NCBI RefSeq assembly: GCF_017357385.1
Contig: NZ_CP071632.1
Location: 687,501 to 751,500 of the forward strand
DNA length: 64,000 nt
Direction of reading: 5' to 3'
DNA from: Rhizobium sp. NZLR1
GTDB lineage: Bacteria; Pseudomonadota; Alphaproteobacteria; Rhizobiales; Rhizobiaceae
This document shows, in pieces, positions 1 through 64,000 of this stretch. The position numbers were made by a program, and so were the translations under genes. A model generated the notes under the pieces. It had not been told where the DNA came from. It saw nothing but the letters and a program-made list of their open reading frames with translations, and made no database searches. Positions within the stretch are counted from its first letter, which is position 1, and each line of letters starts with the position of its first letter.

Positions 1-2
1 AC

Positions 3-1088
3 GGGGCTGACGATATCGGCGTCGCCTATCAGGTGTTTTCCGATACGGTGGTGGAGGACGTGATCGTCAAGAATTCGCCTCGCGGCTTCAAATTTCACAA
101 CGGTCAAAATCTCACCGTCAGGCGATGCGAAACGGAGAATGTCAGGGGCGACGGCATCTATCTCACGAAGACGGCGCATGTGTTGCTGGAGAACAACCGC
201 ATGGGCGAGGCGCCGGGCGAGGGCGCAGATTGTTGCCAGTTTGCCTATCAAAACAGCGACGACAATATCAGCTCCGATGTCACGATCCGCGGCAACCTCT
301 TCCTTCAGTCGCCGACGAGCACATCCAACAAGGGTGCACTGGTCTGCGACAAAACAAGACGATACCTTGTCGAATACAACTTCATCGGCGGCAAGAATTT
401 TTCCTTTTCGTCGATCGGCGACGAAGCCGTCGTCCGCAGCAACATCATGCGCGACGGCAGGATGAATGACTATTCCTTCGGCTACGGCATCGGCGACAAG
501 GCCGACCACGCCGGCCACCACGTCTATGACAACTGGATCGAGAACACCAATCGCGGCGTCAGCCTGAGCGGTTTTTCGGATCAGGAACAGGCATTTCGCA
601 AAGACATTGATATCCACGACAACGTCATCAGCCAATGCGACATCGCATTCTTCGCCAACCGTCCGTGGTCCGGGAGCTTCCGGCGCAACATATTCCTGCG
701 CTGCGAGCAGGATATCGTTTTGAAGGGAAAGGGCAAAGCGACTGCGGGTGATATCGATGGCAATTATTTCAATGACGGCAGCTTCCTGAACGTCACCCCG
801 CCGCCGCTTGCCTTCAAGCCCGACGGAAAAGCGTCCGTTTCGTCTGGCCAATGGTCATCCGAGCCCGATGAGATCCGCATCCAGTGGCGGGACAAGGGGA
901 TCGATATTCCAGGCGCCAACCGGCCTTCCGTCACCGTTGCGCCTGGCATGGAATTGTCCTGCGTGCTGCTGGCCCGCAAGGCGCAGAATTGGATGCTGGC
1001 GATCGCCGAGACGGCCTATGACGACTTCACGCCGCGCGCATGGCAGGAGCATAGGCTGCCTTGGCAGAAGCGCTATCTCTCGATCTAG
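3..1088 (+). CDS. right-handed beta-helix repeat protein, 5' end outside window
   Basis: The reading frame is open from the first bases of the window, so the true start lies upstream. About 360 residues are visible. They carry repeated short strands with Asn and Gly ladders (for example NNRMGE, NLFLQS, NYFNDG), the pattern of right-handed parallel beta-helix proteins such as polysaccharide lyases, epimerases and surface-glycan binding proteins. I see no catalytic motif that separates lyase from epimerase. The converging neighbour is an O-antigen ligase/polymerase-like protein, so a role in surface or exopolysaccharide processing is a reasonable inference. The first ATG-like codon at 33 is a GTG inside the frame and need not be the start. 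Confidence 0.7.
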   Translation, partial: GADDIGVAYQVFSDTVVEDVIVKNSPRGFKFHNGQNLTVRRCETENVRGDGIYLTKTAHVLLENNRMGEAPGEGADCCQFAYQNSDDNISSDVTIRGNLFLQSPTSTSNKGALVCDKTRRYLVEYNFIGGKNFSFSSIGDEAVVRSNIMRDGRMNDYSFGYGIGDKADHAGHHVYDNWIENTNRGVSLSGFSDQEQAFRKDIDIHDNVISQCDIAFFANRPWSGSFRRNIFLRCEQDIVLKGKGKATAGDIDGNYFNDGSFLNVTPPPLAFKPDGKASVSSGQWSSEPDEIRIQWRDKGIDIPGANRPSVTVAPGMELSCVLLARKAQNWMLAIAETAYDDFTPRAWQEHRLPWQKRYLSI

Positions 1089-1184
1089 ATCGACCTATCG
1101 CTGGCAGCGCTGGAACTGGGGCGCGTGCCAACGCCATACAAGCCATCCGGGAGGCGCGCCAGACGTCGAGCCCTTCCCTCAGGC

Positions 1185-2519
1185 TCAGGGCTGGTGTAGA
1201 TTCCGGTTTGTCCGCAACCTGGGACGCAGTTCGGAGAGCGCCATGACCATGTGGGGCCAGAGAATGAACGGTGCCAGCATCATGCCTGCCTCGGTCATGG
1301 CTCCAAGCATGATGAGGATGATGATGGCAATCTCCTTTCGCCTGGCGCCGGATTCGGCCGGATCGGCGTCGACGATGGTCATCTTCCTGAACAGGCGGGT
1401 CAGCAAAAACAAACTCCATGCGGCAATGCCTGGAATGCCGATATTCAGCGCTAACTCAAGATAGGTGTTGTGGGTCGAGCGGGCATCGAAGGTAACCTTG
1501 ACATATTGCTCCATGACCTCGGGCTGACGAAACATCGCAAAGCCATAACCGGTTAGGGGCTTATCCCATATCAATGGCAATAGCTGTTCCCAGATGTTGG
1601 TGCGGCCTGAGAAAGTAATGTCTTTGCCGAATGCTTCTGCAACTGCCGAGGCCACCCCGAGATAAACGAAGCTGGCGCCGAAGCCGACGATCACGAACAA
1701 CAGGAAAACGACGAAGGAACGAAAAAGACGGTTCGGGTAGATGTGAATAATGCGAACGCCGTACAGCATCATGCTGCCGAACATCGTCAAGACGACTGCT
1801 GTCGAGGACTTCGTTGCCACAATCAAGGCAAGAAGGCAAAGCATCGCAGCCCAGCGTATCAGGGTGCTGTAACGAAGCCGGCCGAGCTTTTCCGTCGATA
1901 ACAGGCAGACAAAGCTGACCGAGCAAAACTGTCCCAACGTGTTCTTATGATAAAAAGCACCTTTGACCATGCCCGCATAGCTGCCACGCATGATGGCGAA
2001 TTGTGGGAAAGCGACTGTGTAGAGAACGTTGATAAATGCCGCCGCTATCGCAAAACGCCCGAGTATCCGGAACGCTTCGACGTTGCCGTAGCGCGCACGG
2101 TACAGAAGAGGTGGGATTGCGAGAACGATGACCGCGGCCAATCCTTTTAAGGACGCGGCCTTGTCGATGGAGAAGACTATTGATGTCAGGCACGAAATGC
2201 CAACAACGACGATGAACGGTGAAATCCTTGAAAAGACCCGCAGGAACTGCTTTTGCTCCAACAGAAAATACAAGCCCGACAAAGGAATAAGGCTGTAGAG
2301 CAAGAGCTTCATCGGAAGTGGATCGACAAATGCGCCGTCTTCGAAGTTTGCGGGCAGGCCGTACCACATGCTTGTGGCCCGCCAAAGAGCAGCATAAAAT
2401 GCTATTGTAAGAACAAGTTTTGCCAGCACATCGCGTCTGACCCGCCACCGGGGCACAGACTGCCGGTGGTAGCCCGCCGGATAGTGGTGTCTTGCTAAAG
2501 TTGCATCTTCTATCGTCAT
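1185..2519 (-). CDS. O-antigen ligase / exopolysaccharide polymerase-like membrane protein (Wzy_C family)
   Basis: A 444-residue polytopic membrane protein with about ten to twelve hydrophobic segments. It has a large loop in its C-terminal half with the typical signature of O-antigen ligase and ExoQ/Wzy-type polymerases: a GRT.IWE stretch, then LTGYGF, then ST.HNTYLE near residue 355. Members of the family join or polymerise lipid-linked oligosaccharides on the periplasmic face of the inner membrane. The ATG at 2519 is preferred over an in-frame TTG one codon upstream. The gene converges on the beta-helix gene. The neighbours do not show whether the polymer is EPS, O-antigen or another glycan. 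Confidence 0.8.
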   Translation of the reverse strand: MTIEDATLARHHYPAGYHRQSVPRWRVRRDVLAKLVLTIAFYAALWRATSMWYGLPANFEDGAFVDPLPMKLLLYSLIPLSGLYFLLEQKQFLRVFSRISPFIVVVGISCLTSIVFSIDKAASLKGLAAVIVLAIPPLLYRARYGNVEAFRILGRFAIAAAFINVLYTVAFPQFAIMRGSYAGMVKGAFYHKNTLGQFCSVSFVCLLSTEKLGRLRYSTLIRWAAMLCLLALIVATKSSTAVVLTMFGSMMLYGVRIIHIYPNRLFRSFVVFLLFVIVGFGASFVYLGVASAVAEAFGKDITFSGRTNIWEQLLPLIWDKPLTGYGFAMFRQPEVMEQYVKVTFDARSTHNTYLELALNIGIPGIAAWSLFLLTRLFRKMTIVDADPAESGARRKEIAIIILIMLGAMTEAGMMLAPFILWPHMVMALSELRPRLRTNRNLHQP

Positions 2520-2880
2520 CAAAGGCTCACATAGATCAATCTGGAAAACTCCGGCTGTTCGCCACGATCAAGGCATGCCGGTATTCGATTGAACGGAGCC
2601 AGGAACTGATTTTCTGCATTCCTCGGCTTCCGCTCGCGAAGAACGAATTCGTTTGGGCGTTTCGATAACGTCGTCCTAGTTTCGCAAACTGCCCGTTCCG
2701 GCGGGCGATACAGCCAGGGCAAACCTGCCCAGTGGCCCAAGCCTGTTGAAGCGGCACGTCTCACTTCGCTATGCGGCGCGACTTTAAGCGAACTCATTCC
2801 GCGAATCCAGCCGATAAAATCACGTCATGATGTCGCGTCGTTTGACTGTCCATTCAGTAGCCAAAGAGAAATTGTCTCGC
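2520..2880. other. stretch without a supported gene
   Basis: About 360 bases lie between the start of the polymerase-like gene and the Ku remnant. Short open frames exist on both strands, but none has a convincing ribosome binding site or recognisable protein. The stretch probably holds the promoter of the polymerase-like gene. I see no clear operator or hairpin. Confidence 0.4.
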
Positions 2881-3138
2881 GACGGGTTTAAGGCACGCGT
2901 CGCCCTCGATGACGATGTAATCGCCATTCTCCGGCGGTTAGCCCTTGACCTGTTCGTCGCGCTCGACCGGTTTGCCGGTCTCGCCGTCGACGAATTGCCG
3001 CTCCACCCGATGGCCGGTCCTGCGGTTGATGATGTTGAAGGAGACGCGGTCGGAGGAGGAAATGGCGGTGTAAAGCCCGACGGCACAGGCAAGGTCACCC
3101 ACTTTCAGATGACCTTTCCAGCCTGCCCGCGCGGCCAT
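2881..3138 (-). pseudogene. remnant of a Ku-type DNA end-binding protein gene
   Basis: The minus-strand frame starting at 3138 begins [14 protein letters not shown] and continues with [20 protein letters not shown] and [14 protein letters not shown]. This is the N-terminus of bacterial Ku, the partner of LigD in non-homologous end joining. After 66 residues a TAA replaces the codon where Ku usually has Tyr. In the same frame Ku-like sequence resumes (ENGDYIVIEGD), then similarity is lost at about 2890. Full-length Ku is about 260-300 residues, so at most the first quarter remains. The start is 17 bases downstream of the DUF2188 gene. Rhizobia commonly carry several Ku paralogues, so loss of one copy is plausible. 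Confidence 0.7.
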
Positions 3139-3155
3139 TCCATCCTCGCTGCAAA

Positions 3156-3389
3156 TCAGAGCCGACTGTTGCTCTTATCGGTTTCGATTTCCTGAAATGC
3201 CCAGCCGCCGCCATCGGCCGCGGGATAGGCGAGCAGCGCGTCGCCATCGCCGATCTTCTGGCGTGACGCGGCGTCTTTGGCATGGACTATCGCCTCATCG
3301 GCCGTTGCATAGGTTTCCGAAAGCGTGTCTCCGAGCTTATAGGCCCAGCCATTGTCGTGCGGCACGACCTGATAGGTGATATCGGCCAT
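3156..3389 (-). CDS. small DUF2188-like protein
   Basis: A 77-residue soluble protein. The core ([14 protein letters not shown], then [13 protein letters not shown]) matches the DUF2188 pattern of a short beta hairpin with GWA followed by an Ala-rich helix. Function is unknown. DUF2188 genes in alphaproteobacteria often sit near NHEJ genes; here the gene is immediately upstream of the Ku remnant on the same strand, so the pair may be what is left of a small repair locus (inference). An AGGAGA-like Shine-Dalgarno lies upstream of the ATG at 3389. Confidence 0.65.
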
Positions 3390-3461
3390 TTCGGATCTCC
3401 TCTCTTTTCGTTTTCACGCAATTCCGAATGCAAACCACTGCACACTTTGCTGGAATTGCGC

Positions 3462-3722
3462 CTAGTTCCGATTTGGTTTGCGCCGCTCGTCGAGGGCGAT
3501 GATCTTCTCCAGCGAAGCGATATCCTCGCTGGTGACGACAGGAACCGGATCGGCAGCGATCGCTTCAAGCACTTCCTTCGAGACGGCGCCGTTGCGGATC
3601 GCCCATTCCAGCGTTTCGCGCGTTTCCCGCTCGGCTTTCAGCTGCGCATAGAGCGCAACGATCAGCCGATCGCGCGCGTCCATGCGCCCGCTTTGACGGT
3701 CCACGCTACGGACATCAGGCAT
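3462..3722 (-). CDS. hypothetical protein, 86 residues
   Basis: A small, highly charged, helix-rich protein with no membrane segment or signal peptide. It contains an ARDRLIVALYAQLKAERETR helix and a C-terminal DERRKPNRN tail. I do not recognise the family. It has the codon usage of its neighbours and the same strand as the DUF2188 gene 72 bases downstream, so they may be co-transcribed. Confidence 0.5.
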   Translation of the reverse strand: MPDVRSVDRQSGRMDARDRLIVALYAQLKAERETRETLEWAIRNGAVSKEVLEAIAADPVPVVTSEDIASLEKIIALDERRKPNRN

Positions 3723-3867
3723 CGCAATTCACCTTTGTCGCTGATTTCGTTCAGGTGTAATCAACTGATAGGGAATGCAAAGGTTCCGAAACCGCCGGGC
3801 GGCCCTTGCCCGTTGCGGCGCCGGGCGGAAATTGCCATCTGCAAGCGTTCGTCAAAAGGATTTCATC

Positions 3868-4296
3868 ATGGTCGATCTTAAGGCCCGTCCCCGTCCGACC
3901 GGCGCCACCGCCGTTCTCGGCCGCACCGGTTTTCCGCATGTCACCTCCGCCACCGGGGGTGAGATCGATATCGTCACCTCGCCCTCGCAGCCGGGCTTCA
4001 ATCCGCTCGATCTGCTCTATGCCTCGCTCTCGGCCTGCCTCGTGCTTAGCGCCCGCATGGCCGCCAGCCAGATGGGTGTTCTCGACAAGATCGGCGAGAT
4101 CACTGCCGAGGTCAGCGGCGAGAAGGCGACGGAAGGTCTTTCGCGTGTTACCAGGTTCAATATCGCCTTCTCGATCAAGGGCGACATCGACGAAGAAACC
4201 CGGCAGAAGATCGTCCATGCAGCCGAGGATGAAATCTGCACGGTGAGCAACACGATCCGCGGCAACCCCGATTTTTCGACGACGATATCGGCATAG
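3868..4296 (+). CDS. OsmC family protein
   Basis: 142 residues from the ATG at 3868, which has an AAAAGGA ribosome binding site seven bases upstream. A longer frame from 3775 lacks one and is rejected. The protein shows the OsmC/Ohr fold pattern: an N-terminal strand region, the helix FNPLDLLYASLSACL with the conserved Cys, and a C-terminal DEICTVSNTI stretch with the second Cys. Family members are thiol peroxidases that reduce organic or fatty-acid hydroperoxides, or act in osmotic stress. The two Cys residues seen here agree with peroxidase activity. The next gene is an FAD-dependent oxidoreductase on the same strand. Confidence 0.8.
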   Translation: MVDLKARPRPTGATAVLGRTGFPHVTSATGGEIDIVTSPSQPGFNPLDLLYASLSACLVLSARMAASQMGVLDKIGEITAEVSGEKATEGLSRVTRFNIAFSIKGDIDEETRQKIVHAAEDEICTVSNTIRGNPDFSTTISA

Positions 4297-4395
4297 ACTG
4301 AATCTACACAATATTGATAGACAATTGCCGGGGAGGATTGCGCGACCCATGCCCGGCTTCTATGCTTGGGCATCGAAAGCGATGATCCGGCCACC

Positions 4396-5832
4396 ATGCA
4401 GTCTAAGCCTTTCCCGAAGTCCGAACGGCCCGTCGTCGCTATCATCGGTGGCGGCGTCTCCGGCGCCGGCGTCGCCTATCACCTCGCCCGGGCGAACTAC
4501 GGCGAGCCTCCCGTCATCCTGGTCTTCGAGCCGCGCGCCGAACTCGGCCGCGGCCTTGCCTACGACACGGCCGATCCCGCCCACCGCATCAATGTCCCGG
4601 CCGCCAAGATGAGCCTGCAGCCCGACGACCAGGGCGAATTCGAGGCCTGGATCGAAGCCCGCGACGCCGTCGCCGGCGACCCTCAGGCCAGACAGCCCGA
4701 TGGCTCGCTCTTCCCGCGGCGCCGGCTGTTCGGAGATTATGTCGCCTCCCTGCTGAAGCCGCTCGTGAAAGACGGTCGCGTGCGTCATTGCCGGGCGGCG
4801 GTCACCGGTGTCGAGCGCCGTGCCGGCCGCTGGATCATCCGCGATGATAAGGGCGGCGTGACCGAGGCCGATATCGTCGCGATCGCCACCAGCCATCCGC
4901 CGCCCGCAGCCCCCGGCCGGTTGGCGAGCCGGCTTGCGGCCCATCCCCGTTTCGTCGCCGATACCACGAAGCCGGGCGCGCTCGAGGTGATCCGCCCGCA
5001 TGACCGGGTACTGGTCATCGGCAACGGCCTGACGGCCGCCGATGTCATCGCCTCGCTTGCTGAGCGCGGACATGACGGTCCGGTGTCCGCGATCTCGCGC
5101 CGCGGTCTGCGTTCGCGCGGGCACGCGCCGGTGCCGCAGCCGCTCTTTGGCGACTTCGTCGTGGATGCGGCACATTCTGCCGGCTCGCTGCTGGCAAGGA
5201 TCCGCGCCGCCATAAAAGCGGCGAAGGCTGAGGGCATTAGTTGGCACGGCGTCATCGATCAGGTGCGGGCGCAGGGACACGATCTCTGGCAGGCGCTGCC
5301 GGACACTGAGCGACGCCGTCTTGTCCGCCATCTGCGTCCCTATTGGGATGTGCACCGTTTCCGCATCGCGCCGCAGGTCGAGGCTGTGCTCGACGCCGCG
5401 ATTGCCGCGGGCCGCCTCGACATCCTGGCCGGTTCGGTCGCGGATGCACGCATCGAAGGCCAACTCATTCTGTGCGCCCTGCAGCCGCGTCATCAGCGCC
5501 TGCCGCTGGAGCGGTGCTATGACGCCGTCATCGTCACCACCGGCCCGGCCCATGGCGGCATCCTTGACACCCAGCCTTGGCTTGCAGCCCTTGCGACAAG
5601 CGGCCACCTGTCGCTCGATCCAACCGGCCTCGGCCTTGCCTGCACCGAGCGTTCTGAGGCAATCGGCCCGTCGGGAACGGGCGATCCTTCGCTGCTGATC
5701 TCCGGCCCGCTGGCGCGGGGTACATTCGGCGAGTTGATGGGCCTGCCGCAGGTGACCGAGCATGCCTTCTTCGTCGCGTCCGAGATCGCCGTCAAGCTGC
5801 GGGCAACCTCTAAAAACATCCATCCGCTCTGA
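4396..5832 (+). CDS. FAD/NAD(P)-binding protein (NAD_binding_9 type oxidoreductase)
   Basis: 478 residues from the ATG at 4396; a TTG ten codons upstream is possible but less likely. The N-terminus holds a dinucleotide-binding Rossmann motif, VVAIIGGGVSGAGVAYHLA, followed by an FEPRAELGRGLAY stretch typical of the FAD-NAD(P)-binding family. A second Rossmann-like motif (VLVIGNGLTAADV) lies near the middle, and an SRRGLRSRGHAP segment follows. The family includes uncharacterised flavin-dependent oxidoreductases and monooxygenase-like enzymes; substrate cannot be told from sequence. It follows the OsmC gene by about 100 bases, which might couple it to redox stress (inference). The large antisense frame covering it is a codon-bias shadow. 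Confidence 0.75.
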   Translation: MQSKPFPKSERPVVAIIGGGVSGAGVAYHLARANYGEPPVILVFEPRAELGRGLAYDTADPAHRINVPAAKMSLQPDDQGEFEAWIEARDAVAGDPQARQPDGSLFPRRRLFGDYVASLLKPLVKDGRVRHCRAAVTGVERRAGRWIIRDDKGGVTEADIVAIATSHPPPAAPGRLASRLAAHPRFVADTTKPGALEVIRPHDRVLVIGNGLTAADVIASLAERGHDGPVSAISRRGLRSRGHAPVPQPLFGDFVVDAAHSAGSLLARIRAAIKAAKAEGISWHGVIDQVRAQGHDLWQALPDTERRRLVRHLRPYWDVHRFRIAPQVEAVLDAAIAAGRLDILAGSVADARIEGQLILCALQPRHQRLPLERCYDAVIVTTGPAHGGILDTQPWLAALATSGHLSLDPTGLGLACTERSEAIGPSGTGDPSLLISGPLARGTFGELMGLPQVTEHAFFVASEIAVKLRATSKNIHPL

Positions 5833-5945
5833 TTTTCGATCGATCTGTCGCTCCTTGGCTGTCGCCGACGACCGACTTCTGATAGTTCCTCGCGGTATTG
5901 TCCCGCCGCCGGGCATCCGGGTGGCTTAGAAGAAGCATCAAGATC

Positions 5946-6851
5946 ATGTCGCAGGCTGCCTCCACCCTTTCCGAAGCCTCGCCTTCCAATCGCCTCGCCC
6001 TCGCCGCCCTCATTCTGGGCGGGGCAGCGATCGGCGGCTCGCCGATCTTCGTCCGGCTGTCCGAAGTCGGACCGATGGCCACGGCCTTCTGGCGCGTAGC
6101 GCTGGCGCTGATCGCGATCTTCATCGTTTCGCTCATGAAAAAGGATGCAGGCCCGAAGCCGCAGAGCCTTTCCGATTACGGCATGCTGATCCTTCCGGGC
6201 GCCATGCTGTCGCTCGACCTCGCCGCCTGGCACCTTTCGCTCACCATGACCTCGGTTGCCAATGCGACGCTGCTGGCCAACCTCGCACCGGTCTTCGTCA
6301 CGGTGATCGCCTTCGTCTTTTTCGGGGCGAGGATCAGCGGCGTTTTCCTGTTCGGGCTTGCCCTGGCGCTGGCAGGCGTCGTCGTTCTGAAGGGCGGACC
6401 GGCAGCCATCGGCAATGGCGATCTCAGCGGCGATGGCATCGCGATGATCGCTGCCTTCTTCTACGCCTGCTACATCCTGGCGATCGGCAGGCTGCGGAGC
6501 CGGTTCGATACGATCAGAATCATGCTGTGGAGCACGGCGTCCGCTGCCATTTTCATCTTCCCGATCGGCTTCTTTTACGAAGGTCAGATGCTGCCCGCGA
6601 CCGTCTATGGCTGGTCGATCCTCTTCGGTCTTGCCTTTATCAGCCACGCCGGCGGACAGGTGGCGATCACCTACGCGCTGGCCTATCTGCCGCCGGCCTT
6701 TTCCTCTTTGACGCTGCTGTTGCAGCCGGTCGTCGCGGCAATCCTTGCCTGGGCACTGTTGAACGAGGCAATCGGGACGATGCAGGCGCTCGGCGCTGCC
6801 GTCGTGCTCGCCGGCATCATGGTTGCCCGCGCTTCTCGCGTTCAGGTTTAG
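5946..6851 (+). CDS. EamA-domain (DMT superfamily) transporter
   Basis: 301 residues from the ATG at 5946; the frame extends 16 codons further upstream but that part is not family-like. The protein has about ten hydrophobic helices arranged as two EamA repeats, the usual length and layout of drug/metabolite exporters. The first repeat starts with LAALILGGAAIGGSPIFVRL and the second ends with a TMQALGAAVVLAGIMVAR helix. Family members export amino acids, nucleosides or drugs across the inner membrane. Substrate cannot be assigned. It converges on the dioxygenase-esterase gene with only 19 bases between stops. Confidence 0.85.
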   Translation: MSQAASTLSEASPSNRLALAALILGGAAIGGSPIFVRLSEVGPMATAFWRVALALIAIFIVSLMKKDAGPKPQSLSDYGMLILPGAMLSLDLAAWHLSLTMTSVANATLLANLAPVFVTVIAFVFFGARISGVFLFGLALALAGVVVLKGGPAAIGNGDLSGDGIAMIAAFFYACYILAIGRLRSRFDTIRIMLWSTASAAIFIFPIGFFYEGQMLPATVYGWSILFGLAFISHAGGQVAITYALAYLPPAFSSLTLLLQPVVAAILAWALLNEAIGTMQALGAAVVLAGIMVARASRVQV

Positions 6852-6870
6852 CCGTTTTCGGAAACGACGC

Positions 6871-8427
6871 TCAGCGATTCTCCTGCAGCAGCCATTTCTG
6901 GATGATCGGCACGTCGGCATCGCCGAGATCGTGGCCGCCGGGAATGACGTCGGAATCGACGGTGGCGCCCGAACTCTTCAGCCGCGCTTCCAACTCGTTG
7001 GCATATTTGCCGTAGGCATCGGTCTTGCCGCTGATGACGAGCAGGTCGGTGCCTTTGAGATCGGCATGCGGATAGTCGCTGAGAACCGGCATGGAGCGCA
7101 GCAGCACTGCCTTGTGAACCAGGTTCGGGTGCAGGTAGAGCAGCGAATTCAATAGGTTGGCGCCATTGGAATAGCCGACATAGACGACTTTCTGAGGATC
7201 GAGCCCGTAGGATTTGACGGCACCCTCGATAAAGGCAGCGAAGGCCTCCGCCTCGGTCTTGATGTCGTTCTGATCGAAGGAGAAGGGGGTAAGGCGCTTG
7301 TACCAGCGCGGAAAGCCTTCCTCCGTCGCGCGGCCGCGCACGCCAAGCAGCGTCGCACGCGGTGCCGCCTTGTTCAACAGTGGCATCAGCGTCGTCTCAT
7401 TGCCGCCGGAGCCGTGCAGCAGTACGAAGACGCTGCCGTCGGGGTCCGGCGGCGTATAGAAGCGATGGACGAATGGCAATTCGCGGTAATTGATGCGCGG
7501 TTGGCCGGGCATGGCAAATTGCGGCAGCATGACCTTCAGGTCGTGGAGATTGGTGATCGCTTCGGGCGGCGCGAACAGCTTCGACCCAAGGGCGGCCTGC
7601 TGTTCGTCAACGGCCATGCCCGGCTTGTCGGTCGCCAGTTCTATCAGCGTGCCGCCGGGCTCGCGGGCATAGAGCGAGCGGAAATACTTGCGGTCGTGCA
7701 TGGTGGTCGGCGAGGCGTCGGTCGCCTCGAGTGCGTTGCGGACGGAAAGCAGCGTCTCCTCGTCCGCGGCGCGGAAGGCGACGTGATCGACCGTGCCGGT
7801 GCCCGGCGCGCCGGACCAGAAGCCACGCGCATCGCGCACGTCGATGACGTCGCCGGATTGCGAAATCAGCCTGTCGATCGTGCCGCGGCTCGCCTGCAAG
7901 CGGTAACCGAAATGGCTTTCGAGAAAGCTGCGGCTTTCGGCAGGCTTCTCGGTCAGCATGGTTACCCCGCGCACGCGCTGGACGGCATGTTCGACCGGGA
8001 TCGATGCGCGGTCCCAGGCAGCCGGCGACACCAGGGTCTTTGCGCCCGCGAGCTTGAGGATGATGTTGTCCGGATCCTTCAGCCGCAGCACAGGCTCGCC
8101 GAATTCAGCGGCCGGCCCTTCCGAGCGCAGGCCGAAACTCATGGCTCGCGTCAGCCAGTAGCCGATGCTGGCGGGGTCGATCGACAGTGATATTTCACTG
8201 ATCTGGCCGAAGCCCGCCCGGCCTGGCGCGCCATCTTCCCAGGCGAGGAAGGTGAGGAGCGAACCCGGCGTTCCTGCCGCGTCGCCGTAGAAGAGATGAA
8301 GTTGTGTCGCGTCCTCGTAGCCGGCCGTCTGCTTGACGAGCCGCATGCCGAGAAAACCGACGTAAAAGTCCACGTTCGCCTGCACCTTTCGGGTGACGGC
8401 CGTCACGTGATGTATACCTGATACCAT
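6871..8427 (-). CDS. fused ring-cleaving dioxygenase (VOC family) and alpha/beta-hydrolase, MhqO-MhqD like
   Basis: 518 residues from the ATG at 8427, chosen because VSGIHHVTAVTRK is the usual N-terminus of this VOC family. Residues 1-310 form two VOC domains of a ring-cleaving dioxygenase resembling Bacillus MhqO. Residues from about 325 onward form an esterase resembling MhqD: the nucleophile elbow is GYSNG, an Asp lies in SGKTDAYG and a His in PGGHDLG. In Bacillus these two activities are separate genes induced by methylhydroquinone and electrophilic quinones. A quinone or aromatic detoxification role is inferred by similarity. The N-terminal extension offered by the longer frame looks hydrophobic but is less likely to be translated. 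Confidence 0.75.
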   Translation of the reverse strand: MVSGIHHVTAVTRKVQANVDFYVGFLGMRLVKQTAGYEDATQLHLFYGDAAGTPGSLLTFLAWEDGAPGRAGFGQISEISLSIDPASIGYWLTRAMSFGLRSEGPAAEFGEPVLRLKDPDNIILKLAGAKTLVSPAAWDRASIPVEHAVQRVRGVTMLTEKPAESRSFLESHFGYRLQASRGTIDRLISQSGDVIDVRDARGFWSGAPGTGTVDHVAFRAADEETLLSVRNALEATDASPTTMHDRKYFRSLYAREPGGTLIELATDKPGMAVDEQQAALGSKLFAPPEAITNLHDLKVMLPQFAMPGQPRINYRELPFVHRFYTPPDPDGSVFVLLHGSGGNETTLMPLLNKAAPRATLLGVRGRATEEGFPRWYKRLTPFSFDQNDIKTEAEAFAAFIEGAVKSYGLDPQKVVYVGYSNGANLLNSLLYLHPNLVHKAVLLRSMPVLSDYPHADLKGTDLLVISGKTDAYGKYANELEARLKSSGATVDSDVIPGGHDLGDADVPIIQKWLLQENR

Positions 8428-8511
8428 CGGAAGCAGTCCTGATTGAAGCGGTGTCGTCAGGAGCGCGAGTATGAGAGCTGCGAAGGTCATACCGTTGCCA
8501 ATGACCACCGC

Positions 8512-10107
8512 TTAGTTTTGTTCCGCACAAAGCGCAAGCGAATCGCCGCGCTGCAGCAACTCCAAATGTTCGACATCTTCGAGTGCCTCTTCGAGTTGCT
8601 GCAGGGTCGGCGGCTTGACCATATAGGCGCGCGCGCCGAGATTTCTGGCCCGCTGTCGGTCGCTCTCATCGCCTGACGTGCTGAGAATGCAGACAGGAAT
8701 CTGGTTGAGGCGGATATCGGCGGAAAGCGCACGCAGCACCTCGAAGCCATCCATGATCGGCATGTTGATGTCGAGCAGCATCAGGTCGATTTGCGGCACA
8801 TCGGCGCTACCGGCGCGTTCTTCGAGCAGCCGCATCGCCTCGCGTCCGTTGGTGGCGACATGCAGGTGGAAATCCACCTTCTCCCGCCGCATCAGCTTGA
8901 TCTTCAGAAGTTGGATGTCGGCCGGGCTGTCCTCCACTAGCAGCACTTCGGCGAGCCGGCCTGCACCTTCGCCTGGCTGCTCCGCCGGCTTGCTGTTGTG
9001 CGGGATGGCCGAAACAGCAGGCGGCGCGGGCCTCGTCTCGGAGAGCGGCACGTCGAGAATGAAGGTGGCGCCCGGCCCATTTTCCGCCTCGCACCAGATC
9101 GAGCCGCCGTGCAGCTGTGCGATGCGGCGGCAGATGGCAAGGCCGAGCCCGGTGCCCTCGATGCCGCGGCCGACGAGGCGCTTGAATGGCTGGAAGATCA
9201 GTTCGCGATGCTGAGGATCGATGCCCGGCCCGTTGTCACGCACGGTGAGGCGACAGAAATCGCCATGCGCTTCGCCCGAGATCGTGACCTCCGGAACCTT
9301 CTGCTCGCAGTAGCGGATGGCGTTCGACACGAGATTCTGCAGCAGCTGGGTCAGCAGCGTCGCATCGCCCATAACCTCCGGCAGCGCCCCGCGGATGATG
9401 ACGGCGCCGCGGCTTTCGGTCTGCTGGCGCAGATTGTTCTCCACCTGATCGAGCACATCAGAGAGTGAGACCGGCGTCAGCACTGGCCCGCCGGAGGCCT
9501 CGAGTCTGGTGAAACCCGACACCTTGACGATCAGATCTTCCATATGGTCGGCGGCGCTGAGCACGTAATCGAGCAGTTCCCGGTCTTCAGCCGGAAGCGC
9601 TGCAGAACCGTGCAGGATGCGGCTGAAGGATTTGATCGTCCGGAGCGGCTCCTTCAGATCATGGGCCATGGCGCGCGTGAAGATCTCGAGCGATTGCCGC
9701 TTCTGCTCCAGCTGTGCTTCCAGCATGCCGTGCATGATGGCGTTCTGGATGCAGCGATGCAGTGTTTCGGGCGACAGCGAATCCTTCGTCAGATAGTCGC
9801 GCGCGCCGCTCTTCATCACCTCGACGGCAACGGTTTCGTTGCCCTGGCCGGTCAGCATGATGACGTTGGCGGCGGGATCGTTCTCCAGGATATCGGCAAG
9901 AACGCCGAGCCCGTTGCGCCCCGGCAGCGAATAGTCGAGCAGGATGCAGTTCGGCCGTTTCCGGCCGTTCAGCGCAAGGCCCTCCTCACCCGTTTCCGCT
10001 TCCAGGACGGAATAGGCGGTACTGGAGACGCGGCCCAATATGCGGCGATACGCCTCGCGATCGTCGATATTGTCGTCGATGATGAGAATGCTGCAGTTTT
10101 CCGCCAA
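8512..10107 (-). CDS. hybrid sensor: receiver - histidine kinase - receiver
   Basis: 531 residues. An N-terminal receiver domain (SILIIDDNIDD, phospho-acceptor Asp about residue 58 in LLDYSLPG) is followed by a HisKA domain with the phosphorylated His in AHDLKEPLR near residue 150, a HATPase domain (NLVSNAIRY N-box, DNGPGI G1 box, GTGLGLAI G2 box) and a second receiver (LLVEDS, Asp in LLDINMPIMDG). There is no membrane segment, so it acts in the cytoplasm. The start is a TTG at 10107, four bases after the stop of the preceding receiver gene, with a GAGGA site about nine bases upstream. It is the last gene of a three-gene minus-strand operon and probably takes input from a partner through its first receiver. 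Confidence 0.85.
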   Translation of the reverse strand: MAENCSILIIDDNIDDREAYRRILGRVSSTAYSVLEAETGEEGLALNGRKRPNCILLDYSLPGRNGLGVLADILENDPAANVIMLTGQGNETVAVEVMKSGARDYLTKDSLSPETLHRCIQNAIMHGMLEAQLEQKRQSLEIFTRAMAHDLKEPLRTIKSFSRILHGSAALPAEDRELLDYVLSAADHMEDLIVKVSGFTRLEASGGPVLTPVSLSDVLDQVENNLRQQTESRGAVIIRGALPEVMGDATLLTQLLQNLVSNAIRYCEQKVPEVTISGEAHGDFCRLTVRDNGPGIDPQHRELIFQPFKRLVGRGIEGTGLGLAICRRIAQLHGGSIWCEAENGPGATFILDVPLSETRPAPPAVSAIPHNSKPAEQPGEGAGRLAEVLLVEDSPADIQLLKIKLMRREKVDFHLHVATNGREAMRLLEERAGSADVPQIDLMLLDINMPIMDGFEVLRALSADIRLNQIPVCILSTSGDESDRQRARNLGARAYMVKPPTLQQLEEALEDVEHLELLQRGDSLALCAEQN

Positions 10108-10111
10108 TCTG

Positions 10112-10537
10112 TCAGTCCTCGAGCGGCAGGATGGCGATTTCGAACCAGTATTCCTTCAGCCGCTGGATCGCCCCGAAGAGCCCGTCGAGATCGACCGGCT
10201 TCTGCACATAGGTATTGGCGCCGAGCGCATAGCAACCTTCGATATCGCGTTCGTCGTCGGAGGTGGTGAGGATGACCACCGGGATCTTGCGCCAGCCGGC
10301 GTTCGACTTGATCGCCTCCAGCGTCTTGCGGCCGTCAAGCCCTGGCATGTTGAGATCAAGCAGGATCAGCCCCGGTTTCGGCACCATCGCGCCGAGCATG
10401 TCGAGCGCTTCCTGGCCGGAGGCCGCCCAGCGGATCGAGTTGCGCAGGTTGGTGCGTTTGAAGGCGCGCATCGTCGCTTCGAAATCGTCTTCGCTGTCCT
10501 CGACGATCAGGATGGGTTGCGTGTCACGCTGCTGCAT
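10112..10537 (-). CDS. single-domain response regulator (Rcp1-like receiver)
   Basis: 141 residues starting at the ATG at 10537. It is a lone CheY-like receiver: acidic pair in LIVEDSEDD, phospho-acceptor Asp61 in LLDLNMPGLDG, Thr in VILTTSDDE and Lys in VQKPVD. The spacing and the EDSEDD pattern resemble receivers paired with bacteriophytochrome-type kinases. It overlaps the end of the upstream kinase gene by 14 bases and is followed four bases later by the hybrid kinase, so it most likely carries phosphate between the two kinases (inference). Confidence 0.85.
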   Translation of the reverse strand: MQQRDTQPILIVEDSEDDFEATMRAFKRTNLRNSIRWAASGQEALDMLGAMVPKPGLILLDLNMPGLDGRKTLEAIKSNAGWRKIPVVILTTSDDERDIEGCYALGANTYVQKPVDLDGLFGAIQRLKEYWFEIAILPLED

Positions 10538-12665
10538 TCTGCCCCTCGCGCTTTTTTCCCAGAGTAAAATAGAATGTCGTGCCGGCGCCGACCTCGGATT
10601 CCAGCCAGATATCGCCGTTGTGCCGCGCGATGATCTTGCGGACGAAGGTGAGGCCTGCTCCGGTGCCGTCGTCGGAATCCTGCGACTTTTCCAGCCGTTT
10701 GAAAATGCGAAAAATGTCCTCATGGAATTCCTGGGGTATGCCCTTGCCGTTATCCCTGACGAAAAAAACGTTGCGGGCAACGGTACCGTCCTCGCCTACG
10801 AACCGATCGAGATAGCCGATCGAAACGAGCGGTGCCGACTTGTCATTGTATTTGATCGCATTGGTGATGAGATTGCGGAACACCTCGGTCAACCGCGGCG
10901 CGTCGCAGACCACATCAGGCAACTGGCCGTCGATAATGACCTTGGCATGCCGCTCCTCCAGCAGGAGTTCCATCGTCGCAACGACATCCTTGACGATCAG
11001 ACCGATATCGGTGCGTTTGACCGCCAGCTGCTGCCGTCCGAGCCGGGAGAAATAAAGCAGGTCGTTGACGAGTTTTTCCATGCGCTGGCTGAGGCGCACC
11101 AGCCGGTTCAGTCGGCGCACGCCATCGTCGTCGAGCTTGTCCTCATAGTCTTCGAGGAGAAAACGCGAGTGGTTGTGCAGGCCGCGCAGCGGTTCCTTGA
11201 GATCATGCGAGGCAATATAGGCGAATTCGTCGAGGTCGTGGTTGCTGCGCTCGAGTTCGGCCGTATAGGCCTCGAGCTGGGCAAGTGTCGTTTTCATCCG
11301 CTCTTCCTGCCGGGAGCGCTCGCTGATGTCACGCACGATGCCGACGAAGATCTTCGTATCGCCGGTGGCGACGGCGCTGATGGAAACGTCGATCGGAAAG
11401 ACGATGCCGCTGTTGCGCCGTCCAGAGACCATGCGCGTCTTGCCGATGATACGCTCCTCGCCGGTCCGCCGGTAATGGGCGAGATAGCCGTCATGCTCGG
11501 AATGGTAGGGTTCGGGCATCAGCATCTTGATATTCCGGCCGATCGTCTCCTGCGGGGAGTAACCAAACATGCTTTCAGCCGCCGGGTTGAAGCTCCTGAT
11601 CGCTCCACTCTCGTCGATGACGATGACGGCATCGGGCGTGCCGCGAACCAGCGCGCCGAAACGGACCCGCTCGGTTTCGAGGTTGTGATTGTTGCGCATG
11701 AAATAAAAGATGAGGATCGCGATCAGCCACAGCGTCGCGGCCGTGATCGTGCGGTTGGCGATCTCCTGCCAGAATGCTGCCTCGTCGTGCTTGACGGCGA
11801 AAAAGCCGAGCATCAGCAGCACGGTGCAGGCAAAGGCGAAGAAAAGCGGCGCGTTCCGGTTACCGAACCAGAGCGCCGTCAGCACCAGCGGCACATAGAG
11901 AATGCCGTTCGCAACACCGAGCGGCGTATAAAGATCGACGAGAAGGCCGGTGAAGCAAACCGCAGCTGGGATCCAGAGCGGGATCTGCGCTCGGTTTGCC
12001 GGCAGCAACCACCAGGAACGGGCGAGAAGCCCCGAGCCGAAGATCACGATGCCGACCGCCGTATGCACCGCCATCGCCGCGTAAGGCCCCCAGCGGTAAC
12101 CCTGTTCGGCATCGGTGATATAGCTGGCCAGGGCGATCATGCCGAGGGTGATGACGACGTAGCTCGTCAGTTCCTGCACCACCTGGCTTTTCCTCACCGC
12201 GTGGAGAGAGAGCAGCAGCGAAAGATTGGCGATCAGGAAGACCAACGCCGTGTTCGGCCCCATGCCGCCGCCGATCTGCGCGATGAAATCGGGCGGGATG
12301 ACGAAGCGGGCGATCAGCAGGTCGACATTGTGGAAGGTCCGGCCGAGCGTCGCGATTTCGACGAGCCGGGCCGCGGCGATTGCCGCCGCAAACCCTGCCA
12401 TGATCGTTGCCGCGATCCGAAAACGACGGACAGCCAGCGTCGAGGCGGCAAGTCCCACGCCGGAAAGCACGAAGCAGAGCGCGGTGTTGAAGGCCATCGA
12501 TGGAAAGCCGGGAACCAGCGAAATGATCACCGTGATCTGCAGCAGCCAACCGGCAACGGCGCTCATTCCGAGCAGGACCATCAGGCCGCCAACCGCAATC
12601 GCGAAGCCACGGTAGCGCCACCGCCTCCGTTGGTCCTGCAGGTCCACGTTGGACTTATCCTGCAC
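10524..12665 (-). CDS. membrane PAS-domain sensor histidine kinase
   Basis: About 713 residues. The GTG at 12665 is chosen as start because GAGGAGG stands nine bases before it; a TTG 19 codons upstream has no such site. Residues 20-320 contain about eight hydrophobic helices forming a membrane sensor region of MASE type. A PAS domain follows (about 320-440; NPAAESMFGYS), then a short linker, a HisKA domain (phospho-His in ASHDLKEPLRGL) and a HATPase domain (NLITNAIKYND, DNGKGIP, GTGAGLTFV). The SHDLKEPLRG box is typical of kinases related to bacteriophytochromes. It is the first gene of the operon with the receiver and hybrid kinase. The signal is unknown. Confidence 0.85.
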   Translation of the reverse strand: MQDKSNVDLQDQRRRWRYRGFAIAVGGLMVLLGMSAVAGWLLQITVIISLVPGFPSMAFNTALCFVLSGVGLAASTLAVRRFRIAATIMAGFAAAIAAARLVEIATLGRTFHNVDLLIARFVIPPDFIAQIGGGMGPNTALVFLIANLSLLLSLHAVRKSQVVQELTSYVVITLGMIALASYITDAEQGYRWGPYAAMAVHTAVGIVIFGSGLLARSWWLLPANRAQIPLWIPAAVCFTGLLVDLYTPLGVANGILYVPLVLTALWFGNRNAPLFFAFACTVLLMLGFFAVKHDEAAFWQEIANRTITAATLWLIAILIFYFMRNNHNLETERVRFGALVRGTPDAVIVIDESGAIRSFNPAAESMFGYSPQETIGRNIKMLMPEPYHSEHDGYLAHYRRTGEERIIGKTRMVSGRRNSGIVFPIDVSISAVATGDTKIFVGIVRDISERSRQEERMKTTLAQLEAYTAELERSNHDLDEFAYIASHDLKEPLRGLHNHSRFLLEDYEDKLDDDGVRRLNRLVRLSQRMEKLVNDLLYFSRLGRQQLAVKRTDIGLIVKDVVATMELLLEERHAKVIIDGQLPDVVCDAPRLTEVFRNLITNAIKYNDKSAPLVSIGYLDRFVGEDGTVARNVFFVRDNGKGIPQEFHEDIFRIFKRLEKSQDSDDGTGAGLTFVRKIIARHNGDIWLESEVGAGTTFYFTLGKKREGQNAAA

Positions 12666-12859
12666 TCGTCGTGTCCTCCTCGGTTCGCGCGGCCATTTTT
12701 TCCGAAATCGAGGAATACTCAATAGGCAGGGGAGGGCGGTGCTGCGCTTTTTGCGAAATGATTTTTCGATAAGATGGATCGAATTTTCGTGAAACCGCGA
12801 TATCGTGACGTTGAAGGACAGCGAAGTTCATTCGAACAATATCCAAATCATGGTGCTGA

Positions 12860-13237
12860 ATGCCTACCATAATTTACGTCGATGACAGCAGGGATGATCT
12901 CTTCTATCTCGACTATATCCGCAGGAAGCAGCAGATAGAGGTTGATCTATTCTGTTTTTCGACCGCCGAGACGGCGCTGGCGGCGCTGGAACAGCGTGCG
13001 GCGGAAGGCTGGGCCCTGCCGGAGCTGCTGGTCGCCGATCTCTACATGCCGCTCGACGGCGGCATTGCCTTGGTGAGCACGCTGCGTCGGGACGATCGTT
13101 TCAAAGCGATGCGGCTTGCCGTCTGCAGCGGCTCGGATGCTGCCGAGGATCGTGCGCGCTCACTTAAGGCCGGCGCCGATGCCTATCTGGAAAAGCCGCT
13201 TGACCTCGCCAGGATTCTTCTCAATCTTGAGATGTAG
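12860..13237 (+). CDS. single-domain response regulator
   Basis: 125 residues, transcribed divergently from the three-gene kinase operon. The receiver fold is complete: acidic pair in YVDDSRDD, phospho-acceptor Asp60 in LLVADLYMP, Ser in AVCSGSD and Lys in LEKPLD. There is no output domain, so it must act through protein contact. Its position 195 bases from the kinase gene makes it a likely fourth member of the same phosphorelay (inference). Confidence 0.8.
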   Translation: MPTIIYVDDSRDDLFYLDYIRRKQQIEVDLFCFSTAETALAALEQRAAEGWALPELLVADLYMPLDGGIALVSTLRRDDRFKAMRLAVCSGSDAAEDRARSLKAGADAYLEKPLDLARILLNLEM

Positions 13238-13715
13238 GAAACGGCGAGCGCCCGGTAACCCATACTCCATTCTTTGTCCAAGCCATATGACGAACCGCAA
13301 TTGACAAGGTCGAGGACGCATCACAAGATGCAACCGACGCGAAGGAAATGGTACGCAAAATAAGCGTTGAGAGAACCGATCAACCCGCGTTCGCCGCCAC
13401 GAACATCAGCCAACCCCTTAGCTGAATGGGCCTGTCGGCTCTCTCGCGCTTACGTCTGGCACTGCCTTCTCGCATTCATGGATGTTGAATGCAGGAAGAA
13501 TACGATACCCAGGTAAGAACTACTGCCCTCAGTAAAATCTGCCCGTGCATCACTTGTCGTTGAGATAATTGATGATTTCCGCCTTAGATATCGAAAGTCC
13601 CCGTTTTCGATATTCGTCATCAACCGTCTCGCAATTTTTGTAGCTCTTCGCGTTAAAGACGTATATCCCAAGATTTCGGGATTGGAGGTATTGGCGGAGG
13701 AGAGGAAGAGTGGGA
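13238..13715. other. long intergenic region before the LuxR-type gene
   Basis: About 480 bases, more AT-rich than the flanking genes, with no convincing coding frame on either strand. The only structure I see is the inverted repeat at 13588-13613, listed separately. The region probably holds the promoter and control sites of the LuxR-type regulator at 13716. Confidence 0.5.
13588..13613. promoter_or_regulatory. perfect inverted repeat, candidate operator
   Basis: ATATCGAAA at 13588-13596 is repeated as its exact complement TTTCGATAT at 13605-13613, with eight bases between. It lies about 100 bases upstream of the LuxR-type gene. Its two half-sites fit a dimeric regulator, but no T-run follows, so it is not a terminator. 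Confidence 0.4.
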
Positions 13716-14420
13716 ATGAATAATGCCCCGGCAATTCCCTTTCACGCCGGACCGGAACTGAGCCGGGCGATCAATCGCACCGATTTTTTCCGACTGCTGA
13801 AGTCGGCGGCGCAGCACTACAACTTCGATCATTTCGCGCTGGCCCGCATCTCCGAGGCTTCGGCCCCTTTCGCTGAACGCGATGTCGTCATCACCAATGT
13901 CGCCGAGCGGCGTGTCGGCCTTTTCATCACGACGTTGAAGGAAGCGCTGGGGACCGTCCGGGCAAAGTCCGCCCAGTTTCTGGCAACCCCGGTTCATGGC
14001 AGAAGCGCACAGCCGGAAGACTATCGCTCCGATCTCGTTTTCAACGAGTTCCGGAGTGGCGTCTTTTTGTTCATCCCGCTGTTTACGCCGGAAGGGCGGC
14101 GCTATTGCCTCGTGCTCAGCGGCGAGCGCCAGGAGCCGGATCAGAGCGAAGTCGCCGACATGCTTCTCGACGCCATGCGCATTTTCGACAAGCTTTATGA
14201 GGAAATCTTGACGCAGGAAATGTCCGGACGGCTGACCCAGCGCGAGCAGGAAATTGTCAAATGGACGAGCGAAGGCAAGACGTCGGCTGAGATCGCCATC
14301 ATTCTCGGTCTTTCCGAACACACGGTCAATTCGCACATCACCGCGGCCGCACGCAAACTTGACGCTGTCAACCGCGTTCACATGGTGGCGATCGCCTTGA
14401 GGAATGGTTTGGTTTCGTGA
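13716..14420 (+). CDS. LuxR-family transcriptional regulator (orphan)
   Basis: 234 residues from the ATG at 13716; a GTG two codons upstream is also possible. GAGGAAG lies seven bases before the ATG. The first 165 residues resemble an autoinducer-binding-like domain (FFRLLKSAAQHYNFDHF). The C-terminal part is a clear LuxR helix-turn-helix: LTQREQEIVKWTSEGKTSAE, then LGLSEHTVNSHI. There is no adjacent luxI-type synthase, so it is an orphan. The architecture is like VisN and VisR further along the window. Ligand and targets cannot be read from the sequence. Confidence 0.8.
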   Translation: MNNAPAIPFHAGPELSRAINRTDFFRLLKSAAQHYNFDHFALARISEASAPFAERDVVITNVAERRVGLFITTLKEALGTVRAKSAQFLATPVHGRSAQPEDYRSDLVFNEFRSGVFLFIPLFTPEGRRYCLVLSGERQEPDQSEVADMLLDAMRIFDKLYEEILTQEMSGRLTQREQEIVKWTSEGKTSAEIAIILGLSEHTVNSHITAAARKLDAVNRVHMVAIALRNGLVS

Positions 14421-14450
14421 CGGTGGTTTCGGGATTGGGGAAATGAGACG

Positions 14451-14888
14451 ATGATCACCGAAACGGGCCGAAGGAACGCCGTAAAAGTTCTCTTTGTCGA
14501 CGACGAATTCATCGAATTCCGTGCGCTCAAGAAGAAGATCGCCGATCTCTCCGAGCCGGCCGTCGAGGTTGAATATTCGCCATCGATCGGTGACGCGCTG
14601 GAAAAGATCCGCTTGGAGCGTTTCGATCTGATCCTGCTCGACAACCGCCTCCTGCCGAACGCCGATTTCCGCGAAACGGTACCGGAATTGCGCGGCATCG
14701 GTTACACCGGCCCGATCGGCGTCGTCTCGACCGATATATCGGGCGGCTATTTCCAGGAATTCCCGAATTACGGCGTCGATTTCCGCATCGGCAAGGATGA
14801 AATCGATGCCCAGACGCTGCAGCACATCATCCGCGAATATGTGACCTACGACGTCCCGGATTTTTGGAAGGACGACTACAGTATCTAA
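14451..14888 (+). CDS. receiver-domain protein
   Basis: 145 residues with one receiver-like domain: VLFVDDEFIEF, phospho-acceptor Asp64 in LILLDNRLLPN, a Ser-Thr pair in GVVSTDI and Lys in RIGKDE. There is no DNA-binding output. It begins 30 bases after the LuxR-type gene on the same strand, probably in one operon. The soluble kinase converging from the other side stops only three bases away. The loop after the phospho-Asp (NRLLPNADF) is atypical, so the partner may differ from ordinary CheY-like proteins. Confidence 0.75.
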   Translation: MITETGRRNAVKVLFVDDEFIEFRALKKKIADLSEPAVEVEYSPSIGDALEKIRLERFDLILLDNRLLPNADFRETVPELRGIGYTGPIGVVSTDISGGYFQEFPNYGVDFRIGKDEIDAQTLQHIIREYVTYDVPDFWKDDYSI

Positions 14889-14891
14889 CGA

Positions 14892-15608
14892 TCAAGCGAT
14901 GGGAAGGCGGATGACGAAGCGGCTGCCGCTTGCATCCGAATGTTCAAGGCTGATATCGCCGCCAAGCGCTGTTAGAAATTCCCGCGCCGTCGTCAATCCG
15001 AGACCGGCGCCCTGGACCGCTCCCTCCTTGGGCAATTTCCAGAACGGCTCGAATATCCGCTCCCGATAAGCCGGATCGATGCCCATCCCATTGTCGGAAA
15101 TCCGGATCAACCAATCGGTCCCCTCTCGCTCCGCCGCAATGCCCACATGCGGGGGCGCTTCGCTGCGATAGATGAGGGCATTGGTCAGCAGATGCCTCAG
15201 CGCCAGGCCGAGCAGGGCAGGGTCGGTGCGGATGGAGGGCAGGCCTTGGCTCTCAAGCGTCGCGTCGTGGGTCGCCGTCTCGTCGGTCAGTTCGCCCCAG
15301 ACATTTTCGGCCAGCGCCTGCAGATCGACCTCTTCAGGCGTCACCTGAGGTGTTCCGCCGGCAAGGCTCATCAATGCCTTGGTGAGGCGCTGCGCGACTT
15401 GCGCCTTTTCCATGATCATCCTGAGGCTCTGAAGCTGTTCGCCGTCCAGCGTCTCCTCGAGATCGTCGAGCAGCAGCTCGGCATACATGGCGATATGACG
15501 GAGCGGCGATTGCAGGTCGTGCGAGGCGGTTGCGAGAAAACGCTTGATGCGCTCCTCGCTATCGCCGGCAACGTTGGTTTCCTGCGGTCTCGTCGGGTTG
15601 GATGACAT
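14892..15608 (-). CDS. soluble sensor histidine kinase
   Basis: 238 residues from the ATG at 15608, preceded by GGGGA. The longer frame to 15752 adds residues with no kinase character. After a short N-terminus there is a HisKA box (ATASHDLQSPLRHI), a dimerisation helix pair and a HATPase domain (HLLTNALIY, DNGMGID, GAGLGLTTA). No sensor domain or membrane helix is present, so the signal must come through a partner. It converges on the receiver gene at 14451, its most likely partner (inference). Confidence 0.8.
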   Translation of the reverse strand: MSSNPTRPQETNVAGDSEERIKRFLATASHDLQSPLRHIAMYAELLLDDLEETLDGEQLQSLRMIMEKAQVAQRLTKALMSLAGGTPQVTPEEVDLQALAENVWGELTDETATHDATLESQGLPSIRTDPALLGLALRHLLTNALIYRSEAPPHVGIAAEREGTDWLIRISDNGMGIDPAYRERIFEPFWKLPKEGAVQGAGLGLTTAREFLTALGGDISLEHSDASGSRFVIRLPIA

Positions 15609-15731
15609 TGGCGCTTCCCCGATCTTTTGGCGGAGAATTCCGAAACCGGAATCCGGATCTAACTTATTGAAGTTGAGCATGATGCCGAAAACGCTCACAT
15701 TTTTCGCCATCGCGCTTTGGTCGACAATAGA

Positions 15732-15765
15732 AAGAGCGCGCCGGTTCTGCAACCGGCGCCCTCTT
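15732..15765 (-). terminator. hairpin downstream of secDF
   Basis: On the minus strand, GCGCCGGTT (complement of 15751-15759) pairs with AACCGGCGC across a four-base loop, extended by an AAGAG/CTCTT pair outside one mismatch. It is followed by TCTTTCT. It lies 24 bases after the secDF stop and before the kinase gene, which fits a rho-independent terminator. Confidence 0.7.
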
Positions 15766-15788
15766 CAAGATGCGTTTACACGCGGATT

Positions 15789-18335
15789 TTAGCTCGCTGA
15801 CTTGCGTGGGCGACCCTGTTCCGGCGGGATGATTTCGACTGCGCCGTCGGTTGCCGGTGCCTTCGCATGGCGGCGGCGCCAGTCGCCGAGGAAGAGCAGG
15901 ATCGGTGCCGCGATGAAGATCGAAGAGGCGCCGGCCACGAGAATGCCGAAGACCATCGGGATCGCGAAGCTTGATACGGCGCTGCCGCCCCAGATCGCCA
16001 TCGGCACCAGCGCGAGGAAGGCCGTCGCATTGGTGTAGAGGCTTCGCGCCAGGGTCTCGTTGATCGACTTGTCGATGATCTCGCGCAACGGCATCGACTT
16101 ATAGAGCCGCATGTTTTCGCGCATGCGGTCGTAGACGACAACCTTGTCGTTCACTGAGTATCCGACGAGCGTCAGGATGGCGGCGATGGCTGTCAGGTTG
16201 AAGTCGAGGCCGGTGATCGCGAAGAAGCCGATCGCCTTGGTGACGTCGAGCACCAGCGTGACGATGGCGCCGACGGCAAACGGCCATTCGAACCGCACCC
16301 AGATGTAGATGAGCATCGCGAAGCTGGCGATCACCACCGACAGGATGCCGGCCCAGGCAAGCTCGCCGCTGACCTTCGGACCGATGACGTCTGTGCCTTC
16401 GACGGTGGCGCCCGGATCAATCTTGGCGACTTCGGCCTTCAGTTTGGTCACCGCTGCCGTCTGCGCCTCTTCGCCGCCTTCCTGCCGTTGGGCACGCACA
16501 AGAATGCTGTTTTTGTCGCCGAAGGACTGCAATGTGATTTCGCCGAGCCCGAGAGTGTTCAGGCCATCGCGAAATGTGCCGAGATCGGCCGGGCCGCTGG
16601 TCTTGACGGACATCTGGATGCCGCCGCGGAAATCGACGCCGTAGTTCAGACCCGGATGGATGAACAGCAGGACCGAAGCGATCGAAAGCAGCGCCGAAAC
16701 GGTGACCCCGAAGAAGCGCGCCTTCATGAACTGAATGTGCTTGTCATAGGGGCTGAACGGGATCAGCGGCCGGATGTTCAGCACCTTGAGCTTGCTGCGG
16801 CGGGTGATCTCGATCATCGCGACGCGCACGAAGGCGACCGAGGTGAACATGGAGATGATCAGGCCGAGCGCCATGGTCACGGCGAAGCCGCGAACCGGCC
16901 CGGAGCCGAAATAAAACAGGATGGCCGCAGCGATCAGGGCCGTCATGTTGCCGTCGATGATGGTCGAATAGGCACGGCGGAAGCCGGTATCGATGGCGGC
17001 GAAGGCACTCTTGCCCTTGCGTGTTTCCTCTCGGATGCGCTCATTGATCAGAACGTTGGCGTCGACCGCAAGACCGATGCCGAGCACGACACCGGCAATG
17101 CCTGGCAGCGTCAGCGTCGCACCCACCAGCGTCAGGGCCGAGAAGGTCAGGATCGTGTGGATCAGGAGCGCGATATTCGCCAGAACGCCCCAAGTGCCAT
17201 AGAGAACGAAGATGAACAGTGCGACGAGCGCAAAGCCGACGAGGCCGGAATAAATACCCATCTTGATGGCGTCGGCGCCGAGGTCGGCGCCGACGGTGCG
17301 TTCCTCGATGACCGTCAGCTTGGCGGGCAGGGCGCCGGCGCGCAGCATGGCGGCAAGCGTCGTTGCGCTGTCGGCCGAGAAGCTGCCAGAGATCTGGCCG
17401 GAACCGCCGGTGATCGGCTCGCGGATAACAGGCGCGCTTAGCACCTTGTCGTCGAGGACGATGGCGAACGGATTGCCGACGTTCTGACGGGTGATTTCGG
17501 CAAAGCGGGTGGCGCCGGCGCTGTCGAAGCGGAAGCTGACGACCGGCTCATGCGTGTTCGGATCGAAGCTGACGCGGGCGTCCGAAAGCCGGTCGCCGGA
17601 GATTTCGACGCGGTCGAGGACCGGATAGGACCTGCCTTCCTCGTCCTTCAGCATGGTCACGCCAGGTCCCGCCTCGTTGTTCGGCGCCAGCATGTGGAAC
17701 GACATCTTGGCGGTGGAGCCGAGAAGCTCGCGCAGGCGCGACGGATCCTGGGCGCCCGGAAGCTGGACGAGCACGCGGTTGGCGCCGACGCGCTGGATGG
17801 TCGGCTCGGAGACGCCGACCTGGTCGACGCGCTGACGGATGACTTCAAGGCTCTGCTGGACGGCATTATCGACATTGGTCGAGATGCCGGCCGGCGAGAA
17901 GCCGATGGTGATCGTGGCGCCGTTCGCGGTGACATCAAGATCCGTCTGGCCGGCGCTGATGCCGGTGCTGATCGGATTGGCGAGCGTCTTGAGGTCGGTG
18001 ACGGCGGCATCGCTCTGCGCGGCATCGGCGAGCGTCACGACGATCTGGTTCTGGCTGCGGACGACGGCCTTCGGCTGGATGCCCTTTTCGCGCAGCACGC
18101 GGCGTGCGTCCTGAAGCAGCGATTGCAGCCGCTCCTTGGTCAGGTCCGCTTCGTCGACTTCCAGAACGAGATGCGAGCCGCCGCGAAGGTCGAGGCCGAG
18201 TGACACCTGTTCATGCGGCAGCCATGCTGGCACGCGCTGAAGGACGGATTGCGGCAGGACGTTCGGCAGGGCGATCAATAGGCCGAGAAAGATGATCACG
18301 GTATAGGTGAACACCAGCCATGGTGAAGTACGCAT
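15789..18335 (-). CDS. secDF: protein translocase subunit SecDF (fused)
   Basis: 848 residues combining SecD and SecF in one chain, as in several alphaproteobacteria. SecD features: an N-terminal membrane helix, LGLDLRGGSHLVLEVD near residue 48, the large periplasmic domain, and the membrane block with GIAGVVLGIGLAVDANVLI. SecF begins near residue 535 (FFGVTVSALLSIAS) with the GVDFRGGIQM motif and the second membrane block (TLVGYSVNDKVVVYDR). The protein uses the proton motive force to pull exported chains through SecYEG. Length and motifs are complete. It is probably its own unit, ended by the hairpin at 15732. Confidence 0.95.
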   Translation of the reverse strand: MRTSPWLVFTYTVIIFLGLLIALPNVLPQSVLQRVPAWLPHEQVSLGLDLRGGSHLVLEVDEADLTKERLQSLLQDARRVLREKGIQPKAVVRSQNQIVVTLADAAQSDAAVTDLKTLANPISTGISAGQTDLDVTANGATITIGFSPAGISTNVDNAVQQSLEVIRQRVDQVGVSEPTIQRVGANRVLVQLPGAQDPSRLRELLGSTAKMSFHMLAPNNEAGPGVTMLKDEEGRSYPVLDRVEISGDRLSDARVSFDPNTHEPVVSFRFDSAGATRFAEITRQNVGNPFAIVLDDKVLSAPVIREPITGGSGQISGSFSADSATTLAAMLRAGALPAKLTVIEERTVGADLGADAIKMGIYSGLVGFALVALFIFVLYGTWGVLANIALLIHTILTFSALTLVGATLTLPGIAGVVLGIGLAVDANVLINERIREETRKGKSAFAAIDTGFRRAYSTIIDGNMTALIAAAILFYFGSGPVRGFAVTMALGLIISMFTSVAFVRVAMIEITRRSKLKVLNIRPLIPFSPYDKHIQFMKARFFGVTVSALLSIASVLLFIHPGLNYGVDFRGGIQMSVKTSGPADLGTFRDGLNTLGLGEITLQSFGDKNSILVRAQRQEGGEEAQTAAVTKLKAEVAKIDPGATVEGTDVIGPKVSGELAWAGILSVVIASFAMLIYIWVRFEWPFAVGAIVTLVLDVTKAIGFFAITGLDFNLTAIAAILTLVGYSVNDKVVVYDRMRENMRLYKSMPLREIIDKSINETLARSLYTNATAFLALVPMAIWGGSAVSSFAIPMVFGILVAGASSIFIAAPILLFLGDWRRRHAKAPATDGAVEIIPPEQGRPRKSAS

Positions 18336-18419
18336 GTTGTATTCCTTAGATAATCGGGGGGCCGGCGCTCGGGCGCTGGCGGCATGTCGTCAGATGTCGG
18401 AAGCGCCTCGGCGCAAACG

Positions 18420-18800
18420 TCAGGCAGCAGCCGGCGGTGCGCGCGGCTGATGGGTCCTGGAGACCACGGCATGAAGCAGAGCTTCGGATGCCGGAAAAGC
18501 GGCCGATATGTTCCATCCGGCGAAATCGACAACCGGGGCAGCGACAAGGGCGGGCGATCCGGCATCATGAGCTGCCTGCTTCGGCGCAAGCTTGCGCTCG
18601 GTGGCGAGCAACCCGCGCACGGCATCGCGCGCAGTCAGCTGCGGCGGTTGCGGATCACGGCCGGAGGAGGAAAGCGTATTGACGGCAGCGGCCGGCGAGA
18701 TGACCAGATTGCCGCCGAAAAGCAGGCCGAGATAGGCAAGGATGGCGACGAGGAGAGAAGCGGCGACACGGTTGGTCAGACGGTGCTGGTCCAGCTCCAT
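18420..18800 (-). CDS. small single-pass membrane protein, unknown function
   Basis: About 126 residues from the ATG at 18800, which has ACGGAGA just upstream; an ATG at 18878 would add 26 residues and overlap the end of the antiporter gene. One strong membrane helix is seen at about residues 12-32 (AASLLVAILAYLGLLFGGNL). The rest is Ala- and Pro-rich and ends in Pro-Ala repeats, suggesting a periplasmic tail. It lies between the antiporter and secDF on the same strand, 84 bases before secDF. I do not recognise the family. Confidence 0.45.
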   Translation of the reverse strand: MELDQHRLTNRVAASLLVAILAYLGLLFGGNLVISPAAAVNTLSSSGRDPQPPQLTARDAVRGLLATERKLAPKQAAHDAGSPALVAAPVVDFAGWNISAAFPASEALLHAVVSRTHQPRAPPAAA

Positions 18801-18852
18801 CTTCTCCGTCCCGGCGATGTCACTCCCGTATCGGCTCAAAAGCGCGCCAATC

Positions 18853-20670
18853 TCATTCTCTTTGCGGCGGAGCGTCATCCGCCGGGATAATTGTATCAGG
18901 CCCACGCTCGTCTTCATAGGGCACACTCTCATGATGCACTTGGGCGAGCCGGTCAACCATACCCAGCGCGATTTCACGCTCGCCCATGATGACGGTGTCG
19001 GCGCCATAGTGCTTCAATTCATCGACCTCGGCGTCGGAATGGGCGCGGGCGACGATGAGGATCGACGGATTGACGCTGCGCGCCTGCTCGGCGATGCGGC
19101 AGGCCTCGAAGGCGTTCGGGATGGCGATGGCAAGGCTGCGGGCGGCGGAAAGGTTGGCGAGGTCGAGCGTTTCCCGCATCACCGCATTGCCCATCAGGGT
19201 TTCGATACCCTGAGCTTTCAGCTCGCCGATGCGCTTGTCGGAATCCTCGATGACGAGGAAAGGTGTGGCTGACGATTTGAGATTCTGCCCGACGATGCTG
19301 CCAACCCGCCCGTAGCCGACGAGAATGGCGTGGCCGCTGAGAGCGGTCGGGTACACCTCGTCGTCTTCGGGCAAAATCTCCTCCTGGGCGGCGATCGCAT
19401 CTGCCGCGAGAGGGGCCGCCACCACCTCTTCCCGCTTTGCCCCGTCCAGCAGCGGCCGCACGCGGTCGCAGAGGAAGAACAGCAGCGGATTGAGGATGAT
19501 CGAGATGATGGCGCCGGCAAGGATCAGATCGCGGCCTTCCTCCGGCAGCAGCCCGAGTTCGACGCCGAGGGCGGCGAGGATGAAGGAGAATTCGCCGATC
19601 TGGCCGAGGCTGGCCGAAATCGTCAGCGCCGTGCTAAGCGGCTTCTTGAAGGCGAGCACGATCAGCAGGGCGGCGACGGATTTGCCGATGACGATGATGA
19701 AGATGGTGGCGAGGATCGGCAGCGGCTTGTCGATCAGGATGTTCGGATCGAACAGCATGCCGACCGAGACGAAGAAGAGTACGGCAAAGGCGTCGCGCAG
19801 CGGCAGGCTTTCCTGTGCGGCGCGATGGCTGAGTTCGCTTTCTGCAAGCACCATGCCGGCAAAGAAGGCGCCGAGCGCCAGCGACACGCCGAAGAGCTTT
19901 GCCGCTCCGAAAGCGACGCCGAGCGCAATCGCCAGTACGCCGAGCCGGAACAGCTCGCGCGACCCGGTATGGGCGATGCGGTGCATCGTCCATGGAATGA
20001 GCTTGCGGCCGAAGGCCAGCATCAGCGCCACGAACAGCGCCACCTTCACCAGCGTCATGGCGATCATGCCGCCGATGCCGAGATCGAGGCCCAACAGGCG
20101 GTTCAGCCCGGCCGAGAGCGGCTCGACAGGCGCGTGACCCTCACCGCCGATGCTGGCTGCGGCCGGGATAAGCACCAGCGCCAGCACCATGGCGAGATCC
20201 TCGACGATCAGCCAGCCGACGGCGATCCTGCCGCGCTCCGTTTCGACCAGGCGCCGCTCCTGCAGCGCTTTCAACAGCACCACGGTTGAAGCGACCGAAA
20301 GCGCCAGGCCAAAGACCAGGCTGCCGCCGGTCGGCCAGCCCATGAAGGCGCCGAGCCCCCAGCCGAGCAGCGTCGCGAAGGCGATCTGCGCGATCGCGCC
20401 TGGCACGGCGATGCCGCGCACCGACAGCAGGTCTTTCAGCGAAAAGTGCAGGCCGACGCCGAACATCAGCAGGATGACGCCGATCTCGGCAAGTTCCGGC
20501 GCCAGGCTCTGATCCGCCACATAACCCGGCGTGTGTGGTCCGACCAGCACGCCAGCTATGAGATAACCGACGAGCGGCGGCATCCGCAGCCGATGGGCAA
20601 GCGCGCCGAAGATGAAAGCCAGCACGAGGCCGCCGACGATTGTCGAAATCAATGGCGTATCGTGCGGCAT
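18853..20670 (-). CDS. ybaL: KefB/YbaL-type cation:proton antiporter with TrkA-N domain
   Basis: 605 residues. The first 390 form a monovalent cation:proton antiporter-2 membrane domain with about twelve helices (LVGYLIAGVLVGPHTPG, ILLMFGVGLHFS, then LGAFFAGMVLAESE). A TrkA-N Rossmann domain follows (HAILVGYGRVGSIVGQNL, about residue 430-545), where nucleotide or glutathione-type ligands gate the family. It exchanges K+ or Na+ for H+ at the inner membrane. The product is closest to YbaL in layout; the symbol is by family similarity. It is divergent from a small Xre-type regulator gene. Confidence 0.88.
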   Translation of the reverse strand: MPHDTPLISTIVGGLVLAFIFGALAHRLRMPPLVGYLIAGVLVGPHTPGYVADQSLAPELAEIGVILLMFGVGLHFSLKDLLSVRGIAVPGAIAQIAFATLLGWGLGAFMGWPTGGSLVFGLALSVASTVVLLKALQERRLVETERGRIAVGWLIVEDLAMVLALVLIPAAASIGGEGHAPVEPLSAGLNRLLGLDLGIGGMIAMTLVKVALFVALMLAFGRKLIPWTMHRIAHTGSRELFRLGVLAIALGVAFGAAKLFGVSLALGAFFAGMVLAESELSHRAAQESLPLRDAFAVLFFVSVGMLFDPNILIDKPLPILATIFIIVIGKSVAALLIVLAFKKPLSTALTISASLGQIGEFSFILAALGVELGLLPEEGRDLILAGAIISIILNPLLFFLCDRVRPLLDGAKREEVVAAPLAADAIAAQEEILPEDDEVYPTALSGHAILVGYGRVGSIVGQNLKSSATPFLVIEDSDKRIGELKAQGIETLMGNAVMRETLDLANLSAARSLAIAIPNAFEACRIAEQARSVNPSILIVARAHSDAEVDELKHYGADTVIMGEREIALGMVDRLAQVHHESVPYEDERGPDTIIPADDAPPQRE

Positions 20671-20749
20671 CGCTGTCTCCCGATCTGGAAATCCCGTTCG
20701 TAATATGACATATATGGTTTATATCGACCAATATGGGTAAGTTGAAATT

Positions 20750-21004
20750 ATGGGTCAAGGCGCAAGGGAAACAATTCTCACTCCCGCACTCTGCCGCGCG
20801 GCGCGCGGATTGCTCGATTGGACCCAGACCGATCTTGCCGACAGGGCCGCCGTCTCGCGCAGCACCATCCGCGATTATGAGGGTCGCCTCCACGACATCC
20901 ACCGCGCGACGGAGGCGCAGCTGCGCCTCGCCTTCGAGGAAGGCGGCGTCAAATTCGTCGAGATCGATGGGGCGGGTACCGGCCTCTGCCTGTCCACGGC
21001 ATAA
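20750..21004 (+). CDS. small helix-turn-helix regulator (Xre family)
   Basis: 84 residues. A helix-turn-helix of Xre/Cro type occupies most of the protein: LCRAARGLLDWTQTDLA, then AAVSRSTIRDYEG as the recognition helix. The C-terminal FEEGGVKFVEIDG segment is common in small rhizobial regulators of this type. The gene is divergent from the antiporter gene, with 79 bases between starts containing AT-rich repeats (ATATGG at two places), so control of itself or the antiporter is plausible (inference). Confidence 0.8.
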   Translation: MGQGARETILTPALCRAARGLLDWTQTDLADRAAVSRSTIRDYEGRLHDIHRATEAQLRLAFEEGGVKFVEIDGAGTGLCLSTA

Positions 21005-21028
21005 TTCCTCAAATCGGAATCGATCGAC

Positions 21029-22471
21029 TCAGGGCGCCAGGCAGGTGGCGGAGACCCTGTAGACGGAGAGCGACTTACCCCTGTAATAGCCCTCCGTCGG
21101 CTGCCAGTTCTTCAGAACCTCGGGCGTCTCCGCGGCGCAGGTCAGGGACCCATCCGTGAGGAAAAGCACTTTGCCGGTGATGTCGGCAGGTAGAGCGAAT
21201 TCCTGTTCGTAATAGCTCTCCGGAAAGCCGGCCGGCGCCCGCGCATAGATCCGGTAGGATGCATCGCGCAGCGTATAGAAAAGATCGGCGACCATGTCGC
21301 GATTGTCGGTGACGATGATGTCGGTGCCGGCCTGAGCTGCGAGTGCGGCGGCCTCGCGGCTGACCTCGGCGCGGCCGAGATAGCGCTTCATCAGTTCGTC
21401 GCCGTTCGGCAGCAGCAACTGCTGCGGAAAGATCGTCGCCAGCGGAAACAGCAGGCTGGCGATGCCGTTGATGGTGAGCGACAGTCTCAGGCCCCTCGGC
21501 CACATCCGATAAAGCAGCCAGACGGCAAGGATGGTCCCGGCGATATAGGCGGTCACCGCCCAGTTCGCATAGGCCTTGGCGACCGTTGCCTGTAGCGTGA
21601 TCAGCACCACCACCGGCATCGACAGCCAGACCAGCATCTTTTCCCGAGCGTCGCTCCTGCCCTTGATCATGCGATAGACTGCCCAGAGCATCGCAAAGAA
21701 GATGATCGGCCCGACGACGCCGAATTGGGCGGAGAAGAATTCAAACCCGCGACGGAGATTGATGCCGAGTTCGCTCCAGTGGGCGATGTCCTGCGTATGC
21801 CGCACCGTCGTATTATTGTGCTGCAGGTTCCACCAAAGGTTCGGCAAGGCAACCACCGTCGCGATCGCGACCGCAATGATGAAATCCCGGATGGCGATGC
21901 GCGCCGCCGGAATGAAGAGGAGAGCAAGCGCGCCGCCCGGAACGACGAACAGCACGGCGTATTTCGTCATGAAGGCGAGGCCGACGCCGAGGCCCATGAC
22001 GAGCGCGAGCCCCACCGAGCGACGCTGCGTCAAGCCGAAATAGGCAAACAAGCTGATCGCGATGAAGAACAGCAGGATCACGTCGGTCGAGAAGAATACC
22101 GAGGAAAGTGCGACGCCCGGGAGGGTAATGTAGGTGGCGCCTGTCCACCCTTCGATCTCCGGGCCGACGAAACGCTTTGCAACTTTCATCAGAACCAGTG
22201 CCGCCGCCATGTGGATCAGTGGTCCGGAGAGCCTGATCCAGTAGATGGCGTTGGAGCCGGAAAGCTCGGTCATCGCCCGGATCACCCAAGCGATCATCGG
22301 CGGTTTGGAATAATAGCCGAGATCGAGATTCTGCGCCCAGAACCAGTACTGCGCCTCGTCGACGAACAGGTCCGTCTGATCGAAATGCAGCGTAACGACG
22401 CGCCAGAGCGTGAAGCCAAGAACGATGAGGAGACCAGATCTGGGGGACATAAGCGAGTGTTCCGCTGACAT
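21029..22471 (-). CDS. glycosyltransferase family 39 protein (ArnT/PMT-like)
   Basis: About 480 residues from the ATG at 22471; an ATG at 22450 is also possible and neither has a strong ribosome binding site. The N-terminal membrane helix is followed by a periplasmic loop with VDEAQYWFWAQ, the DE pair typical of GT39/GT83 transferases that use polyprenyl-phosphate sugars. KPPMIAWVI and about ten further helices follow, then a soluble C-terminal domain. Such enzymes add sugars to lipid A, proteins or other surface glycans on the periplasmic side. The acceptor is unknown. Confidence 0.8.
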   Translation of the reverse strand: MSAEHSLMSPRSGLLIVLGFTLWRVVTLHFDQTDLFVDEAQYWFWAQNLDLGYYSKPPMIAWVIRAMTELSGSNAIYWIRLSGPLIHMAAALVLMKVAKRFVGPEIEGWTGATYITLPGVALSSVFFSTDVILLFFIAISLFAYFGLTQRRSVGLALVMGLGVGLAFMTKYAVLFVVPGGALALLFIPAARIAIRDFIIAVAIATVVALPNLWWNLQHNNTTVRHTQDIAHWSELGINLRRGFEFFSAQFGVVGPIIFFAMLWAVYRMIKGRSDAREKMLVWLSMPVVVLITLQATVAKAYANWAVTAYIAGTILAVWLLYRMWPRGLRLSLTINGIASLLFPLATIFPQQLLLPNGDELMKRYLGRAEVSREAAALAAQAGTDIIVTDNRDMVADLFYTLRDASYRIYARAPAGFPESYYEQEFALPADITGKVLFLTDGSLTCAAETPEVLKNWQPTEGYYRGKSLSVYRVSATCLAP

Positions 22472-22529
22472 GAAAGGCGCCAGTGCGATACACCAAAGGT
22501 GCCGGACTGCCAACGGGGATGGATGGGTT

Positions 22530-22643
22530 TTAGAACACCCGAAGCGCGCGGATATCGCGGTTTGCGGCGAGAAAATCGAGGCGGGCGACGGCGGCGAGCA
22601 GCGTCATTGCAATCAAGCAGGAACCCAATCCGAGAACAATCAT
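22530..22643 (-). CDS. 37-residue membrane microprotein
   Basis: A short frame not detected by usual length cut-offs: ATG at 22643, TAA at 22530-22532, with AAGGA about eight bases before the start. It reads MIVLGLGSCLIAMTLLAAV followed by ARLDFLAANRDIRALRVF. The first 19 residues form a single membrane helix and the rest a basic, amphipathic tail. It lies 58 bases before the glycosyltransferase gene on the same strand. Function unknown; conservation across rhizobia would decide whether it is real. Confidence 0.45.
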   Translation of the reverse strand: MIVLGLGSCLIAMTLLAAVARLDFLAANRDIRALRVF

Positions 22644-23075
22644 TGCTCTGTCCTTGTCGACGTCATGTCTTGGTTATCGACCGGCGTATATCACGGAGCT
22701 TGCGTGTGCCTTGTAGCAGCCGTGCAACTCCGCAGCAGTATTTGCTGTGAACGGCCTTGAATTGCTTCAAAAGCCGGTGCTGCCAAAGGCTTATTAACCT
22801 TCAAGCAAGGAATTAACCATAAACATTGGTTTACACGTCGGAATGGGAAGATTCACTCGTTCCCACCAGGCATGACGCCGTCCCGCCGTACCGGGTTGAT
22901 CCGGTATCCATCTCTTCAGACAGCTCCGAAACATAGCTGATCAAGGGGCTTCGATCCGCCGGTTGTAACCGGTTGGTGAGGACCGTCTCCAGACCTGCGT
23001 TTCGACGGATGCTGCAAAAGTTTTTGGCCGGGCTTTCGCTCGGAATGTGGTCGGGGACAGGCGTTGAGGCAGGAT
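22644..23075. other. promoter region of the che operon
   Basis: About 430 bases without a supported gene. It contains an AT-rich stretch with two TTAACC words (about 22793 and 22811) and the GCATGA / TCCGG motif shared with the flagellin genes, listed separately. The transcription start of the che operon most likely lies here. Confidence 0.5.
22870..22911 (+). promoter_or_regulatory. bipartite motif of che/flagellin promoters, icpA copy
   Basis: GCATGACGCC at 22870 and TCCGGTAT at 22900, with 24 bases between the GCATGA and TCCGG blocks. The same two blocks precede flaA, flaB, flaC and flaD. This copy is about 175 bases before the icpA start rather than about 45, so a long leader would be expected. 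Confidence 0.5.
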
Positions 23076-24704
23076 ATGCCATCAGATCAGGCTCGTGGAG
23101 CGCAGGCAGGCAGCTTGCGCGACCGCCTGCGTTTTGTCGGTCTCGATGCCGACCAGTGCGAGCTGGTGCGCCGCAATCGACCGGCCCTCGAAGCGCATTT
23201 GAAGGCAGGTCTCAGAGATCTCTTCCACAGGTTCCAGTCATTCCCCGACGCCGCGCGTAATTTCGAGAGCGAGCGCCAAGTCGAGCGCCTGCATGATCTG
23301 CAGTCCTCGCACTGGGATGTGCTGACCGATGCGCGGTTCGACAGTCTCTATGCCGAGCGCGTCAAGGTTCTCTCCGATACCGAAAGCAAGATCGGCCTCG
23401 ATCCGCGCTGGCACGTGGCTGGCCATGGCGTCGTGCTGGAGCATGTTGTTTCCGGTCTCGCCGAGCAGATCGCCGGCCGATCGTTGCTGCCGTCCGCCAA
23501 GCGTCGCACCCGCGAAATCTCCGATCTGATGACAGCGATCATCCGCATCGTCATGGTCGATGTGGAAATCGCCGTCTCGCTCCGCTTCAACGCGCAGCGC
23601 GCCGCTGAACAGCGCGCGCTTGCCGATCAGCGCGCCGATAACGAGGCCGAGATCGTCAGGATCTTCGGCGATGTCATCGAAGGCCTGTCGGCACGCGACT
23701 TGACGCGGCGCGCGCCCGTCGATGGAGCCCATGCCGCGATCGCCGCCGCGCTGAACGGCGCATTGGATGGCCTCCAGGCCGAGTTCACCGCCATCACCGA
23801 GCGCACGCTCAAGGCCGAAGCGGCGACAGGCTCGCTTGCCGGCCTGTCCAGGCAGTTCGCCGGCACGGCTTCGGACCAGGCCGACCGGCTGCAGCTTTCT
23901 GCCGCTGCCCTTGCCGGTATCGCCGGCAGTGTCCGCGACGGTGCTGCCGACAGCCGCACTGCCGAACAGGCCGCCGCCTCGACGCGCGCCGCCGTCGAAC
24001 AAAGCGGCGAGGTCGTCGGCCGCGCGATCAGCGCCATGGCCGATATCGAGCAGTCAGCCGAAAAGATCGGCCAGATCATCGGCGCGATCGACGAGATCGC
24101 CTTTCAGACCAATCTTCTGGCGCTGAACGCCGGCATCGAGGCCGCTCGCGCCGGCGATTCCGGCCGCGGTTTTGCCGTCGTCGCCCAGGAGGTCCGCGCG
24201 CTGGCCCAGCGCTCGGCCGAAGCCGCCCGCGAGATCAAGACGCTGGTGACGACGACCAAGGCCCAGGTCGACGCAGGCGTGCAGATGGTCGGCCGCACAC
24301 AGGATTCGATCGGCAGCATCGTGCGTCAGGTCACCGACATCAATGCCGCCATCGCGGGCATCGCCACCCGAACCGGCGAACATGCCGCAAGCCTCGACAT
24401 CGTGACTTCAGACATCAAGGGCCTGGGTAGCGAGGTGGCGGACAGCGCCGGCCTTGCGGAGCGCTCCGCCGAAGGCGCCGACCACCTTCATACCGTCATT
24501 CTCGAACTCGGTCAGACGATTCGCGAATTCCGCATCGCCCGGGAAAACGCCAATGCCGGACGCCCGGCGCCGGTTCGTGTGACGTCGCCGCGCGCCATCG
24601 AAGCCGCCGCCCGTCCGGCTGTGGCCGAAGACGAATACGAAAATGATGATTTTAGCCTTCCGCGGCCGTTCGCAAGCGTCGGAGGTGGGCGGAATGTTTA
24701 CTAA
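23076..24704 (+). CDS. icpA: cytoplasmic globin-coupled chemoreceptor IcpA
   Basis: 542 residues from the ATG at 23076; a TTG four codons upstream is an alternative. No membrane helix is present. Residues 10-175 form a protoglobin-like sensor domain ([32 protein letters not shown]). The C-terminal half is a methyl-accepting signalling domain with the hairpin tip [21 protein letters not shown]. First gene of the che operon, as icpA/mcpE is in R. leguminosarum and S. meliloti, where IcpA acts in energy taxis. In the globin part the position where HemAT has the haem-ligating His appears to be Glu103 here. No C-terminal CheR-tethering pentapeptide is seen. Confidence 0.88.
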
Positions 24705-24767
24705 CCTATCGGATGATTGCCTCAGCTCGTCTTCTCGGGCCGGGGACAAGGGGACAAGGAAAAGCTG

Positions 24768-25064
24768 ATGGCAGCAAAGAAGAGTGGCAAGACGCTGGAT
24801 TTGACAGCGGTGCTCGACCTCAACGAGGCTTCCGCCTTGCGCGACAAACTTCTCTCCCTCAGGGGTAGCGGCCTGTCAATAGACGCTTCCGGCGTCGAAC
24901 GGATCGGTGCTCTTTGTGCCCAGGTTCTGATGTCCGCCGAGAAGACCTGGGTGCAGGACAAGCAGCCATTCACCTTCTCCAAGGTGTCCGACGCATTTCA
25001 GAAAACCATGCAGCTGGCGGGCGTCAATATTGATCACCTGCTTGCCAAGGAGATTCGGCAATGA
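24768..25064 (+). CDS. cheS: STAS-domain chemotaxis protein CheS
   Basis: 98 residues from the ATG at 24768 (AAGGAAAAG upstream). It has a STAS-like fold: LDLTAVLDLNEASALRDKLL, then LSIDASGVERIGALCAQVL. The equivalent S. meliloti protein, CheS (orf2), has about the same length and binds CheA to speed loss of phosphate from CheY1, the phosphate sink. Its stop overlaps the cheY1 start by four bases (ATGA), so the two are translationally coupled. Confidence 0.85.
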   Translation: MAAKKSGKTLDLTAVLDLNEASALRDKLLSLRGSGLSIDASGVERIGALCAQVLMSAEKTWVQDKQPFTFSKVSDAFQKTMQLAGVNIDHLLAKEIRQ

Positions 25065-25426
25065 AGAAAAAAGTTCTTACCGTGGATGATTCCCGCACCA
25101 TCCGAAACATGCTTCTCGTGACGCTGAACAATGCCGGCTTCGAGACGATTCAGGCGGAAGACGGCATCGAGGGTCTCGAGATTCTCGAAGAGTCCAATCC
25201 TGACGTCATCGTGACCGACATCAACATGCCGCGCCTCGATGGTTTCGGCTTCATCGAAGGTGTCCGCCGCAACGAAAAATATCGGGCGATCCCGATCCTG
25301 GTCCTGACCACCGAAAGCGACGCGGAAAAGAAGAACCGCGCCCGCCAGGCCGGTGCCACGGGCTGGATCGTCAAGCCTTTCGATCCGGCCAAACTGATCG
25401 ATGCCATTGAGCGTGTAACCGCTTAA
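25061..25426 (+). CDS. cheY1: chemotaxis response regulator CheY1
   Basis: 121 residues, one receiver domain: acidic pair in TVDDSRTI, phospho-acceptor Asp53 in VTDINMPRLDG, Thr in LVLTTESD and Lys in IVKPFDP. In S. meliloti CheY1 does not drive the motor but drains phosphate from CheY2 through CheA, with help from CheS. Position between cheS and cheA supports the same role here. Confidence 0.92.
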   Translation: MKKKVLTVDDSRTIRNMLLVTLNNAGFETIQAEDGIEGLEILEESNPDVIVTDINMPRLDGFGFIEGVRRNEKYRAIPILVLTTESDAEKKNRARQAGATGWIVKPFDPAKLIDAIERVTA

Positions 25427-25443
25427 ACCCAGGATTTGCACCG

Positions 25444-27753
25444 ATGGATATGAACGAAATCAAAGAGATCTTTTTCCAGGAGTGCGAGGAACAGCTCGCC
25501 GAGCTGGAATCCGGTCTTCTGAAATTGAATGATGGCGATCGCGATCCGGAAACCGTCAATGCGGTGTTTCGTGCCGTGCATTCGATCAAGGGTGGCGCCG
25601 GCGCCTTCGGCCTTGATGATCTGGTCGCCTTCGCCCATGTTTTCGAGACCACTCTCGATTGCGTTCGATCCAACAAGCTCGAGCCGACCCAGGACGTCCT
25701 GAAGGTGATGCTGAAGTCGGCCGACGTGCTCGCCGACCTGACGAATGCTGCGCGTGACGGCGGCAGCGTCGATGAAAGCCGCAGCCGAAGCCTGGTCAAG
25801 GAGCTCGAGGCGCTGGCCAACGGTGAGTTGCCATCTCCCTCGGCATTGGCCGAGGCGCCGGCCCCGAAGGGCGCAGCAAAGCCCGTGGCCAAGGCCGTTC
25901 CGGCCGCTGCGGCGCCGACAGTCAAGCCCACCGACGACAGCGGCTTCCAGCCGGTCCCCTTTTCCTTCGACGATTTTGGCGGCGAGGGCGGTGCGGACTC
26001 CGGCATGCCGGCCTATGAAGTCATCTTCAAGCCGCGCTACGAACTCTATTCCAAGGGCAATGACGCAACGTTGCTGCTGCGCGACCTCTCGCGCCTCGGC
26101 GAAATGACCATCTATTGCAATACCGACGACCTGCCGGGCCTGGAGGAACTCGATCCGGAAGGCGCTTATTTCTTCTGGAACGTCACGATCAAGACGGACA
26201 AGGGCGAGGACGCCATTCGTACCGTCTTCGAATTTGCTGAGTGGGATTGCGAACTGACGGTGAAGCCGGTCGAGGAAGCAAGGGCCGACGCGACCAGCAA
26301 CGACGAACTGCCGATGGTGCCGGTTCCCTTCGATCTGTCGATCCTGGATGAGAGCGGCGCAACGGAAGAAGTTTCCGCCGCCAACGCAAGGGCCGAGGAG
26401 ACGGCCGCCGCCGTTGCCGCCGCCGAGACCGCCTCCAACGTCACGCAGATGGCTTCAGCCGCCGCCCGTGTCGAGAAGAAGGAATCGGCCGCCGCCGCAG
26501 CAGCCGCTGCAAGTGCTGCCGCCCAGAACAACGCCGCCGCCGGCGCCGGCCAGACGATCCGCGTCGATCTCGACCGTGTCGACCGCCTCATCAACCTCGT
26601 CGGCGAACTGGTCATCAACCAGGCGATGCTGTCGCAGAGCGTCATCGAGAACGACACGACCGGTACCTCCTCGATCAACATGGGTCTCGAGGAGTTGCAG
26701 CAGCTCACCCGCGAGATCCAGGACTCGGTCATGGCGATTCGCGCCCAGCCGGTGAAGCCGGTGTTCCAGCGCATGTCGCGTATCGTCCGCGAAATCGCCG
26801 ACATGACCGGCAAATCGATCCGCCTCATCACCGAAGGTGAAAATACCGAAGTCGACAAGACGGTCATCGACAAGCTGGCCGAGCCGCTGACCCACATGAT
26901 CCGCAATGCCGTCGACCACGGCATCGAAACGCCTGAAAAGCGTGCAGCCGCCGGCAAGAACACCGAAGGCACGGTCCGCCTGACCGCCAAGCATCGTTCA
27001 GGACGCATCCTGATCGAGCTTGCCGATGACGGCGCCGGCATCAACCGCGAGAAGGTCCGCCAGAAGGCGATCGACAACGACCTCATCCCGGCCGATTCCA
27101 ACCTGTCGGACGAAGAAATCGACAACCTGATCTTCCTGCCGGGCTTCTCGACGGCCGACAAGATCTCGGACATCTCCGGCCGTGGCGTCGGCATGGACGT
27201 CGTCAAGCGTTCGATCCAGGCGCTCGGCGGCCGTATCAACATCACCTCCAAGCCGGGCCACGGCTCGGTCTTCACCATGAGCCTGCCGCTGACGCTCGCC
27301 GTCCTCGACGGCATGGTGGTCACCGTCGCCGGCCAGACCTTGGTGGTGCCGCTGACTGCGATCGTCGAAACCCTGCAGCCGGAAGCGGCCGCGATCCACT
27401 CCTTCGGTGCAAACCACCGGCTGATCTCGATCCGCAACAGCTTCTGCCCACTGGTCGATGTCGGTCGCATCCTGAACTTCCGCGCCACCCAGGCCAACCC
27501 GGTCGAGGGCGTGGCGCTTCTGGTGGAATCCGAAGGCGGCGGCCAGCGCGCCCTGATGGTCGACGCCATCCAGGGTCAGCGCCAGGTGGTCATCAAGAGC
27601 CTGGAAGCGAACTATACCCATGTGCCGGGCATTGCCGCCGCGACCATTCTCGGTGACGGGCGCGTCGCTCTCATCCTCGATGTCGACGCGGTCGTCGGCG
27701 CCTCGCGCGGCCAGTCGCTCAAAGCGGAAATGTCGTTAGCAGCGGTAGGGTAA
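25444..27753 (+). CDS. cheA: chemotaxis histidine kinase CheA
   Basis: 769 residues. P1 phosphotransfer domain at the N-terminus with His46 in [15 protein letters not shown]; a linker rich in Ala and Pro; a P2-like domain at about 190-285 ([17 protein letters not shown]); an Ala-rich linker at 315-365; P3 dimerisation helices ([16 protein letters not shown]); the HATPase domain ([16 protein letters not shown]-box, [16 protein letters not shown]); and a CheW-like P5 domain to the end. It takes receptor signals through CheW and phosphorylates CheY1, CheY2 and CheB. Length and motifs are complete. Confidence 0.97.
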
Positions 27754-27757
27754 GGCA

Positions 27758-28225
27758 ATGTCGTACGCCGTAAAAAATCTGAACGAGGGGGATCGCGAGC
27801 TGATCGCGTTCCGCATCGGGGATCAGGAATTTTGCGTGAACATCATGTCGGTTCGTGAGATCCGGGGCTGGACCCCGGCGACCGCGATGCCGCACTCGCC
27901 TGCCTATATGCTCGGTGTCATCAACCTGCGCGGCGCGGTGCTGCCGATCATCGACCTTGCTGCCCGGCTTGGCATGAAGCCGGCCGATCCGACTGCCCGT
28001 CATGTCATCATCGTCGCCCAGGTCCGGCGCAAGGTCGTCGGCCTGCTGGTCGATGCCGTCTCCGATATCCTGACGGTGACCGACGAGACCGTCCAGCCGA
28101 CGCCCGAGATCTCCTCCGAGCTCGAGCGTCAATTTGCCCGCGGCATTCTTGCCATCGACAAGCGCATGATCTGCCTGATCGAACTCGAATCCCTCTTTCC
28201 CGAGACCGAAAGCGAAGCCGCATGA
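27758..28225 (+). CDS. cheW: chemotaxis coupling protein CheW
   Basis: 155 residues, CheW fold throughout: [20 protein letters not shown] near the N-terminus, then [20 protein letters not shown]. It joins receptors to CheA. It starts four bases after cheA and overlaps cheR by four bases (ATGA). Only one cheW is present in this operon. Confidence 0.95.
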
Positions 28226-29130
28226 ACGCAATGGGCGCAAAAGATCAGAGGCAGGGATCCGACGAGGTGCTGGCGAGCGGTGAATATCCGCTGACACGCC
28301 GCGACCTCACGGAGATTGCCGCGATGATCTATTCGGATGCCGGCATCTTCCTCAACGAGACGAAGGCGTCGCTCGTCTATTCGCGCCTGTCGAAACATAT
28401 CCGTAATCTCGGTCTGTCCGGCTTCCGGGAATATTGCGACCTCGTCGCTTCGCCGGCGGGAGCTGCGCCGCGCCGCGAGATGCTCTCGCATCTGACGACC
28501 AATTTTACCCGCTTCTTCCGCGAAAACCATCATTTCGACCACCTGCGCGACCATGTCCTGCCGGAACTTCTGCAAAGGGCGAGATCGGGCGGCAGGGTGC
28601 GCATCTGGTCGGCCGCTTCCTCCGACGGGCAGGAACCCTATTCGATCGCGCTCACGGTGCTCTCGCTGATGCCGAATGTCGCCGATTACGACTTCAAGAT
28701 CCTGGCAACCGACATCGACCCGAAGATCCTGGCGATCGCCCGGGCCGGCGCCTATGACGAAAGCGCGCTCGAAACCGTTTCGCCCGCCATGCGCAAGCAA
28801 TGGTTCAGCGAAGTCGAGATCCAGGGCCGCAGGAAGTTCCAGGTCGACGACCGGGTCAAGCGGCTGATCACCTACAACGAGCTGAACCTGATGGCGCAAT
28901 GGCCGTTCAAGGGCAAGTTCGACGTCATCTTCTGCCGCAACGTCGTCATCTATTTCGACGAGCCGACGCAGATGAAGATCTGGCAGCGTTTCGCCGGCCT
29001 GCTGCCGGAGGGCGGGCATCTCTATATCGGCCATTCCGAGCGTGTGTCGGGCGAGGCAAAACACGTCTTCGACAATATCGGCATCACGACCTATCGCTAT
29101 ACGGCCAAAGGTCTCGGGAGGAAGGCATGA
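28222..29130 (+). CDS. cheR: chemoreceptor methyltransferase CheR
   Basis: 302 residues. An N-terminal helical domain (residues 25-95) precedes the SAM-dependent methyltransferase domain ([20 protein letters not shown] binding loop; [30 protein letters not shown]). It methylates glutamates of chemoreceptors. The start overlaps the cheW stop and its own stop overlaps the cheB start (ATGA), so the three are coupled. Confidence 0.95.
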
Positions 29131-30170
29131 GCGCGCCGGCAAGGGTTCTCGTTGTTGACGACTCCCCGACGATGCGGGGTCTGATCACCGCCGTCTTGAG
29201 TTCGGACCCCGAGGTCAACGTCATCGGCCAGGCCGGCGACGCGCTGGAAGCGCGCGAGGCGATCAAGCGGCTGAACCCCGACGTGGTGACGCTCGACATC
29301 GAGATGCCGAACATGAACGGTCTCGATTTCCTCGAAAAGATCATGACGCTGCGTCCGATGCCTGTCATCATGGTCTCGACAATGACCCACCGCGGCGCCG
29401 AGGCGACGCTTGCGGCACTTGAGATCGGTGCGTTCGACTGCGTCGGCAAGCCGGGGCCGGGCGAACTCCGGCCCTTCGGCGACCTCGCCGAGAAGGTCAA
29501 GGCTGCCGCGCGCACGCAGCGCCAGTTCTCCCATCCGGTTGCCCCCGCAGCACCCCCGCCCTCCGTCGCCGATTTCCGCGTCGGCCGCAAGATCGTCGCG
29601 ATCGGCTCGTCGACCGGCGGCGTCGAGGCGCTGATCGCCGTGCTGCAGAAGTTTCCGGCCAATTGCCCGCCGACGGTCATCACCCAGCATATGCCGCCGA
29701 CCTTTACCAAGAGCTTCGCCGAACGCCTGAACCGCCTCTGTGCGCCGGTGGTGCAGGAAGCAACCGACGGTGCCCGGCTCGAAATCGGCAAGATCTATCT
29801 GGCGCCCGGCGGCGAGCGCCATCTCCAGGTCAGCAGTGCCTCGGCGCCGTGCTGCCGTCTCGTTGACCGCGCGCCGGTCAACGGTCACCGGCCATCGGTC
29901 GACGTGCTGTTCGATTCGGTTGCGGAGTTGGCGGGCCGCAACGCCGTCGGCGTGATTTTGACCGGAATGGGCCGCGATGGTGCCGCCGGATTGTTGAAAA
30001 TGCGTCACGCCGGCGCCAGAACACTTGGCCAGAACGAAAAAACCTGTGTCGTTTACGGAATGCCAAGGGTTGCCCATGAACTTGGCGCCGTTGAGCAGCA
30101 GTTGCCCCTGTCTGCCATCGGGGAAGAAATATTGAAAATGACAGCCGCCCGAAAGGAAGGGACCGAATAA
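29127..30170 (+). CDS. cheB: chemotaxis methylesterase / deamidase CheB
   Basis: 347 residues from the ATG at 29127; the open frame extends far upstream inside cheR but that part is not CheB. The N-terminal receiver ([13 protein letters not shown], Asp in [12 protein letters not shown]) is joined by a Pro/Ala linker to the CheB methylesterase domain. The catalytic triad residues are visible: Ser in [11 protein letters not shown], His in [10 protein letters not shown] and Asp in [11 protein letters not shown]. It removes receptor methyl groups when phosphorylated by CheA. Confidence 0.96.
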
Positions 30171-30171
30171 A

Positions 30172-30561
30172 ATGTCGATCGCGGAGAAAATCAAAGTTCT
30201 GATCGTCGACGATCAGGTAACGAGCCGGTTGCTGCTCAGTGACGCGCTGACCCAGCTCGGTTTCAAGCAGATCACGTCCGCAGGCGACGGCGAGCAGGGC
30301 ATGAAAATCATGGCCGAGCAGCCGCACCACCTGGTGATCTCGGACTTCAACATGCCGAAGATGGATGGCATCGGCTTCCTTCAGGCCGTGCGCACCAATC
30401 CGAACACCAAGAAGGCAGCCTTCATCATCCTCACCGCCCAGGGCGACCGAGCACTGGTGCAGAAGGCAGCCCAGCTCGGGGCCAACAACGTGCTCGCCAA
30501 GCCGTTCACGATCGAGAAGATGAAAGCGGCCATCGAAGCTGTGTTTGGAGCCCTGAAATGA
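30172..30561 (+). CDS. cheY2: chemotaxis response regulator CheY2
   Basis: 129 residues, one receiver domain: [12 protein letters not shown], phospho-acceptor Asp58 in [12 protein letters not shown], Thr in IILTAQGD and Lys in LAKPFTIEK. In S. meliloti CheY2-P is the regulator that slows the unidirectional motor. It starts one base after cheB and overlaps cheD by four bases. Confidence 0.92.
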
Positions 30562-31112
30562 TCACTGAGGGGGCAGCCCGCCGCGTGCACATCATTCAGG
30601 GCGAGTACAAGGTTCTGAACGATCCGAATGCGGTCCTCTCGACCATTCTCGGTTCCTGCGTGGCTGCGTGCCTCCGAGACCCTATCGCCGGCATCGGCGG
30701 CATGAACCACTTCTTGCTGCCCGGTTCGGCGACGTCGCCGACCTCAGGCGGCGATGCCACCCGTTACGGCGTGCATCTGATGGAACTGCTGATCAACGGT
30801 CTCCTGAAACAGGGCGCCCGGCGCGACAGGCTGGAGGCCAAGATCTTCGGCGGCGCCAAGACGATCTCGACATTCTCCAATGTCGGTGAGCAGAACGCGG
30901 CCTTCGCCATGCAGTTCCTGAAGGATGAAGGCATTCCGGTGGTCGGTTCCTCCACAGGCGGAGACCACGGACGCAAGCTTGAATTTTGGCCCGTCTCCGG
31001 TCGTGCCCGGCAATACCCCCTGACCGGCGCCGAAACGCAGAGAACCGTCGCTCTCGAGCAGCGCCCTGCCGCTCCGCCGAAGCCCGTCGAAACCAGTATC
31101 GAATTTTTTTGA
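30558..31112 (+). CDS. cheD: chemoreceptor glutamine deamidase CheD
   Basis: 184 residues. The CheD active site is clear: Cys34 in [13 protein letters not shown] and His51 in [12 protein letters not shown], followed by [18 protein letters not shown]. CheD converts specific receptor glutamines to glutamate. Its start overlaps the cheY2 stop. Confidence 0.95.
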
Positions 31113-31128
31113 TGTCGAGGATTTTCAT

Positions 31129-31518
31129 ATGACATTTAACCCGGTGATGGAGCCGCCTGCGCCTGTCGAGGCGTTGAGCGACATCCTGATGCGCATCGTT
31201 TCCGAACTGCACGATGTCGCCTATCTCATCGAGCGCATCGAGCCGCAGCTTCTCGATCTCGGCGGCGCCGAAATTCTGAATTCACCGGATGCCATGAAGG
31301 TCATGCAGGGCATCGACCTCGCCGTGCAGAAATCGCGTGGCCTTGCCGAGTTCATCGACACCATCACCGGCGAAATCCCGCACGGCTGGGCAGTCGACGT
31401 CGCCACCGCGCTCAGCCTCGTCAAGCTGGCAGAAATGCAGAAGGCATTGGGCGGCGCCACACGCCACGGCCATTCCCAGCCATTGAGCAAGGCAGCCGGC
31501 GACTTCGACTTCTTCTAA
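31129..31518 (+). CDS. cheT: chemotaxis protein CheT (orf10)
   Basis: 129 residues, last gene of the che operon, as orf10/cheT is in S. meliloti. It is a soluble, mainly helical protein (LSDILMRIVSELHDVAYLIE, DLAVQKSRGLAEFIDTITG) that ends DFDFF. The ends and helices recall CheZ-like phosphatases, including an acidic-hydrophobic C-terminus, but I see no proven active site. The role is still poorly defined; the symbol rests on position and family appearance. Confidence 0.75.
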   Translation: MTFNPVMEPPAPVEALSDILMRIVSELHDVAYLIERIEPQLLDLGGAEILNSPDAMKVMQGIDLAVQKSRGLAEFIDTITGEIPHGWAVDVATALSLVKLAEMQKALGGATRHGHSQPLSKAAGDFDFF

Positions 31519-31566
31519 GGCGCATCGCTTCAAGCCGGATTCATGCGGCGCTCCAAGTCTTGATTT

Positions 31567-31610
31567 ATGCATGTCGTTTCCCAAAACCGCTGCGAAGTTT
31601 TGGGGCGCAT
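31567..31610. repeat. rhizobial palindromic intergenic repeat, partial
   Basis: ATGCATGTCG at 31567, then CCCAAAACC and its near complement GTTTTGGGG separated by an eight-base loop. It shares its ATGC(A/G)TGTCG arm and central layout with the elements at 35441 and 37164. It lies between cheT and fliF and may end or process the che transcript. Confidence 0.55.
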
Positions 31611-31729
31611 TCATTCGGCCTTTTTTGCTCCCGCCGGCGCTTCACGAAACGCTCGCACAAGTTTCGCCGATTATTCGTCAGATGAGGCAATAAGCCTGCT
31701 TTGTCTTTGACGAATCGTGCGAGAACAGA

Positions 31730-33421
31730 ATGAATCTGTTAAATCAATTAGTTCAGATCTTTAAGAACTTCAGTTCCCTTGGCCGAACACGCCTGATGAT
31801 TCTCGGAGGCGTCGGCGCCGTCTCTATCGCAATCGTCCTTGCGGCCGCTCTTTTCGTCAACAAGCCGGCACAGGAAACGCTGTATGTCGGTCTGGATGCG
31901 CCGGATCTCAACCAGATCAGCATGGCGCTTGCCGAAGCCAACGTCGATTTCCAGGTCGGTACGGACGGCACCAGTATCAGCGTCCCCGCAGGGATGACGG
32001 GCAAAGCCCGGCTGTTGCTTGCCGAGCGCGGCCTGCCGAACAGCGCCAATGCCGGTTACGAACTCTTCGACAATGTCGGCTCCCTCGGCCTGACCTCCTT
32101 CATGCAGGAGGTGACGCGGGTTCGAGCGCTGGAAGGCGAAATCGCCCGCACCATCCAGTCGATCTCCGGGATCACCGCCGCGCGCGTGCATATCGTCATG
32201 CCGGAGGTTGGAAACTTCCGAAAGGCGGAGCAGAAGCCGACCGCCTCCGTCATGATTCGTGCCAGCGCCACCACCGGGCGCAGTGCCGCGACCTCGATCC
32301 GCCACCTCGTCGCCTCGGCCGTGCCGGGGCTTGACGTCGATGACGTGACGATCCTCGATTCCGCCGGTCAACTGCTCGCTTCCGGCGACGAAGCGAGCAA
32401 CAGCTCGCTGAACCGCTCGCTCACCATCGTCCAGAACGTCCAGCAGGAAGTCGAATCCAACATCGACAAGGCGCTGGCACCCTTCCTCGGCATGGACAAC
32501 TTCCGTTCCAGCGTGACCGCCGATCTCAACACGGACGCCCAGCAGATCCAGGAAACGACCTACGATCCCGAGTCCAAGGTCGAACGCTCGGTCCGCTCGA
32601 CCAAGGAAGCCCAGCAGTCGCAGCAGAAACAGTCGGACAGCGCGACGACGGTCGAGCAGAATATTCCGCAGGCGGCTCCCGAGGCCGGCGGCTCCGCCGG
32701 GCCCGAATCGCAGGACAAGTCCGACAAGCGCGAAGAGCAGACCAACTACGAAATCAACAGCCGGACGACGGCGACGACCCGCAACAGCTACAAGGTCGAG
32801 AAGCTGTCGATTGCGGTGGTGGTCAACAAGGGCCGCATCGCCAAGATGGTCGGCGAGCCCGCCGACCAGGCCAAGATCGATGCCTATCTTGCCGAAATGC
32901 AGAAGATCGTCGCTTCGGCGTCCGGCATCGACGCCAAGCGTGGCGACGTCGTCACCGTTACGGCGATGGATTTCCTCGAGAACCAGCTGCTCGAAGACGC
33001 CACCGGTGGTGTGCGCGTCATGGATATGCTGAGCCGCAACCTCGCCGGCATTATCAACTCTCTCGCCTTCGTCGCGGTCGCCTTCGTGGTGGTCTGGATG
33101 GGCCTGCGGCCTCTAGTGCGCAGCGTCAGCGGCAATGGCAGCTCGTCGGTCCTCGGCGACGCCACGCCGGAGGCGGCCGGCCTCGAGCTTCCGGACTTCG
33201 CGCCTTCCGCAGGCGCGCCCGGAGGAGCCCTCATGGACGGCTTCGGCTCCGACTTCGGCTTCGACAGCACCGAGGATCTGCTCAGCCTCGGCGACGACGA
33301 CGGAAACTTCAATCGTCGCGTCAAGGAAGGCCCGGAGCGCAAGCTCTCCCGCATGGTCGAGATCAACGAGGAACGCGCCGCGAAAATCCTCCGGAAATGG
33401 GCGATCGACGAGGCAGCGTAA
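31730..33421 (+). CDS. fliF: flagellar MS-ring protein FliF
   Basis: 563 residues. A first membrane helix (about residues 23-43) is followed by the periplasmic YscJ-like domain (LYVGLDAPDLNQISMAL), the FliF C domain (VDDVTILDSAGQLLAS), a Ser/Gln-rich stretch, and a second helix near residue 440 (NSLAFVAVAFVVVWMGL). The cytoplasmic C-terminal tail binds FliG. It forms the MS ring in the inner membrane. It lies 211 bases after cheT and is followed by a strong terminator. Confidence 0.96.
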   Translation: MNLLNQLVQIFKNFSSLGRTRLMILGGVGAVSIAIVLAAALFVNKPAQETLYVGLDAPDLNQISMALAEANVDFQVGTDGTSISVPAGMTGKARLLLAERGLPNSANAGYELFDNVGSLGLTSFMQEVTRVRALEGEIARTIQSISGITAARVHIVMPEVGNFRKAEQKPTASVMIRASATTGRSAATSIRHLVASAVPGLDVDDVTILDSAGQLLASGDEASNSSLNRSLTIVQNVQQEVESNIDKALAPFLGMDNFRSSVTADLNTDAQQIQETTYDPESKVERSVRSTKEAQQSQQKQSDSATTVEQNIPQAAPEAGGSAGPESQDKSDKREEQTNYEINSRTTATTRNSYKVEKLSIAVVVNKGRIAKMVGEPADQAKIDAYLAEMQKIVASASGIDAKRGDVVTVTAMDFLENQLLEDATGGVRVMDMLSRNLAGIINSLAFVAVAFVVVWMGLRPLVRSVSGNGSSSVLGDATPEAAGLELPDFAPSAGAPGGALMDGFGSDFGFDSTEDLLSLGDDDGNFNRRVKEGPERKLSRMVEINEERAAKILRKWAIDEAA

Positions 33422-33422
33422 G

Positions 33423-33449
33423 AAAAAAGGCCGGGCAACCGGCCTTTTT
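33423..33449 (+). terminator. rho-independent terminator after fliF
   Basis: An A-run leads into GGCCGG (33429-33434), a GCAA loop, CCGGCC (33439-33444) and five T residues. The stable tetraloop, GC stem and T-run make this a textbook terminator immediately after the fliF stop. Confidence 0.9.
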
Positions 33450-33897
33450 CATGTCGGTACCACGCTTGATTTCCTGTAACGGGATCGTTGTCAGTTCCCG
33501 CAAACAAATGACGAACCGCTCTGGAAGCAGTGACGGTAAATGTCGGGCATTCGGCATGAAGACCAGGAACAGATCCGACCGCACCAGCGCATGATGCCGA
33601 AAAGTGTCGCTGTCGAGAAATTTAATAAGGCGAACTCGCGTAAAACGCGAATGAAGTTGCGATACCCCCAGAATCACCTTAGCCTCCCCTATATCTTGAG
33701 GGGTGGAATTGATCATCGAATCAGCGCATGGGCGACAGCGAAAGTAAATCCCTAGAAGTCGGAGATGGTGATTTGCATCGGCTGGCTTACCCTTGGGTGA
33801 TTCGAAATGGGATTCGAGCGGAACTTGAATTGAATCCCTTACAGAAAAATTGCTGTTGCACCGAGTTCGATCGTTTCTCAGCCGCAGGACATTGCCA
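33450..33897. other. promoter region of visNR
   Basis: About 450 bases with no supported gene. AT content is raised before visN. A short inverted repeat (CCCCT at 33686 and AGGGG at 33699) lies about 200 bases upstream of visN. Control of the master regulators most likely acts here; I cannot name a binding site. Confidence 0.4.
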
Positions 33898-34644
33898 ATG
33901 GATATGAACGTAATTCAGGCGAGCAAAGGCGAGAGGCAGATGGCGAATTTCGCGAGCGCGGTGATGCCGGATCTGTTGCCGCGCGATCAACTCCTCCAGC
34001 GCCTGCACGGCGTCGCTAACACTGGCAGGTTGCAGTCCGGTCTGCGGGCGCTGACCGAGTATGTGGGTGCTTCGCACTACCTTCTGGCGCGCTGCGATCT
34101 CCTTCAGGAAAGCGGTCTCGATTTCATTGTTTCGTCGGATTGGCCCTTTGACCTGGTCAGGGATATCGCCAATGATCTGGTTCGCGGCTATGCCCGTTCG
34201 ACGGAGCTGGAAAAATGCATGCAGGTCTTCCAGCCGAATTTTGCTCTTATGCCTGATACTGCCGACGTGCCCGACGGCGCCAGCCGTCAATATTGTTCTC
34301 TCACCTTCAATGTCGGCCGGTCGCGGCTGGCCCTGATGTTCCTGTTCGGCGAGGGGTTCATCCTTTCGCCTGAGCGCCTGCGAGATGTGGGCCTGCTTGC
34401 AGGTTATGTCGCGAGTTTCCTCCGCTGCGGTGGTACGAGGGTCGACCGCGATTTCGAATTGACGGACCGCGAGCTGGAATGCCTCTTCTGGATCGCCGAG
34501 GGCAAGACCAGCGACGAGATCGCCATGATCCTCGGAATCTCCCGCAATACCATCAACAACTACATCACCAGCGTGATGCGCAAGACGGCGACCAAGACCC
34601 GGTCCGAGGCGATTGCCTTCGCCGTCCGCAATAATCTCGTATAG
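33898..34644 (+). CDS. visN: LuxR-type master regulator of motility VisN
   Basis: 248 residues from the ATG at 33898; the frame extends 16 codons upstream without need. The N-terminal two thirds form a ligand-binding-like domain (LRALTEYVGASHYLLARCD). The C-terminal LuxR helix-turn-helix is LTDRELECLFWIAEGKTSDE followed by LGISRNTINNYI. With VisR it forms the VisNR heterodimer that starts the rhizobial motility hierarchy by activating rem. visR follows eight bases later. Confidence 0.93.
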   Translation: MDMNVIQASKGERQMANFASAVMPDLLPRDQLLQRLHGVANTGRLQSGLRALTEYVGASHYLLARCDLLQESGLDFIVSSDWPFDLVRDIANDLVRGYARSTELEKCMQVFQPNFALMPDTADVPDGASRQYCSLTFNVGRSRLALMFLFGEGFILSPERLRDVGLLAGYVASFLRCGGTRVDRDFELTDRELECLFWIAEGKTSDEIAMILGISRNTINNYITSVMRKTATKTRSEAIAFAVRNNLV

Positions 34645-34652
34645 GGGGATCT

Positions 34653-35399
34653 ATGGGGCATCCATCAGCCAGGACGATGAGCAGCGCCGAACAGCTGCGC
34701 ATGGTGCGTGTGAACAGGATTTCCAGCCGGTCCGATCTTTTCCCGCGGCTGATTGCGATGCAGAAGCTCGCCGATGCTCAAGGGTTTGCGATCTTCCGCG
34801 TCAGCGGCTCGGGTCTTCCGGCAAAGCAGCGCCTTGTCTGCGAACTCGAGAACTGGGGGTCTTCCAATGCCGGCTTCGGCAAGGCCTTCACAGATGCCTA
34901 TGGCGATATCCTTCTCGACCATATCGAGAAGTCTTTGTTGCCGCTCTCATGGGCCGGCGGTTACGACCATGCGGCACCTGGTCCTGCGGACTTCGCCCCG
35001 TTCATGACGCGGCTGCAGGACGGTATTGTGCCTTTTTCCGGCCTTGCCTTTCCAGTGCGGCTCGGCACGGTCGGCAACGGTTTCATCCTTTTCACCGGCG
35101 ATGAGATTGATCCCTCGAGCGATACGATCGTCGAGCTGCACGGTCGCTGCTGCCATATTATGATGGATCTGCTCTCGCTCGACGAACGCCGCACGGCCAC
35201 CGCCGAGGCGCTCAGCGAACGCGAGATCGCCTGTCTCCAGCTCGCCGGCGACGGCCGCATCAGCGAAGAGATCGCCGACAAGCTCGGCCTGTCCGTGCAC
35301 ACCGTGAACGCCTATCTCGGCTCGGCGACCATCAAACTCGATTCCGTCAATCGCATCCAGGCGATCGCCAAGGCGATCCGGCTCGGCTACATCAGCTGA
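34653..35399 (+). CDS. visR: LuxR-type master regulator of motility VisR
   Basis: 248 residues. Domain layout matches VisN: an N-terminal sensor-like domain (residues 20-170) and a LuxR helix-turn-helix at the end (LSEREIACLQLAGDGRISEE, LGLSVHTVNAYL). The helix-turn-helix is followed by IKLDSVNRIQAIAKAIRLG. It is the partner of VisN, and the two genes form one operon. A short hairpin (GGCCC/GGGCC at 35400-35412) follows the stop and may end transcription. Confidence 0.93.
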   Translation: MGHPSARTMSSAEQLRMVRVNRISSRSDLFPRLIAMQKLADAQGFAIFRVSGSGLPAKQRLVCELENWGSSNAGFGKAFTDAYGDILLDHIEKSLLPLSWAGGYDHAAPGPADFAPFMTRLQDGIVPFSGLAFPVRLGTVGNGFILFTGDEIDPSSDTIVELHGRCCHIMMDLLSLDERRTATAEALSEREIACLQLAGDGRISEEIADKLGLSVHTVNAYLGSATIKLDSVNRIQAIAKAIRLGYIS

Positions 35400-35440
35400 G
35401 GCCCTGCGGGCCGGGCTCTTTCATTTTAAGATTGCGTTTG

Positions 35441-35489
35441 ATGCGTGTCGCCCGGAACTGTGCAGTGGTTCCGGGCCTACGACACGCAT
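35441..35489. repeat. rhizobial palindromic intergenic repeat
   Basis: A nearly perfect nested palindrome: outer arms ATGCGTGTCG (35441) and CGACACGCAT (35480), inner arms CCCGGAAC (35451) and GTTCCGGG (35468). It lies between the convergent visR and 147-residue genes. The plan is the same as at 37164 and, in part, 31567. It may be a member of a dispersed rhizobial family such as RIME; this needs a genome search. Confidence 0.7.
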
Positions 35490-35597
35490 CGTCGCATGAA
35501 TCAAGTTTGATGCGACGCGCTTGAGTCAAAACCGTTTCCGATTGTGGGGCGATGCGCTGTCGAAGGACGGATGAAAGCGCGATTGTCCTGAGAGATG

Positions 35598-36041
35598 TCA
35601 GCCCGCCAGCGACCGGGGCGACTGATTGACGTTGTAGCGCGCTTCCCGGAGGCTCTTTTCGAGGAAGACGGTGTTTTCGTCGGGATCGGCCGAGGGATCC
35701 TGGAAAGCGATATGATTGATCTCGATGCCGGCGTGATCTTCGGCGAGAGTCAGCTGTGCATAAACGGTGACGCCGCGCGGCTTGATTTCCAGATCGAGAA
35801 CGACTTCGGGCTTGCCGCCCCATTCCAGCGTATAGTTGCCGCCCAGGCCGAAATTCACCGTGCCCGGATGAAAGAAAAGCTCTGCCGCCGAAGCGACGAG
35901 ATCGGAAAGGTTGCCGTAATACTCGAAGCGCAGCAGTGAAATAAGGTCAGAAGCATCCAGAAGGCGCAGTTCCGTGGCGACCGGGCTGATCGCAACTGCG
36001 AGGATCTTTTCACGCTGGGTAGAGTGAGGGCATTTTTTCAT
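35598..36041 (-). CDS. conserved hypothetical protein downstream of flhB
   Basis: 147 residues beginning five bases after the flhB stop, so co-transcribed. A soluble protein with alternating strands (TVNFGLGGNYTLEWGG, VVLDLEIKPRGVTVYAQLTL), no signal peptide and no membrane helix. I do not recognise a named family. Its place in the flagellar export/switch operon suggests a motility role or a passenger gene; neither is shown by the sequence. Confidence 0.65.
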   Translation of the reverse strand: MKKCPHSTQREKILAVAISPVATELRLLDASDLISLLRFEYYGNLSDLVASAAELFFHPGTVNFGLGGNYTLEWGGKPEVVLDLEIKPRGVTVYAQLTLAEDHAGIEINHIAFQDPSADPDENTVFLEKSLREARYNVNQSPRSLAG

Positions 36042-36046
36042 TCGGC

Positions 36047-37126
36047 TTATCTTACCCGTTTGTTCTTGGCATCTGCGGCGTAGACCCGGTGGATGAGCTC
36101 CGCAACGGCCTTATAGAAGACTGACGGTATGACACTATCGATCGAGACTTGCGCAAACATGGAGCGCGCAAGTGGCGGATCCTCGAACACCGGGATGCCG
36201 TTTTTTTCGGCAATCTCCCTGATTTTGAGCGCAATAAGGTCCTGGCCCTTGGCCAGCACCACCGGCGCGTCGTTTTCTTCGCGGGCATAGCGTAGCGCCA
36301 CCGCATAGTGCGTCGGGTTGGCGATGACGAGCGTCGCCCGGTCCACATTGGCGATCATACGCCGGCGCGCGCGGTCGCGCATCAGCGAGCGCTGCCGCCC
36401 CTTGACGAAGGGGTCTCCCTGTGCCTGCTTGTTTTCTTCCTTGATTTCGTGCCGCGTCATCTTCAGCTCGGTGAACCAGTGATGGCGCGTCCAAAAGACA
36501 TCGACGATCGCCACGATCGCGGTGGCGATCAGCACGACGATGATGATCTTGCGCATCGCCGTCGAGATCCGCACCAGGATCGTCTGCGGATCGGAGAACA
36601 TCGCGTCGATCGAGCTAAAATATTCGCTTCTGAGCACAAAAAACAGGATCACCCCGACGACGACGACCTTGAACAGCGATTTTCCGAACTCGACGAGGCC
36701 CGGCAGGCTGAAGAGCCGTTCCCAGCCTTTGGCGGGAGAGATGCGCGAGGCCTGCGGCCGGATGCGTTCGAGCACCGGCGTCGGCAGGTTCTGGAAGACG
36801 GAGGAGGCGATGCCGAACACCATGAACAGGATGAAGGCCGGCGCCAGCAGCGCCGCACATGCCCAGCCGAGCTTGACGAACAGCGAAAGGACGTCGGGAC
36901 CCGTCTCGATCTTCCACTGGTCGGGTTGCTCAAAGATGTCGCGCAGGGTTTCAGTCATGCGGCCGACGCTGTCGGGGAGGAAGAACACCAGATAGATATA
37001 GGTGGCAAGGATGGTCGCAAAGATCGACAGCTCGCGCGAAAACGGCACGTTGCCTTTCTCAGCCGCGTCGGTTTGCTTTTTCGCGGTCGGGGCTTCTGTT
37101 TTGCTGTCCTTGTCATCGTCTGCCAA
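36047..37126 (-). CDS. flhB: flagellar export apparatus protein FlhB
   Basis: 359 residues. The basic N-terminus ([20 protein letters not shown]) is followed by four membrane helices and a cytoplasmic C-terminal domain. The autocleavage site NPTH is present in [15 protein letters not shown] near residue 270. Cleavage there switches export from hook to filament substrates, with FliK as the ruler. It is on the minus strand, 336 bases after fliG, and is followed by the 147-residue gene. Confidence 0.95.
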
Positions 37127-37163
37127 GTCGCGGCCCTCCGTCGAAGAAATAGGCAGCAGCTAC

Positions 37164-37210
37164 TGCATGTCGCCCAAAAGTGTGCAGCGGTTCTGGAATG
37201 ACGACATGCA
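37164..37210. repeat. rhizobial palindromic intergenic repeat
   Basis: Outer arms TGCATGTCG (37164) and CGACATGCA (37202) enclose CCCAAAAG-TGTGCAG-CGGTTCTGG. The plan matches the elements at 35441 and 31567. The second hairpin at 37224 follows directly, as often seen in mosaic intergenic elements of rhizobia. Confidence 0.7.
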
Positions 37211-37223
37211 TCAAAACAAAGAA

Positions 37224-37267
37224 CTAAAGCGCGCCGCGGAAACCGGGTTCCCTGCGGCGCGCTTTAG
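37224..37267. repeat. 14-bp perfect inverted repeat in mosaic element
   Basis: CTAAAGCGCGCCGC at 37224-37237 is matched by its exact complement GCGGCGCGCTTTAG at 37254-37267, with 16 bases between. The stem is very stable and could act as a transcript-processing or termination hairpin between fliG and flhB. Confidence 0.65.
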
Positions 37268-37462
37268 AGCGCGGCCTGTATTGGAAGGGTAGTCGCCTGT
37301 CGCATGGCGATCAACAGCCGCTTTGCAGGCGGCTGGATTTGTCAACAGTCTCGGAGTGCTATGTATGTCGCTCGGAAGCGGGCAGCGGTATCCGGGATAC
37401 CGATACGCATAAACCTGGAACGAAAACGGGTCGCACGAATGAAGGTCAATGCGCGCCCCGCT

Positions 37463-38503
37463 TTAGGCGGCTGCCGAAGCGTCGCCTTCCTTCTCCTTGA
37501 GCTCGATCTGGCCTGAGTTGGCCAGGCGAATCGCTTCCTGCGCCACGGCGCGCCGGGCAATGGCAATCTCGCGCGGATTGACGCCGCCCATGCCGCTCTG
37601 CAGATCCGATTCGATCATGCGGCGCTGGCGAGGGCTGATGGCGGAGAGAACCGATTCGCGGATCTCTGGCGGCGAACCGCGCAACGCGACGGTGAGCACA
37701 TCCGTCGAGATGTCGTTGAGCAGCATGACGCGGCTGCGCTGCGGCATGTACATGAGGTCCTCGAACAGGAAGATTTTCGGACGGACCTTGTTGACGGATT
37801 CGCGGCTGATCGATTCCAGCGAGGTGAGCAGCGTGTCGACCTGCGGCTTGTCGAGTTCGTTCATGAGATCGGCGACCTTCGTCGAGCCGGCGGCATTGCG
37901 CTCTGCCTCTACCTCGGCAAGCAGCGTCATGACCTGGTTCTCGATGATCTGCGCAGCCTTCGGGCTGACGGCCTTCATGTTGACCGTTCGGTTCATGATG
38001 TCAGCACGGCGGTTGTCTGGGAGCTGCAGCAGCACCTTGGCGCCGAAGTTGGAAGGCATCATCGAAAGAATATAGGCGACGGTCTGCGGATGTTCGCGCA
38101 GCAGGAACTGTGCCACGAAGGTCGGCTCGGCCTCGCTGAGACGATCCCAGATCGAGGTTTCGTAGGCCTGGAATGCCGTGCGGCGGCCGAGCAGGCTGTC
38201 GACCTCGTCGGGCGTCAGGCCTTCTTCCAGAATGGCCTCGATCGCCTTGGCATTGTCCATCAGTCCGGCGCCCTCGGTGAAGAGGTCTTCGAATTCGCCG
38301 ACGAGCATCAAGAGTTCGTCCGGCGGGATGGCGCGCAGCGACTGAGCGGATGAGATAATGGTCTGCAGTTCGGCCTGGGTGAAATATTTCAACAGCCGGC
38401 CGGCGACTCCCTTTCCCATAGCGAGAAGAACAGCCGCCGCCTTTTCAGCCTGGGTCAACGGTTTCCCGGCTAGCGCGCCGCCGAAATCGTCAAAGTCCAT
38501 CAT
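37463..38503 (-). CDS. fliG: flagellar motor switch protein FliG
   Basis: 346 residues with the three FliG domains: the N-terminal part that binds FliF (LTQAEKAAAVLLAMGKGVAG), the middle domain with EHPQTVAYILSMMPSN, and the C-terminal torque domain carrying the charged helix (RRMIESDLQSGMGG). It couples stator movement to rotor rotation. It is preceded by fliN, 28 bases apart. Confidence 0.95.
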   Translation of the reverse strand: MMDFDDFGGALAGKPLTQAEKAAAVLLAMGKGVAGRLLKYFTQAELQTIISSAQSLRAIPPDELLMLVGEFEDLFTEGAGLMDNAKAIEAILEEGLTPDEVDSLLGRRTAFQAYETSIWDRLSEAEPTFVAQFLLREHPQTVAYILSMMPSNFGAKVLLQLPDNRRADIMNRTVNMKAVSPKAAQIIENQVMTLLAEVEAERNAAGSTKVADLMNELDKPQVDTLLTSLESISRESVNKVRPKIFLFEDLMYMPQRSRVMLLNDISTDVLTVALRGSPPEIRESVLSAISPRQRRMIESDLQSGMGGVNPREIAIARRAVAQEAIRLANSGQIELKEKEGDASAAA

Positions 38504-38531
38504 GGTCTAACCTCTCCGTCCCACACAGGGA

Positions 38532-39119
38532 TCAGGCTTTTTTCGTACTCAAAACTTCTATCAGTTTCACACCGAATCGCGTGTCGTCATTATCAAGCAC
38601 CGTAATCTCGCCGCGCGCAATCCTGCGGCCATTCACCATGATCTCGACCGGTTCGCCGATCTTCTTGTCGAGGGCGATCGTCGCCCCTTCATTGAGGTTC
38701 ATCAGGCCGGAGACCTGCATGCGGCTGGTGCCGAGCATGATCTGGACGTCGATCGGGATGTCCATGATCAGGTCGAAGTTCGAATTCAGCGCGCTGCCGA
38801 GCGGAGCCGGCGATGCGTCGAAAGAGGGGCTGTCGCCGAAATCCATGCCGGCGGCCGGGCTGGCATTGCCGGCGCCGAAATCGCCGCCGAAATCGTCGCC
38901 GCCAAACGGGGTGTCCGACATCTCGCCGCCGAAGGCCGCCAGATCGGTTCCTGCTGCGAAGGCGTCGTTCTGCAGGTCGTCGCCAAACTGCGGCAGGTCG
39001 CCATCGGCATCCTGCTTCAGCACGCCGCGCAGATCGTCGATCGCTTGGTCGAGATCCGCTTCGCTGCCCGGAAGATCCAGGGAGAGGTCGCTGTTCTGCT
39101 GTGTTTTCTTCGTAGCCAT
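38532..39119 (-). CDS. fliN: flagellar motor switch protein FliN
   Basis: 195 residues. The first 110 are low in complexity, acidic and Gly/Asp/Phe-rich. The C-terminal 80 residues form the SpoA/FliN domain ([20 protein letters not shown], then [20 protein letters not shown]). It forms the C-ring base with FliM and FliG. A long acidic N-terminus is usual in rhizobial FliN. It lies between fliM and fliG. Confidence 0.93.
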
Positions 39120-39184
39120 GAAATCACTATTCCAGTTGAAACTTGCCTCAAACTGCCTTTGCAGCCCAAAAGCCAGAGAACCGA

Positions 39185-40135
39185 TTAATTCATTAAATGA
39201 CGGATGAGTTCGTCATCCGAGTTCATCGTATCCCGGACGCGGACCATGTAGTTTTCGCCTGAACGCCCGAACTCGCACACATACAATTCCTTGCTGTTGG
39301 CGCTGACCTCGACGCGCACGTCACCGCTGTCGCGGAACGGAATGACGTCGCCGACCATCAGCTTCGATATCGTGCGCAGCGTCAGGTCCTGCAGCCTGAT
39401 CTTGGCCTCGAGTGTGACATGCGAGCGGCGGACCTGGTCGCCCAGCTGTTCGGTCCACTCCGCCGACTTGCCGGTCGCCTGGCGCTTCGGCTTCGGCGGC
39501 GTCACCTTGGTCTTGAGCAGCGCGGTCTGCGGAACCATCAACGAAAATTCCGAAACGATGCCGGCAAGCGTGATCGACATATTGATGGCGGCGGCGAATT
39601 CGTCCGGGCGGTCCTCCGGCGGCCGGGCGCGCATCTCGAGCGCGTGCGGGGCCGAAAGGCTCGGTTCGAAACCGCCGGGCGCGTTGACGGCCGAGCGCAG
39701 CACCTTGGCGATCTTGTCAAAAACCATCACCGCCAGGTCGATTTCGATGACCGACAGCAGCCGGTCGGCCGGCTCCTCGATCGTATCGGCGGTGGCGCCG
39801 AGCAGGTGCTCCATCAGCGTGATGACGAAACCGTTGCCGCAGGCAAGCGTGATGTTCTGCGACCAGTTGCGCAGTGTCACGTCGACGAGGGTGACGTTCG
39901 CGTTCAGGTCGTCGATCAGGTGGTTCTTATAGCCGATCTCGCAGCCGAGATAGTTGACCGTCACGTCGAGGCCGGTCTCGCTCTTGATGACGTCGGGAAA
40001 GAATTCGCTGTAGACTTCCCCGAAGGAACTGCAGATCTTGGCGACCCTGCCTCTATCGCCAAGCCCGCCTGTCAGCTTGGCGAGAAGGGCAGGATCCATT
40101 GCCGGTTTGTCATGCGAAGCATTGCTCATAGTCAT
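39185..40135 (-). CDS. fliM: flagellar motor switch protein FliM
   Basis: 316 residues. A CheC-like middle domain ([20 protein letters not shown]) and a C-terminal SpoA domain ([20 protein letters not shown]) are seen. FliM takes the CheY-P signal at the switch; the usual N-terminal CheY-binding LSQxEIDAL peptide is not obvious here, as is common in rhizobial FliM. The ATG at 40135 directly follows the motA stop; an ATG two codons later is an alternative. Confidence 0.9.
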
Positions 40136-41008
40136 TTAAGCCGCCTTGTTTTCGCCGCCTGGGTTCATCATTTCCTGTTCGACCGCGTCGATGGACGGAC
40201 GCTCGTAAGCCGAGATCGTCTTGCGGCCGTATTCGAGAGCGACCTGCGGCACCGAGCCGTTCATGTAAGCAAGCAGCGTCTGCTTGACGATGACGTAGAG
40301 TCGGTGCTGCTTGTTGCGCACGATCTTGATCTGGGAGACCAGCGGCGAGCAGACGCAATAGGACAAGATAATGCCGAGGAAGGTGCCGACGAGCGCCGAG
40401 CCGATCAGGTGCCCGAGCACCTCAGGTGAATCGTTGATGTGAGCCATCGCCTTGATGACGCCGAGAACCGCGGCGACGATACCGATCGCCGGGAAGGAAT
40501 CGCCCATGATCTGGATCGCGTGGTAAGGCTTCATCTTGTCATGCATGATGGTGTTGAGTTCTTCGTCCATCAGCGCCTCGATCTCGTGGCTGCGGGCATT
40601 GCCGATGATGATCAGACGCACGTAGTCGCAGATGAACGCCGTCAGTTCCTTGTTCTTCAGAACTGTCGGAGCCTGTTGGAAGATCGTCGATTCGACCGGA
40701 TTGTCGATATGGGCTTCGATTTCGTTTCGCGACTTGGTGCGCAGGTCGCGCATCAGCGAATAGAGCACGCCGAGCGTGTCGAGATAATTGCGTTCTTTCG
40801 GCACAGCGTGCTTGAAGGCTTCGCCGAGCGCTTTGCCGGAATCCTTCACCACTTTCATTGGGTTCGCCATGATGAAGCTGCCGAGGCCGGCGCCGCCGAT
40901 GATGAGGAATTCGAAGGGCTGGAACAGCGCGTTCACTTCGCCGCCCATCGCCATGAAGCTGCCGACGATGCAGCCGCAGACAACAATAAATCCGATAATA
41001 ATATTCAT
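40136..41008 (-). CDS. motA: flagellar motor stator protein MotA
   Basis: 290 residues with four membrane helices and a large cytoplasmic loop. The start ([20 protein letters not shown]) and the second half ([20 protein letters not shown]) match the MotA/TolQ/ExbB family. With MotB it forms the proton channel. It is the first gene of the minus-strand operon motA-fliM-fliN-fliG and is divergent from flgF, with a 250-base shared promoter region. Confidence 0.95.
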
Positions 41009-41261
41009 CGTCAGCCCAATCTGAACGTTGCTTTTCTCTGAGACGGATAGGATTTCTGCCTTGCGTGAGGCTGATGAAAGGGCTGGTCGCGGGGCATTTC
41101 CGCGTGCCAGCTTCGCGCAAGCATCTGCCGTCAGGCTAAAGGAGACGAATGGGTGTCCGCACCCGTTTCTGAGATGCCGCCTCAGCGAAATCCCGGCCGA
41201 ATCACAAAGACGACGCCCGGCTTTTCGTTCCGTTCATCGCCAATGCTTGGAGCTTACCGAC

Positions 41262-41996
41262 ATGCAATCCGGTCTTTATGTTTCACTGTCGTCGCAGATG
41301 GCGCTCGAAAAGCGCCTGACCACCATCGCAGACAACATGGCGAACGTGAACACGACCGGCTTTCGCGCCACCGAGGTGAAGTTCGACGAGATGGTGGCGA
41401 ACTCCAAGAACAAGCTCAACACCAAGGTCGCCTTCGTTTCCCAGGGCAACGACTATCTGAACGAGGGAAATGGCGAATTGCAGCACACCGGCAACATGCT
41501 CGATTTCGCCGTCAAAGGTGATGCCTGGTTCTCGCTCGATACGCCGGCAGGCCGCGTCCTGACGAGGGACGGCCGCTTCACGCTCAAGGATACCGGCGAA
41601 CTCGTGTCGATCCGCGGATATCCCGTTCTCGACGCCGGCGGCGCGCCCATCCAGCTCAACTCGAAGGGCGGCGAGCCGGCCGTCGGCACCGACGGCATCA
41701 TCTACCAGGGCGACCGCCAGGTCGCCTCGCTCGGGCTGTTCGAGGCCGATGTCAGCAAGGGATACCTACGCTACGAAAACAGCGGCATCATGACCACTGA
41801 CCAGCCGCGCGCCGTCGTCGACCGCTTCAATGTCGGCGTCGAGCAGGGTTATCTCGAAAACTCCAACGTCAACGCCATGCGCGAGATCACCCAGTTGATC
41901 GAAGTCAACCGCGCCTTCGAAAGCGTCTCGTCGCTGATGCGCGACAGCGAGGATTCCTTCAAGGAAGCCGTGCAGACGCTCGGGGGTAGCCGCTAA
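41262..41996 (+). CDS. flgF: flagellar proximal rod protein FlgF
   Basis: 244 residues from the ATG at 41262; upstream frame rejected. Rod/hook signature at the N-terminus (LEKRLTTIADNMANVNTTGF), the middle beta domain and the FlgF/FlgG-type C-terminal helix (GYLENSNVNAMREITQLIEV). First gene of the plus-strand operon of the basal body. It is exported through the flagellar type III system. fliI starts two bases later. Confidence 0.93.
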   Translation: MQSGLYVSLSSQMALEKRLTTIADNMANVNTTGFRATEVKFDEMVANSKNKLNTKVAFVSQGNDYLNEGNGELQHTGNMLDFAVKGDAWFSLDTPAGRVLTRDGRFTLKDTGELVSIRGYPVLDAGGAPIQLNSKGGEPAVGTDGIIYQGDRQVASLGLFEADVSKGYLRYENSGIMTTDQPRAVVDRFNVGVEQGYLENSNVNAMREITQLIEVNRAFESVSSLMRDSEDSFKEAVQTLGGSR

Positions 41997-41998
41997 GC

Positions 41999-43396
41999 AT
42001 GAGCACCACACTACTGTCCGAGGACGGTCTTTCCCCAAAATTGGCGCATCTGGCAGATCTCGTCGACCGATACGCATCGCCGGAGTTCGCGGTTGCCCAT
42101 GGCGGTCGCGTGCAGACCATCGCCGCAGGCCACTACACGGTTCGCGGTCTCTCCCGCCATGTTCGCCTCGGTGAGTTTGTCGCCCATAAATCGGCGACCG
42201 GCGTCCATCTGGGTGAGGTCGTTCGCGTCGAGCCGGACCTGATTTATGTCTGCCCGATCGAACCAGGCGAGCCGATCGGCATCAACGATACGGTCATCCG
42301 CAAGGGCGCGTTTCGTATCTCACCGTCTGACAGCTGGTGCGGGCGCACCGTCAACTCGCTCTGCGAACCGATCGACGGGCTGGGTCCGATCACCGAGGGC
42401 CTCGATCGCCGCTCGATCGCCAATACCGCGCCGCCCTCGATGACCCGCAAGCGTGTCCAGACCGGCTTCAAGACCGGCGTACGCGCGATCGACATCTTCT
42501 CGCCGCTCTGCCTCGGGCAGCGCCTCGGCATCTTCGCCGGTTCCGGTGTCGGCAAGTCGACGCTTTTGTCCATGCTCGCCCGCGCCGACGCCTTCGACAA
42601 GGTCGTCATTGCGCTTGTCGGCGAACGCGGCCGCGAGGTGCGTGAATTCATCGAGGATACGCTCGGCAGCAATATGAAGAAGGCTATCGCCGTCGTTGCA
42701 ACCAGCGATGAGAGCCCGATGCTGCGCAAGATGGCGCCGCTGACGGCCGTCACCATCGCCGAACATTTCCGCGACAAGGGCGAGAATGTTCTCTTCATCG
42801 TCGACAGCGTCACGCGTTTCGCCCATGCGATCCGCGAGGTGGCGACTGCCTCCGGCGAGCCGCCGATCGCACGCGGTTACCCGGCTTCCGTGTTCACCGA
42901 GCTGCCGCGCCTGCTGGAGCGCGCTGGTCCCGGCCCCGAGGGCGCCGGCACCATCACGGCGATCATCTCGATTCTCGTCGACGGCGACAACCACAACGAC
43001 CCGATCGCTGATTCGACGCGCGGCATCCTCGACGGTCATATCGTCCTGCAACGCAGCCTCGCCGAAGAAGGGCGTTACCCACCGATCGATCCGCTAGCCT
43101 CGATTTCGCGTCTTGCCCGCAAGGCCTGGACGCCGGACCAGGAAAAGCTGGTCTCGCGGCTGAAGGTGCTGATCCATCGCTTCGAGGAAACACGCGACCT
43201 GCGCCTAATCGGCGGTTACCGCCAGGGTGCCGATCCCGATCTCGATATGGCGGTCAAGCAGGTACCGATCATTTACGACGTCCTGAAACAGTCGCCGGGC
43301 GACCGCGACTCGGCCGATGCCTTCGCCGATCTCGCCGGCGCGCTCAAAGCTGCAGCCGGTATGGGCAATCAGGGCGCACCCATTCAGAGGAGATAG
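41999..43396 (+). CDS. fliI: flagellar export ATPase FliI
   Basis: 465 residues. It is a F1-beta-like ATPase: Walker A in FAGSGVGKSTLLSML, Walker B in VLFIVDSVTRFAHAIRE and the catalytic ERGREVREF motif. It energises export of rod, hook and filament subunits. There is no gene for FliH beside it, and the next gene is of unknown type. Confidence 0.96.
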   Translation: MSTTLLSEDGLSPKLAHLADLVDRYASPEFAVAHGGRVQTIAAGHYTVRGLSRHVRLGEFVAHKSATGVHLGEVVRVEPDLIYVCPIEPGEPIGINDTVIRKGAFRISPSDSWCGRTVNSLCEPIDGLGPITEGLDRRSIANTAPPSMTRKRVQTGFKTGVRAIDIFSPLCLGQRLGIFAGSGVGKSTLLSMLARADAFDKVVIALVGERGREVREFIEDTLGSNMKKAIAVVATSDESPMLRKMAPLTAVTIAEHFRDKGENVLFIVDSVTRFAHAIREVATASGEPPIARGYPASVFTELPRLLERAGPGPEGAGTITAIISILVDGDNHNDPIADSTRGILDGHIVLQRSLAEEGRYPPIDPLASISRLARKAWTPDQEKLVSRLKVLIHRFEETRDLRLIGGYRQGADPDLDMAVKQVPIIYDVLKQSPGDRDSADAFADLAGALKAAAGMGNQGAPIQRR

Positions 43397-43398
43397 AC

Positions 43399-43941
43399 GT
43401 GGCTGAATTCGACGACGAACGCATCGCTTCTCTGAAGCAGCGCCGGAAGACCGTCATCCTGGATCGGCTTCTGACTTTCACCGGCCTGGCGCTTGCCGGC
43501 GCTTCCGCCTTCTTTCCGTGGTATGTATTTTTCAACGAAGATAAGTTCGGCATCAACGTCGCCGCCAGCGACAATTCGCGCGAATTGCCGGATTGGCCGG
43601 CCCGCAACGTCTTCAGCGTCTCGCCGCTTGCCATGATCAACAAGAACGAGCCGGACAAAAAGGCCCCGCCGATCGATCCGCTGACGACGGCAACGGTTTC
43701 CGACCTCGGCAAGGAACGCAATGGCCGCCCCATACCCGAGGATCAGCCTTTCCCTGGCAAGTCTTTCTTCCGCCTGCTGCACGTTTCCAACGGCCGGGCG
43801 CTGATCGAGGATCCCTCGGGTATGTATGTGGTGCGCATCGGTTCGATCCTGCCCGACGAGAGCCGCCTAGCGACACTCGAGCAGCGCGACGGCAAATGGG
43901 TGATCGTTACCTCCAAGGGCGATACCTACCAGAATAATTGA
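43399..43941 (+). CDS. membrane-anchored protein of the flagellar operon, unknown function
   Basis: 180 residues from the GTG at 43399 with GAGGAGATA just upstream, two bases after fliI. A cytoplasmic N-terminus (residues 1-22) is followed by one membrane helix (about 23-46; LTFTGLALAGASAFFPWYVFF) and a periplasmic region. The periplasmic C-terminal third (SFFRLLHVSNGRALIEDPSG, then VVRIGSILPDESRLATLE) looks like a small beta-barrel domain. Present in this place in the flagellar regions of rhizobia I know; function not established. A strong terminator follows. Confidence 0.75.
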   Translation: MAEFDDERIASLKQRRKTVILDRLLTFTGLALAGASAFFPWYVFFNEDKFGINVAASDNSRELPDWPARNVFSVSPLAMINKNEPDKKAPPIDPLTTATVSDLGKERNGRPIPEDQPFPGKSFFRLLHVSNGRALIEDPSGMYVVRIGSILPDESRLATLEQRDGKWVIVTSKGDTYQNN

Positions 43942-43966
43942 ACCTGTCGGCCAACGCCGAAGGCAA

Positions 43967-44007
43967 CAGGGGCTCCGCCGCGAACCGGCCGGAGCCCCTG
44001 TTTTTTT
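43967..44007 (+). terminator. rho-independent terminator
   Basis: CAGGGGCTCCG (43967-43977) pairs with CGGAGCCCCTG (43990-44000) across a 12-base loop and is followed by seven T residues. It separates the flgF-fliI-orf unit from the flgB operon. Confidence 0.9.
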
Positions 44008-44107
44008 GAGCGCAGCGCTGCCCGAAAAGCGCCTTGAAACCTGAATTCCCGTAAGTCCCACGCAAGATTACCGCACTAGGTTCGGGACAGTAAAAACGGA
44101 GAGTCTC

Positions 44108-44500
44108 ATGCAACCGATCCAACTTTTCGACTTGGCTTCGCGACAGGCGGAATGGCTGACGATCCGTCAGCAGGTTGTTGCCGGCAACATCGCGAATGCC
44201 AACACCCCGAAGTTCCACGCCAAGGACGTCACGCCCTTCGACGCCGTGCTGGACAAGTCCGACATCACCATGACGCGCACCAATCCGGCCCATCTCAGCG
44301 GCAATGATTTCAGCGCCAGCGGCGATATCGACGTCAAGGACGCCGCACTCGACCAGGAAATCGGCGTCCAGGAATCAGGCAATACCGTCGGTGTGGCCGA
44401 AGAGCTCTCCAAGTCGGGCGATATCAAGCGCCAGTACGATCTGAACACCTCGCTGGTCAGTTCTTTCAACCGCATGATGTTGATGACCGTCAGGAAGTAA
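44108..44500 (+). CDS. flgB: flagellar rod protein FlgB
   Basis: 130 residues. N-terminal rod signature (QVVAGNIANANTPKFHAKDV) and a C-terminal helix (LNTSLVSSFNRMMLMTVRK). Most proximal rod subunit. First gene of a long operon running to fliP; flgC follows after six bases. Confidence 0.95.
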   Translation: MQPIQLFDLASRQAEWLTIRQQVVAGNIANANTPKFHAKDVTPFDAVLDKSDITMTRTNPAHLSGNDFSASGDIDVKDAALDQEIGVQESGNTVGVAEELSKSGDIKRQYDLNTSLVSSFNRMMLMTVRK

Positions 44501-44506
44501 AAATTC

Positions 44507-44923
44507 ATGGATCCGCTTTCAGCAGCAATGAAAATCGCCGGTTCCGGGCTCGAGGCGCAGTCGACGCGCCTGCGCATCGTTTCGGAAAACATCGCTAACG
44601 CTCGCTCGACCGGCGACACGCCTGGAGCCGACCCCTATCGCCGTAAGACGATCACCTTCGGCCAGCAGATGGATCGCGCCAGCGGCGTCGAGACGGTCGA
44701 TGTCAAGAAGGTCGGCGTCGACGAAGGCGACTTCAGCACCGAATTCGACCCCAGCAATCCGGCCGCGGATCAGAAGGGCGTCGTCAAACTGCCGAACGTC
44801 AACATCCTCGTCGAGATGGCCGACATGCGCGAAGCCAACCGCTCGTATGACGCCAATCTGCAGACCATCAAGCAGACCCGCGATCTCATCTCCTCCACGA
44901 TCGACCTCCTGAAGAGCCAATAA
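44507..44923 (+). CDS. flgC: flagellar rod protein FlgC
   Basis: 138 residues: [20 protein letters not shown] at the N-terminus and a C-terminal helix with [20 protein letters not shown]. Proximal rod subunit exported through the flagellar type III system. It ends two bases before fliE. Confidence 0.95.
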
Positions 44924-44925
44924 TA

Positions 44926-45267
44926 ATGATCAGCAGCGTCCAGAATGTCAGCAACCTTTCGATGACCCGAGCGCTTGGCGCCGTCGACACCGAAAATTCC
45001 GCCTCGTCGTCTGCCGCCACCATGCCGGGCACCGCAGGTGCGGCCAACGGCATGAGCTTTGCCTCCGTCATGGGCAACATGGCAACCGACGCGGTCACCA
45101 GCCTGAAGGGTGCGGAAAGCATGTCCTTTGCCGGCATCAAGGGCACGGCGACGACGCGTGAAGTCGTCGATTCCATGCTCCAGGCCGAGCAGACGCTGCA
45201 GACCGCGATCGCCATCCGTGACAAGGTCGTCTCGGCCTTTCTCGAAGTCACCAAGATGCAGATGTAA
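44926..45267 (+). CDS. fliE: flagellar hook-basal body protein FliE
   Basis: 113 residues. The C-terminal half is the FliE signature (REVVDSMLQAEQTLQTAIAI, ending FLEVTKMQM). FliE joins the MS ring to the rod. The N-terminus is Ser/Ala-rich. Co-transcribed with flgC and flgG. Confidence 0.93.
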   Translation: MISSVQNVSNLSMTRALGAVDTENSASSSAATMPGTAGAANGMSFASVMGNMATDAVTSLKGAESMSFAGIKGTATTREVVDSMLQAEQTLQTAIAIRDKVVSAFLEVTKMQM

Positions 45268-45286
45268 CTGAATTGAGGACGAACAC

Positions 45287-46075
45287 ATGAGAGCGCTCGC
45301 CATCGCAGCAACGGGCATGGATGCCCAGCAGACCAATCTGGAAGTCATCGCGAACAATATCGCCAACATCAATACGACGGGTTTCAAGCGCGCTCGCGCC
45401 GAATTCTCCGATCTTCTCTACCAGACCGAACGCGCCAAGGGTGTCGCCAACCGCGCCAACCAGGCCGTCGTCCCGGAAGGCGCCAATATCGGCCTCGGCG
45501 TCCAGACCTCGGCGGTGCGCAACCTGCATCTCCAGGGCGAACTGACCCAGACCGGCAACGACCTCGACGTGGCGCTGATCGGCAAGGGCTTCTTTCAGAT
45601 CCAATCGACCGACGGTACGACGCTCTACAGCCGTGCCGGCGCCTTCAACAAGAACGAGCAGGGCCAGCTCGTCACCATCGACGGCTACGAGGTCCTTCCC
45701 GGCATCACCATTCCGACGGGCTCGACCGAGCTGACGATCAGCCGCTCGGGCCAGGTTTCGGCCAAGCTGCCCGGCGCGACGACCGCGACCACGCTTGGCC
45801 AGCTGACGCTTGCCGATTTCGTCAATGAGGCCGGCCTCCAGCCGATCGGCGACAATCTCTTCCAGGAAACGGCTGCCTCCGGCGAAGCCGTCGTCGGCAA
45901 TCCCGACGAGGAAGGTTTCGCCTACATGAAGCAAGGCTATCTGGAATCCTCGAACGTCGACCCGGTGAAGGAAATTACCGAGCTGATCTCGGCCCAGCGC
46001 GCTTACGAAATGAATTCCAAGGTGATCACCACCGCTGACGAAATGGCCACCGTCGTCAGCAAGAACCTGAAGTAG
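45287..46075 (+). CDS. flgG: flagellar distal rod protein FlgG
   Basis: 262 residues. N-terminal [20 protein letters not shown] and C-terminal [20 protein letters not shown] mark it as FlgG. It forms the distal rod that passes through the P and L rings. Length is normal for the family. Confidence 0.96.
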
Positions 46076-46091
46076 AGGGAAGGGCCGAAAC

Positions 46092-46574
46092 ATGATGTTT
46101 TGCCGGGCAGGACACATCTCAGGATGGGTGGCGGCAGCCACGATCGCAGTCGCGGGCATTTTCTTGCCCGCGGACGCGGGTGCCGGCATGGGTTATGCCG
46201 TCGTCCCGACGACGATCATCTACCCCGGCGACACACTGTCGGCCAGCCAGCTTCAGGAGGTCGAGGTCACCAACCCCAACCTCGCCGGCGATTTTGCCAA
46301 ATCCATTTCCCAGGTCGAAGGCATGGTCTCCAAGCGCACGTTGCTGCCGGGCCGCACGATTTCGGTTTCGGGTCTGCGCGAAGCCTATACGGTGACCCGC
46401 GGCTCGTCGATCCGCCTGGTCTTTTCGCTTGGCGCGATGACGATCTCGGCTGCCGGCTCGCCGCTCGAAGACGGCTCGACCGGGCAGGTCGTGCGCGCAC
46501 GCAATATGGATTCCGGGGTTATCGTCAGCGGCACGGTGCTTGCGGACGGCACGGTCCATGTGAGGGCAAAATGA
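46092..46574 (+). CDS. flgA: P-ring assembly chaperone FlgA
   Basis: 160 residues with an N-terminal signal peptide (residues 1-30, hydrophobic core then ADAGAGMG) and the SAF/FlgA beta-clip region (TRGSSIRLVFSLGAMTISAA). It helps FlgI assemble in the periplasm. The stop overlaps the flgI start by four bases. Confidence 0.9.
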   Translation: MMFCRAGHISGWVAAATIAVAGIFLPADAGAGMGYAVVPTTIIYPGDTLSASQLQEVEVTNPNLAGDFAKSISQVEGMVSKRTLLPGRTISVSGLREAYTVTRGSSIRLVFSLGAMTISAAGSPLEDGSTGQVVRARNMDSGVIVSGTVLADGTVHVRAK

Positions 46575-47692
46575 AATTGTTCTTCCGTTTCTTGACCCTT
46601 GTCGCGGTCTTCGCCATGAGCCTGGCCGACGTCGCGCCCGCCTGGGCGCTGACCTCCCGCATCAAGGATATCGCTTCGCTTCAGGCCGGCCGTGACAACC
46701 AGCTGATCGGTTATGGCCTGATCGTCGGTCTGCAGGGAACCGGCGACGGCTTCCGTGCCTCGCCTTTCACCGAGCAGTCGATGCGGGCGATGCTGCAGAA
46801 TCTCGGCATCTCGACTCAGGGCGGCCAGTCCAACGCCAAGAACACGGCGGCCGTCATGGTCACCGCCAACCTGCCGCCCTTCGCTAGCCCCGGCAGCCGC
46901 ATCGACGTGACGGTGAGTTCGCTCGGCGATGCGACGTCGCTGCGCGGCGGCACGCTCGTCATGACCTCGCTTTCCGGCGCCGACGGCCAGATCTATGCCG
47001 TCGCGCAGGGCGCCGCCATCGTTTCCGGATTTCAGGCGCAGGGCCAGGCCGCAACGGTGACCGAAGGCGTGACGACCGCCGGCCGCGTGCCCGGCGGCGC
47101 GATCATCGAACGCGAACTTCCGTCGCGCTTCAAGGACTCGGTCAATCTCGTCCTGCAGCTGCGCAACCCCGACTTCTCGACGGCAATCCGCATCGCCGAC
47201 ATCGTCAACGGTTATGCCTCGGCACGCTTCGGCGGCCCGGTCGCCGAAGCCAAGGATTCGCAGGAAGTGGTGATCCAGAAGCCGCGCACGGCCGATCTCA
47301 CCCGGCTGATGGCCGACCTCGAAAATCTCATCGTCGAAACCGATACGCCGGCCAAGGTGGTCATCAACGAGCGCACCGGAACGATCGTCATCGGCTCGGA
47401 CGTCCGCGTTTCGCCGGTTGCAGTCAGCTACGGCACACTGACGGTTCAGGTTACCGAGACGCCGCAGATCATCCAGCCCGAACCTTTCTCGCAGGGCCGG
47501 ACCGCCGTCCAGCCGCAGACCGATATCGCGGCTGAGCAGACCGGCGGGCGCGTCGCCATCATCGACGGTCCCGACCTCAGGACCCTCGTCGCCGGTCTCA
47601 ACAATATCGGCGTGAAGCCGGATGGCATCATCGCCATTCTCCAGGGCATCAAGTCGGCAGGCGCCCTGCAGGCGGAGCTTGTGCTGCAATGA
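46571..47692 (+). CDS. flgI: flagellar P-ring protein FlgI
   Basis: 373 residues from the ATG at 46571; the longer frame runs through flgA and is not used. Signal peptide at 1-27 (ends PAWALTSRIKD). LIGYGLIVGLQGTGDGFRAS is the typical N-terminal signature and the C-terminus ends with ILQGIKSAGALQAELVLQ. Forms the periplasmic P ring. Overlaps motE by four bases. Confidence 0.95.
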   Translation: MKLFFRFLTLVAVFAMSLADVAPAWALTSRIKDIASLQAGRDNQLIGYGLIVGLQGTGDGFRASPFTEQSMRAMLQNLGISTQGGQSNAKNTAAVMVTANLPPFASPGSRIDVTVSSLGDATSLRGGTLVMTSLSGADGQIYAVAQGAAIVSGFQAQGQAATVTEGVTTAGRVPGGAIIERELPSRFKDSVNLVLQLRNPDFSTAIRIADIVNGYASARFGGPVAEAKDSQEVVIQKPRTADLTRLMADLENLIVETDTPAKVVINERTGTIVIGSDVRVSPVAVSYGTLTVQVTETPQIIQPEPFSQGRTAVQPQTDIAAEQTGGRVAIIDGPDLRTLVAGLNNIGVKPDGIIAILQGIKSAGALQAELVLQ

Positions 47693-48231
47693 TAAAGTTC
47701 ATCAACCCTGACATGACGGTCCTGCAATTGCTGCGCCGGCTGGCGCTGCCCGCAGCAGGCCTCGTCCTTCTGTCGATCCCGGGCGCCTTCGCGCAGGAGC
47801 ATGCGCCGGCGGGAGACATCATCTCCCAGGACGAGGTCAAGCAGTTCTGCACCAACATCGCCGACCCCGCCCGCGACCAGCGTTACCTCCTGCAGAAGCA
47901 GGAGCTGGAAAAGCTTCGCGCCGACATCGACGCCCGCATGGCGGAAATGGATAAACGCAAGGCCGAATACCAGGACTGGCTGAAGCGGCGCGACGATTTC
48001 CTGAAGCAGGCTGAAGCCGGCCTCACTGAGATCTATAAGAAGATGAAGCCGGATGTGGCCGCACTCCAGCTGCAGGATATGAAGATCGAGGTGGCCTCCG
48101 CCGTGATCATGCGGCTCGGACCGCGTCAGTCGAGCCTCATCCTCAACGAGATGGACGCGAAGAAGGCCGCGGCCATCGCCAGCGTCATCGCCAGTGCGTC
48201 CGATCCCAATACGTCGAAGGATCCTTCATGA
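47689..48231 (+). CDS. motE: MotE, chaperone for the motility protein MotC
   Basis: 180 residues. It begins with a hydrophobic segment near residues 12-35 (signal or anchor). A charged coiled coil follows (ELEKLRADIDARMAEMDKRK), then a MgtE-N-like helical tail (VIMRLGPRQSSLILNEMDAK). In S. meliloti MotE is a periplasmic dimer that helps MotC fold. It is between flgI and flgH, with ATGA overlaps at both ends. Confidence 0.88.
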   Translation: MIKFINPDMTVLQLLRRLALPAAGLVLLSIPGAFAQEHAPAGDIISQDEVKQFCTNIADPARDQRYLLQKQELEKLRADIDARMAEMDKRKAEYQDWLKRRDDFLKQAEAGLTEIYKKMKPDVAALQLQDMKIEVASAVIMRLGPRQSSLILNEMDAKKAAAIASVIASASDPNTSKDPS

Positions 48232-48944
48232 ATATGCGTCTCCCGGCCGCGATTGCCGCCCTCGCACTCCTTGCGGGTTGCCAGTCTCCGACGGCAGTCA
48301 GCGAGATCGGCCGTGCGCCCGCCATGAGCCCGATCGGCAGCGGCCTTGCCTACGGCCAGACGCCGCAGATGGCGCTTTATCCGAAGCAGCCGCGCGCTGT
48401 GGCGCAGGGTTATTCGCTGTGGAGCGATTCACAGGCGGCGCTCTTCAAGGATGCACGCGCGCTCAACGTCGGCGACATCCTGACCGTCGACATTCAGATC
48501 AACGACAAGGGTTCTTTCGACAACGAGACCAACCGCAGCCGCAAGAATTCGAGCGGCATGAACTGGGACGTCAACGCCCAGATCTTCGGCTGGACGCCTG
48601 AGTCCAAGACCGACCTGACCTATGGCTCCGACACCAGCACCGACGGCAAGGGCAAGATCGAGCGCACCGACAAGCTGACGTTGCTGGTCGCCGCCGTCGT
48701 CACCGGCATTCTCGAAAACGGCAACCTCGTCATATCGGGCTCGCAGGAAGTCCGATTGAACCAGGAACTGCGTATCCTGAACGTCGCCGGTATCGTTCGT
48801 CCGCAGGACGTCAATGCCGAAAACCAGATCTCCTACGACAAGATCGCCGAAGCCCGCATCTCCTACGGTGGCCGCGGCCGCCTGATGGAAGTGCAGCAGC
48901 CTCCGCGCGGCCAGCAGGCCGTCGATCTTTTCTCGCCGCTTTGA
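48228..48944 (+). CDS. flgH: flagellar L-ring protein FlgH
   Basis: 238 residues, a lipoprotein: the lipobox LLAGC ends at Cys18. The FlgH core is seen in ALNVGDILTVDIQINDKGS and VVTGILENGNLVISGSQEV. It forms the outer-membrane L ring. Follows motE by a four-base overlap; fliL comes 12 bases later. Confidence 0.95.
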   Translation: MNMRLPAAIAALALLAGCQSPTAVSEIGRAPAMSPIGSGLAYGQTPQMALYPKQPRAVAQGYSLWSDSQAALFKDARALNVGDILTVDIQINDKGSFDNETNRSRKNSSGMNWDVNAQIFGWTPESKTDLTYGSDTSTDGKGKIERTDKLTLLVAAVVTGILENGNLVISGSQEVRLNQELRILNVAGIVRPQDVNAENQISYDKIAEARISYGGRGRLMEVQQPPRGQQAVDLFSPL

Positions 48945-48956
48945 GGCTGAACGACG

Positions 48957-49463
48957 ATGGCAGAGCCAGACGCAAGCGCAGATCAATCAAAGAAGAAATC
49001 CGGCACGCTGATGACGATCATCGGCGTCGCCGTCCTGACGCTGCTCGGCGCCGGTGGCGGCTGGGCGGTCGGCACGATCGTCGCGCCCAACATCAAGGGC
49101 GCCAAGGAGGCCGAGCAGGCCAAGGACGCCGAAGCGAAGAAAAAGGGTGAGGAAGGCCTGGCCCACATCTCCACCGAGGCCAACAACGTCGTCCAGCTCG
49201 AGCCGATCACGTCGAATCTCGCTTACCCCTCCGAAAACTGGGTCCGACTTGAGGTCGCGCTGCTCTTCAACGGGCCGCCGGATGTCAAGGTTTCCGAGGA
49301 TATTCATCAGGATATCCTCGCATATATCAGGACCGTTTCCCTGCAGCAGATCGAGGGGCCGCGGGGCTTTCAATATCTCAAGGATGACATACAGGAACGT
49401 GTTGACCTTCGCTCGCAAGGGCGCGTATCGAAGGTCATGTTCAGGACATTTGTCATCGAATGA
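48957..49463 (+). CDS. fliL: flagellar basal body protein FliL
   Basis: 168 residues. A short cytoplasmic N-terminus (residues 1-19) leads into one membrane helix (LMTIIGVAVLTLLGAGGGWA), then a periplasmic stomatin-like domain. The conserved YPSENWVRLEVAL core and the C-terminal KVMFRTFVIE are present. FliL helps the stators at high load. The stop overlaps fliP by four bases. Confidence 0.9.
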   Translation: MAEPDASADQSKKKSGTLMTIIGVAVLTLLGAGGGWAVGTIVAPNIKGAKEAEQAKDAEAKKKGEEGLAHISTEANNVVQLEPITSNLAYPSENWVRLEVALLFNGPPDVKVSEDIHQDILAYIRTVSLQQIEGPRGFQYLKDDIQERVDLRSQGRVSKVMFRTFVIE

Positions 49464-50197
49464 TTCGTCTCATAGTTTTCCTTGCCGCCATGATAGCGGT
49501 ACCGGAACTGGCGGTGGCACAGCAGCTGCCGACTAACCTGTTGAACGTGCCGGTCGATGGCTCCGTCGCCGCCTGGATCATCCGCACCTTCGGCCTGCTG
49601 ACCATTCTTTCGGTCGCGCCGGGCATCCTGATCATGGTGACGAGCTTCCCGCGCTTCATCATCGCCTTCTCGATCCTGCGCTCAGGCATGGGCCTCTCCT
49701 CCACGCCCTCCAACATGATCCTTCTGTCGCTGTCGCTGTTCATGACCTTCTACGTCATGTCGCCGACCTTCGATCAGGCCTGGCAGAACGGCGTGCAGCC
49801 GCTGCTTGCCAATCAGATCAACGAAACCGAGGCGGTCCAGCGGATCGCCGAACCGTTCCGCACCTTCATGTCGGCCAATACCCGCGACAAGGATCTGGCG
49901 CTCTTCGTCGATCTGGCGCGTGAACGCGGACAAAATATCCAGACGACCGATCCGATCGACTACCGTGTGCTGATCCCGGCCTTCATGATTTCCGAGATTC
50001 GCCGCGGCTTCGAGATCGGCTTCCTCGTCGTCCTGCCGTTCCTCGTCATCGACCTGATCGTCGCTACCATCACCATGGCGATGGGCATGATGATGCTGCC
50101 GCCGACCTCGATCTCGCTGCCGTTCAAAATTCTCTTCTTCGTGCTGATCGACGGCTGGAACCTGCTTGTCGGCAGCCTGGTGCGCTCATTCAACTGA
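49460..50197 (+). CDS. fliP: flagellar export protein FliP
   Basis: 245 residues. N-terminal signal peptide (residues 1-20, ends AVAQQLP), then four membrane helices with the FliP signatures VTSFPRFIIAFSILRSGMG and LPFLVIDLIVATITMAMGM. Part of the export gate. No fliO gene is seen next to it. It is the last gene before a bidirectional terminator. Confidence 0.96.
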   Translation: MIRLIVFLAAMIAVPELAVAQQLPTNLLNVPVDGSVAAWIIRTFGLLTILSVAPGILIMVTSFPRFIIAFSILRSGMGLSSTPSNMILLSLSLFMTFYVMSPTFDQAWQNGVQPLLANQINETEAVQRIAEPFRTFMSANTRDKDLALFVDLARERGQNIQTTDPIDYRVLIPAFMISEIRRGFEIGFLVVLPFLVIDLIVATITMAMGMMMLPPTSISLPFKILFFVLIDGWNLLVGSLVRSFN

Positions 50198-50230
50198 CAG
50201 GCTGCGGCCTCTTCCTTTTCCAAACGTGAA

Positions 50231-50262
50231 AACCCGCCGGATTGCCCCGGCGGGTTCTTTCG
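50231..50262. terminator. bidirectional terminator between fliP and the transferase gene
   Basis: AACCCGCCGG (50231) pairs with CCGGCGGGTT (50247) across a six-base loop. A T-rich tail follows on the plus strand (CTTTC) and a TTTT run on the minus strand. It serves the convergent fliP and O-GlcNAc-transferase-like genes. Confidence 0.8.
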
Positions 50263-50276
50263 TGGCGTTAAAAGCC

Positions 50277-52193
50277 TCACTCCGCGGCGAACGGCGCGGT
50301 GCGCGGCGGCAGCGCCGCGATGTCCATGTGGTCGGGTGCGAGACCCTGCTTGGCGCGCGCGGCTATGATTTCATAGGCCTGCTCCAGATGGTCGCAGAAC
50401 CGTTCGGCATCGAAGAGCGGCGCAATATAGCGCTTCTCCTTGAGATGTGCCTTGTATTCGGCGATCCGCCCGGGATTCTCGGCCAGTTCCACGGCCATAT
50501 CCTCGTAGTCCTGCAGGTCGCTTGCGACGAGGTCGGGTAGGTCGATGGCCCGCAGCAGGCTCTCGCTGACGCGTGAGGCGAAGTTGGTGCCTTTGACGGT
50601 CAGAACCGGCAGGCCGCCCCAGAGCTGCTCCGAGGTGGTCGTGTGGCCGTTGACGGGGAAGGTGTCGATGCCGAGGTCGGCCGCCTGCTGACGGTCGATG
50701 TGCTGTTCGTAGGGAGCGCGAGGGCAGAAGATGATCCGCTTGGGCGAAATGGCTGCCGCCTGGAACTGCTTCAAGAGATTTGCCTGGTTGCGCGGCGAAT
50801 TCGCCATCAGCCAGAGCACGCTGTTCGGCGCGCGCTTGAGAATGCGGCACCAGCTGTCGATTACCTCAGGCGTAATCTTGCGGTTGCCGTTGAAGGAGGC
50901 GAAGATGAAGGCATCTTCCGGCAGGCCGAGCTGCTCACGGGTGACGGCGCGCGGCTTCGGACGATGCATCGGATCGTTCGGCTGGTAGCTTTCCGGCAGT
51001 CGGCAGAATTTTTCGTGATAGAAAGGCTTGGCCACCTCGGGCAACACCGAATGGTCGCCGATGACATAGTCCAGGTCGATATTGACGGTGCTGCCGGGAA
51101 AACCGAGCCAGCCGACATGTACCGGCGCCAGCGGCAGGTTGAAAGCAGTCGCGCGGCTGCCTGATGTATGACCCTTCAGGTCGACCATGATGTCGATATT
51201 ATGCGCGCGCACCGTTTCCAGCATCGCCCGGTCGGAGAAGCCGTGAACGGTGACGATCCTGCCCCAACGGCTGCGATCGGTGTCGTTGTGCTTTAGGTAT
51301 TCCGGGCCTGTATGGCAGAAGAGCGTCACCTCGAACCGATCCTTGTCGTGCAGTTCGAGGATGCGTTGCAGCAGCTTCATCGTCGCGTGCCGGTCCCAGA
51401 AGTCCGACGACATGTAGCCGATGCGGATCTTGTCCGACCAGATGTGCGGCTGGTTGCGGCGGAAGGTCACCCGTTCGTGGTTGAGAGGTGTGGTGCCGAT
51501 CGTCGCATAGCGGTTGAAGTCCTCGTTGCCGCACCAGTGCAGGTGATAGAACGGGTTGTCTTTGCGCAGGATCTCGATATCGCCTTTCGCAAGGGCCGCG
51601 TCGATCACCGCCTGATGCTTGGCTGCCTCTTCGAATTCGTTGAATTCGCGGGCGAAAACAAGGTGGAGAAAGCGGAAGGCGTGATTGCCTGGAAAACGCT
51701 TGAAGAGGTTGCGCGCCAGCTTCTGGTTGGTTGCATCGTTGAGATCGTCGCTGAGCAGCAGGGCCGCCAGACGCATGTGGTCGGGATTCATGCTTTCCGA
51801 CAGCACCGTCTTGAACGGACGGATGATATCGCGCTGCTGGCGCTTCAGATAGATCGCGGTGATGATGAAAGCGAGTTCGGCATCTTCCTGCGCTTTGGCA
51901 AGGTTGCGCATGGCGATCAGCAGCGCTTCGTCCTCGTTGCCAGTCTCGTAATGCAGCTTGGCGGCCTGTTTCTGGTATTCGTAGGCGTTCGGTCCTTCGC
52001 AGTTGCCGGCCAGGCCATAGGCTTTCGCGGCGTCGGCCTTGAATCCGAGCTGCACGAGGTTCTTGGCCAGCAGCGCATAGGTCTTGGCGTCCTGCTGGAT
52101 ATCCATCAACTGGTTGAGCGTCGCCAGGGACTGTGTGTAGCGGCCCATCTGGTAATCCTTGGATGCCGCAGAGAACGAAACTTTGCTGTTCAA
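50277..52193 (-). CDS. SPINDLY/O-GlcNAc-transferase-like glycosyltransferase (GT41) with TPR-like repeats
   Basis: 638 residues. Residues 1-225 are TPR-like helical repeats (MGRYTQSLATLNQLMDIQQD, KNLVQLGFKADAAKAYGLAG). The rest is a GT41 catalytic domain: KIRIGYMSSDFWDRHATMKL with the family His, VHVGWLGFPGSTVNIDLDYV, FASFNGNRKITPEVIDSWCR and GHTTTSEQLWGGLPVLTVKG. The enzyme family moves a sugar, usually GlcNAc, from a nucleotide donor to Ser/Thr of proteins. No signal peptide; it acts in the cytoplasm. It lies between fliP and flaA, facing away from the flagellin genes, so flagellin is the likely acceptor (inference); flagellins of R. leguminosarum are known to be glycosylated. Confidence 0.85.
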   Translation of the reverse strand: MNSKVSFSAASKDYQMGRYTQSLATLNQLMDIQQDAKTYALLAKNLVQLGFKADAAKAYGLAGNCEGPNAYEYQKQAAKLHYETGNEDEALLIAMRNLAKAQEDAELAFIITAIYLKRQQRDIIRPFKTVLSESMNPDHMRLAALLLSDDLNDATNQKLARNLFKRFPGNHAFRFLHLVFAREFNEFEEAAKHQAVIDAALAKGDIEILRKDNPFYHLHWCGNEDFNRYATIGTTPLNHERVTFRRNQPHIWSDKIRIGYMSSDFWDRHATMKLLQRILELHDKDRFEVTLFCHTGPEYLKHNDTDRSRWGRIVTVHGFSDRAMLETVRAHNIDIMVDLKGHTSGSRATAFNLPLAPVHVGWLGFPGSTVNIDLDYVIGDHSVLPEVAKPFYHEKFCRLPESYQPNDPMHRPKPRAVTREQLGLPEDAFIFASFNGNRKITPEVIDSWCRILKRAPNSVLWLMANSPRNQANLLKQFQAAAISPKRIIFCPRAPYEQHIDRQQAADLGIDTFPVNGHTTTSEQLWGGLPVLTVKGTNFASRVSESLLRAIDLPDLVASDLQDYEDMAVELAENPGRIAEYKAHLKEKRYIAPLFDAERFCDHLEQAYEIIAARAKQGLAPDHMDIAALPPRTAPFAAE

Positions 52194-52645
52194 AACCCAA
52201 CTCCGTGAAGGAAATGTTCTGGCAATGGCGGTCGATCGCCCGGCGCATGCACGGTTTGTCCTCCCCGAAAACGGGTGGATCGGTCCGATGGTGCTATCCC
52301 GGCGCCTGCCACATTGGCATTCGAAGCTTGCTTGAAACCGGTGAGTTGACGAACCTCTGTTTTCCCGGCGAAATGGCCGCTTTTCCGCAGGGAAAACGCT
52401 TACTTTCCAAGAGAATTAGAATGTAGAGGAATATATTCAGCAAGCATTAACTATGCCCTGCGAGGAGCCGGCTTGAGGCCAGTATTTTTAAGAAGTTGGC
52501 AAGCATTGGCTGCGAGATTGCCCTGGACATGACGGGTTTGGGCCAAACAAAAAAGGCGCCGAGTAGCATGAAGCTGGTCCGTCATCGCCGGTACTATAGT
52601 CCGGTATGTCCTCCTTTTTGTATCTAGTTTCCAGGGGACAGATTT
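52194..52645. other. divergent promoter region of the transferase gene and flaA
   Basis: About 450 bases without a supported gene. It holds the flaA copy of the GCATGA / TCCGG motif (listed separately) and presumably the promoter of the transferase gene on the opposite strand. No terminator or large repeat is seen. Confidence 0.5.
52566..52611 (+). promoter_or_regulatory. bipartite motif of che/flagellin promoters, flaA copy
   Basis: GCATGAAGCTGGTCC at 52566 and TCCGGTATGTCC at 52600, 28 bases between the GCATGA and TCCGG blocks. The second block is 46 bases before the flaA start. See the matching sites before flaB, flaC, flaD and icpA. Confidence 0.6.
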
Positions 52646-53551
52646 ATGACAAGCATTAACACGAACACTTCCGCACAGGCCGCTCTCCAGACGCTGCGTA
52701 GCGTCAACCAGGGCCTCAACCAGACGCAGAACCACGTTTCGTCGGGCTATCGCGTTGAAAAGGCTTCTGACAACGCTGCTTACTGGTCGATCGCAACGAC
52801 CATGCGGTCGGACAACAAGGCACTCTCCGCTGTTTCCGACGCCCTCGGCGTTGGCGCTGCGAAGGTCGACACCGCTTACACCGCCATGGACAGCGCCATC
52901 GACGTCGTCGGCGACATCAAGGCCAAGCTGGTTGCCGCCACTGAAAACGGCGTCGACAAGGCCAAGGTTCAGGAAGAAATCGGTCAGCTGCAGCAGCAGC
53001 TCCTCAGCATCGCCCAGTCGGCTTCCTTCAATGGCGAAAACTGGGTTGCCGGCGCTGACGGCACGAAGAGCGTCGTATCCTCCTTCGTCCGCGACGGCTC
53101 CAACGCCGTTTCGGTAACCACGACCGACTACGTTCTCGACGACAGCAGCGCGGGCAACGTAATGTTCGGCATGAGCGGCGGTTCGGTCGAAACCTCCACC
53201 GGTATCCTCGGTACTTCGAATGGTGCGACCGGCTCGATCTACGCGATGGACATCACCAGCTTCACCGCCGGCCAGATCCAGTCGGCTCTGACGAACGTCG
53301 AATCGGCTCTGAAGTCGATGACCAGCGCCGGCGCTGCTCTCGGCTCGCTCTCCAAGCGCATCGACAATCAGGACACCTTCGTGTCCGCGCTCAGCGATTC
53401 GATCGACTCCGGTATCGGCCGTCTGGTCGATGCCAACATGGAAGAAGAATCCTCCAAGCTCAGCGCCTTGCAGACCCAGCAGCAGCTGGCGATCCAGTCG
53501 CTGTCGATCGCGAATTCCTCTTCGCAGAACATCCTGTCGCTGTTCCGCTAA
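52646..53551 (+). CDS. flaA: flagellin FlaA
   Basis: 301 residues with the conserved flagellin ends: N-terminal NVSSGYRVEKASDNAAYW-like segment and C-terminal LQTQQQLAIQSLSIANSSSQ ending LFR. The central part is short, as in other rhizobial flagellins of about 300 residues. FlaA is the main filament subunit in S. meliloti and R. leguminosarum. An AGGGGACAG ribosome site precedes the ATG. Its DNA is very similar to flaB over long stretches. No signal peptide; it is exported through the flagellar type III system. Confidence 0.95.
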   Translation: MTSINTNTSAQAALQTLRSVNQGLNQTQNHVSSGYRVEKASDNAAYWSIATTMRSDNKALSAVSDALGVGAAKVDTAYTAMDSAIDVVGDIKAKLVAATENGVDKAKVQEEIGQLQQQLLSIAQSASFNGENWVAGADGTKSVVSSFVRDGSNAVSVTTTDYVLDDSSAGNVMFGMSGGSVETSTGILGTSNGATGSIYAMDITSFTAGQIQSALTNVESALKSMTSAGAALGSLSKRIDNQDTFVSALSDSIDSGIGRLVDANMEEESSKLSALQTQQQLAIQSLSIANSSSQNILSLFR

Positions 53552-53576
53552 GACCGGTCGGCACAAGGTTTCCAAG

Positions 53577-53612
53577 TTTCGCGGCCGGGTCATCCCCGGC
53601 CGCGAAATGTTT
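53577..53612 (+). terminator. rho-independent terminator after flaA
   Basis: A 13-bp perfect stem, TTTCGCGGCCGGG (53577-53589) with CCCGGCCGCGAAA (53595-53607), a five-base loop and a following TGTTTT. It ends the flaA transcript. Confidence 0.85.
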
Positions 53613-53626
53613 TAACATAAGGTTAA
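53612..53626 (+). promoter_or_regulatory. CtrA-type box upstream of flaB
   Basis: TTAA at 53612, seven bases, TTAA at 53623: an exact match to the TTAA-N7-TTAA pattern of the cell-cycle regulator CtrA. It lies about 210 bases before the flaB start and just after the flaA terminator. Confidence 0.5.
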
Positions 53627-53754
53627 TGAAAACTCTTCTAAGTCTCAGATATTTTTAAGTAATTTCCAGTTTGGATTTAGCTTTCCTTAACCATCTTGGT
53701 GTTTTCTAGGCCCATCGAAACGGCGAGTTAACCTTAACAAAAAATGGTTAGCAG

Positions 53755-53799
53755 GCATGATGCTGATCGCTGTGGGCCGGCCGAAAATCCGGAATGTCC
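53755..53799 (+). promoter_or_regulatory. bipartite motif of che/flagellin promoters, flaB copy
   Basis: GCATGATGCTGATCG at 53755 and TCCGGAATGTCC at 53788, 27 bases between blocks; the second block is 47 bases before the flaB start. A TTAACCTTAAC word lies about 25 bases upstream. Confidence 0.6.
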
Positions 53800-53834
53800 C
53801 TTCTTAAAATCTGCCAACAAGGGGCAATTAAACT

Positions 53835-54743
53835 ATGACGAGCATCAACACCAATAACGCTGCAATGGCAGCCCTCCAGACTCTCCGTGGCATCAACCAG
53901 GGTCTCCAGACAACCCAGGCTCACGTTTCGTCCGGCTATCGCGTCGGCAAGGCTTCCGACAACGCTGCTTACTGGTCCATCGCAACGACCATGCGTTCGG
54001 ACAACAAAGCTCTCTCGGCTGTTTCCGACGCTCTCGGCCTCGGCGCCGCTAAGGTCGACACCGCTTATTCCGCCATGGACAGCGCCATCGACGTCGTCGG
54101 CGACATCAAGGCCAAACTGGTTGCCGCCACTGAAAACGGCGTCGACAAGGCCAAGGTCCAGGAAGAAATCAGCCAGCTGCAGCAGCAGCTGATGAGCGTC
54201 GCTCAGTCGGCTTCCTTCTCGGGTGAAAACTGGGTGGCCGGCGCTTCCGGCACCAAGAATGTCGTTGCCTCCTTCGTCCGTGACGGCTCCAACGCCGTGT
54301 CGGTCGTGATGACCGACTATGTGCTCGACGATAGCAGCGTGGGCAACGTTCTGTTCGGCATGAGCGGCGGGGCAGTCGAAACCTCCACGGGTATTCTCGG
54401 CACGTCGAATGGCGCGACCGGTTCTGTCTACGCGATGGACATCACCAACTTCACCCTCGGCGAGATCCAGTCGGCTCTGACGAACGTTGAATCGGCTCTG
54501 AAGTCCATGACCAGCGCCGGCGCTGCTCTCGGCTCGGTCTCCAAGCGCATCGAACTGCAGGAAAACTTCGTGTCCGCACTCAGCGACTCGATCGACTCCG
54601 GTGTCGGCCGCCTCGTCGACGCCGACATGGAAGAAGAATCCTCCAAGCTCAGCGCTCTGCAGACCCAGCAGCAGCTGGCCGTGCAATCGCTGTCGATCGC
54701 GAACTCCTCTTCGCAGACGATCCTCACGCTGTTCCGCGGCTAA
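53835..54743 (+). CDS. flaB: flagellin FlaB
   Basis: 302 residues, very close to FlaA. The N-terminal half (SGYRVGKASDNAAYWSIATT) and C-terminal half (LQTQQQLAVQSLSIANSSSQ) are almost the same; differences cluster in the central 120-200 region. It is a minor or co-assembled subunit of the complex filament. AAGGGGCAA precedes the ATG. Ends with its own terminator, so each flagellin gene is a separate unit. Confidence 0.93.
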   Translation: MTSINTNNAAMAALQTLRGINQGLQTTQAHVSSGYRVGKASDNAAYWSIATTMRSDNKALSAVSDALGLGAAKVDTAYSAMDSAIDVVGDIKAKLVAATENGVDKAKVQEEISQLQQQLMSVAQSASFSGENWVAGASGTKNVVASFVRDGSNAVSVVMTDYVLDDSSVGNVLFGMSGGAVETSTGILGTSNGATGSVYAMDITNFTLGEIQSALTNVESALKSMTSAGAALGSVSKRIELQENFVSALSDSIDSGVGRLVDADMEEESSKLSALQTQQQLAVQSLSIANSSSQTILTLFRG

Positions 54744-54795
54744 TAACCGCAGAAAACATCGGCCCGCCGGTCTCCGGCGAGCCCCCAGCAACGAG

Positions 54796-54823
54796 CCGCG
54801 CTTCTATGGAGCGCGGTTTTTTT
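54796..54823 (+). terminator. rho-independent terminator after flaB
   Basis: CCGCGCT (54796) and AGCGCGG (54810) form a stem with a seven-base loop, followed by seven T residues. Confidence 0.88.
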
Positions 54824-54831
54824 AATGTCCG

Positions 54832-54848
54832 TTAACGATCGATTAACC
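54832..54848 (+). promoter_or_regulatory. CtrA-type box upstream of flaC
   Basis: TTAA at 54832, seven bases (CGATCGA), TTAACC at 54843: an exact match to TTAA-N7-TTAACC. It lies about 145 bases before the flaC start. Confidence 0.55.
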
Positions 54849-54911
54849 ATAATGCTGTTTTCTCAGGTCAACGAGACGGTGGGTTAACCAAATCTAAGAA
54901 TCGGTTAACAG

Positions 54912-54954
54912 GCATGAGGCTGGTCCCCGTTCCCGGTAGCGTTCCGGAATGTCC
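54912..54954 (+). promoter_or_regulatory. bipartite motif of che/flagellin promoters, flaC copy
   Basis: GCATGAGGCTGGTCC at 54912 and TCCGGAATGTCC at 54943, 25 bases between blocks; the second block is 47 bases before the flaC start. GTTAAC words flank it upstream. Confidence 0.6.
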
Positions 54955-54989
54955 CTTTTTTCCATCTGCCGACAAGGGGCAATCATTTC

Positions 54990-55901
54990 ATGACCAGCAT
55001 TTTGACCAACGTCGCGGCCATGGCCGCGCTTCAGACACTCCGCGGAATCAATGACGGCCTTGAGGCTACGCAGAATCGCGTATCATCGGGCTACCGCGTC
55101 GAAAAGGCAGCCGACAACGCGGCTTACTGGTCGATCGCAACGACGATGCGTTCGGACAACAAGGCACTCTCCGCCGTCTCCGACGCCCTCGGCCTCGGCG
55201 CCGCCAAGGTCGACACCGCTTACTCTGCCATGGACAGCGCCATCGACATCATCAGCGAAATCAAGGCGAAGATCGTCGCCGCGACCGAAAAGGGCGTCGA
55301 CAAGACCAAGGTCCAGGAAGAAATCGGCCAGCTGCAACAGCAGCTCCTGAGCATCGCGCAGTCGGCTTCCTTCTCCGGTGAAAACTGGGTTGCTGGTGCT
55401 GACGGCACCAAGAGCGTCGTTTCTACTTTCGTGCGCGATGGCAGCGGCAATGTCTCAGTCAAGACGACCGATTACATCCTGGACACGAGCTCCATGGGCA
55501 ACGTTCTCTTCGGCATGACCTCGACTGGCACGATCGACACGAGCTCCGGCATTATCGGCACATCATACGGCACTATCGGCTCGATCTACTCGATGGACAT
55601 CAGCACCTTCGGTTCGCCTGAGATTTCCATGGCCCTGACCTCGATCGAGGCTGGCCTGGATGCCATGACCAAGGCTGCCTCGCAGCTCGGCTCTATTTCC
55701 ACGCGCATCGAACTGCAGGAAAACTTCGTTGGAGCACTCAGTGATTCGATTGACTCGGGTGTCGGCCGCCTCGTTGACGCCAATATGGAAGAGGAATCGA
55801 GCAAGCTGACGGCCTTGCAAACGCAGCAGCAACTGGCTATCCAGTCGCTGTCGATCGCCAACTCCAGCGCGCAGAACATCCTCACGCTGTTCCGCAGCTA
55901 A
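54990..55901 (+). CDS. flaC: flagellin FlaC
   Basis: 303 residues, of the same type as FlaA and FlaB but more diverged in the middle (residues 150-220, with STGTIDTSSGIIGTSYGTIG). N- and C-terminal assembly domains are intact (SGYRVEKAADNAAYWSIATT; ending ILTLFRS). Preceded by AAGGGGCAA, ended by its own terminator. Confidence 0.92.
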   Translation: MTSILTNVAAMAALQTLRGINDGLEATQNRVSSGYRVEKAADNAAYWSIATTMRSDNKALSAVSDALGLGAAKVDTAYSAMDSAIDIISEIKAKIVAATEKGVDKTKVQEEIGQLQQQLLSIAQSASFSGENWVAGADGTKSVVSTFVRDGSGNVSVKTTDYILDTSSMGNVLFGMTSTGTIDTSSGIIGTSYGTIGSIYSMDISTFGSPEISMALTSIEAGLDAMTKAASQLGSISTRIELQENFVGALSDSIDSGVGRLVDANMEEESSKLTALQTQQQLAIQSLSIANSSAQNILTLFRS

Positions 55902-55965
55902 GCCAGGCGCTGAAGCTGGACCGAATCTTGCGCCATCGTTCGGCAGCAAGCAGAAAGCCTCCCGG

Positions 55966-55993
55966 ACCGCGCCCGAAACGGCGCGGTTTTTTC
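55966..55993 (+). terminator. rho-independent terminator after flaC
   Basis: ACCGCGCC (55966) and GGCGCGGT (55980) form a stem around a six-base loop and are followed by a T-run. Confidence 0.88.
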
Positions 55994-56133
55994 TTTTATA
56001 TCAATAGCTTGCCTGCCGCCGTGATCGGCGCGGCGAGTTCAGCGCCGCGCTCTTGCCGAACAGGTTGATATCGAGTTAACCTCGCTTTGAGTTGATTTGC
56101 TTTTGCGACACGCCGGTAGAAACGCTGCCGGAG

Positions 56134-56175
56134 GCATGACGCCACTTTAGTCGCCGCCGGCAATCCGGCCTGCCC
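56134..56175 (+). promoter_or_regulatory. bipartite motif of che/flagellin promoters, flaD copy
   Basis: GCATGACGCC at 56134 and TCCGGCCTGCCC at 56164, 24 bases between blocks; the second block is 38 bases before the flaD start. A near CtrA box (TTAA-N7-TTGA) lies at 56076. Confidence 0.55.
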
Positions 56176-56201
56176 TTTTACCTTACTCCGAGAGCCTGTC
56201 G

Positions 56202-57164
56202 ATGACCGTTAAGATTACCAGCGCGGCCGCGGTGAATGCGCTTGCGGTGCTGCGCAGCATCAACAAAGAAGCCGGCCAGACCCAGCAGCAAGTGTCCTCG
56301 GGATATCGTATCGAGACGGCCGCCGACGATGCGTCCTACTGGTCGGTTGCGACCGTCATGCGCTCGGACAGCACCAATCTCGGGACGATCGGGGATGCGC
56401 TCGGTCTCGGCGCGGCCAAGGTGGACGCGACCTACACGGCGATGAATTCGGCGATCGATCTCATGGGCCAGATTCGTGCCAAGCTTGTGTCGGCGAAAGA
56501 GCCGGGCACCGACAAGGACAAGATCAACGCCGAGATCAGCGAATACAAACAGCAACTGCAGACGGTCGTTGAATCGACCTCGTTTGCGGGCGAGAACTGG
56601 CTGCTGAACGGCAATACCACGGCGCCCCCGACATGGTCGGTCATCTCAAGCTTCGTGCGCGCTCCGACCGGCGAATATCAGGCCCGGACCATCGATTTCC
56701 CGTCGTCGCAGACCATCCTCATCGACGAGAACAATGCGAGCGGTGGCCTGTTCACCAAGGCGGTCGACGCCAATGCGATCAACAACAACGGCGCGACGGC
56801 GCGCAACTACTATCTGCTGAACGCCAACTCGGCCACGCCGACGACAGGGACGGAAATTGCGATCGGCCAGAATACGACCGATGCGCAACTCACCGATATG
56901 CTTGATGTGACCGACTCGCTGCTCTCCTCGCTGACGACGACGGCTGCTTCGATCGGCGTGATGAAGACGCGTATCGACGATCAGATAGATTACACTGCCG
57001 ATCTCGCCGATTCGATCGACAAGAGCGTCGGTGCGCTCGTCGATACCGACATGGACGAGGCTTCGATCCGGCAGAAGGCGATCGAAACCCAGAAGCAGAT
57101 GGCTGTCGAAGCAATCTCGATCCTCAACACGGCTTCGAGCAAGATTCTGATTCTGCTGGAATAA
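56202..57164 (+). CDS. flaD: flagellin FlaD
   Basis: 320 residues. The assembly ends are flagellin-like (SSGYRIETAADDASYWSVAT; ending AISILNTASSKILILLE) but it is clearly more diverged than FlaA-FlaC and carries a different, longer central region (residues 140-245, with NTTAPPTWSVISSFVRAPTG). It is probably a minor filament subunit. The C-terminus ends in LLE rather than LFR. Confidence 0.88.
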   Translation: MTVKITSAAAVNALAVLRSINKEAGQTQQQVSSGYRIETAADDASYWSVATVMRSDSTNLGTIGDALGLGAAKVDATYTAMNSAIDLMGQIRAKLVSAKEPGTDKDKINAEISEYKQQLQTVVESTSFAGENWLLNGNTTAPPTWSVISSFVRAPTGEYQARTIDFPSSQTILIDENNASGGLFTKAVDANAINNNGATARNYYLLNANSATPTTGTEIAIGQNTTDAQLTDMLDVTDSLLSSLTTTAASIGVMKTRIDDQIDYTADLADSIDKSVGALVDTDMDEASIRQKAIETQKQMAVEAISILNTASSKILILLE

Positions 57165-57365
57165 AGGTGAGCGCGATCGCGGATGGCGGCGCCATTCATC
57201 CTCGCGCAAGTTTGACTTCCTAGTTTCCGGCACGAAGGCATCGTCCGAATCCGTGCCGGCGCAAGGTGAAGCCCTTGCCCGTTTCGAAGCGACATGCCGG
57301 CGCGCAAGGTCGTTTTGAGCGGGGGTGGATATGCTGCATGCCTCCCGAATGCTGGATGGTTTTTT

Positions 57366-57995
57366 ATGAGCATTACGCTTTCCCGGTATTTGAAGGACTT
57401 CGGTGAACCGGAACCGTCAGCGCCGATCATCGACATCGACGATTTCGGCGGCGACGGTTTTCCCGAAATGCCAAGCGAACCGCCAATCGACGTCGAGGCG
57501 GAGCGCCGCGAAGCCTATGCGCAAGGTCATGCCGCAGCCACCGCTGATTTGACCGAGAAATTCCAAGCCGAGGCGCGGGCGCTGGCCGAGGTCCATGCGC
57601 GTGAGTTCGAGGAGCTGAAGCTTCGCTACGAAGTCGAGGCGGCGGCGGTCATTGGCTCCCGCATTCGCGATATCGCCGAAGAGGTCGCACAGCTGGTCAG
57701 CGCCGGCGCCGCCGTCGCCTTAGCACCTGTGATGACCGAAGCGCTGGCCGCCAAGGCTGCCGAAAGCCTCGCCGTCCTGCTGCGTGACGCGATCCTCGAG
57801 GGTGCCGCCGGCCCGATTGTCATGCGCGGGCCGACCCGGCTTTTCGAACTCCTAACGGCCGAACTCGGCGAACATGCTGGGGCGGTTCGACACGTTGAGA
57901 CTGACGATATCGATCTTGCCGTCGAAATCGGTGAATCCGTCATCGTCACCCGTATGTCCGCCTGGGCGGCCAGCTTGAAGAAAGTTCTCGAATGA
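57366..57995 (+). CDS. FliH-like flagellar assembly protein
   Basis: 209 residues from the ATG at 57366; the frame extends 24 codons upstream. An acidic Pro-rich N-terminus (residues 15-45) is followed by REAYAQGHAAATADL, the AYxxG-type repeat start of FliH, then a long helical region and a C-terminal alpha/beta part (LTAELGEHAGAVRHVETDDI). This is the layout of FliH, the negative regulator and stalk partner of FliI. It overlaps motB by four bases. Identification rests on layout, not on a strong sequence match. Confidence 0.65.
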   Translation: MSITLSRYLKDFGEPEPSAPIIDIDDFGGDGFPEMPSEPPIDVEAERREAYAQGHAAATADLTEKFQAEARALAEVHAREFEELKLRYEVEAAAVIGSRIRDIAEEVAQLVSAGAAVALAPVMTEALAAKAAESLAVLLRDAILEGAAGPIVMRGPTRLFELLTAELGEHAGAVRHVETDDIDLAVEIGESVIVTRMSAWAASLKKVLE

Positions 57996-59329
57996 GCGAA
58001 GGCGAAAACCACCACCACGGCAAGAACGAGATCATCATCGTCAAGAGACATGGCGGCGGTGATCACGATGGCGCCCATGGCGGTGCGTGGAAAATTGCCT
58101 ATGCCGACTTCATGACGGCGATGATGGCGTTCTTCCTGGTCATGTGGCTGGTCAATGCCGCCAATGAGGAGACCAAGGCCTCGGTCGCGACCTATTTCAA
58201 TCCGATCAAGCTCTCCGACGAAAAGCCGACCGAAAAGGGACTGAAGAAGCCCGTCGACAACGCCGAAGGCGAGGAGAAGCAGGAAAAGTCGAAACAGAAG
58301 GAAGAAAACCCGAACGACGGCAAATCGGCGGCGGATGGTGACGATCAGACATCGACATCAGGTGACCAGACCAATTATTCCGAGGCCGATTTCTTCGAAA
58401 ATCCTTATTCGGTTCTCGCCGAAATCGCGCAGGAAGTCGGCCAGCAGGCCAATGTCAGCGCCAAGGGCGATGGCGGTGCCGCCGATTCCGGCCCGGCCAC
58501 CGGCGCCGATGGCGGCGAGGCCTATCGTGATCCCTTCGATCCAGATTTTTGGACGAAGCAGGTCGAGGTCACGACAGCCGGCAAGTCCACCCCTCCGGGC
58601 AAGAACGACGAGCAGGCGGCCGAGAGCGGGACAACCGAGATCGCCAAGGTCGAGGATATGAAGCCGATGCCGCTGACCACCGATCAGAAGGCCACCGGTC
58701 AGGAACCCAAGGAAACCAAGACCGCGGCCGAGACCAAGGACGGCAAGGCGCCGGGTGACAAAAAGTCCGGCGACAAGAAGGCTGGCGATAAGAAGGCCGA
58801 AGCGCAAAAGGACGCCGATCATCGGAAGGATGCCGACAAGAGCGCGGCAGAGACCGAGCAGCAGCAGAAGGAAGCCGAGCAGCTGCAGGAGCAGATCGCC
58901 CAGCAGATCGGCGGCGTTGCCGGCAAGCTTGCCGAAGGCCTGACCGTGACGGCATCCGAAGGCGGATTGCTGGTCAGCATCTCCGACCAGAACGACGATT
59001 CGATGTTCAATATCGGTTCTGCGGTTCCACGCCAGGAGATGGTGCTCGCCATGGAAAAGATTGGCGCAATCCTGAAGGAGAGGGGTGGCGCGGTCGCCAT
59101 CCGCGGCCACACGGACGGGCGCCCGTACAAGGGCGGGCAGAATGAGAACTGGCGGCTTTCGATGGACCGCGCCCAGAGCGCCTATTACATGCTCGTGCGC
59201 GGCGGGTTCGACGAGAAGCGCATCTCCCAGGTCTCGGGCTTCGCCGACCGTCGGCTGAAGCTGCCGTCCGACCCGTTCAACGCGACCAACCGCCGGATTG
59301 AGATTCTGGTGCAGGCGGATCAAGGATAA
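57992..59329 (+). CDS. motB: flagellar motor stator protein MotB
   Basis: 445 residues. A single membrane helix near the N-terminus with the proton-path Asp (YADFMTAMMAFFLVMWLVN). A long middle stretch rich in Lys, Glu, Asp and Gly (residues 75-300) follows, then an OmpA-like peptidoglycan-binding domain (VAIRGHTDGRPYKGGQNENW, NATNRRIEILVQ). Anchors the stator to the cell wall. The long charged middle is usual for rhizobial MotB and offers a docking surface for MotC. Confidence 0.95.
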   Translation: MSEGENHHHGKNEIIIVKRHGGGDHDGAHGGAWKIAYADFMTAMMAFFLVMWLVNAANEETKASVATYFNPIKLSDEKPTEKGLKKPVDNAEGEEKQEKSKQKEENPNDGKSAADGDDQTSTSGDQTNYSEADFFENPYSVLAEIAQEVGQQANVSAKGDGGAADSGPATGADGGEAYRDPFDPDFWTKQVEVTTAGKSTPPGKNDEQAAESGTTEIAKVEDMKPMPLTTDQKATGQEPKETKTAAETKDGKAPGDKKSGDKKAGDKKAEAQKDADHRKDADKSAAETEQQQKEAEQLQEQIAQQIGGVAGKLAEGLTVTASEGGLLVSISDQNDDSMFNIGSAVPRQEMVLAMEKIGAILKERGGAVAIRGHTDGRPYKGGQNENWRLSMDRAQSAYYMLVRGGFDEKRISQVSGFADRRLKLPSDPFNATNRRIEILVQADQG

Positions 59330-59333
59330 CAGG

Positions 59334-60629
59334 ATGGCGCGTCGGCAGTATCGCTATGTCGGATTTGTGGCCCTCGGCCTGGCGTTGCTTTCGTCGGCCG
59401 CAGGCAGGGCGCAGGATCCGGACGATCTCGAGCCGTACAAGATGATGCGGTCGCTGCAGTTCGTGCAGGATTCCGTGGTCTCCGGCGATCATTCGGCCGG
59501 TGAGATGCAGCGCTTCATGCTGGGCACGATCGACGAGCGGCTGCGCAGCGTCGATACGTCGGTCTTCGATGACGACCGCAATGTCGACGCAGCGCTGATC
59601 TACGCGATGAGCGGCGGCAATCCGCAGACGCTGGAATATCTGATCGTCCACGACGTCAACGGCTATTTCGACAACCGTGTTACCGATGTGCTCAGAAAAT
59701 ATCTGAGCGGCAAGGGGCTGCTCGTCGCCAAGACGCTGGAGGAGACCGCCAGGGAATACCGCGACAAGAAGATCGGCCCTTACCTTGCATTGATCGGCGG
59801 CAACGTGCTGATCGCGACGAAGCCGGCAGACGCACTCGATCTCTACGACCAGGCGCGCCTTGCGGCGCCGGGCACGATCGTCGAGGAAGCGGCGCTGCGC
59901 CGCTCGGTCGCCATCTGCGTCGACAAGGGGATGCTCGACCGGGGAATGGCCTATTCGCAGCGTTATATCAGGCGCTTCCTGCATTCGCCCTATGCCAGCC
60001 AGTTCGCCGATCTTTTCGTCACGCTCGTCGTCGGCCACGATCACGACGTGAAGCCGCAGGATGTCATCGACATCCTGTCCTTCATGGACGCGCCGCGCCA
60101 ACGCGAGGTCTATCTGCGCATCGCCCGCGCTGCCGCGATCGCGGGTAAGCCGGAGCTGGCCCACATGGCGGTCGAGCGTGTGCAGTCGCTTGGCGGCGGC
60201 ACCGACAATGCCTTCGGTCCGCTGGCGAATTTCTATGGCGGCATGGCCGGCCTTCCCACCGAGGATATCGACCGGGCGGCGAAGAATGTCAGCGACATCG
60301 CTGGCAACACGCTTTCACCGCGCGATCAGGCGCTGCAGGAGGCGGCGCGATCGATTGCCGAGCAGATCCTGCGCGCTCCCGATCCGGCAAGCCTGACACA
60401 AGCCTCGAACCCTAACACTTCTAATCAAGAAATCACTTCTGAAAAGGCTGCGGCTATAGAGACGCAACCGGGAGCGCCAGGCGCGCTTCCCGAGCCTGTT
60501 CCGGGAGGTGTGGCATCGACTGGCCAGAGCCAGGGTACCGACCCCTCATTCAACGCATTTGTGACGACCAATCGGTCCAAGCTCGACGAGATCGACGGTC
60601 TTCTGGCGCAGGAAGGCAACGAACAATGA
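59334..60629 (+). CDS. motC: periplasmic motility protein MotC
   Basis: 431 residues from the ATG at 59334. Signal peptide at 1-26 (LALGLALLSSAAGRAQ-type core). The mature protein is helical and repeat-like and ends in a Ser/Pro/Gln-rich tail. In S. meliloti MotC sits in the periplasm, binds MotB and is needed for rotation. It starts four bases after motB and overlaps fliK by four bases. Confidence 0.9.
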   Translation: MARRQYRYVGFVALGLALLSSAAGRAQDPDDLEPYKMMRSLQFVQDSVVSGDHSAGEMQRFMLGTIDERLRSVDTSVFDDDRNVDAALIYAMSGGNPQTLEYLIVHDVNGYFDNRVTDVLRKYLSGKGLLVAKTLEETAREYRDKKIGPYLALIGGNVLIATKPADALDLYDQARLAAPGTIVEEAALRRSVAICVDKGMLDRGMAYSQRYIRRFLHSPYASQFADLFVTLVVGHDHDVKPQDVIDILSFMDAPRQREVYLRIARAAAIAGKPELAHMAVERVQSLGGGTDNAFGPLANFYGGMAGLPTEDIDRAAKNVSDIAGNTLSPRDQALQEAARSIAEQILRAPDPASLTQASNPNTSNQEITSEKAAAIETQPGAPGALPEPVPGGVASTGQSQGTDPSFNAFVTTNRSKLDEIDGLLAQEGNEQ

Positions 60630-62074
60630 TGGATATGAGCGTCTCCGGCGGAGCCGCCGGTGCGGAGTCCGCCGCGATTACGAAATCTGCGCGACCGGCC
60701 GGTAAAGACGATACGGCCGGCCAAAAGAATGGCTTCTCCGACGCACTTGCCAAGGCAAGTGGTGGTACCGCCAATGACGACGCCGACGATGCGCAGCCGG
60801 ATCAGGGTGCGGTTGCTGATGGCAGCGCCGAGAAAGTGGCGCGGACGATCCGCGGCCGCAACGGCGCAAAACCGTTGATCGATCTCGGCGACGCCGCGCT
60901 GAAGGCACAGGCTGAGGTGCAGCCGGAAACGATCGCCAATGCCGAAAAGGTCGCGGCAAAGCCTGGAAAGGCCGCGGTCAAAATGCCGGCGGATCTCGCC
61001 TTCGGCAAGCTCGACCCAAAGGACCGCTCGGCAGACGAGGTCGTTCAGGCGGCTAAAGGCGGCAAACACGCCAGGGCCGACGCATTGGAAACCGACACCG
61101 ACAACGACGGCGACGTTGATGACGGCGGCATTTCCGATGTCCTCGGCCTGCTGAAGCAGGAACCGACCGACGGCGCGGTCGCTTTATCGGCGGCAGCAGG
61201 CGCGCATCACACTTCCGCCAAAGCCGATGAAGTCAAACCTGACGGCAAGAAACTCGATGGTATCGACGCCAAGGCAGGCGGCCATGCGTCGGACGCCCTG
61301 GCGGTCGTCAGCGGCAACGTCGACAGCGGCAAGGCGGATGACGTCAAGGTTCCCGGATCGGAGAATGCCGAATCCGCCGACGGCAGGACGTTCAGGATCA
61401 GCCGCGCCGATGGCCGTGGTGTCTCTATGGATGTTCACCTCGGCACCGATCAGGCCGGGCCGAAGGACGGCTCGAAGAAGGCCGATGTCGAAAATGTTTC
61501 GGTCCTTGAATCGCGCCGCTATATCGGCCTGATGCAGAATTCGAATTCCGCCTCCGTCACTGCCGCTCTCTCCGGCGATTCCGAATGGGCGCGCGCCATG
61601 GAGCCGAGCTCGGCACTCTCCAACGCGGCGGAATGGACGAGCACCGGCAAGGTGGTCAATACGCTGAAGATCCAGATGAACCCGCTCGATCTCGGCTTGG
61701 TGACGGCGACTATGCGCCTGTCCGGCGACGCCCTGAACATCGACCTCAAGGTCGAAACCGGCGCGGCGTACCGTCAGATGAAGGAAGATCACGGCAAGAT
61801 TCTCGAAGCTCTGCGCAGCCAGGGCTACGCCGTCGACAACGTCACCATCAGCATGGCGCCGGTCGAGCGTAGCGACGCCGGCAACCAGGCCGGCAGCCAA
61901 AGCCAGGCCTCTCAGCAGCAGTCGCTCCCCCAGCAGGGGCAGGGCGGCGAGGCGCGCGAGCGCCACAATCAGACGGCACAGCGGACGGATGGGGGCTTCA
62001 ATGGCGCAGGCGAGACCGGTATTGAAGACGTTTCTGCTGGCCGCAGCAGCGGCATTGGCGGCGTTTACCTCTGA
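60626..62074 (+). CDS. fliK: flagellar hook-length control protein FliK
   Basis: 482 residues. Residues 1-330 are low in complexity, Ala/Lys/Asp/Gly-rich, as expected for the ruler part. The C-terminal Flg_hook domain is clear: LKIQMNPLDLGLVTATMRLS, then ILEALRSQGYAVDNVTISMA, followed by a Gln/Ser-rich tail. It measures the hook and switches FlhB specificity. The ATG at 60626 overlaps the motC stop. Its last 74 bases overlap the transglycosylase gene in another frame. Confidence 0.88.
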   Translation: MMDMSVSGGAAGAESAAITKSARPAGKDDTAGQKNGFSDALAKASGGTANDDADDAQPDQGAVADGSAEKVARTIRGRNGAKPLIDLGDAALKAQAEVQPETIANAEKVAAKPGKAAVKMPADLAFGKLDPKDRSADEVVQAAKGGKHARADALETDTDNDGDVDDGGISDVLGLLKQEPTDGAVALSAAAGAHHTSAKADEVKPDGKKLDGIDAKAGGHASDALAVVSGNVDSGKADDVKVPGSENAESADGRTFRISRADGRGVSMDVHLGTDQAGPKDGSKKADVENVSVLESRRYIGLMQNSNSASVTAALSGDSEWARAMEPSSALSNAAEWTSTGKVVNTLKIQMNPLDLGLVTATMRLSGDALNIDLKVETGAAYRQMKEDHGKILEALRSQGYAVDNVTISMAPVERSDAGNQAGSQSQASQQQSLPQQGQGGEARERHNQTAQRTDGGFNGAGETGIEDVSAGRSSGIGGVYL

Positions 62075-62579
62075 GGCGATCGCTTCCACCGGCGCCTGCG
62101 AGCGTGAGATCCAGTCGGCAGCTGCCAAATACGGCATCCCGGAAGGCATCCTCTATTCGGTCGGCCTGACGGAGACTGGCCGCAAGGGCTCGCTTTATCC
62201 CTACGCCATGAACGTCGAAGGCAGGGCGGTCTTTCCGCCCTCGGAGCAGGACGCGATGAGACAGTTCGATGTCGCCCGCAGCAGCGGCGCCAAGCTTATC
62301 GACATCGGCTGCATGCAGATCAACCACTACTATCATGGCGAAAACTTCGGCTCGGCCGAAGATATGTTCGACCCGCATCGCAATGTGGAGTATGCGGCAA
62401 AATTCCTCCGCAACCTGCATGACCGTCACGAGACATGGACGATGGCGGTAGCCAGATACCATGCGGGTCCTAACAATGACCCCGCGCAGAAGCAATATGT
62501 CTGCCGCGTCATCGCCAATCTGGTCGCCACGGGCTACGGCAAGTGGACTCCCAATGCGAGTAACTTTTGTCGAAATTGA
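62001..62579 (+). CDS. lytic transglycosylase (SLT domain) of the flagellar region
   Basis: 192 residues from the ATG at 62001 (a start at 61989 adds four residues). Signal peptide at about 1-29 (TFLLAAAAALAAFTSEAIAS). The SLT domain follows: YGIPEGILYSVGLTETGRKG with the catalytic Glu in LTETG, DIGCMQINHYYH and MAVARYHAGPNND. It cuts peptidoglycan in the periplasm, presumably to let the rod through. It overlaps fliK by 74 bases and is upstream of rem. No flgJ is seen in the window, so it may stand in for it. Confidence 0.85.
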   Translation: MAQARPVLKTFLLAAAAALAAFTSEAIASTGACEREIQSAAAKYGIPEGILYSVGLTETGRKGSLYPYAMNVEGRAVFPPSEQDAMRQFDVARSSGAKLIDIGCMQINHYYHGENFGSAEDMFDPHRNVEYAAKFLRNLHDRHETWTMAVARYHAGPNNDPAQKQYVCRVIANLVATGYGKWTPNASNFCRN

Positions 62580-62667
62580 TTCAACCAAAGATGGAGTAGG
62601 CATATTGTGACGAAACTGTGTCACAATATGGCGGGAATCCGGCGTGAATCACCTGCGCAAGTCATAA

Positions 62668-62683
62668 TTAAGAGACCGTTAAC
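62668..62683 (+). promoter_or_regulatory. CtrA-type box upstream of rem
   Basis: TTAA at 62668, seven bases (GAGACCG), TTAAC at 62679: an exact TTAA-N7-TTAAC match. It lies about 180 bases before the rem start. A near match (TTAA-N7-TTAG) follows at 62754-62768. Confidence 0.55.
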
Positions 62684-62859
62684 TTTTCCACGAAATTTTG
62701 GTGTGCATAAACAATAGTACCCACTAGATATAGATCAAATCGCCACAAGGATCTTAATCAATTATTAGTTTCTGCCATTAACTTTAACGAGTTGTCGCCG
62801 ATTCCTGCGATTCGTACCCATAGATCATCGAAGTGCCACACTGATTCGGAGGCGGACGA

Positions 62860-63531
62860 ATGATCGTCGTGGTTGATGAGCGTGAGCTCGTAAAAGATGG
62901 ATACACATCTCTGTTTGGCCGTGAGGGCATTCCCTCCACCGGCTTTGATCCGACGGAATTTGGCGAGTGGGTACAGACCGCTGCCGATTCCGATATAGCG
63001 GCAGTCGAGGCCTTCCTGATCGGTCAGGGTCAGCGTAACTACGAATTGCCCCGGGCGATCCGGGACCGGTCAATGGCGCCGGTGATTGCAGTCAGCGACC
63101 AGCACTCGTTGGAAAACACCCTTGCACTGTTCGATTGCGGCGTCGACGACGTAGTGCGCAAACCGGTGCATCCCCGCGAAATTCTCGCAAGGGCGGCCGC
63201 GATCCGGCGCCGGCTGAAGGCGATCTCCAACTACACCGAGATCGGCGGGATCCGTGTTTTCTCGGATGGCCGCGACCCCGAGATCAACGGCGAAGTCTTC
63301 GCGCTTCCCCGGCGCGAGCGCCGCATCCTCGAATATTTGATCGCCAATCGCGGTCGCAGGGTCACCAAGACCCAGATCTTCAACGCCATCTACGGAATCT
63401 TCGATGAAGAGGTCGAGGAGAACGTCGTCGAAAGCCACATCTCGAAGCTGCGCAAGAAGCTGCGCAAGAAGCTCGGCGTCGATCCGGTCGATTCCAAGCG
63501 CTTCCTTGGCTACTGCATCGATTGGGCCTGA
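62860..63531 (+). CDS. rem: transcriptional regulator of motility Rem (OmpR-type)
   Basis: 223 residues. The N-terminal receiver-like domain ([14 protein letters not shown]) has Glu50 where the phospho-acceptor Asp would be (AAVEAFLIG), so it is probably not phosphorylated. The C-terminal winged helix is intact ([38 protein letters not shown]). Rem is the class IB activator of the rhizobial hierarchy: VisNR activates rem, Rem activates basal-body, motor and, indirectly, flagellin genes. It is preceded by a 280-base AT-rich region with CtrA-type boxes. Confidence 0.93.
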
Positions 63532-63657
63532 TTTTTCCGGCCGGGCGGCGGCGCCCGGCTGAACCTCGATATTGGCCTCGCAGCTCGCCCTGACAGACAG
63601 CTTCACGCAAGGCCCGACAAATACTCTCGAGCTTAACAGGTAAAACGAGGTTTTCAG

Positions 63658-64000
63658 ATGAGCATTTTCGGCAGCATGAAGACGGCAGTATCGGGGATGA
63701 ACGCACAGGCGAACCGCCTCAGCACCGTTGCCGATAACATCGCCAACGTGAACACCACCGGTTACAAGGCCGTGTCGACGAGCTTCTCGTCGCTGGTCCT
63801 GCCTTCCTCGGGCGGCAATTACAATTCCGGCGGCGTCCAGACCTCGGTCCGCCAGGCCGTCTCCGACCAGGGCGACATTTCCTACACCACCTCGGGCACC
63901 GACCTCGCGATTTCGGGCGACGGCTTCTTCATCGTCCAGGGCGCTGACGGCACGCCGGTTCTGACCCGCGCCGGCGACTTCACCAAGGACGACGAAGGCA
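63658..64000 (+). CDS. flgE: flagellar hook protein FlgE, 3' end outside window
   Basis: 114 residues are visible, from the ATG at 63658 with AACGAGG upstream. The hook/rod signature NRLSTVADNIANVNTTGYKA is complete and is followed by SGTDLAISGDGFFIVQGADG. It is the first gene of the hook operon (flgE-flgK-flgL in related species). A GC hairpin lies in the leader at 63540-63559. The protein continues beyond the window. Confidence 0.93.
   Translation, partial: MSIFGSMKTAVSGMNAQANRLSTVADNIANVNTTGYKAVSTSFSSLVLPSSGGNYNSGGVQTSVRQAVSDQGDISYTTSGTDLAISGDGFFIVQGADGTPVLTRAGDFTKDDEG

Follow-up and report, generated by a model that had tools for sequence, protein, structure and literature searches.

A long-standing question is how the late genes of the flagellum wait for the hook. 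We know of no sigma-28 in rhizobia. The primary papers on the FlbT-controlled flagellin 5' UTR are reportedly Anderson and Gober 2000 and Ferooz 2011. According to the accessible text of three papers (PMC4347634, PMC8781033, PMC9812332), flagellin in Caulobacter and Brucella is controlled post-transcriptionally via the 5' UTR, with FlbT and FlaF; FlbT has been proposed to bind this UTR in both (PMC4347634). For S. meliloti, the excerpts available report CtrA binding at flaA, flaB and flaC (PMC4433202) and predicted CtrA motifs before flaA, flaC, flaD, mcpE and mcpY (PMC3616915).

We analyzed a 64,000-nucleotide stretch of the Rhizobium sp. NZLR1 genome (the window). The original prediction placed the pair GCATGA and TCCGG in front of icpA (22870), flaA (52566), flaB (53755), flaC (54912) and flaD (56134). 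All five pairs are present, with gaps of 24, 28, 27, 25 and 24 bases, respectively; a sixth match, absent from that prediction, lies at 55513 within the flaC coding sequence. At gaps of 20-32 bases the window contains 6 matches against 1.32 expected, and 0 of 100 shuffles had at least 6. The proposed distance of 38-47 bases from the second block to the ATG was confirmed for the flagellin genes, and the icpA start codon (ATG, 23076) lies ~170 bases past the second block. The signal is indeed shared by flagellin and chemotaxis genes of the late group (class III); as had been argued, recent duplication does not suffice to explain it.

A probable three-way junction around the two blocks

GCATGA caps P2b, a mini-hairpin (NGC-AUGAN-GCN) within a three-way junction P1/P2/P2b, and TCCGG is the 3' arm of hairpin P3, which comes after the junction. 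The P1 helix encloses hairpin P2 and P2b (loop AUGAN), and P3 follows (Table 1). The minimum free energy (MFE) fold of the whole leader computed with RNAfold contains P1 for flaA and lacks it for flaB, flaC, flaD and icpA. An RNA that started within or past P1 could not form the junction; transcription would start upstream of P1.

Table 1. Leader elements, upstream boxes and candidate P4 pairings in the window
Feature	Position	Strand	Helices or sequence	Model match and basis
icpA (che operon) leader element	22830..22912	+	P1 22836-22841/22883-22888 (one mismatch); P2 22844-22849/22860-22865; P2b 22869-22879; P3 22889-22906	R2 43.0 bits, E 5.9e-10; genome E 2.5e-8; in R2 training set, outside R1 set
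flaA leader element	52524..52612	+	P1 52529-52536/52578-52585; P2 arms within 52537-52544 and 52555-52563; P2b 52565-52575; P3 52587-52605	R2 57.0 bits, E 6.7e-14; R1 E 6.5e-9; in R2 training set, R1 built from flaB-like leaders only
flaB leader element	53715..53800	+	P1 53721-53726/53767-53772; P2 53727-53733/53746-53752; P2b 53754-53764; P3 53777-53792	R2 73.3 bits, E 1.6e-18; in R1 and R2 training sets
flaC leader element	54871..54955	+	P1 54875-54879/54927-54931; P2 54883-54889/54903-54909; P2b 54911-54921; P3 54933-54947	R2 71.8 bits, E 4.4e-18; in R1 and R2 training sets
flaD leader element	56105..56176 (R2 match 56107-56176)	+	P1 56105-56109/56150-56154; P2 56113-56119/56125-56131; P2b 56133-56143; P3 56156-56169	R2 25.4 bits, E 5.1e-5; genome E 0.0021
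CtrA-type box upstream of flaC element	54832..54848	+	TTAA-N7-TTAACC	sequence
Single box upstream of icpA element	22813		TTAACC	
Single box upstream of flaB element	53687		TTAACC	
Single box upstream of flaD element	56076		TTAACC	
Box upstream of flaA element	52447		TTAACT	
flaA candidate P4	52607..52640	+	UGUCCUC 52607-52613 facing Shine-Dalgarno GGGGACA 52634-52640	
flaB candidate P4	53795..53826	+	UGUCCCUU 53795-53802 facing Shine-Dalgarno AAGGGGCA 53819-53826	
flaC candidate P4	54950..54981	+	UGUCCCUU 54950-54957 facing Shine-Dalgarno AAGGGGCA 54974-54981	including RNAfold

Across relatives, we found the compensatory base-pair changes expected of a cis-regulatory structured leader RNA. Among 105 sequences, 94.0% of cells pair (71.7% when shuffled), double changes occur in 19 of 21 pairs, and the covariation score is 0.552, compared with 0.169 when shuffled and 0.03-0.06 when slid; the 121 model matches (114 distinct), a partly overlapping set, gave 94.2%, 19 of 21 and 0.605, and pair counts on such model-fitted alignments are biased towards the modelled structure. 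In a test that used no covariance model, each of 86 leaders with the motif was compared with 430 shuffles that preserved the core; 73 exceeded the 95th percentile and 13 did not. At paired sites G-U outnumbered A-C by 152:36 and 138:46, and by 48:11 in P1 and P2 of flaD leaders aligned by MAFFT. This model-free alignment contains P2 pairing changes among 42 flaD leaders; bases pair in only 245 of 294 cells of P2 and 153 of 210 of P1, and part of the shortfall is misalignment. Because compensatory changes keep the pairing and G-U is favoured over A-C, the flanks behave like transcribed RNA. Plain inverted repeats for dimer binding were ruled out, since the arms change freely while pairing holds. 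From these comparisons, the blocks are very likely parts of a structured RNA.

Model R1 finds the icpA leader at E 0.0011 and gives no significant match to flaD (E 0.36). The core and P3 were also seen in eight icpA-like upstream regions of other genera, and in six of these P1, P2 and P3 together exceeded the 95th percentile of shuffles.

Distribution of the element and of FlbT

In the 6.86 Mb genome, GCATGA-N22-30-TCCGG has 81 matches (39 + 42) versus 11 for a reversed control pattern, a number that makes the bare pair unspecific, but the structured element is specific: the covariance model returned five strong sites, those of flaA-D and icpA (E <= 0.0021), and the next best had E 0.58. Of the genes said to lack the pair, fliF was located (31730); the best other matches in the window, with E 0.022 (27927) and 0.032 (18452), do not lie directly upstream of it. 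The additional sites expected before other mcp genes did not appear, as no strong match in the whole-genome search lies upstream of any of them. Among 30 MCP loci, the sole match at E <= 0.01 was icpA itself (L056), followed by one on the opposite strand (L041, E 0.04); because some of these loci stop short of the gene start, the genome search is the main evidence on mcp targets. A further flagellin-like gene (C1:3026500) has no element upstream by eye, and none was found there in the genome search.

By sequence comparison, the element is conserved across the order Hyphomicrobiales. Among 115 matches in other genomes, which are top-ranked loci plus listed order hits and not a random sample, 105 precede flagellin genes; the other 10 comprise two before HAMP-domain (MCP-type) genes, one before an ORF without a Pfam match, four that are ambiguous and three with too little sequence. 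Six of the 121 matches were left out of this count (five duplicates in other loci, one cut off), and ORFs without a parsed start were left out of the upstream sets (1 of 197 in one, 19 in another). The element thus keeps its place in front of a single functional class of genes, as a structured leader RNA should. Of 61 family genomes, 49 have both flagellin and the element and 10 have neither. Four weak hits in the order (L354, L369, L371, L372) have no flagellin behind them. Outside the order, sites in 5 of 288 class-sample genomes (E 3e-6 to 1e-3), at loci with no flaA-D or icpA homologue, are treated as chance, and the sampled Alphaproteobacteria there gave no flagellin-linked match.

The element and FlbT occur in the same genomes, as expected of an FlbT-regulated flagellin leader. 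Among genomes of the order, FlbT is present in 36 of the 37 with a strong element, the exception (G172) being 86% complete, versus 102 of the 162 others; these 102 genomes carry FlbT but no strong element. When 20 FlbTs linked to the element were compared with 20 that are not, the two groups separated completely, and the element co-occurs with one deep FlbT clade. This split may merely mirror that of whole flagellar systems. Three element-negative genomes (G179, G242, G082) carry an element-type FlbT, as found among FlbTs picked for typing by unusual length or low score. Their FlbT contig pieces contain no flagellin homologue, so their flagellin leaders are outside view; an unfiltered model search of the three genomes gave a best E of 0.0026 (L440).

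Competing readings and a proposed mechanism

The original prediction interpreted the two blocks as a class III promoter, that is, a DNA-level site whose GCATGA and TCCGG are contacted either by RNA polymerase or by an activator, for example Rem. Such a site would account for a signal common to the late genes of the genome and positioned ~35-80 bases 5' of flagellin start codons. However, the spacer between the blocks is not constant in length: a sigma-28-like or Rem-bound promoter should have fixed spacing, and we found gaps of 24-28 bases and, among relatives, P3 loops of ~4 to 14 nt. The second block is part of a hairpin, compensatory changes occur in arms without conserved sequence, G-U prevails over A-C, and the bare pair has too many genomic matches. 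We therefore reject GCATGA/TCCGG as a promoter on the basis of variable spacing, covariation and wobble asymmetry, and consider any DNA-level site of this kind very unlikely. The promoter is more plausibly located around the CtrA-type TTAACC boxes upstream, which in icpA, flaB, flaC and flaD lie 15-26 bases 5' of the structure. TTAA-N7-TTAA is exact at flaC only, with half-sites at icpA, flaB and flaD. In a set of 257 upstream regions that includes many close orthologues, TTAAC[CTG] was present in 164, on the other strand in 96, and TTAA-N7-TTAA in 62.

Among RNA-level alternatives, a 5' structure that merely stabilises the mRNA, without a specific ligand, would fit the short, G+C-rich P3 hairpin and the strong R. 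leguminosarum flaA, flaB, flaC and flaD promoter fusions described in the available part of PMC2936354. This seems unlikely, given that conservation of the AUGAN loop and adjoining bases exceeds the needs of a stabiliser and that flagellins and the che operon share the element. A three-way junction that has a conserved loop and adjoins a ribosome-binding site that may be closed is also what one might expect of a riboswitch for a small molecule reporting the motile or sessile state, but the conserved core is short, was seen in one order and with one flagellar system, and matches no Rfam riboswitch, which makes this reading improbable. That the element is targeted by a small regulatory RNA, or gives rise to one, would fit the conservation of potentially exposed loop bases; the arms are free to vary, and we find the idea scarcely credible.

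We instead favour a leader RNA, which quite likely acts on translation or stability. In many flagellin leaders UGUCCCU 3' of P3 faces the Shine-Dalgarno sequence (candidate helix P4), and 98 of 164 exceed the 95th percentile of shuffles. P4 is mostly conserved and covaries little. The MFE fold of flaB forms it, with the Shine-Dalgarno bases mostly paired, and that of flaA pairs the Shine-Dalgarno region with a different stretch. We did not see P4 in flaD, several plasmid-type copies or icpA (ATG ~170 nt downstream). Because the bases after P3 can pair with the Shine-Dalgarno sequence, the leader could hold the ribosome-binding site closed.

Overall, the blocks are probably the core of a 5' leader RNA on flagellin and che operon mRNAs that controls translation via a recogniser, perhaps FlbT. 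A class III gene would be transcribed from an upstream promoter of the CtrA/Rem cascade, and the leader would fold into P1, enclosing P2 and P2b, and then P3. In many flagellin leaders, post-P3 UGUCCCU would pair with the Shine-Dalgarno sequence and close the ribosome-binding site. A regulator recognising the junction/P2b/P3 region would set the choice between translation and degradation of the message, and the likeliest candidate would be the FlbT of the lateral-type flagellar system, together with FlaF. That FlbT itself is the ligand is a tentative suggestion. More doubtful still, all across the order the lateral-type FlbT/FlaF pair may have this element as its cognate RNA: with a single leader fold on the major flagellin messages and the che operon, a checkpoint protein would release translation of filament and chemotaxis proteins together once the hook is ready.

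A defined fold on these messages makes the poorly understood 5' UTR target of FlbT a testable structure, and offers this flagellin regulator a concrete candidate RNA to act on. It would also correct the promoter annotation, since the conserved blocks would belong to a leader RNA and the search for the actual promoters should move upstream. For lateral-type flagellin leaders, the covariance model is a highly specific finder.

Relation to described systems

The leader element is apparently uncatalogued in Rfam 15 and in the open-access library searched. No Rfam 15 family fits, and lax thresholds gave only unrelated weak matches. For the FlbT-controlled UTR of Caulobacter and Brucella, the accessible text of PMC4347634, PMC8781033 and PMC9812332 describes no three-way-junction family. 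The CtrA-type flagellin and mcp promoters of S. meliloti, as far as the cited excerpts cover them, resemble this locus in that TTAACC boxes precede the same genes here too; they are a DNA signal, however, and are located 5' of the leader element described here.

The flg-Rhizobiales RNA (RF01736) is likewise a candidate structured Rhizobiales RNA before flagellar genes. As the identity of the present element it was ruled out, with no match in the window or its own genome (cut-off 55 bits). Of 199 order genomes, 5 carry a match above the gathering cut-off, all of family f35 and at other loci; the motif runs into flgF, which was named by NCBIfam at one locus (L237) and recognized by eye at the others. 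Its sequence, with TTGGGAGA-type repeats, is unlike that of our element. Whereas the flg-Rhizobiales RNA lies before flgF with TTGGGAG repeats, the present elements lie before flagellin genes and icpA.

A probable structured leader RNA of flagellin genes and icpA

The sequence blocks GCATGA and TCCGG in front of flaA, flaB, flaC, flaD and icpA (che operon) very probably belong to a structured leader RNA that late flagellar genes carry throughout the order; this signal is real and specific and likely acts in translational control. The original prediction placed both blocks exactly. The window contains six matches to the pair against 1.32 expected, which is above chance; one of the six lies inside flaC. 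The original prediction had also proposed a genome-wide search for the gapped motif; GCATGA-N22-30-TCCGG occurs 81 times in the whole genome and therefore the pair alone cannot define a regulon.

To follow the blocks in relatives, we scanned named genomes for relatives of the flaB protein and obtained 76 Rhizobium-type loci. The literal pair was found in 147 of their 183 distinct flagellin upstream regions, and 35 of the 36 failing regions retained GCATGA. By eye, most of these 35 have an altered hairpin (e.g., CCCGG-loop-CCGGG or CGGCC-loop-GGCCG). The GCATGA core is gone from one flagellin copy (L127), and weaker versions of the element were seen at L114, a flagellin copy carried by plasmid pRL11, and at L123 and L124 on other contigs. 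We also examined 103 upstream regions in the flagellin clusters of 40 genomes of the Rhizobiaceae; 76 have the core and a CGG block, and several of the other 27 are misplaced starts or cut ends. At icpA-like loci on the plus strand (the minus-strand loci L138, L143 and L146 were left out), the core and ACCGG-loop-CCGGT are retained in eight other genera, including variants of the flanking pair (G-C in L145, T-A in L148).

Most leaders possess another inverted repeat 5' of GCATGA. Flanking this repeat on the outside is a strand complementary to the stretch that separates GCATGA from the CCGG hairpin. We therefore propose a helix P1 around P2, then a mini-hairpin P2b (NGC-AUGAN-GCN) containing the GCATGA block, then P3, whose 3' arm is TCCGG. 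When the best P1+P2+P3 was compared with core-preserving shuffles, 73 of 86 motif-bearing leaders, among them all five window leaders, lay above the 95th percentile (64 above the 99th), using search rules that were set after the pattern was seen and applied equally to the shuffles. RNAalifold proposed the three helices and P2b from 12 flaB-like leaders. A covariance model built on these leaders (R1) recovered flaA, icpA and copies in other genera, and its match to flaD was not significant (E = 0.36).

With an E-value limit of 0.03 there were 105 matches. In these, 94.0% of the cells were paired, 19 of 21 pairs showed changes on both sides, and the covariation score was 0.552, compared with 0.169 for shuffles and 0.03-0.06 with slid partners. 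The 121 matches of a later model with a broader training set (R2), which partly overlap the 105, gave 94.2%, 19 of 21, and 0.605 versus 0.186. Because both alignments were fitted to the model, weight falls on two checks made without it: the shuffle test and a MAFFT alignment of 42 flaD leaders. In the latter, 245 of the 294 cells in P2 are paired, as are 153 of the 210 in P1, with exchanges among G-C, A-T and G-T. The ratio of G-T to A-C there is 37:3 for P2 and 11:8 for P1; the model-fitted alignments give 152:36 and 138:46.

That G-T is favoured over A-C on the gene strand speaks for an RNA rather than a DNA site. It argues against the promoter role first assigned to the blocks, which was probably a misreading of the leader RNA. 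A predicted transcription start directly upstream of P1 fits the box positions and the CtrA reports. TTAACC boxes lie 15-26 bases 5' of P1 at icpA, flaB, flaC and flaD, and TTAAC[CTG] most commonly starts 67 and 69 bases before GCATGA in a set of 257 upstream regions that includes many close orthologues. Passages of PMC4433202 describe CtrA binding at S. meliloti flaA, flaB and flaC, and parts of Schluter et al. (PMC3616915) list CtrA motifs before flaA, flaC, flaD, mcpE and mcpY, as well as an unassigned motif, TTTGTTAACCAT, within the 40 nt upstream of the start sites of 19 genes.

Specificity and target genes

In the genome that holds the window, R2 matched five sites at E ≤ 0.0021 (flaB, flaC, flaA, icpA and flaD) and no further site below E = 0.58. 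Matches at E ≤ 0.01 were found in 120 of 151 genomes of the family and 53 of 199 of the order (37 at E ≤ 1e-5, counted from the match list), the latter covering eleven additional families. Of 288 other genomes sampled from the class, 5 had matches, all of them weak and at loci with no flaA-D or icpA homologue. Among 61 genomes searched for flagellin and for the element, 49 have the two together and 10 have neither; G034 has flagellin without the element and G043 (76% complete) the element without flagellin. The gene behind the match was flagellin for 105 of 115 matches checked and a HAMP-domain (MCP-type) gene for two; one match (L317) precedes an ORF that has no Pfam match and lies near a fliF-like ORF. 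The downstream gene was unclear for four matches, and three matches had too little sequence. In family f2 (L342, L350), the element also occurs 5' of a HAMP-domain, MCP-type gene.

In the window, every Rfam 15 family stayed below its gathering score. Scans at lax thresholds, which covered the flagellin region together with nine icpA loci and sixteen loci from other families, gave weak unrelated matches alone. The obvious candidate, RF01736 (flg-Rhizobiales), was rejected as a different RNA, located at flgF. It scores above its cut-off in five genomes of family f35. Sub-cut-off matches in several other families (L237-L265), by eye at flgF-like genes, often carry TTGGGGAG repeats; the model in Rfam is perhaps too restrictive.

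Candidate pairing with the Shine-Dalgarno sequence

Many flagellin leaders have UGUCCC(U/UU) 3' of P3 and a Shine-Dalgarno (SD) sequence, AGGGACA or AAGGGGCA, 5' of the ATG. Tested against shuffles in 164 distinct leaders, which include many close orthologues, this candidate pairing (P4) scored above the 95th percentile in 98. It involves mostly conserved sequence, and few variants look compensatory (e.g., UGUCCCA/UGGGACG, UAUGCC/GGUGUA). RNAfold paired the SD with the UGUCCC stretch in flaB and flaC, and no P4 was seen in the flaD or icpA leader. In the same folds P1 appears in flaA and is absent from flaB, flaC, flaD and icpA, which would fit either poor performance of the prediction or a genuine alternative fold.

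Further features in the window and in the same genome
Position	Strand	Feature	Observation
Window 22907-23075		icpA leader, P3 to ATG of Protoglobin-MCP	About 170 nt; highly structured by prediction
Window 50277-52193	-	Glycosyltransferase family 41 protein (PF13844)	Adjoins flaA; possible flagellin glycosyltransferase
G000 (own genome) C1:3026500		Further flagellin-like gene (L378)	No visible leader element, in contrast to flaA-D

FlbT and the lateral-type flagellar system

Of 37 strong-element genomes, 36 have FlbT, versus 102 of 162 others (Fisher p = 5e-6). In seven strong-element genomes with two FlbT genes, the copy located about 9-21 kb away from the element belongs to one type and its companion to a second type. 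Sampled FlbTs (L379-L418) form two deep groups, with signatures INGAV (124 residues in 15 of 20) and IIGxxVITN (121-122 residues). A tree built from 40 selected FlbTs places all 20 element-linked proteins together, on the same side of a branch supported at 100/99. Among 20 further FlbTs, 16 are of the other type; the element type occurs in G218, which has a weak element, and in the element-negative G179, G242 and G082. Because lateral-type and subpolar flagellar systems of Rhizobiales split the same way, according to passages of PMC6406911, the co-occurrence ties the RNA to the lateral-type system. FlbT is the best but unproven candidate partner of the leader RNA. Parts of PMC4347634, PMC8781033 and PMC9812332 describe it as working via the 5' UTR of flagellin mRNA, as a promoter of mRNA decay in Caulobacter and as an activator in Brucella.
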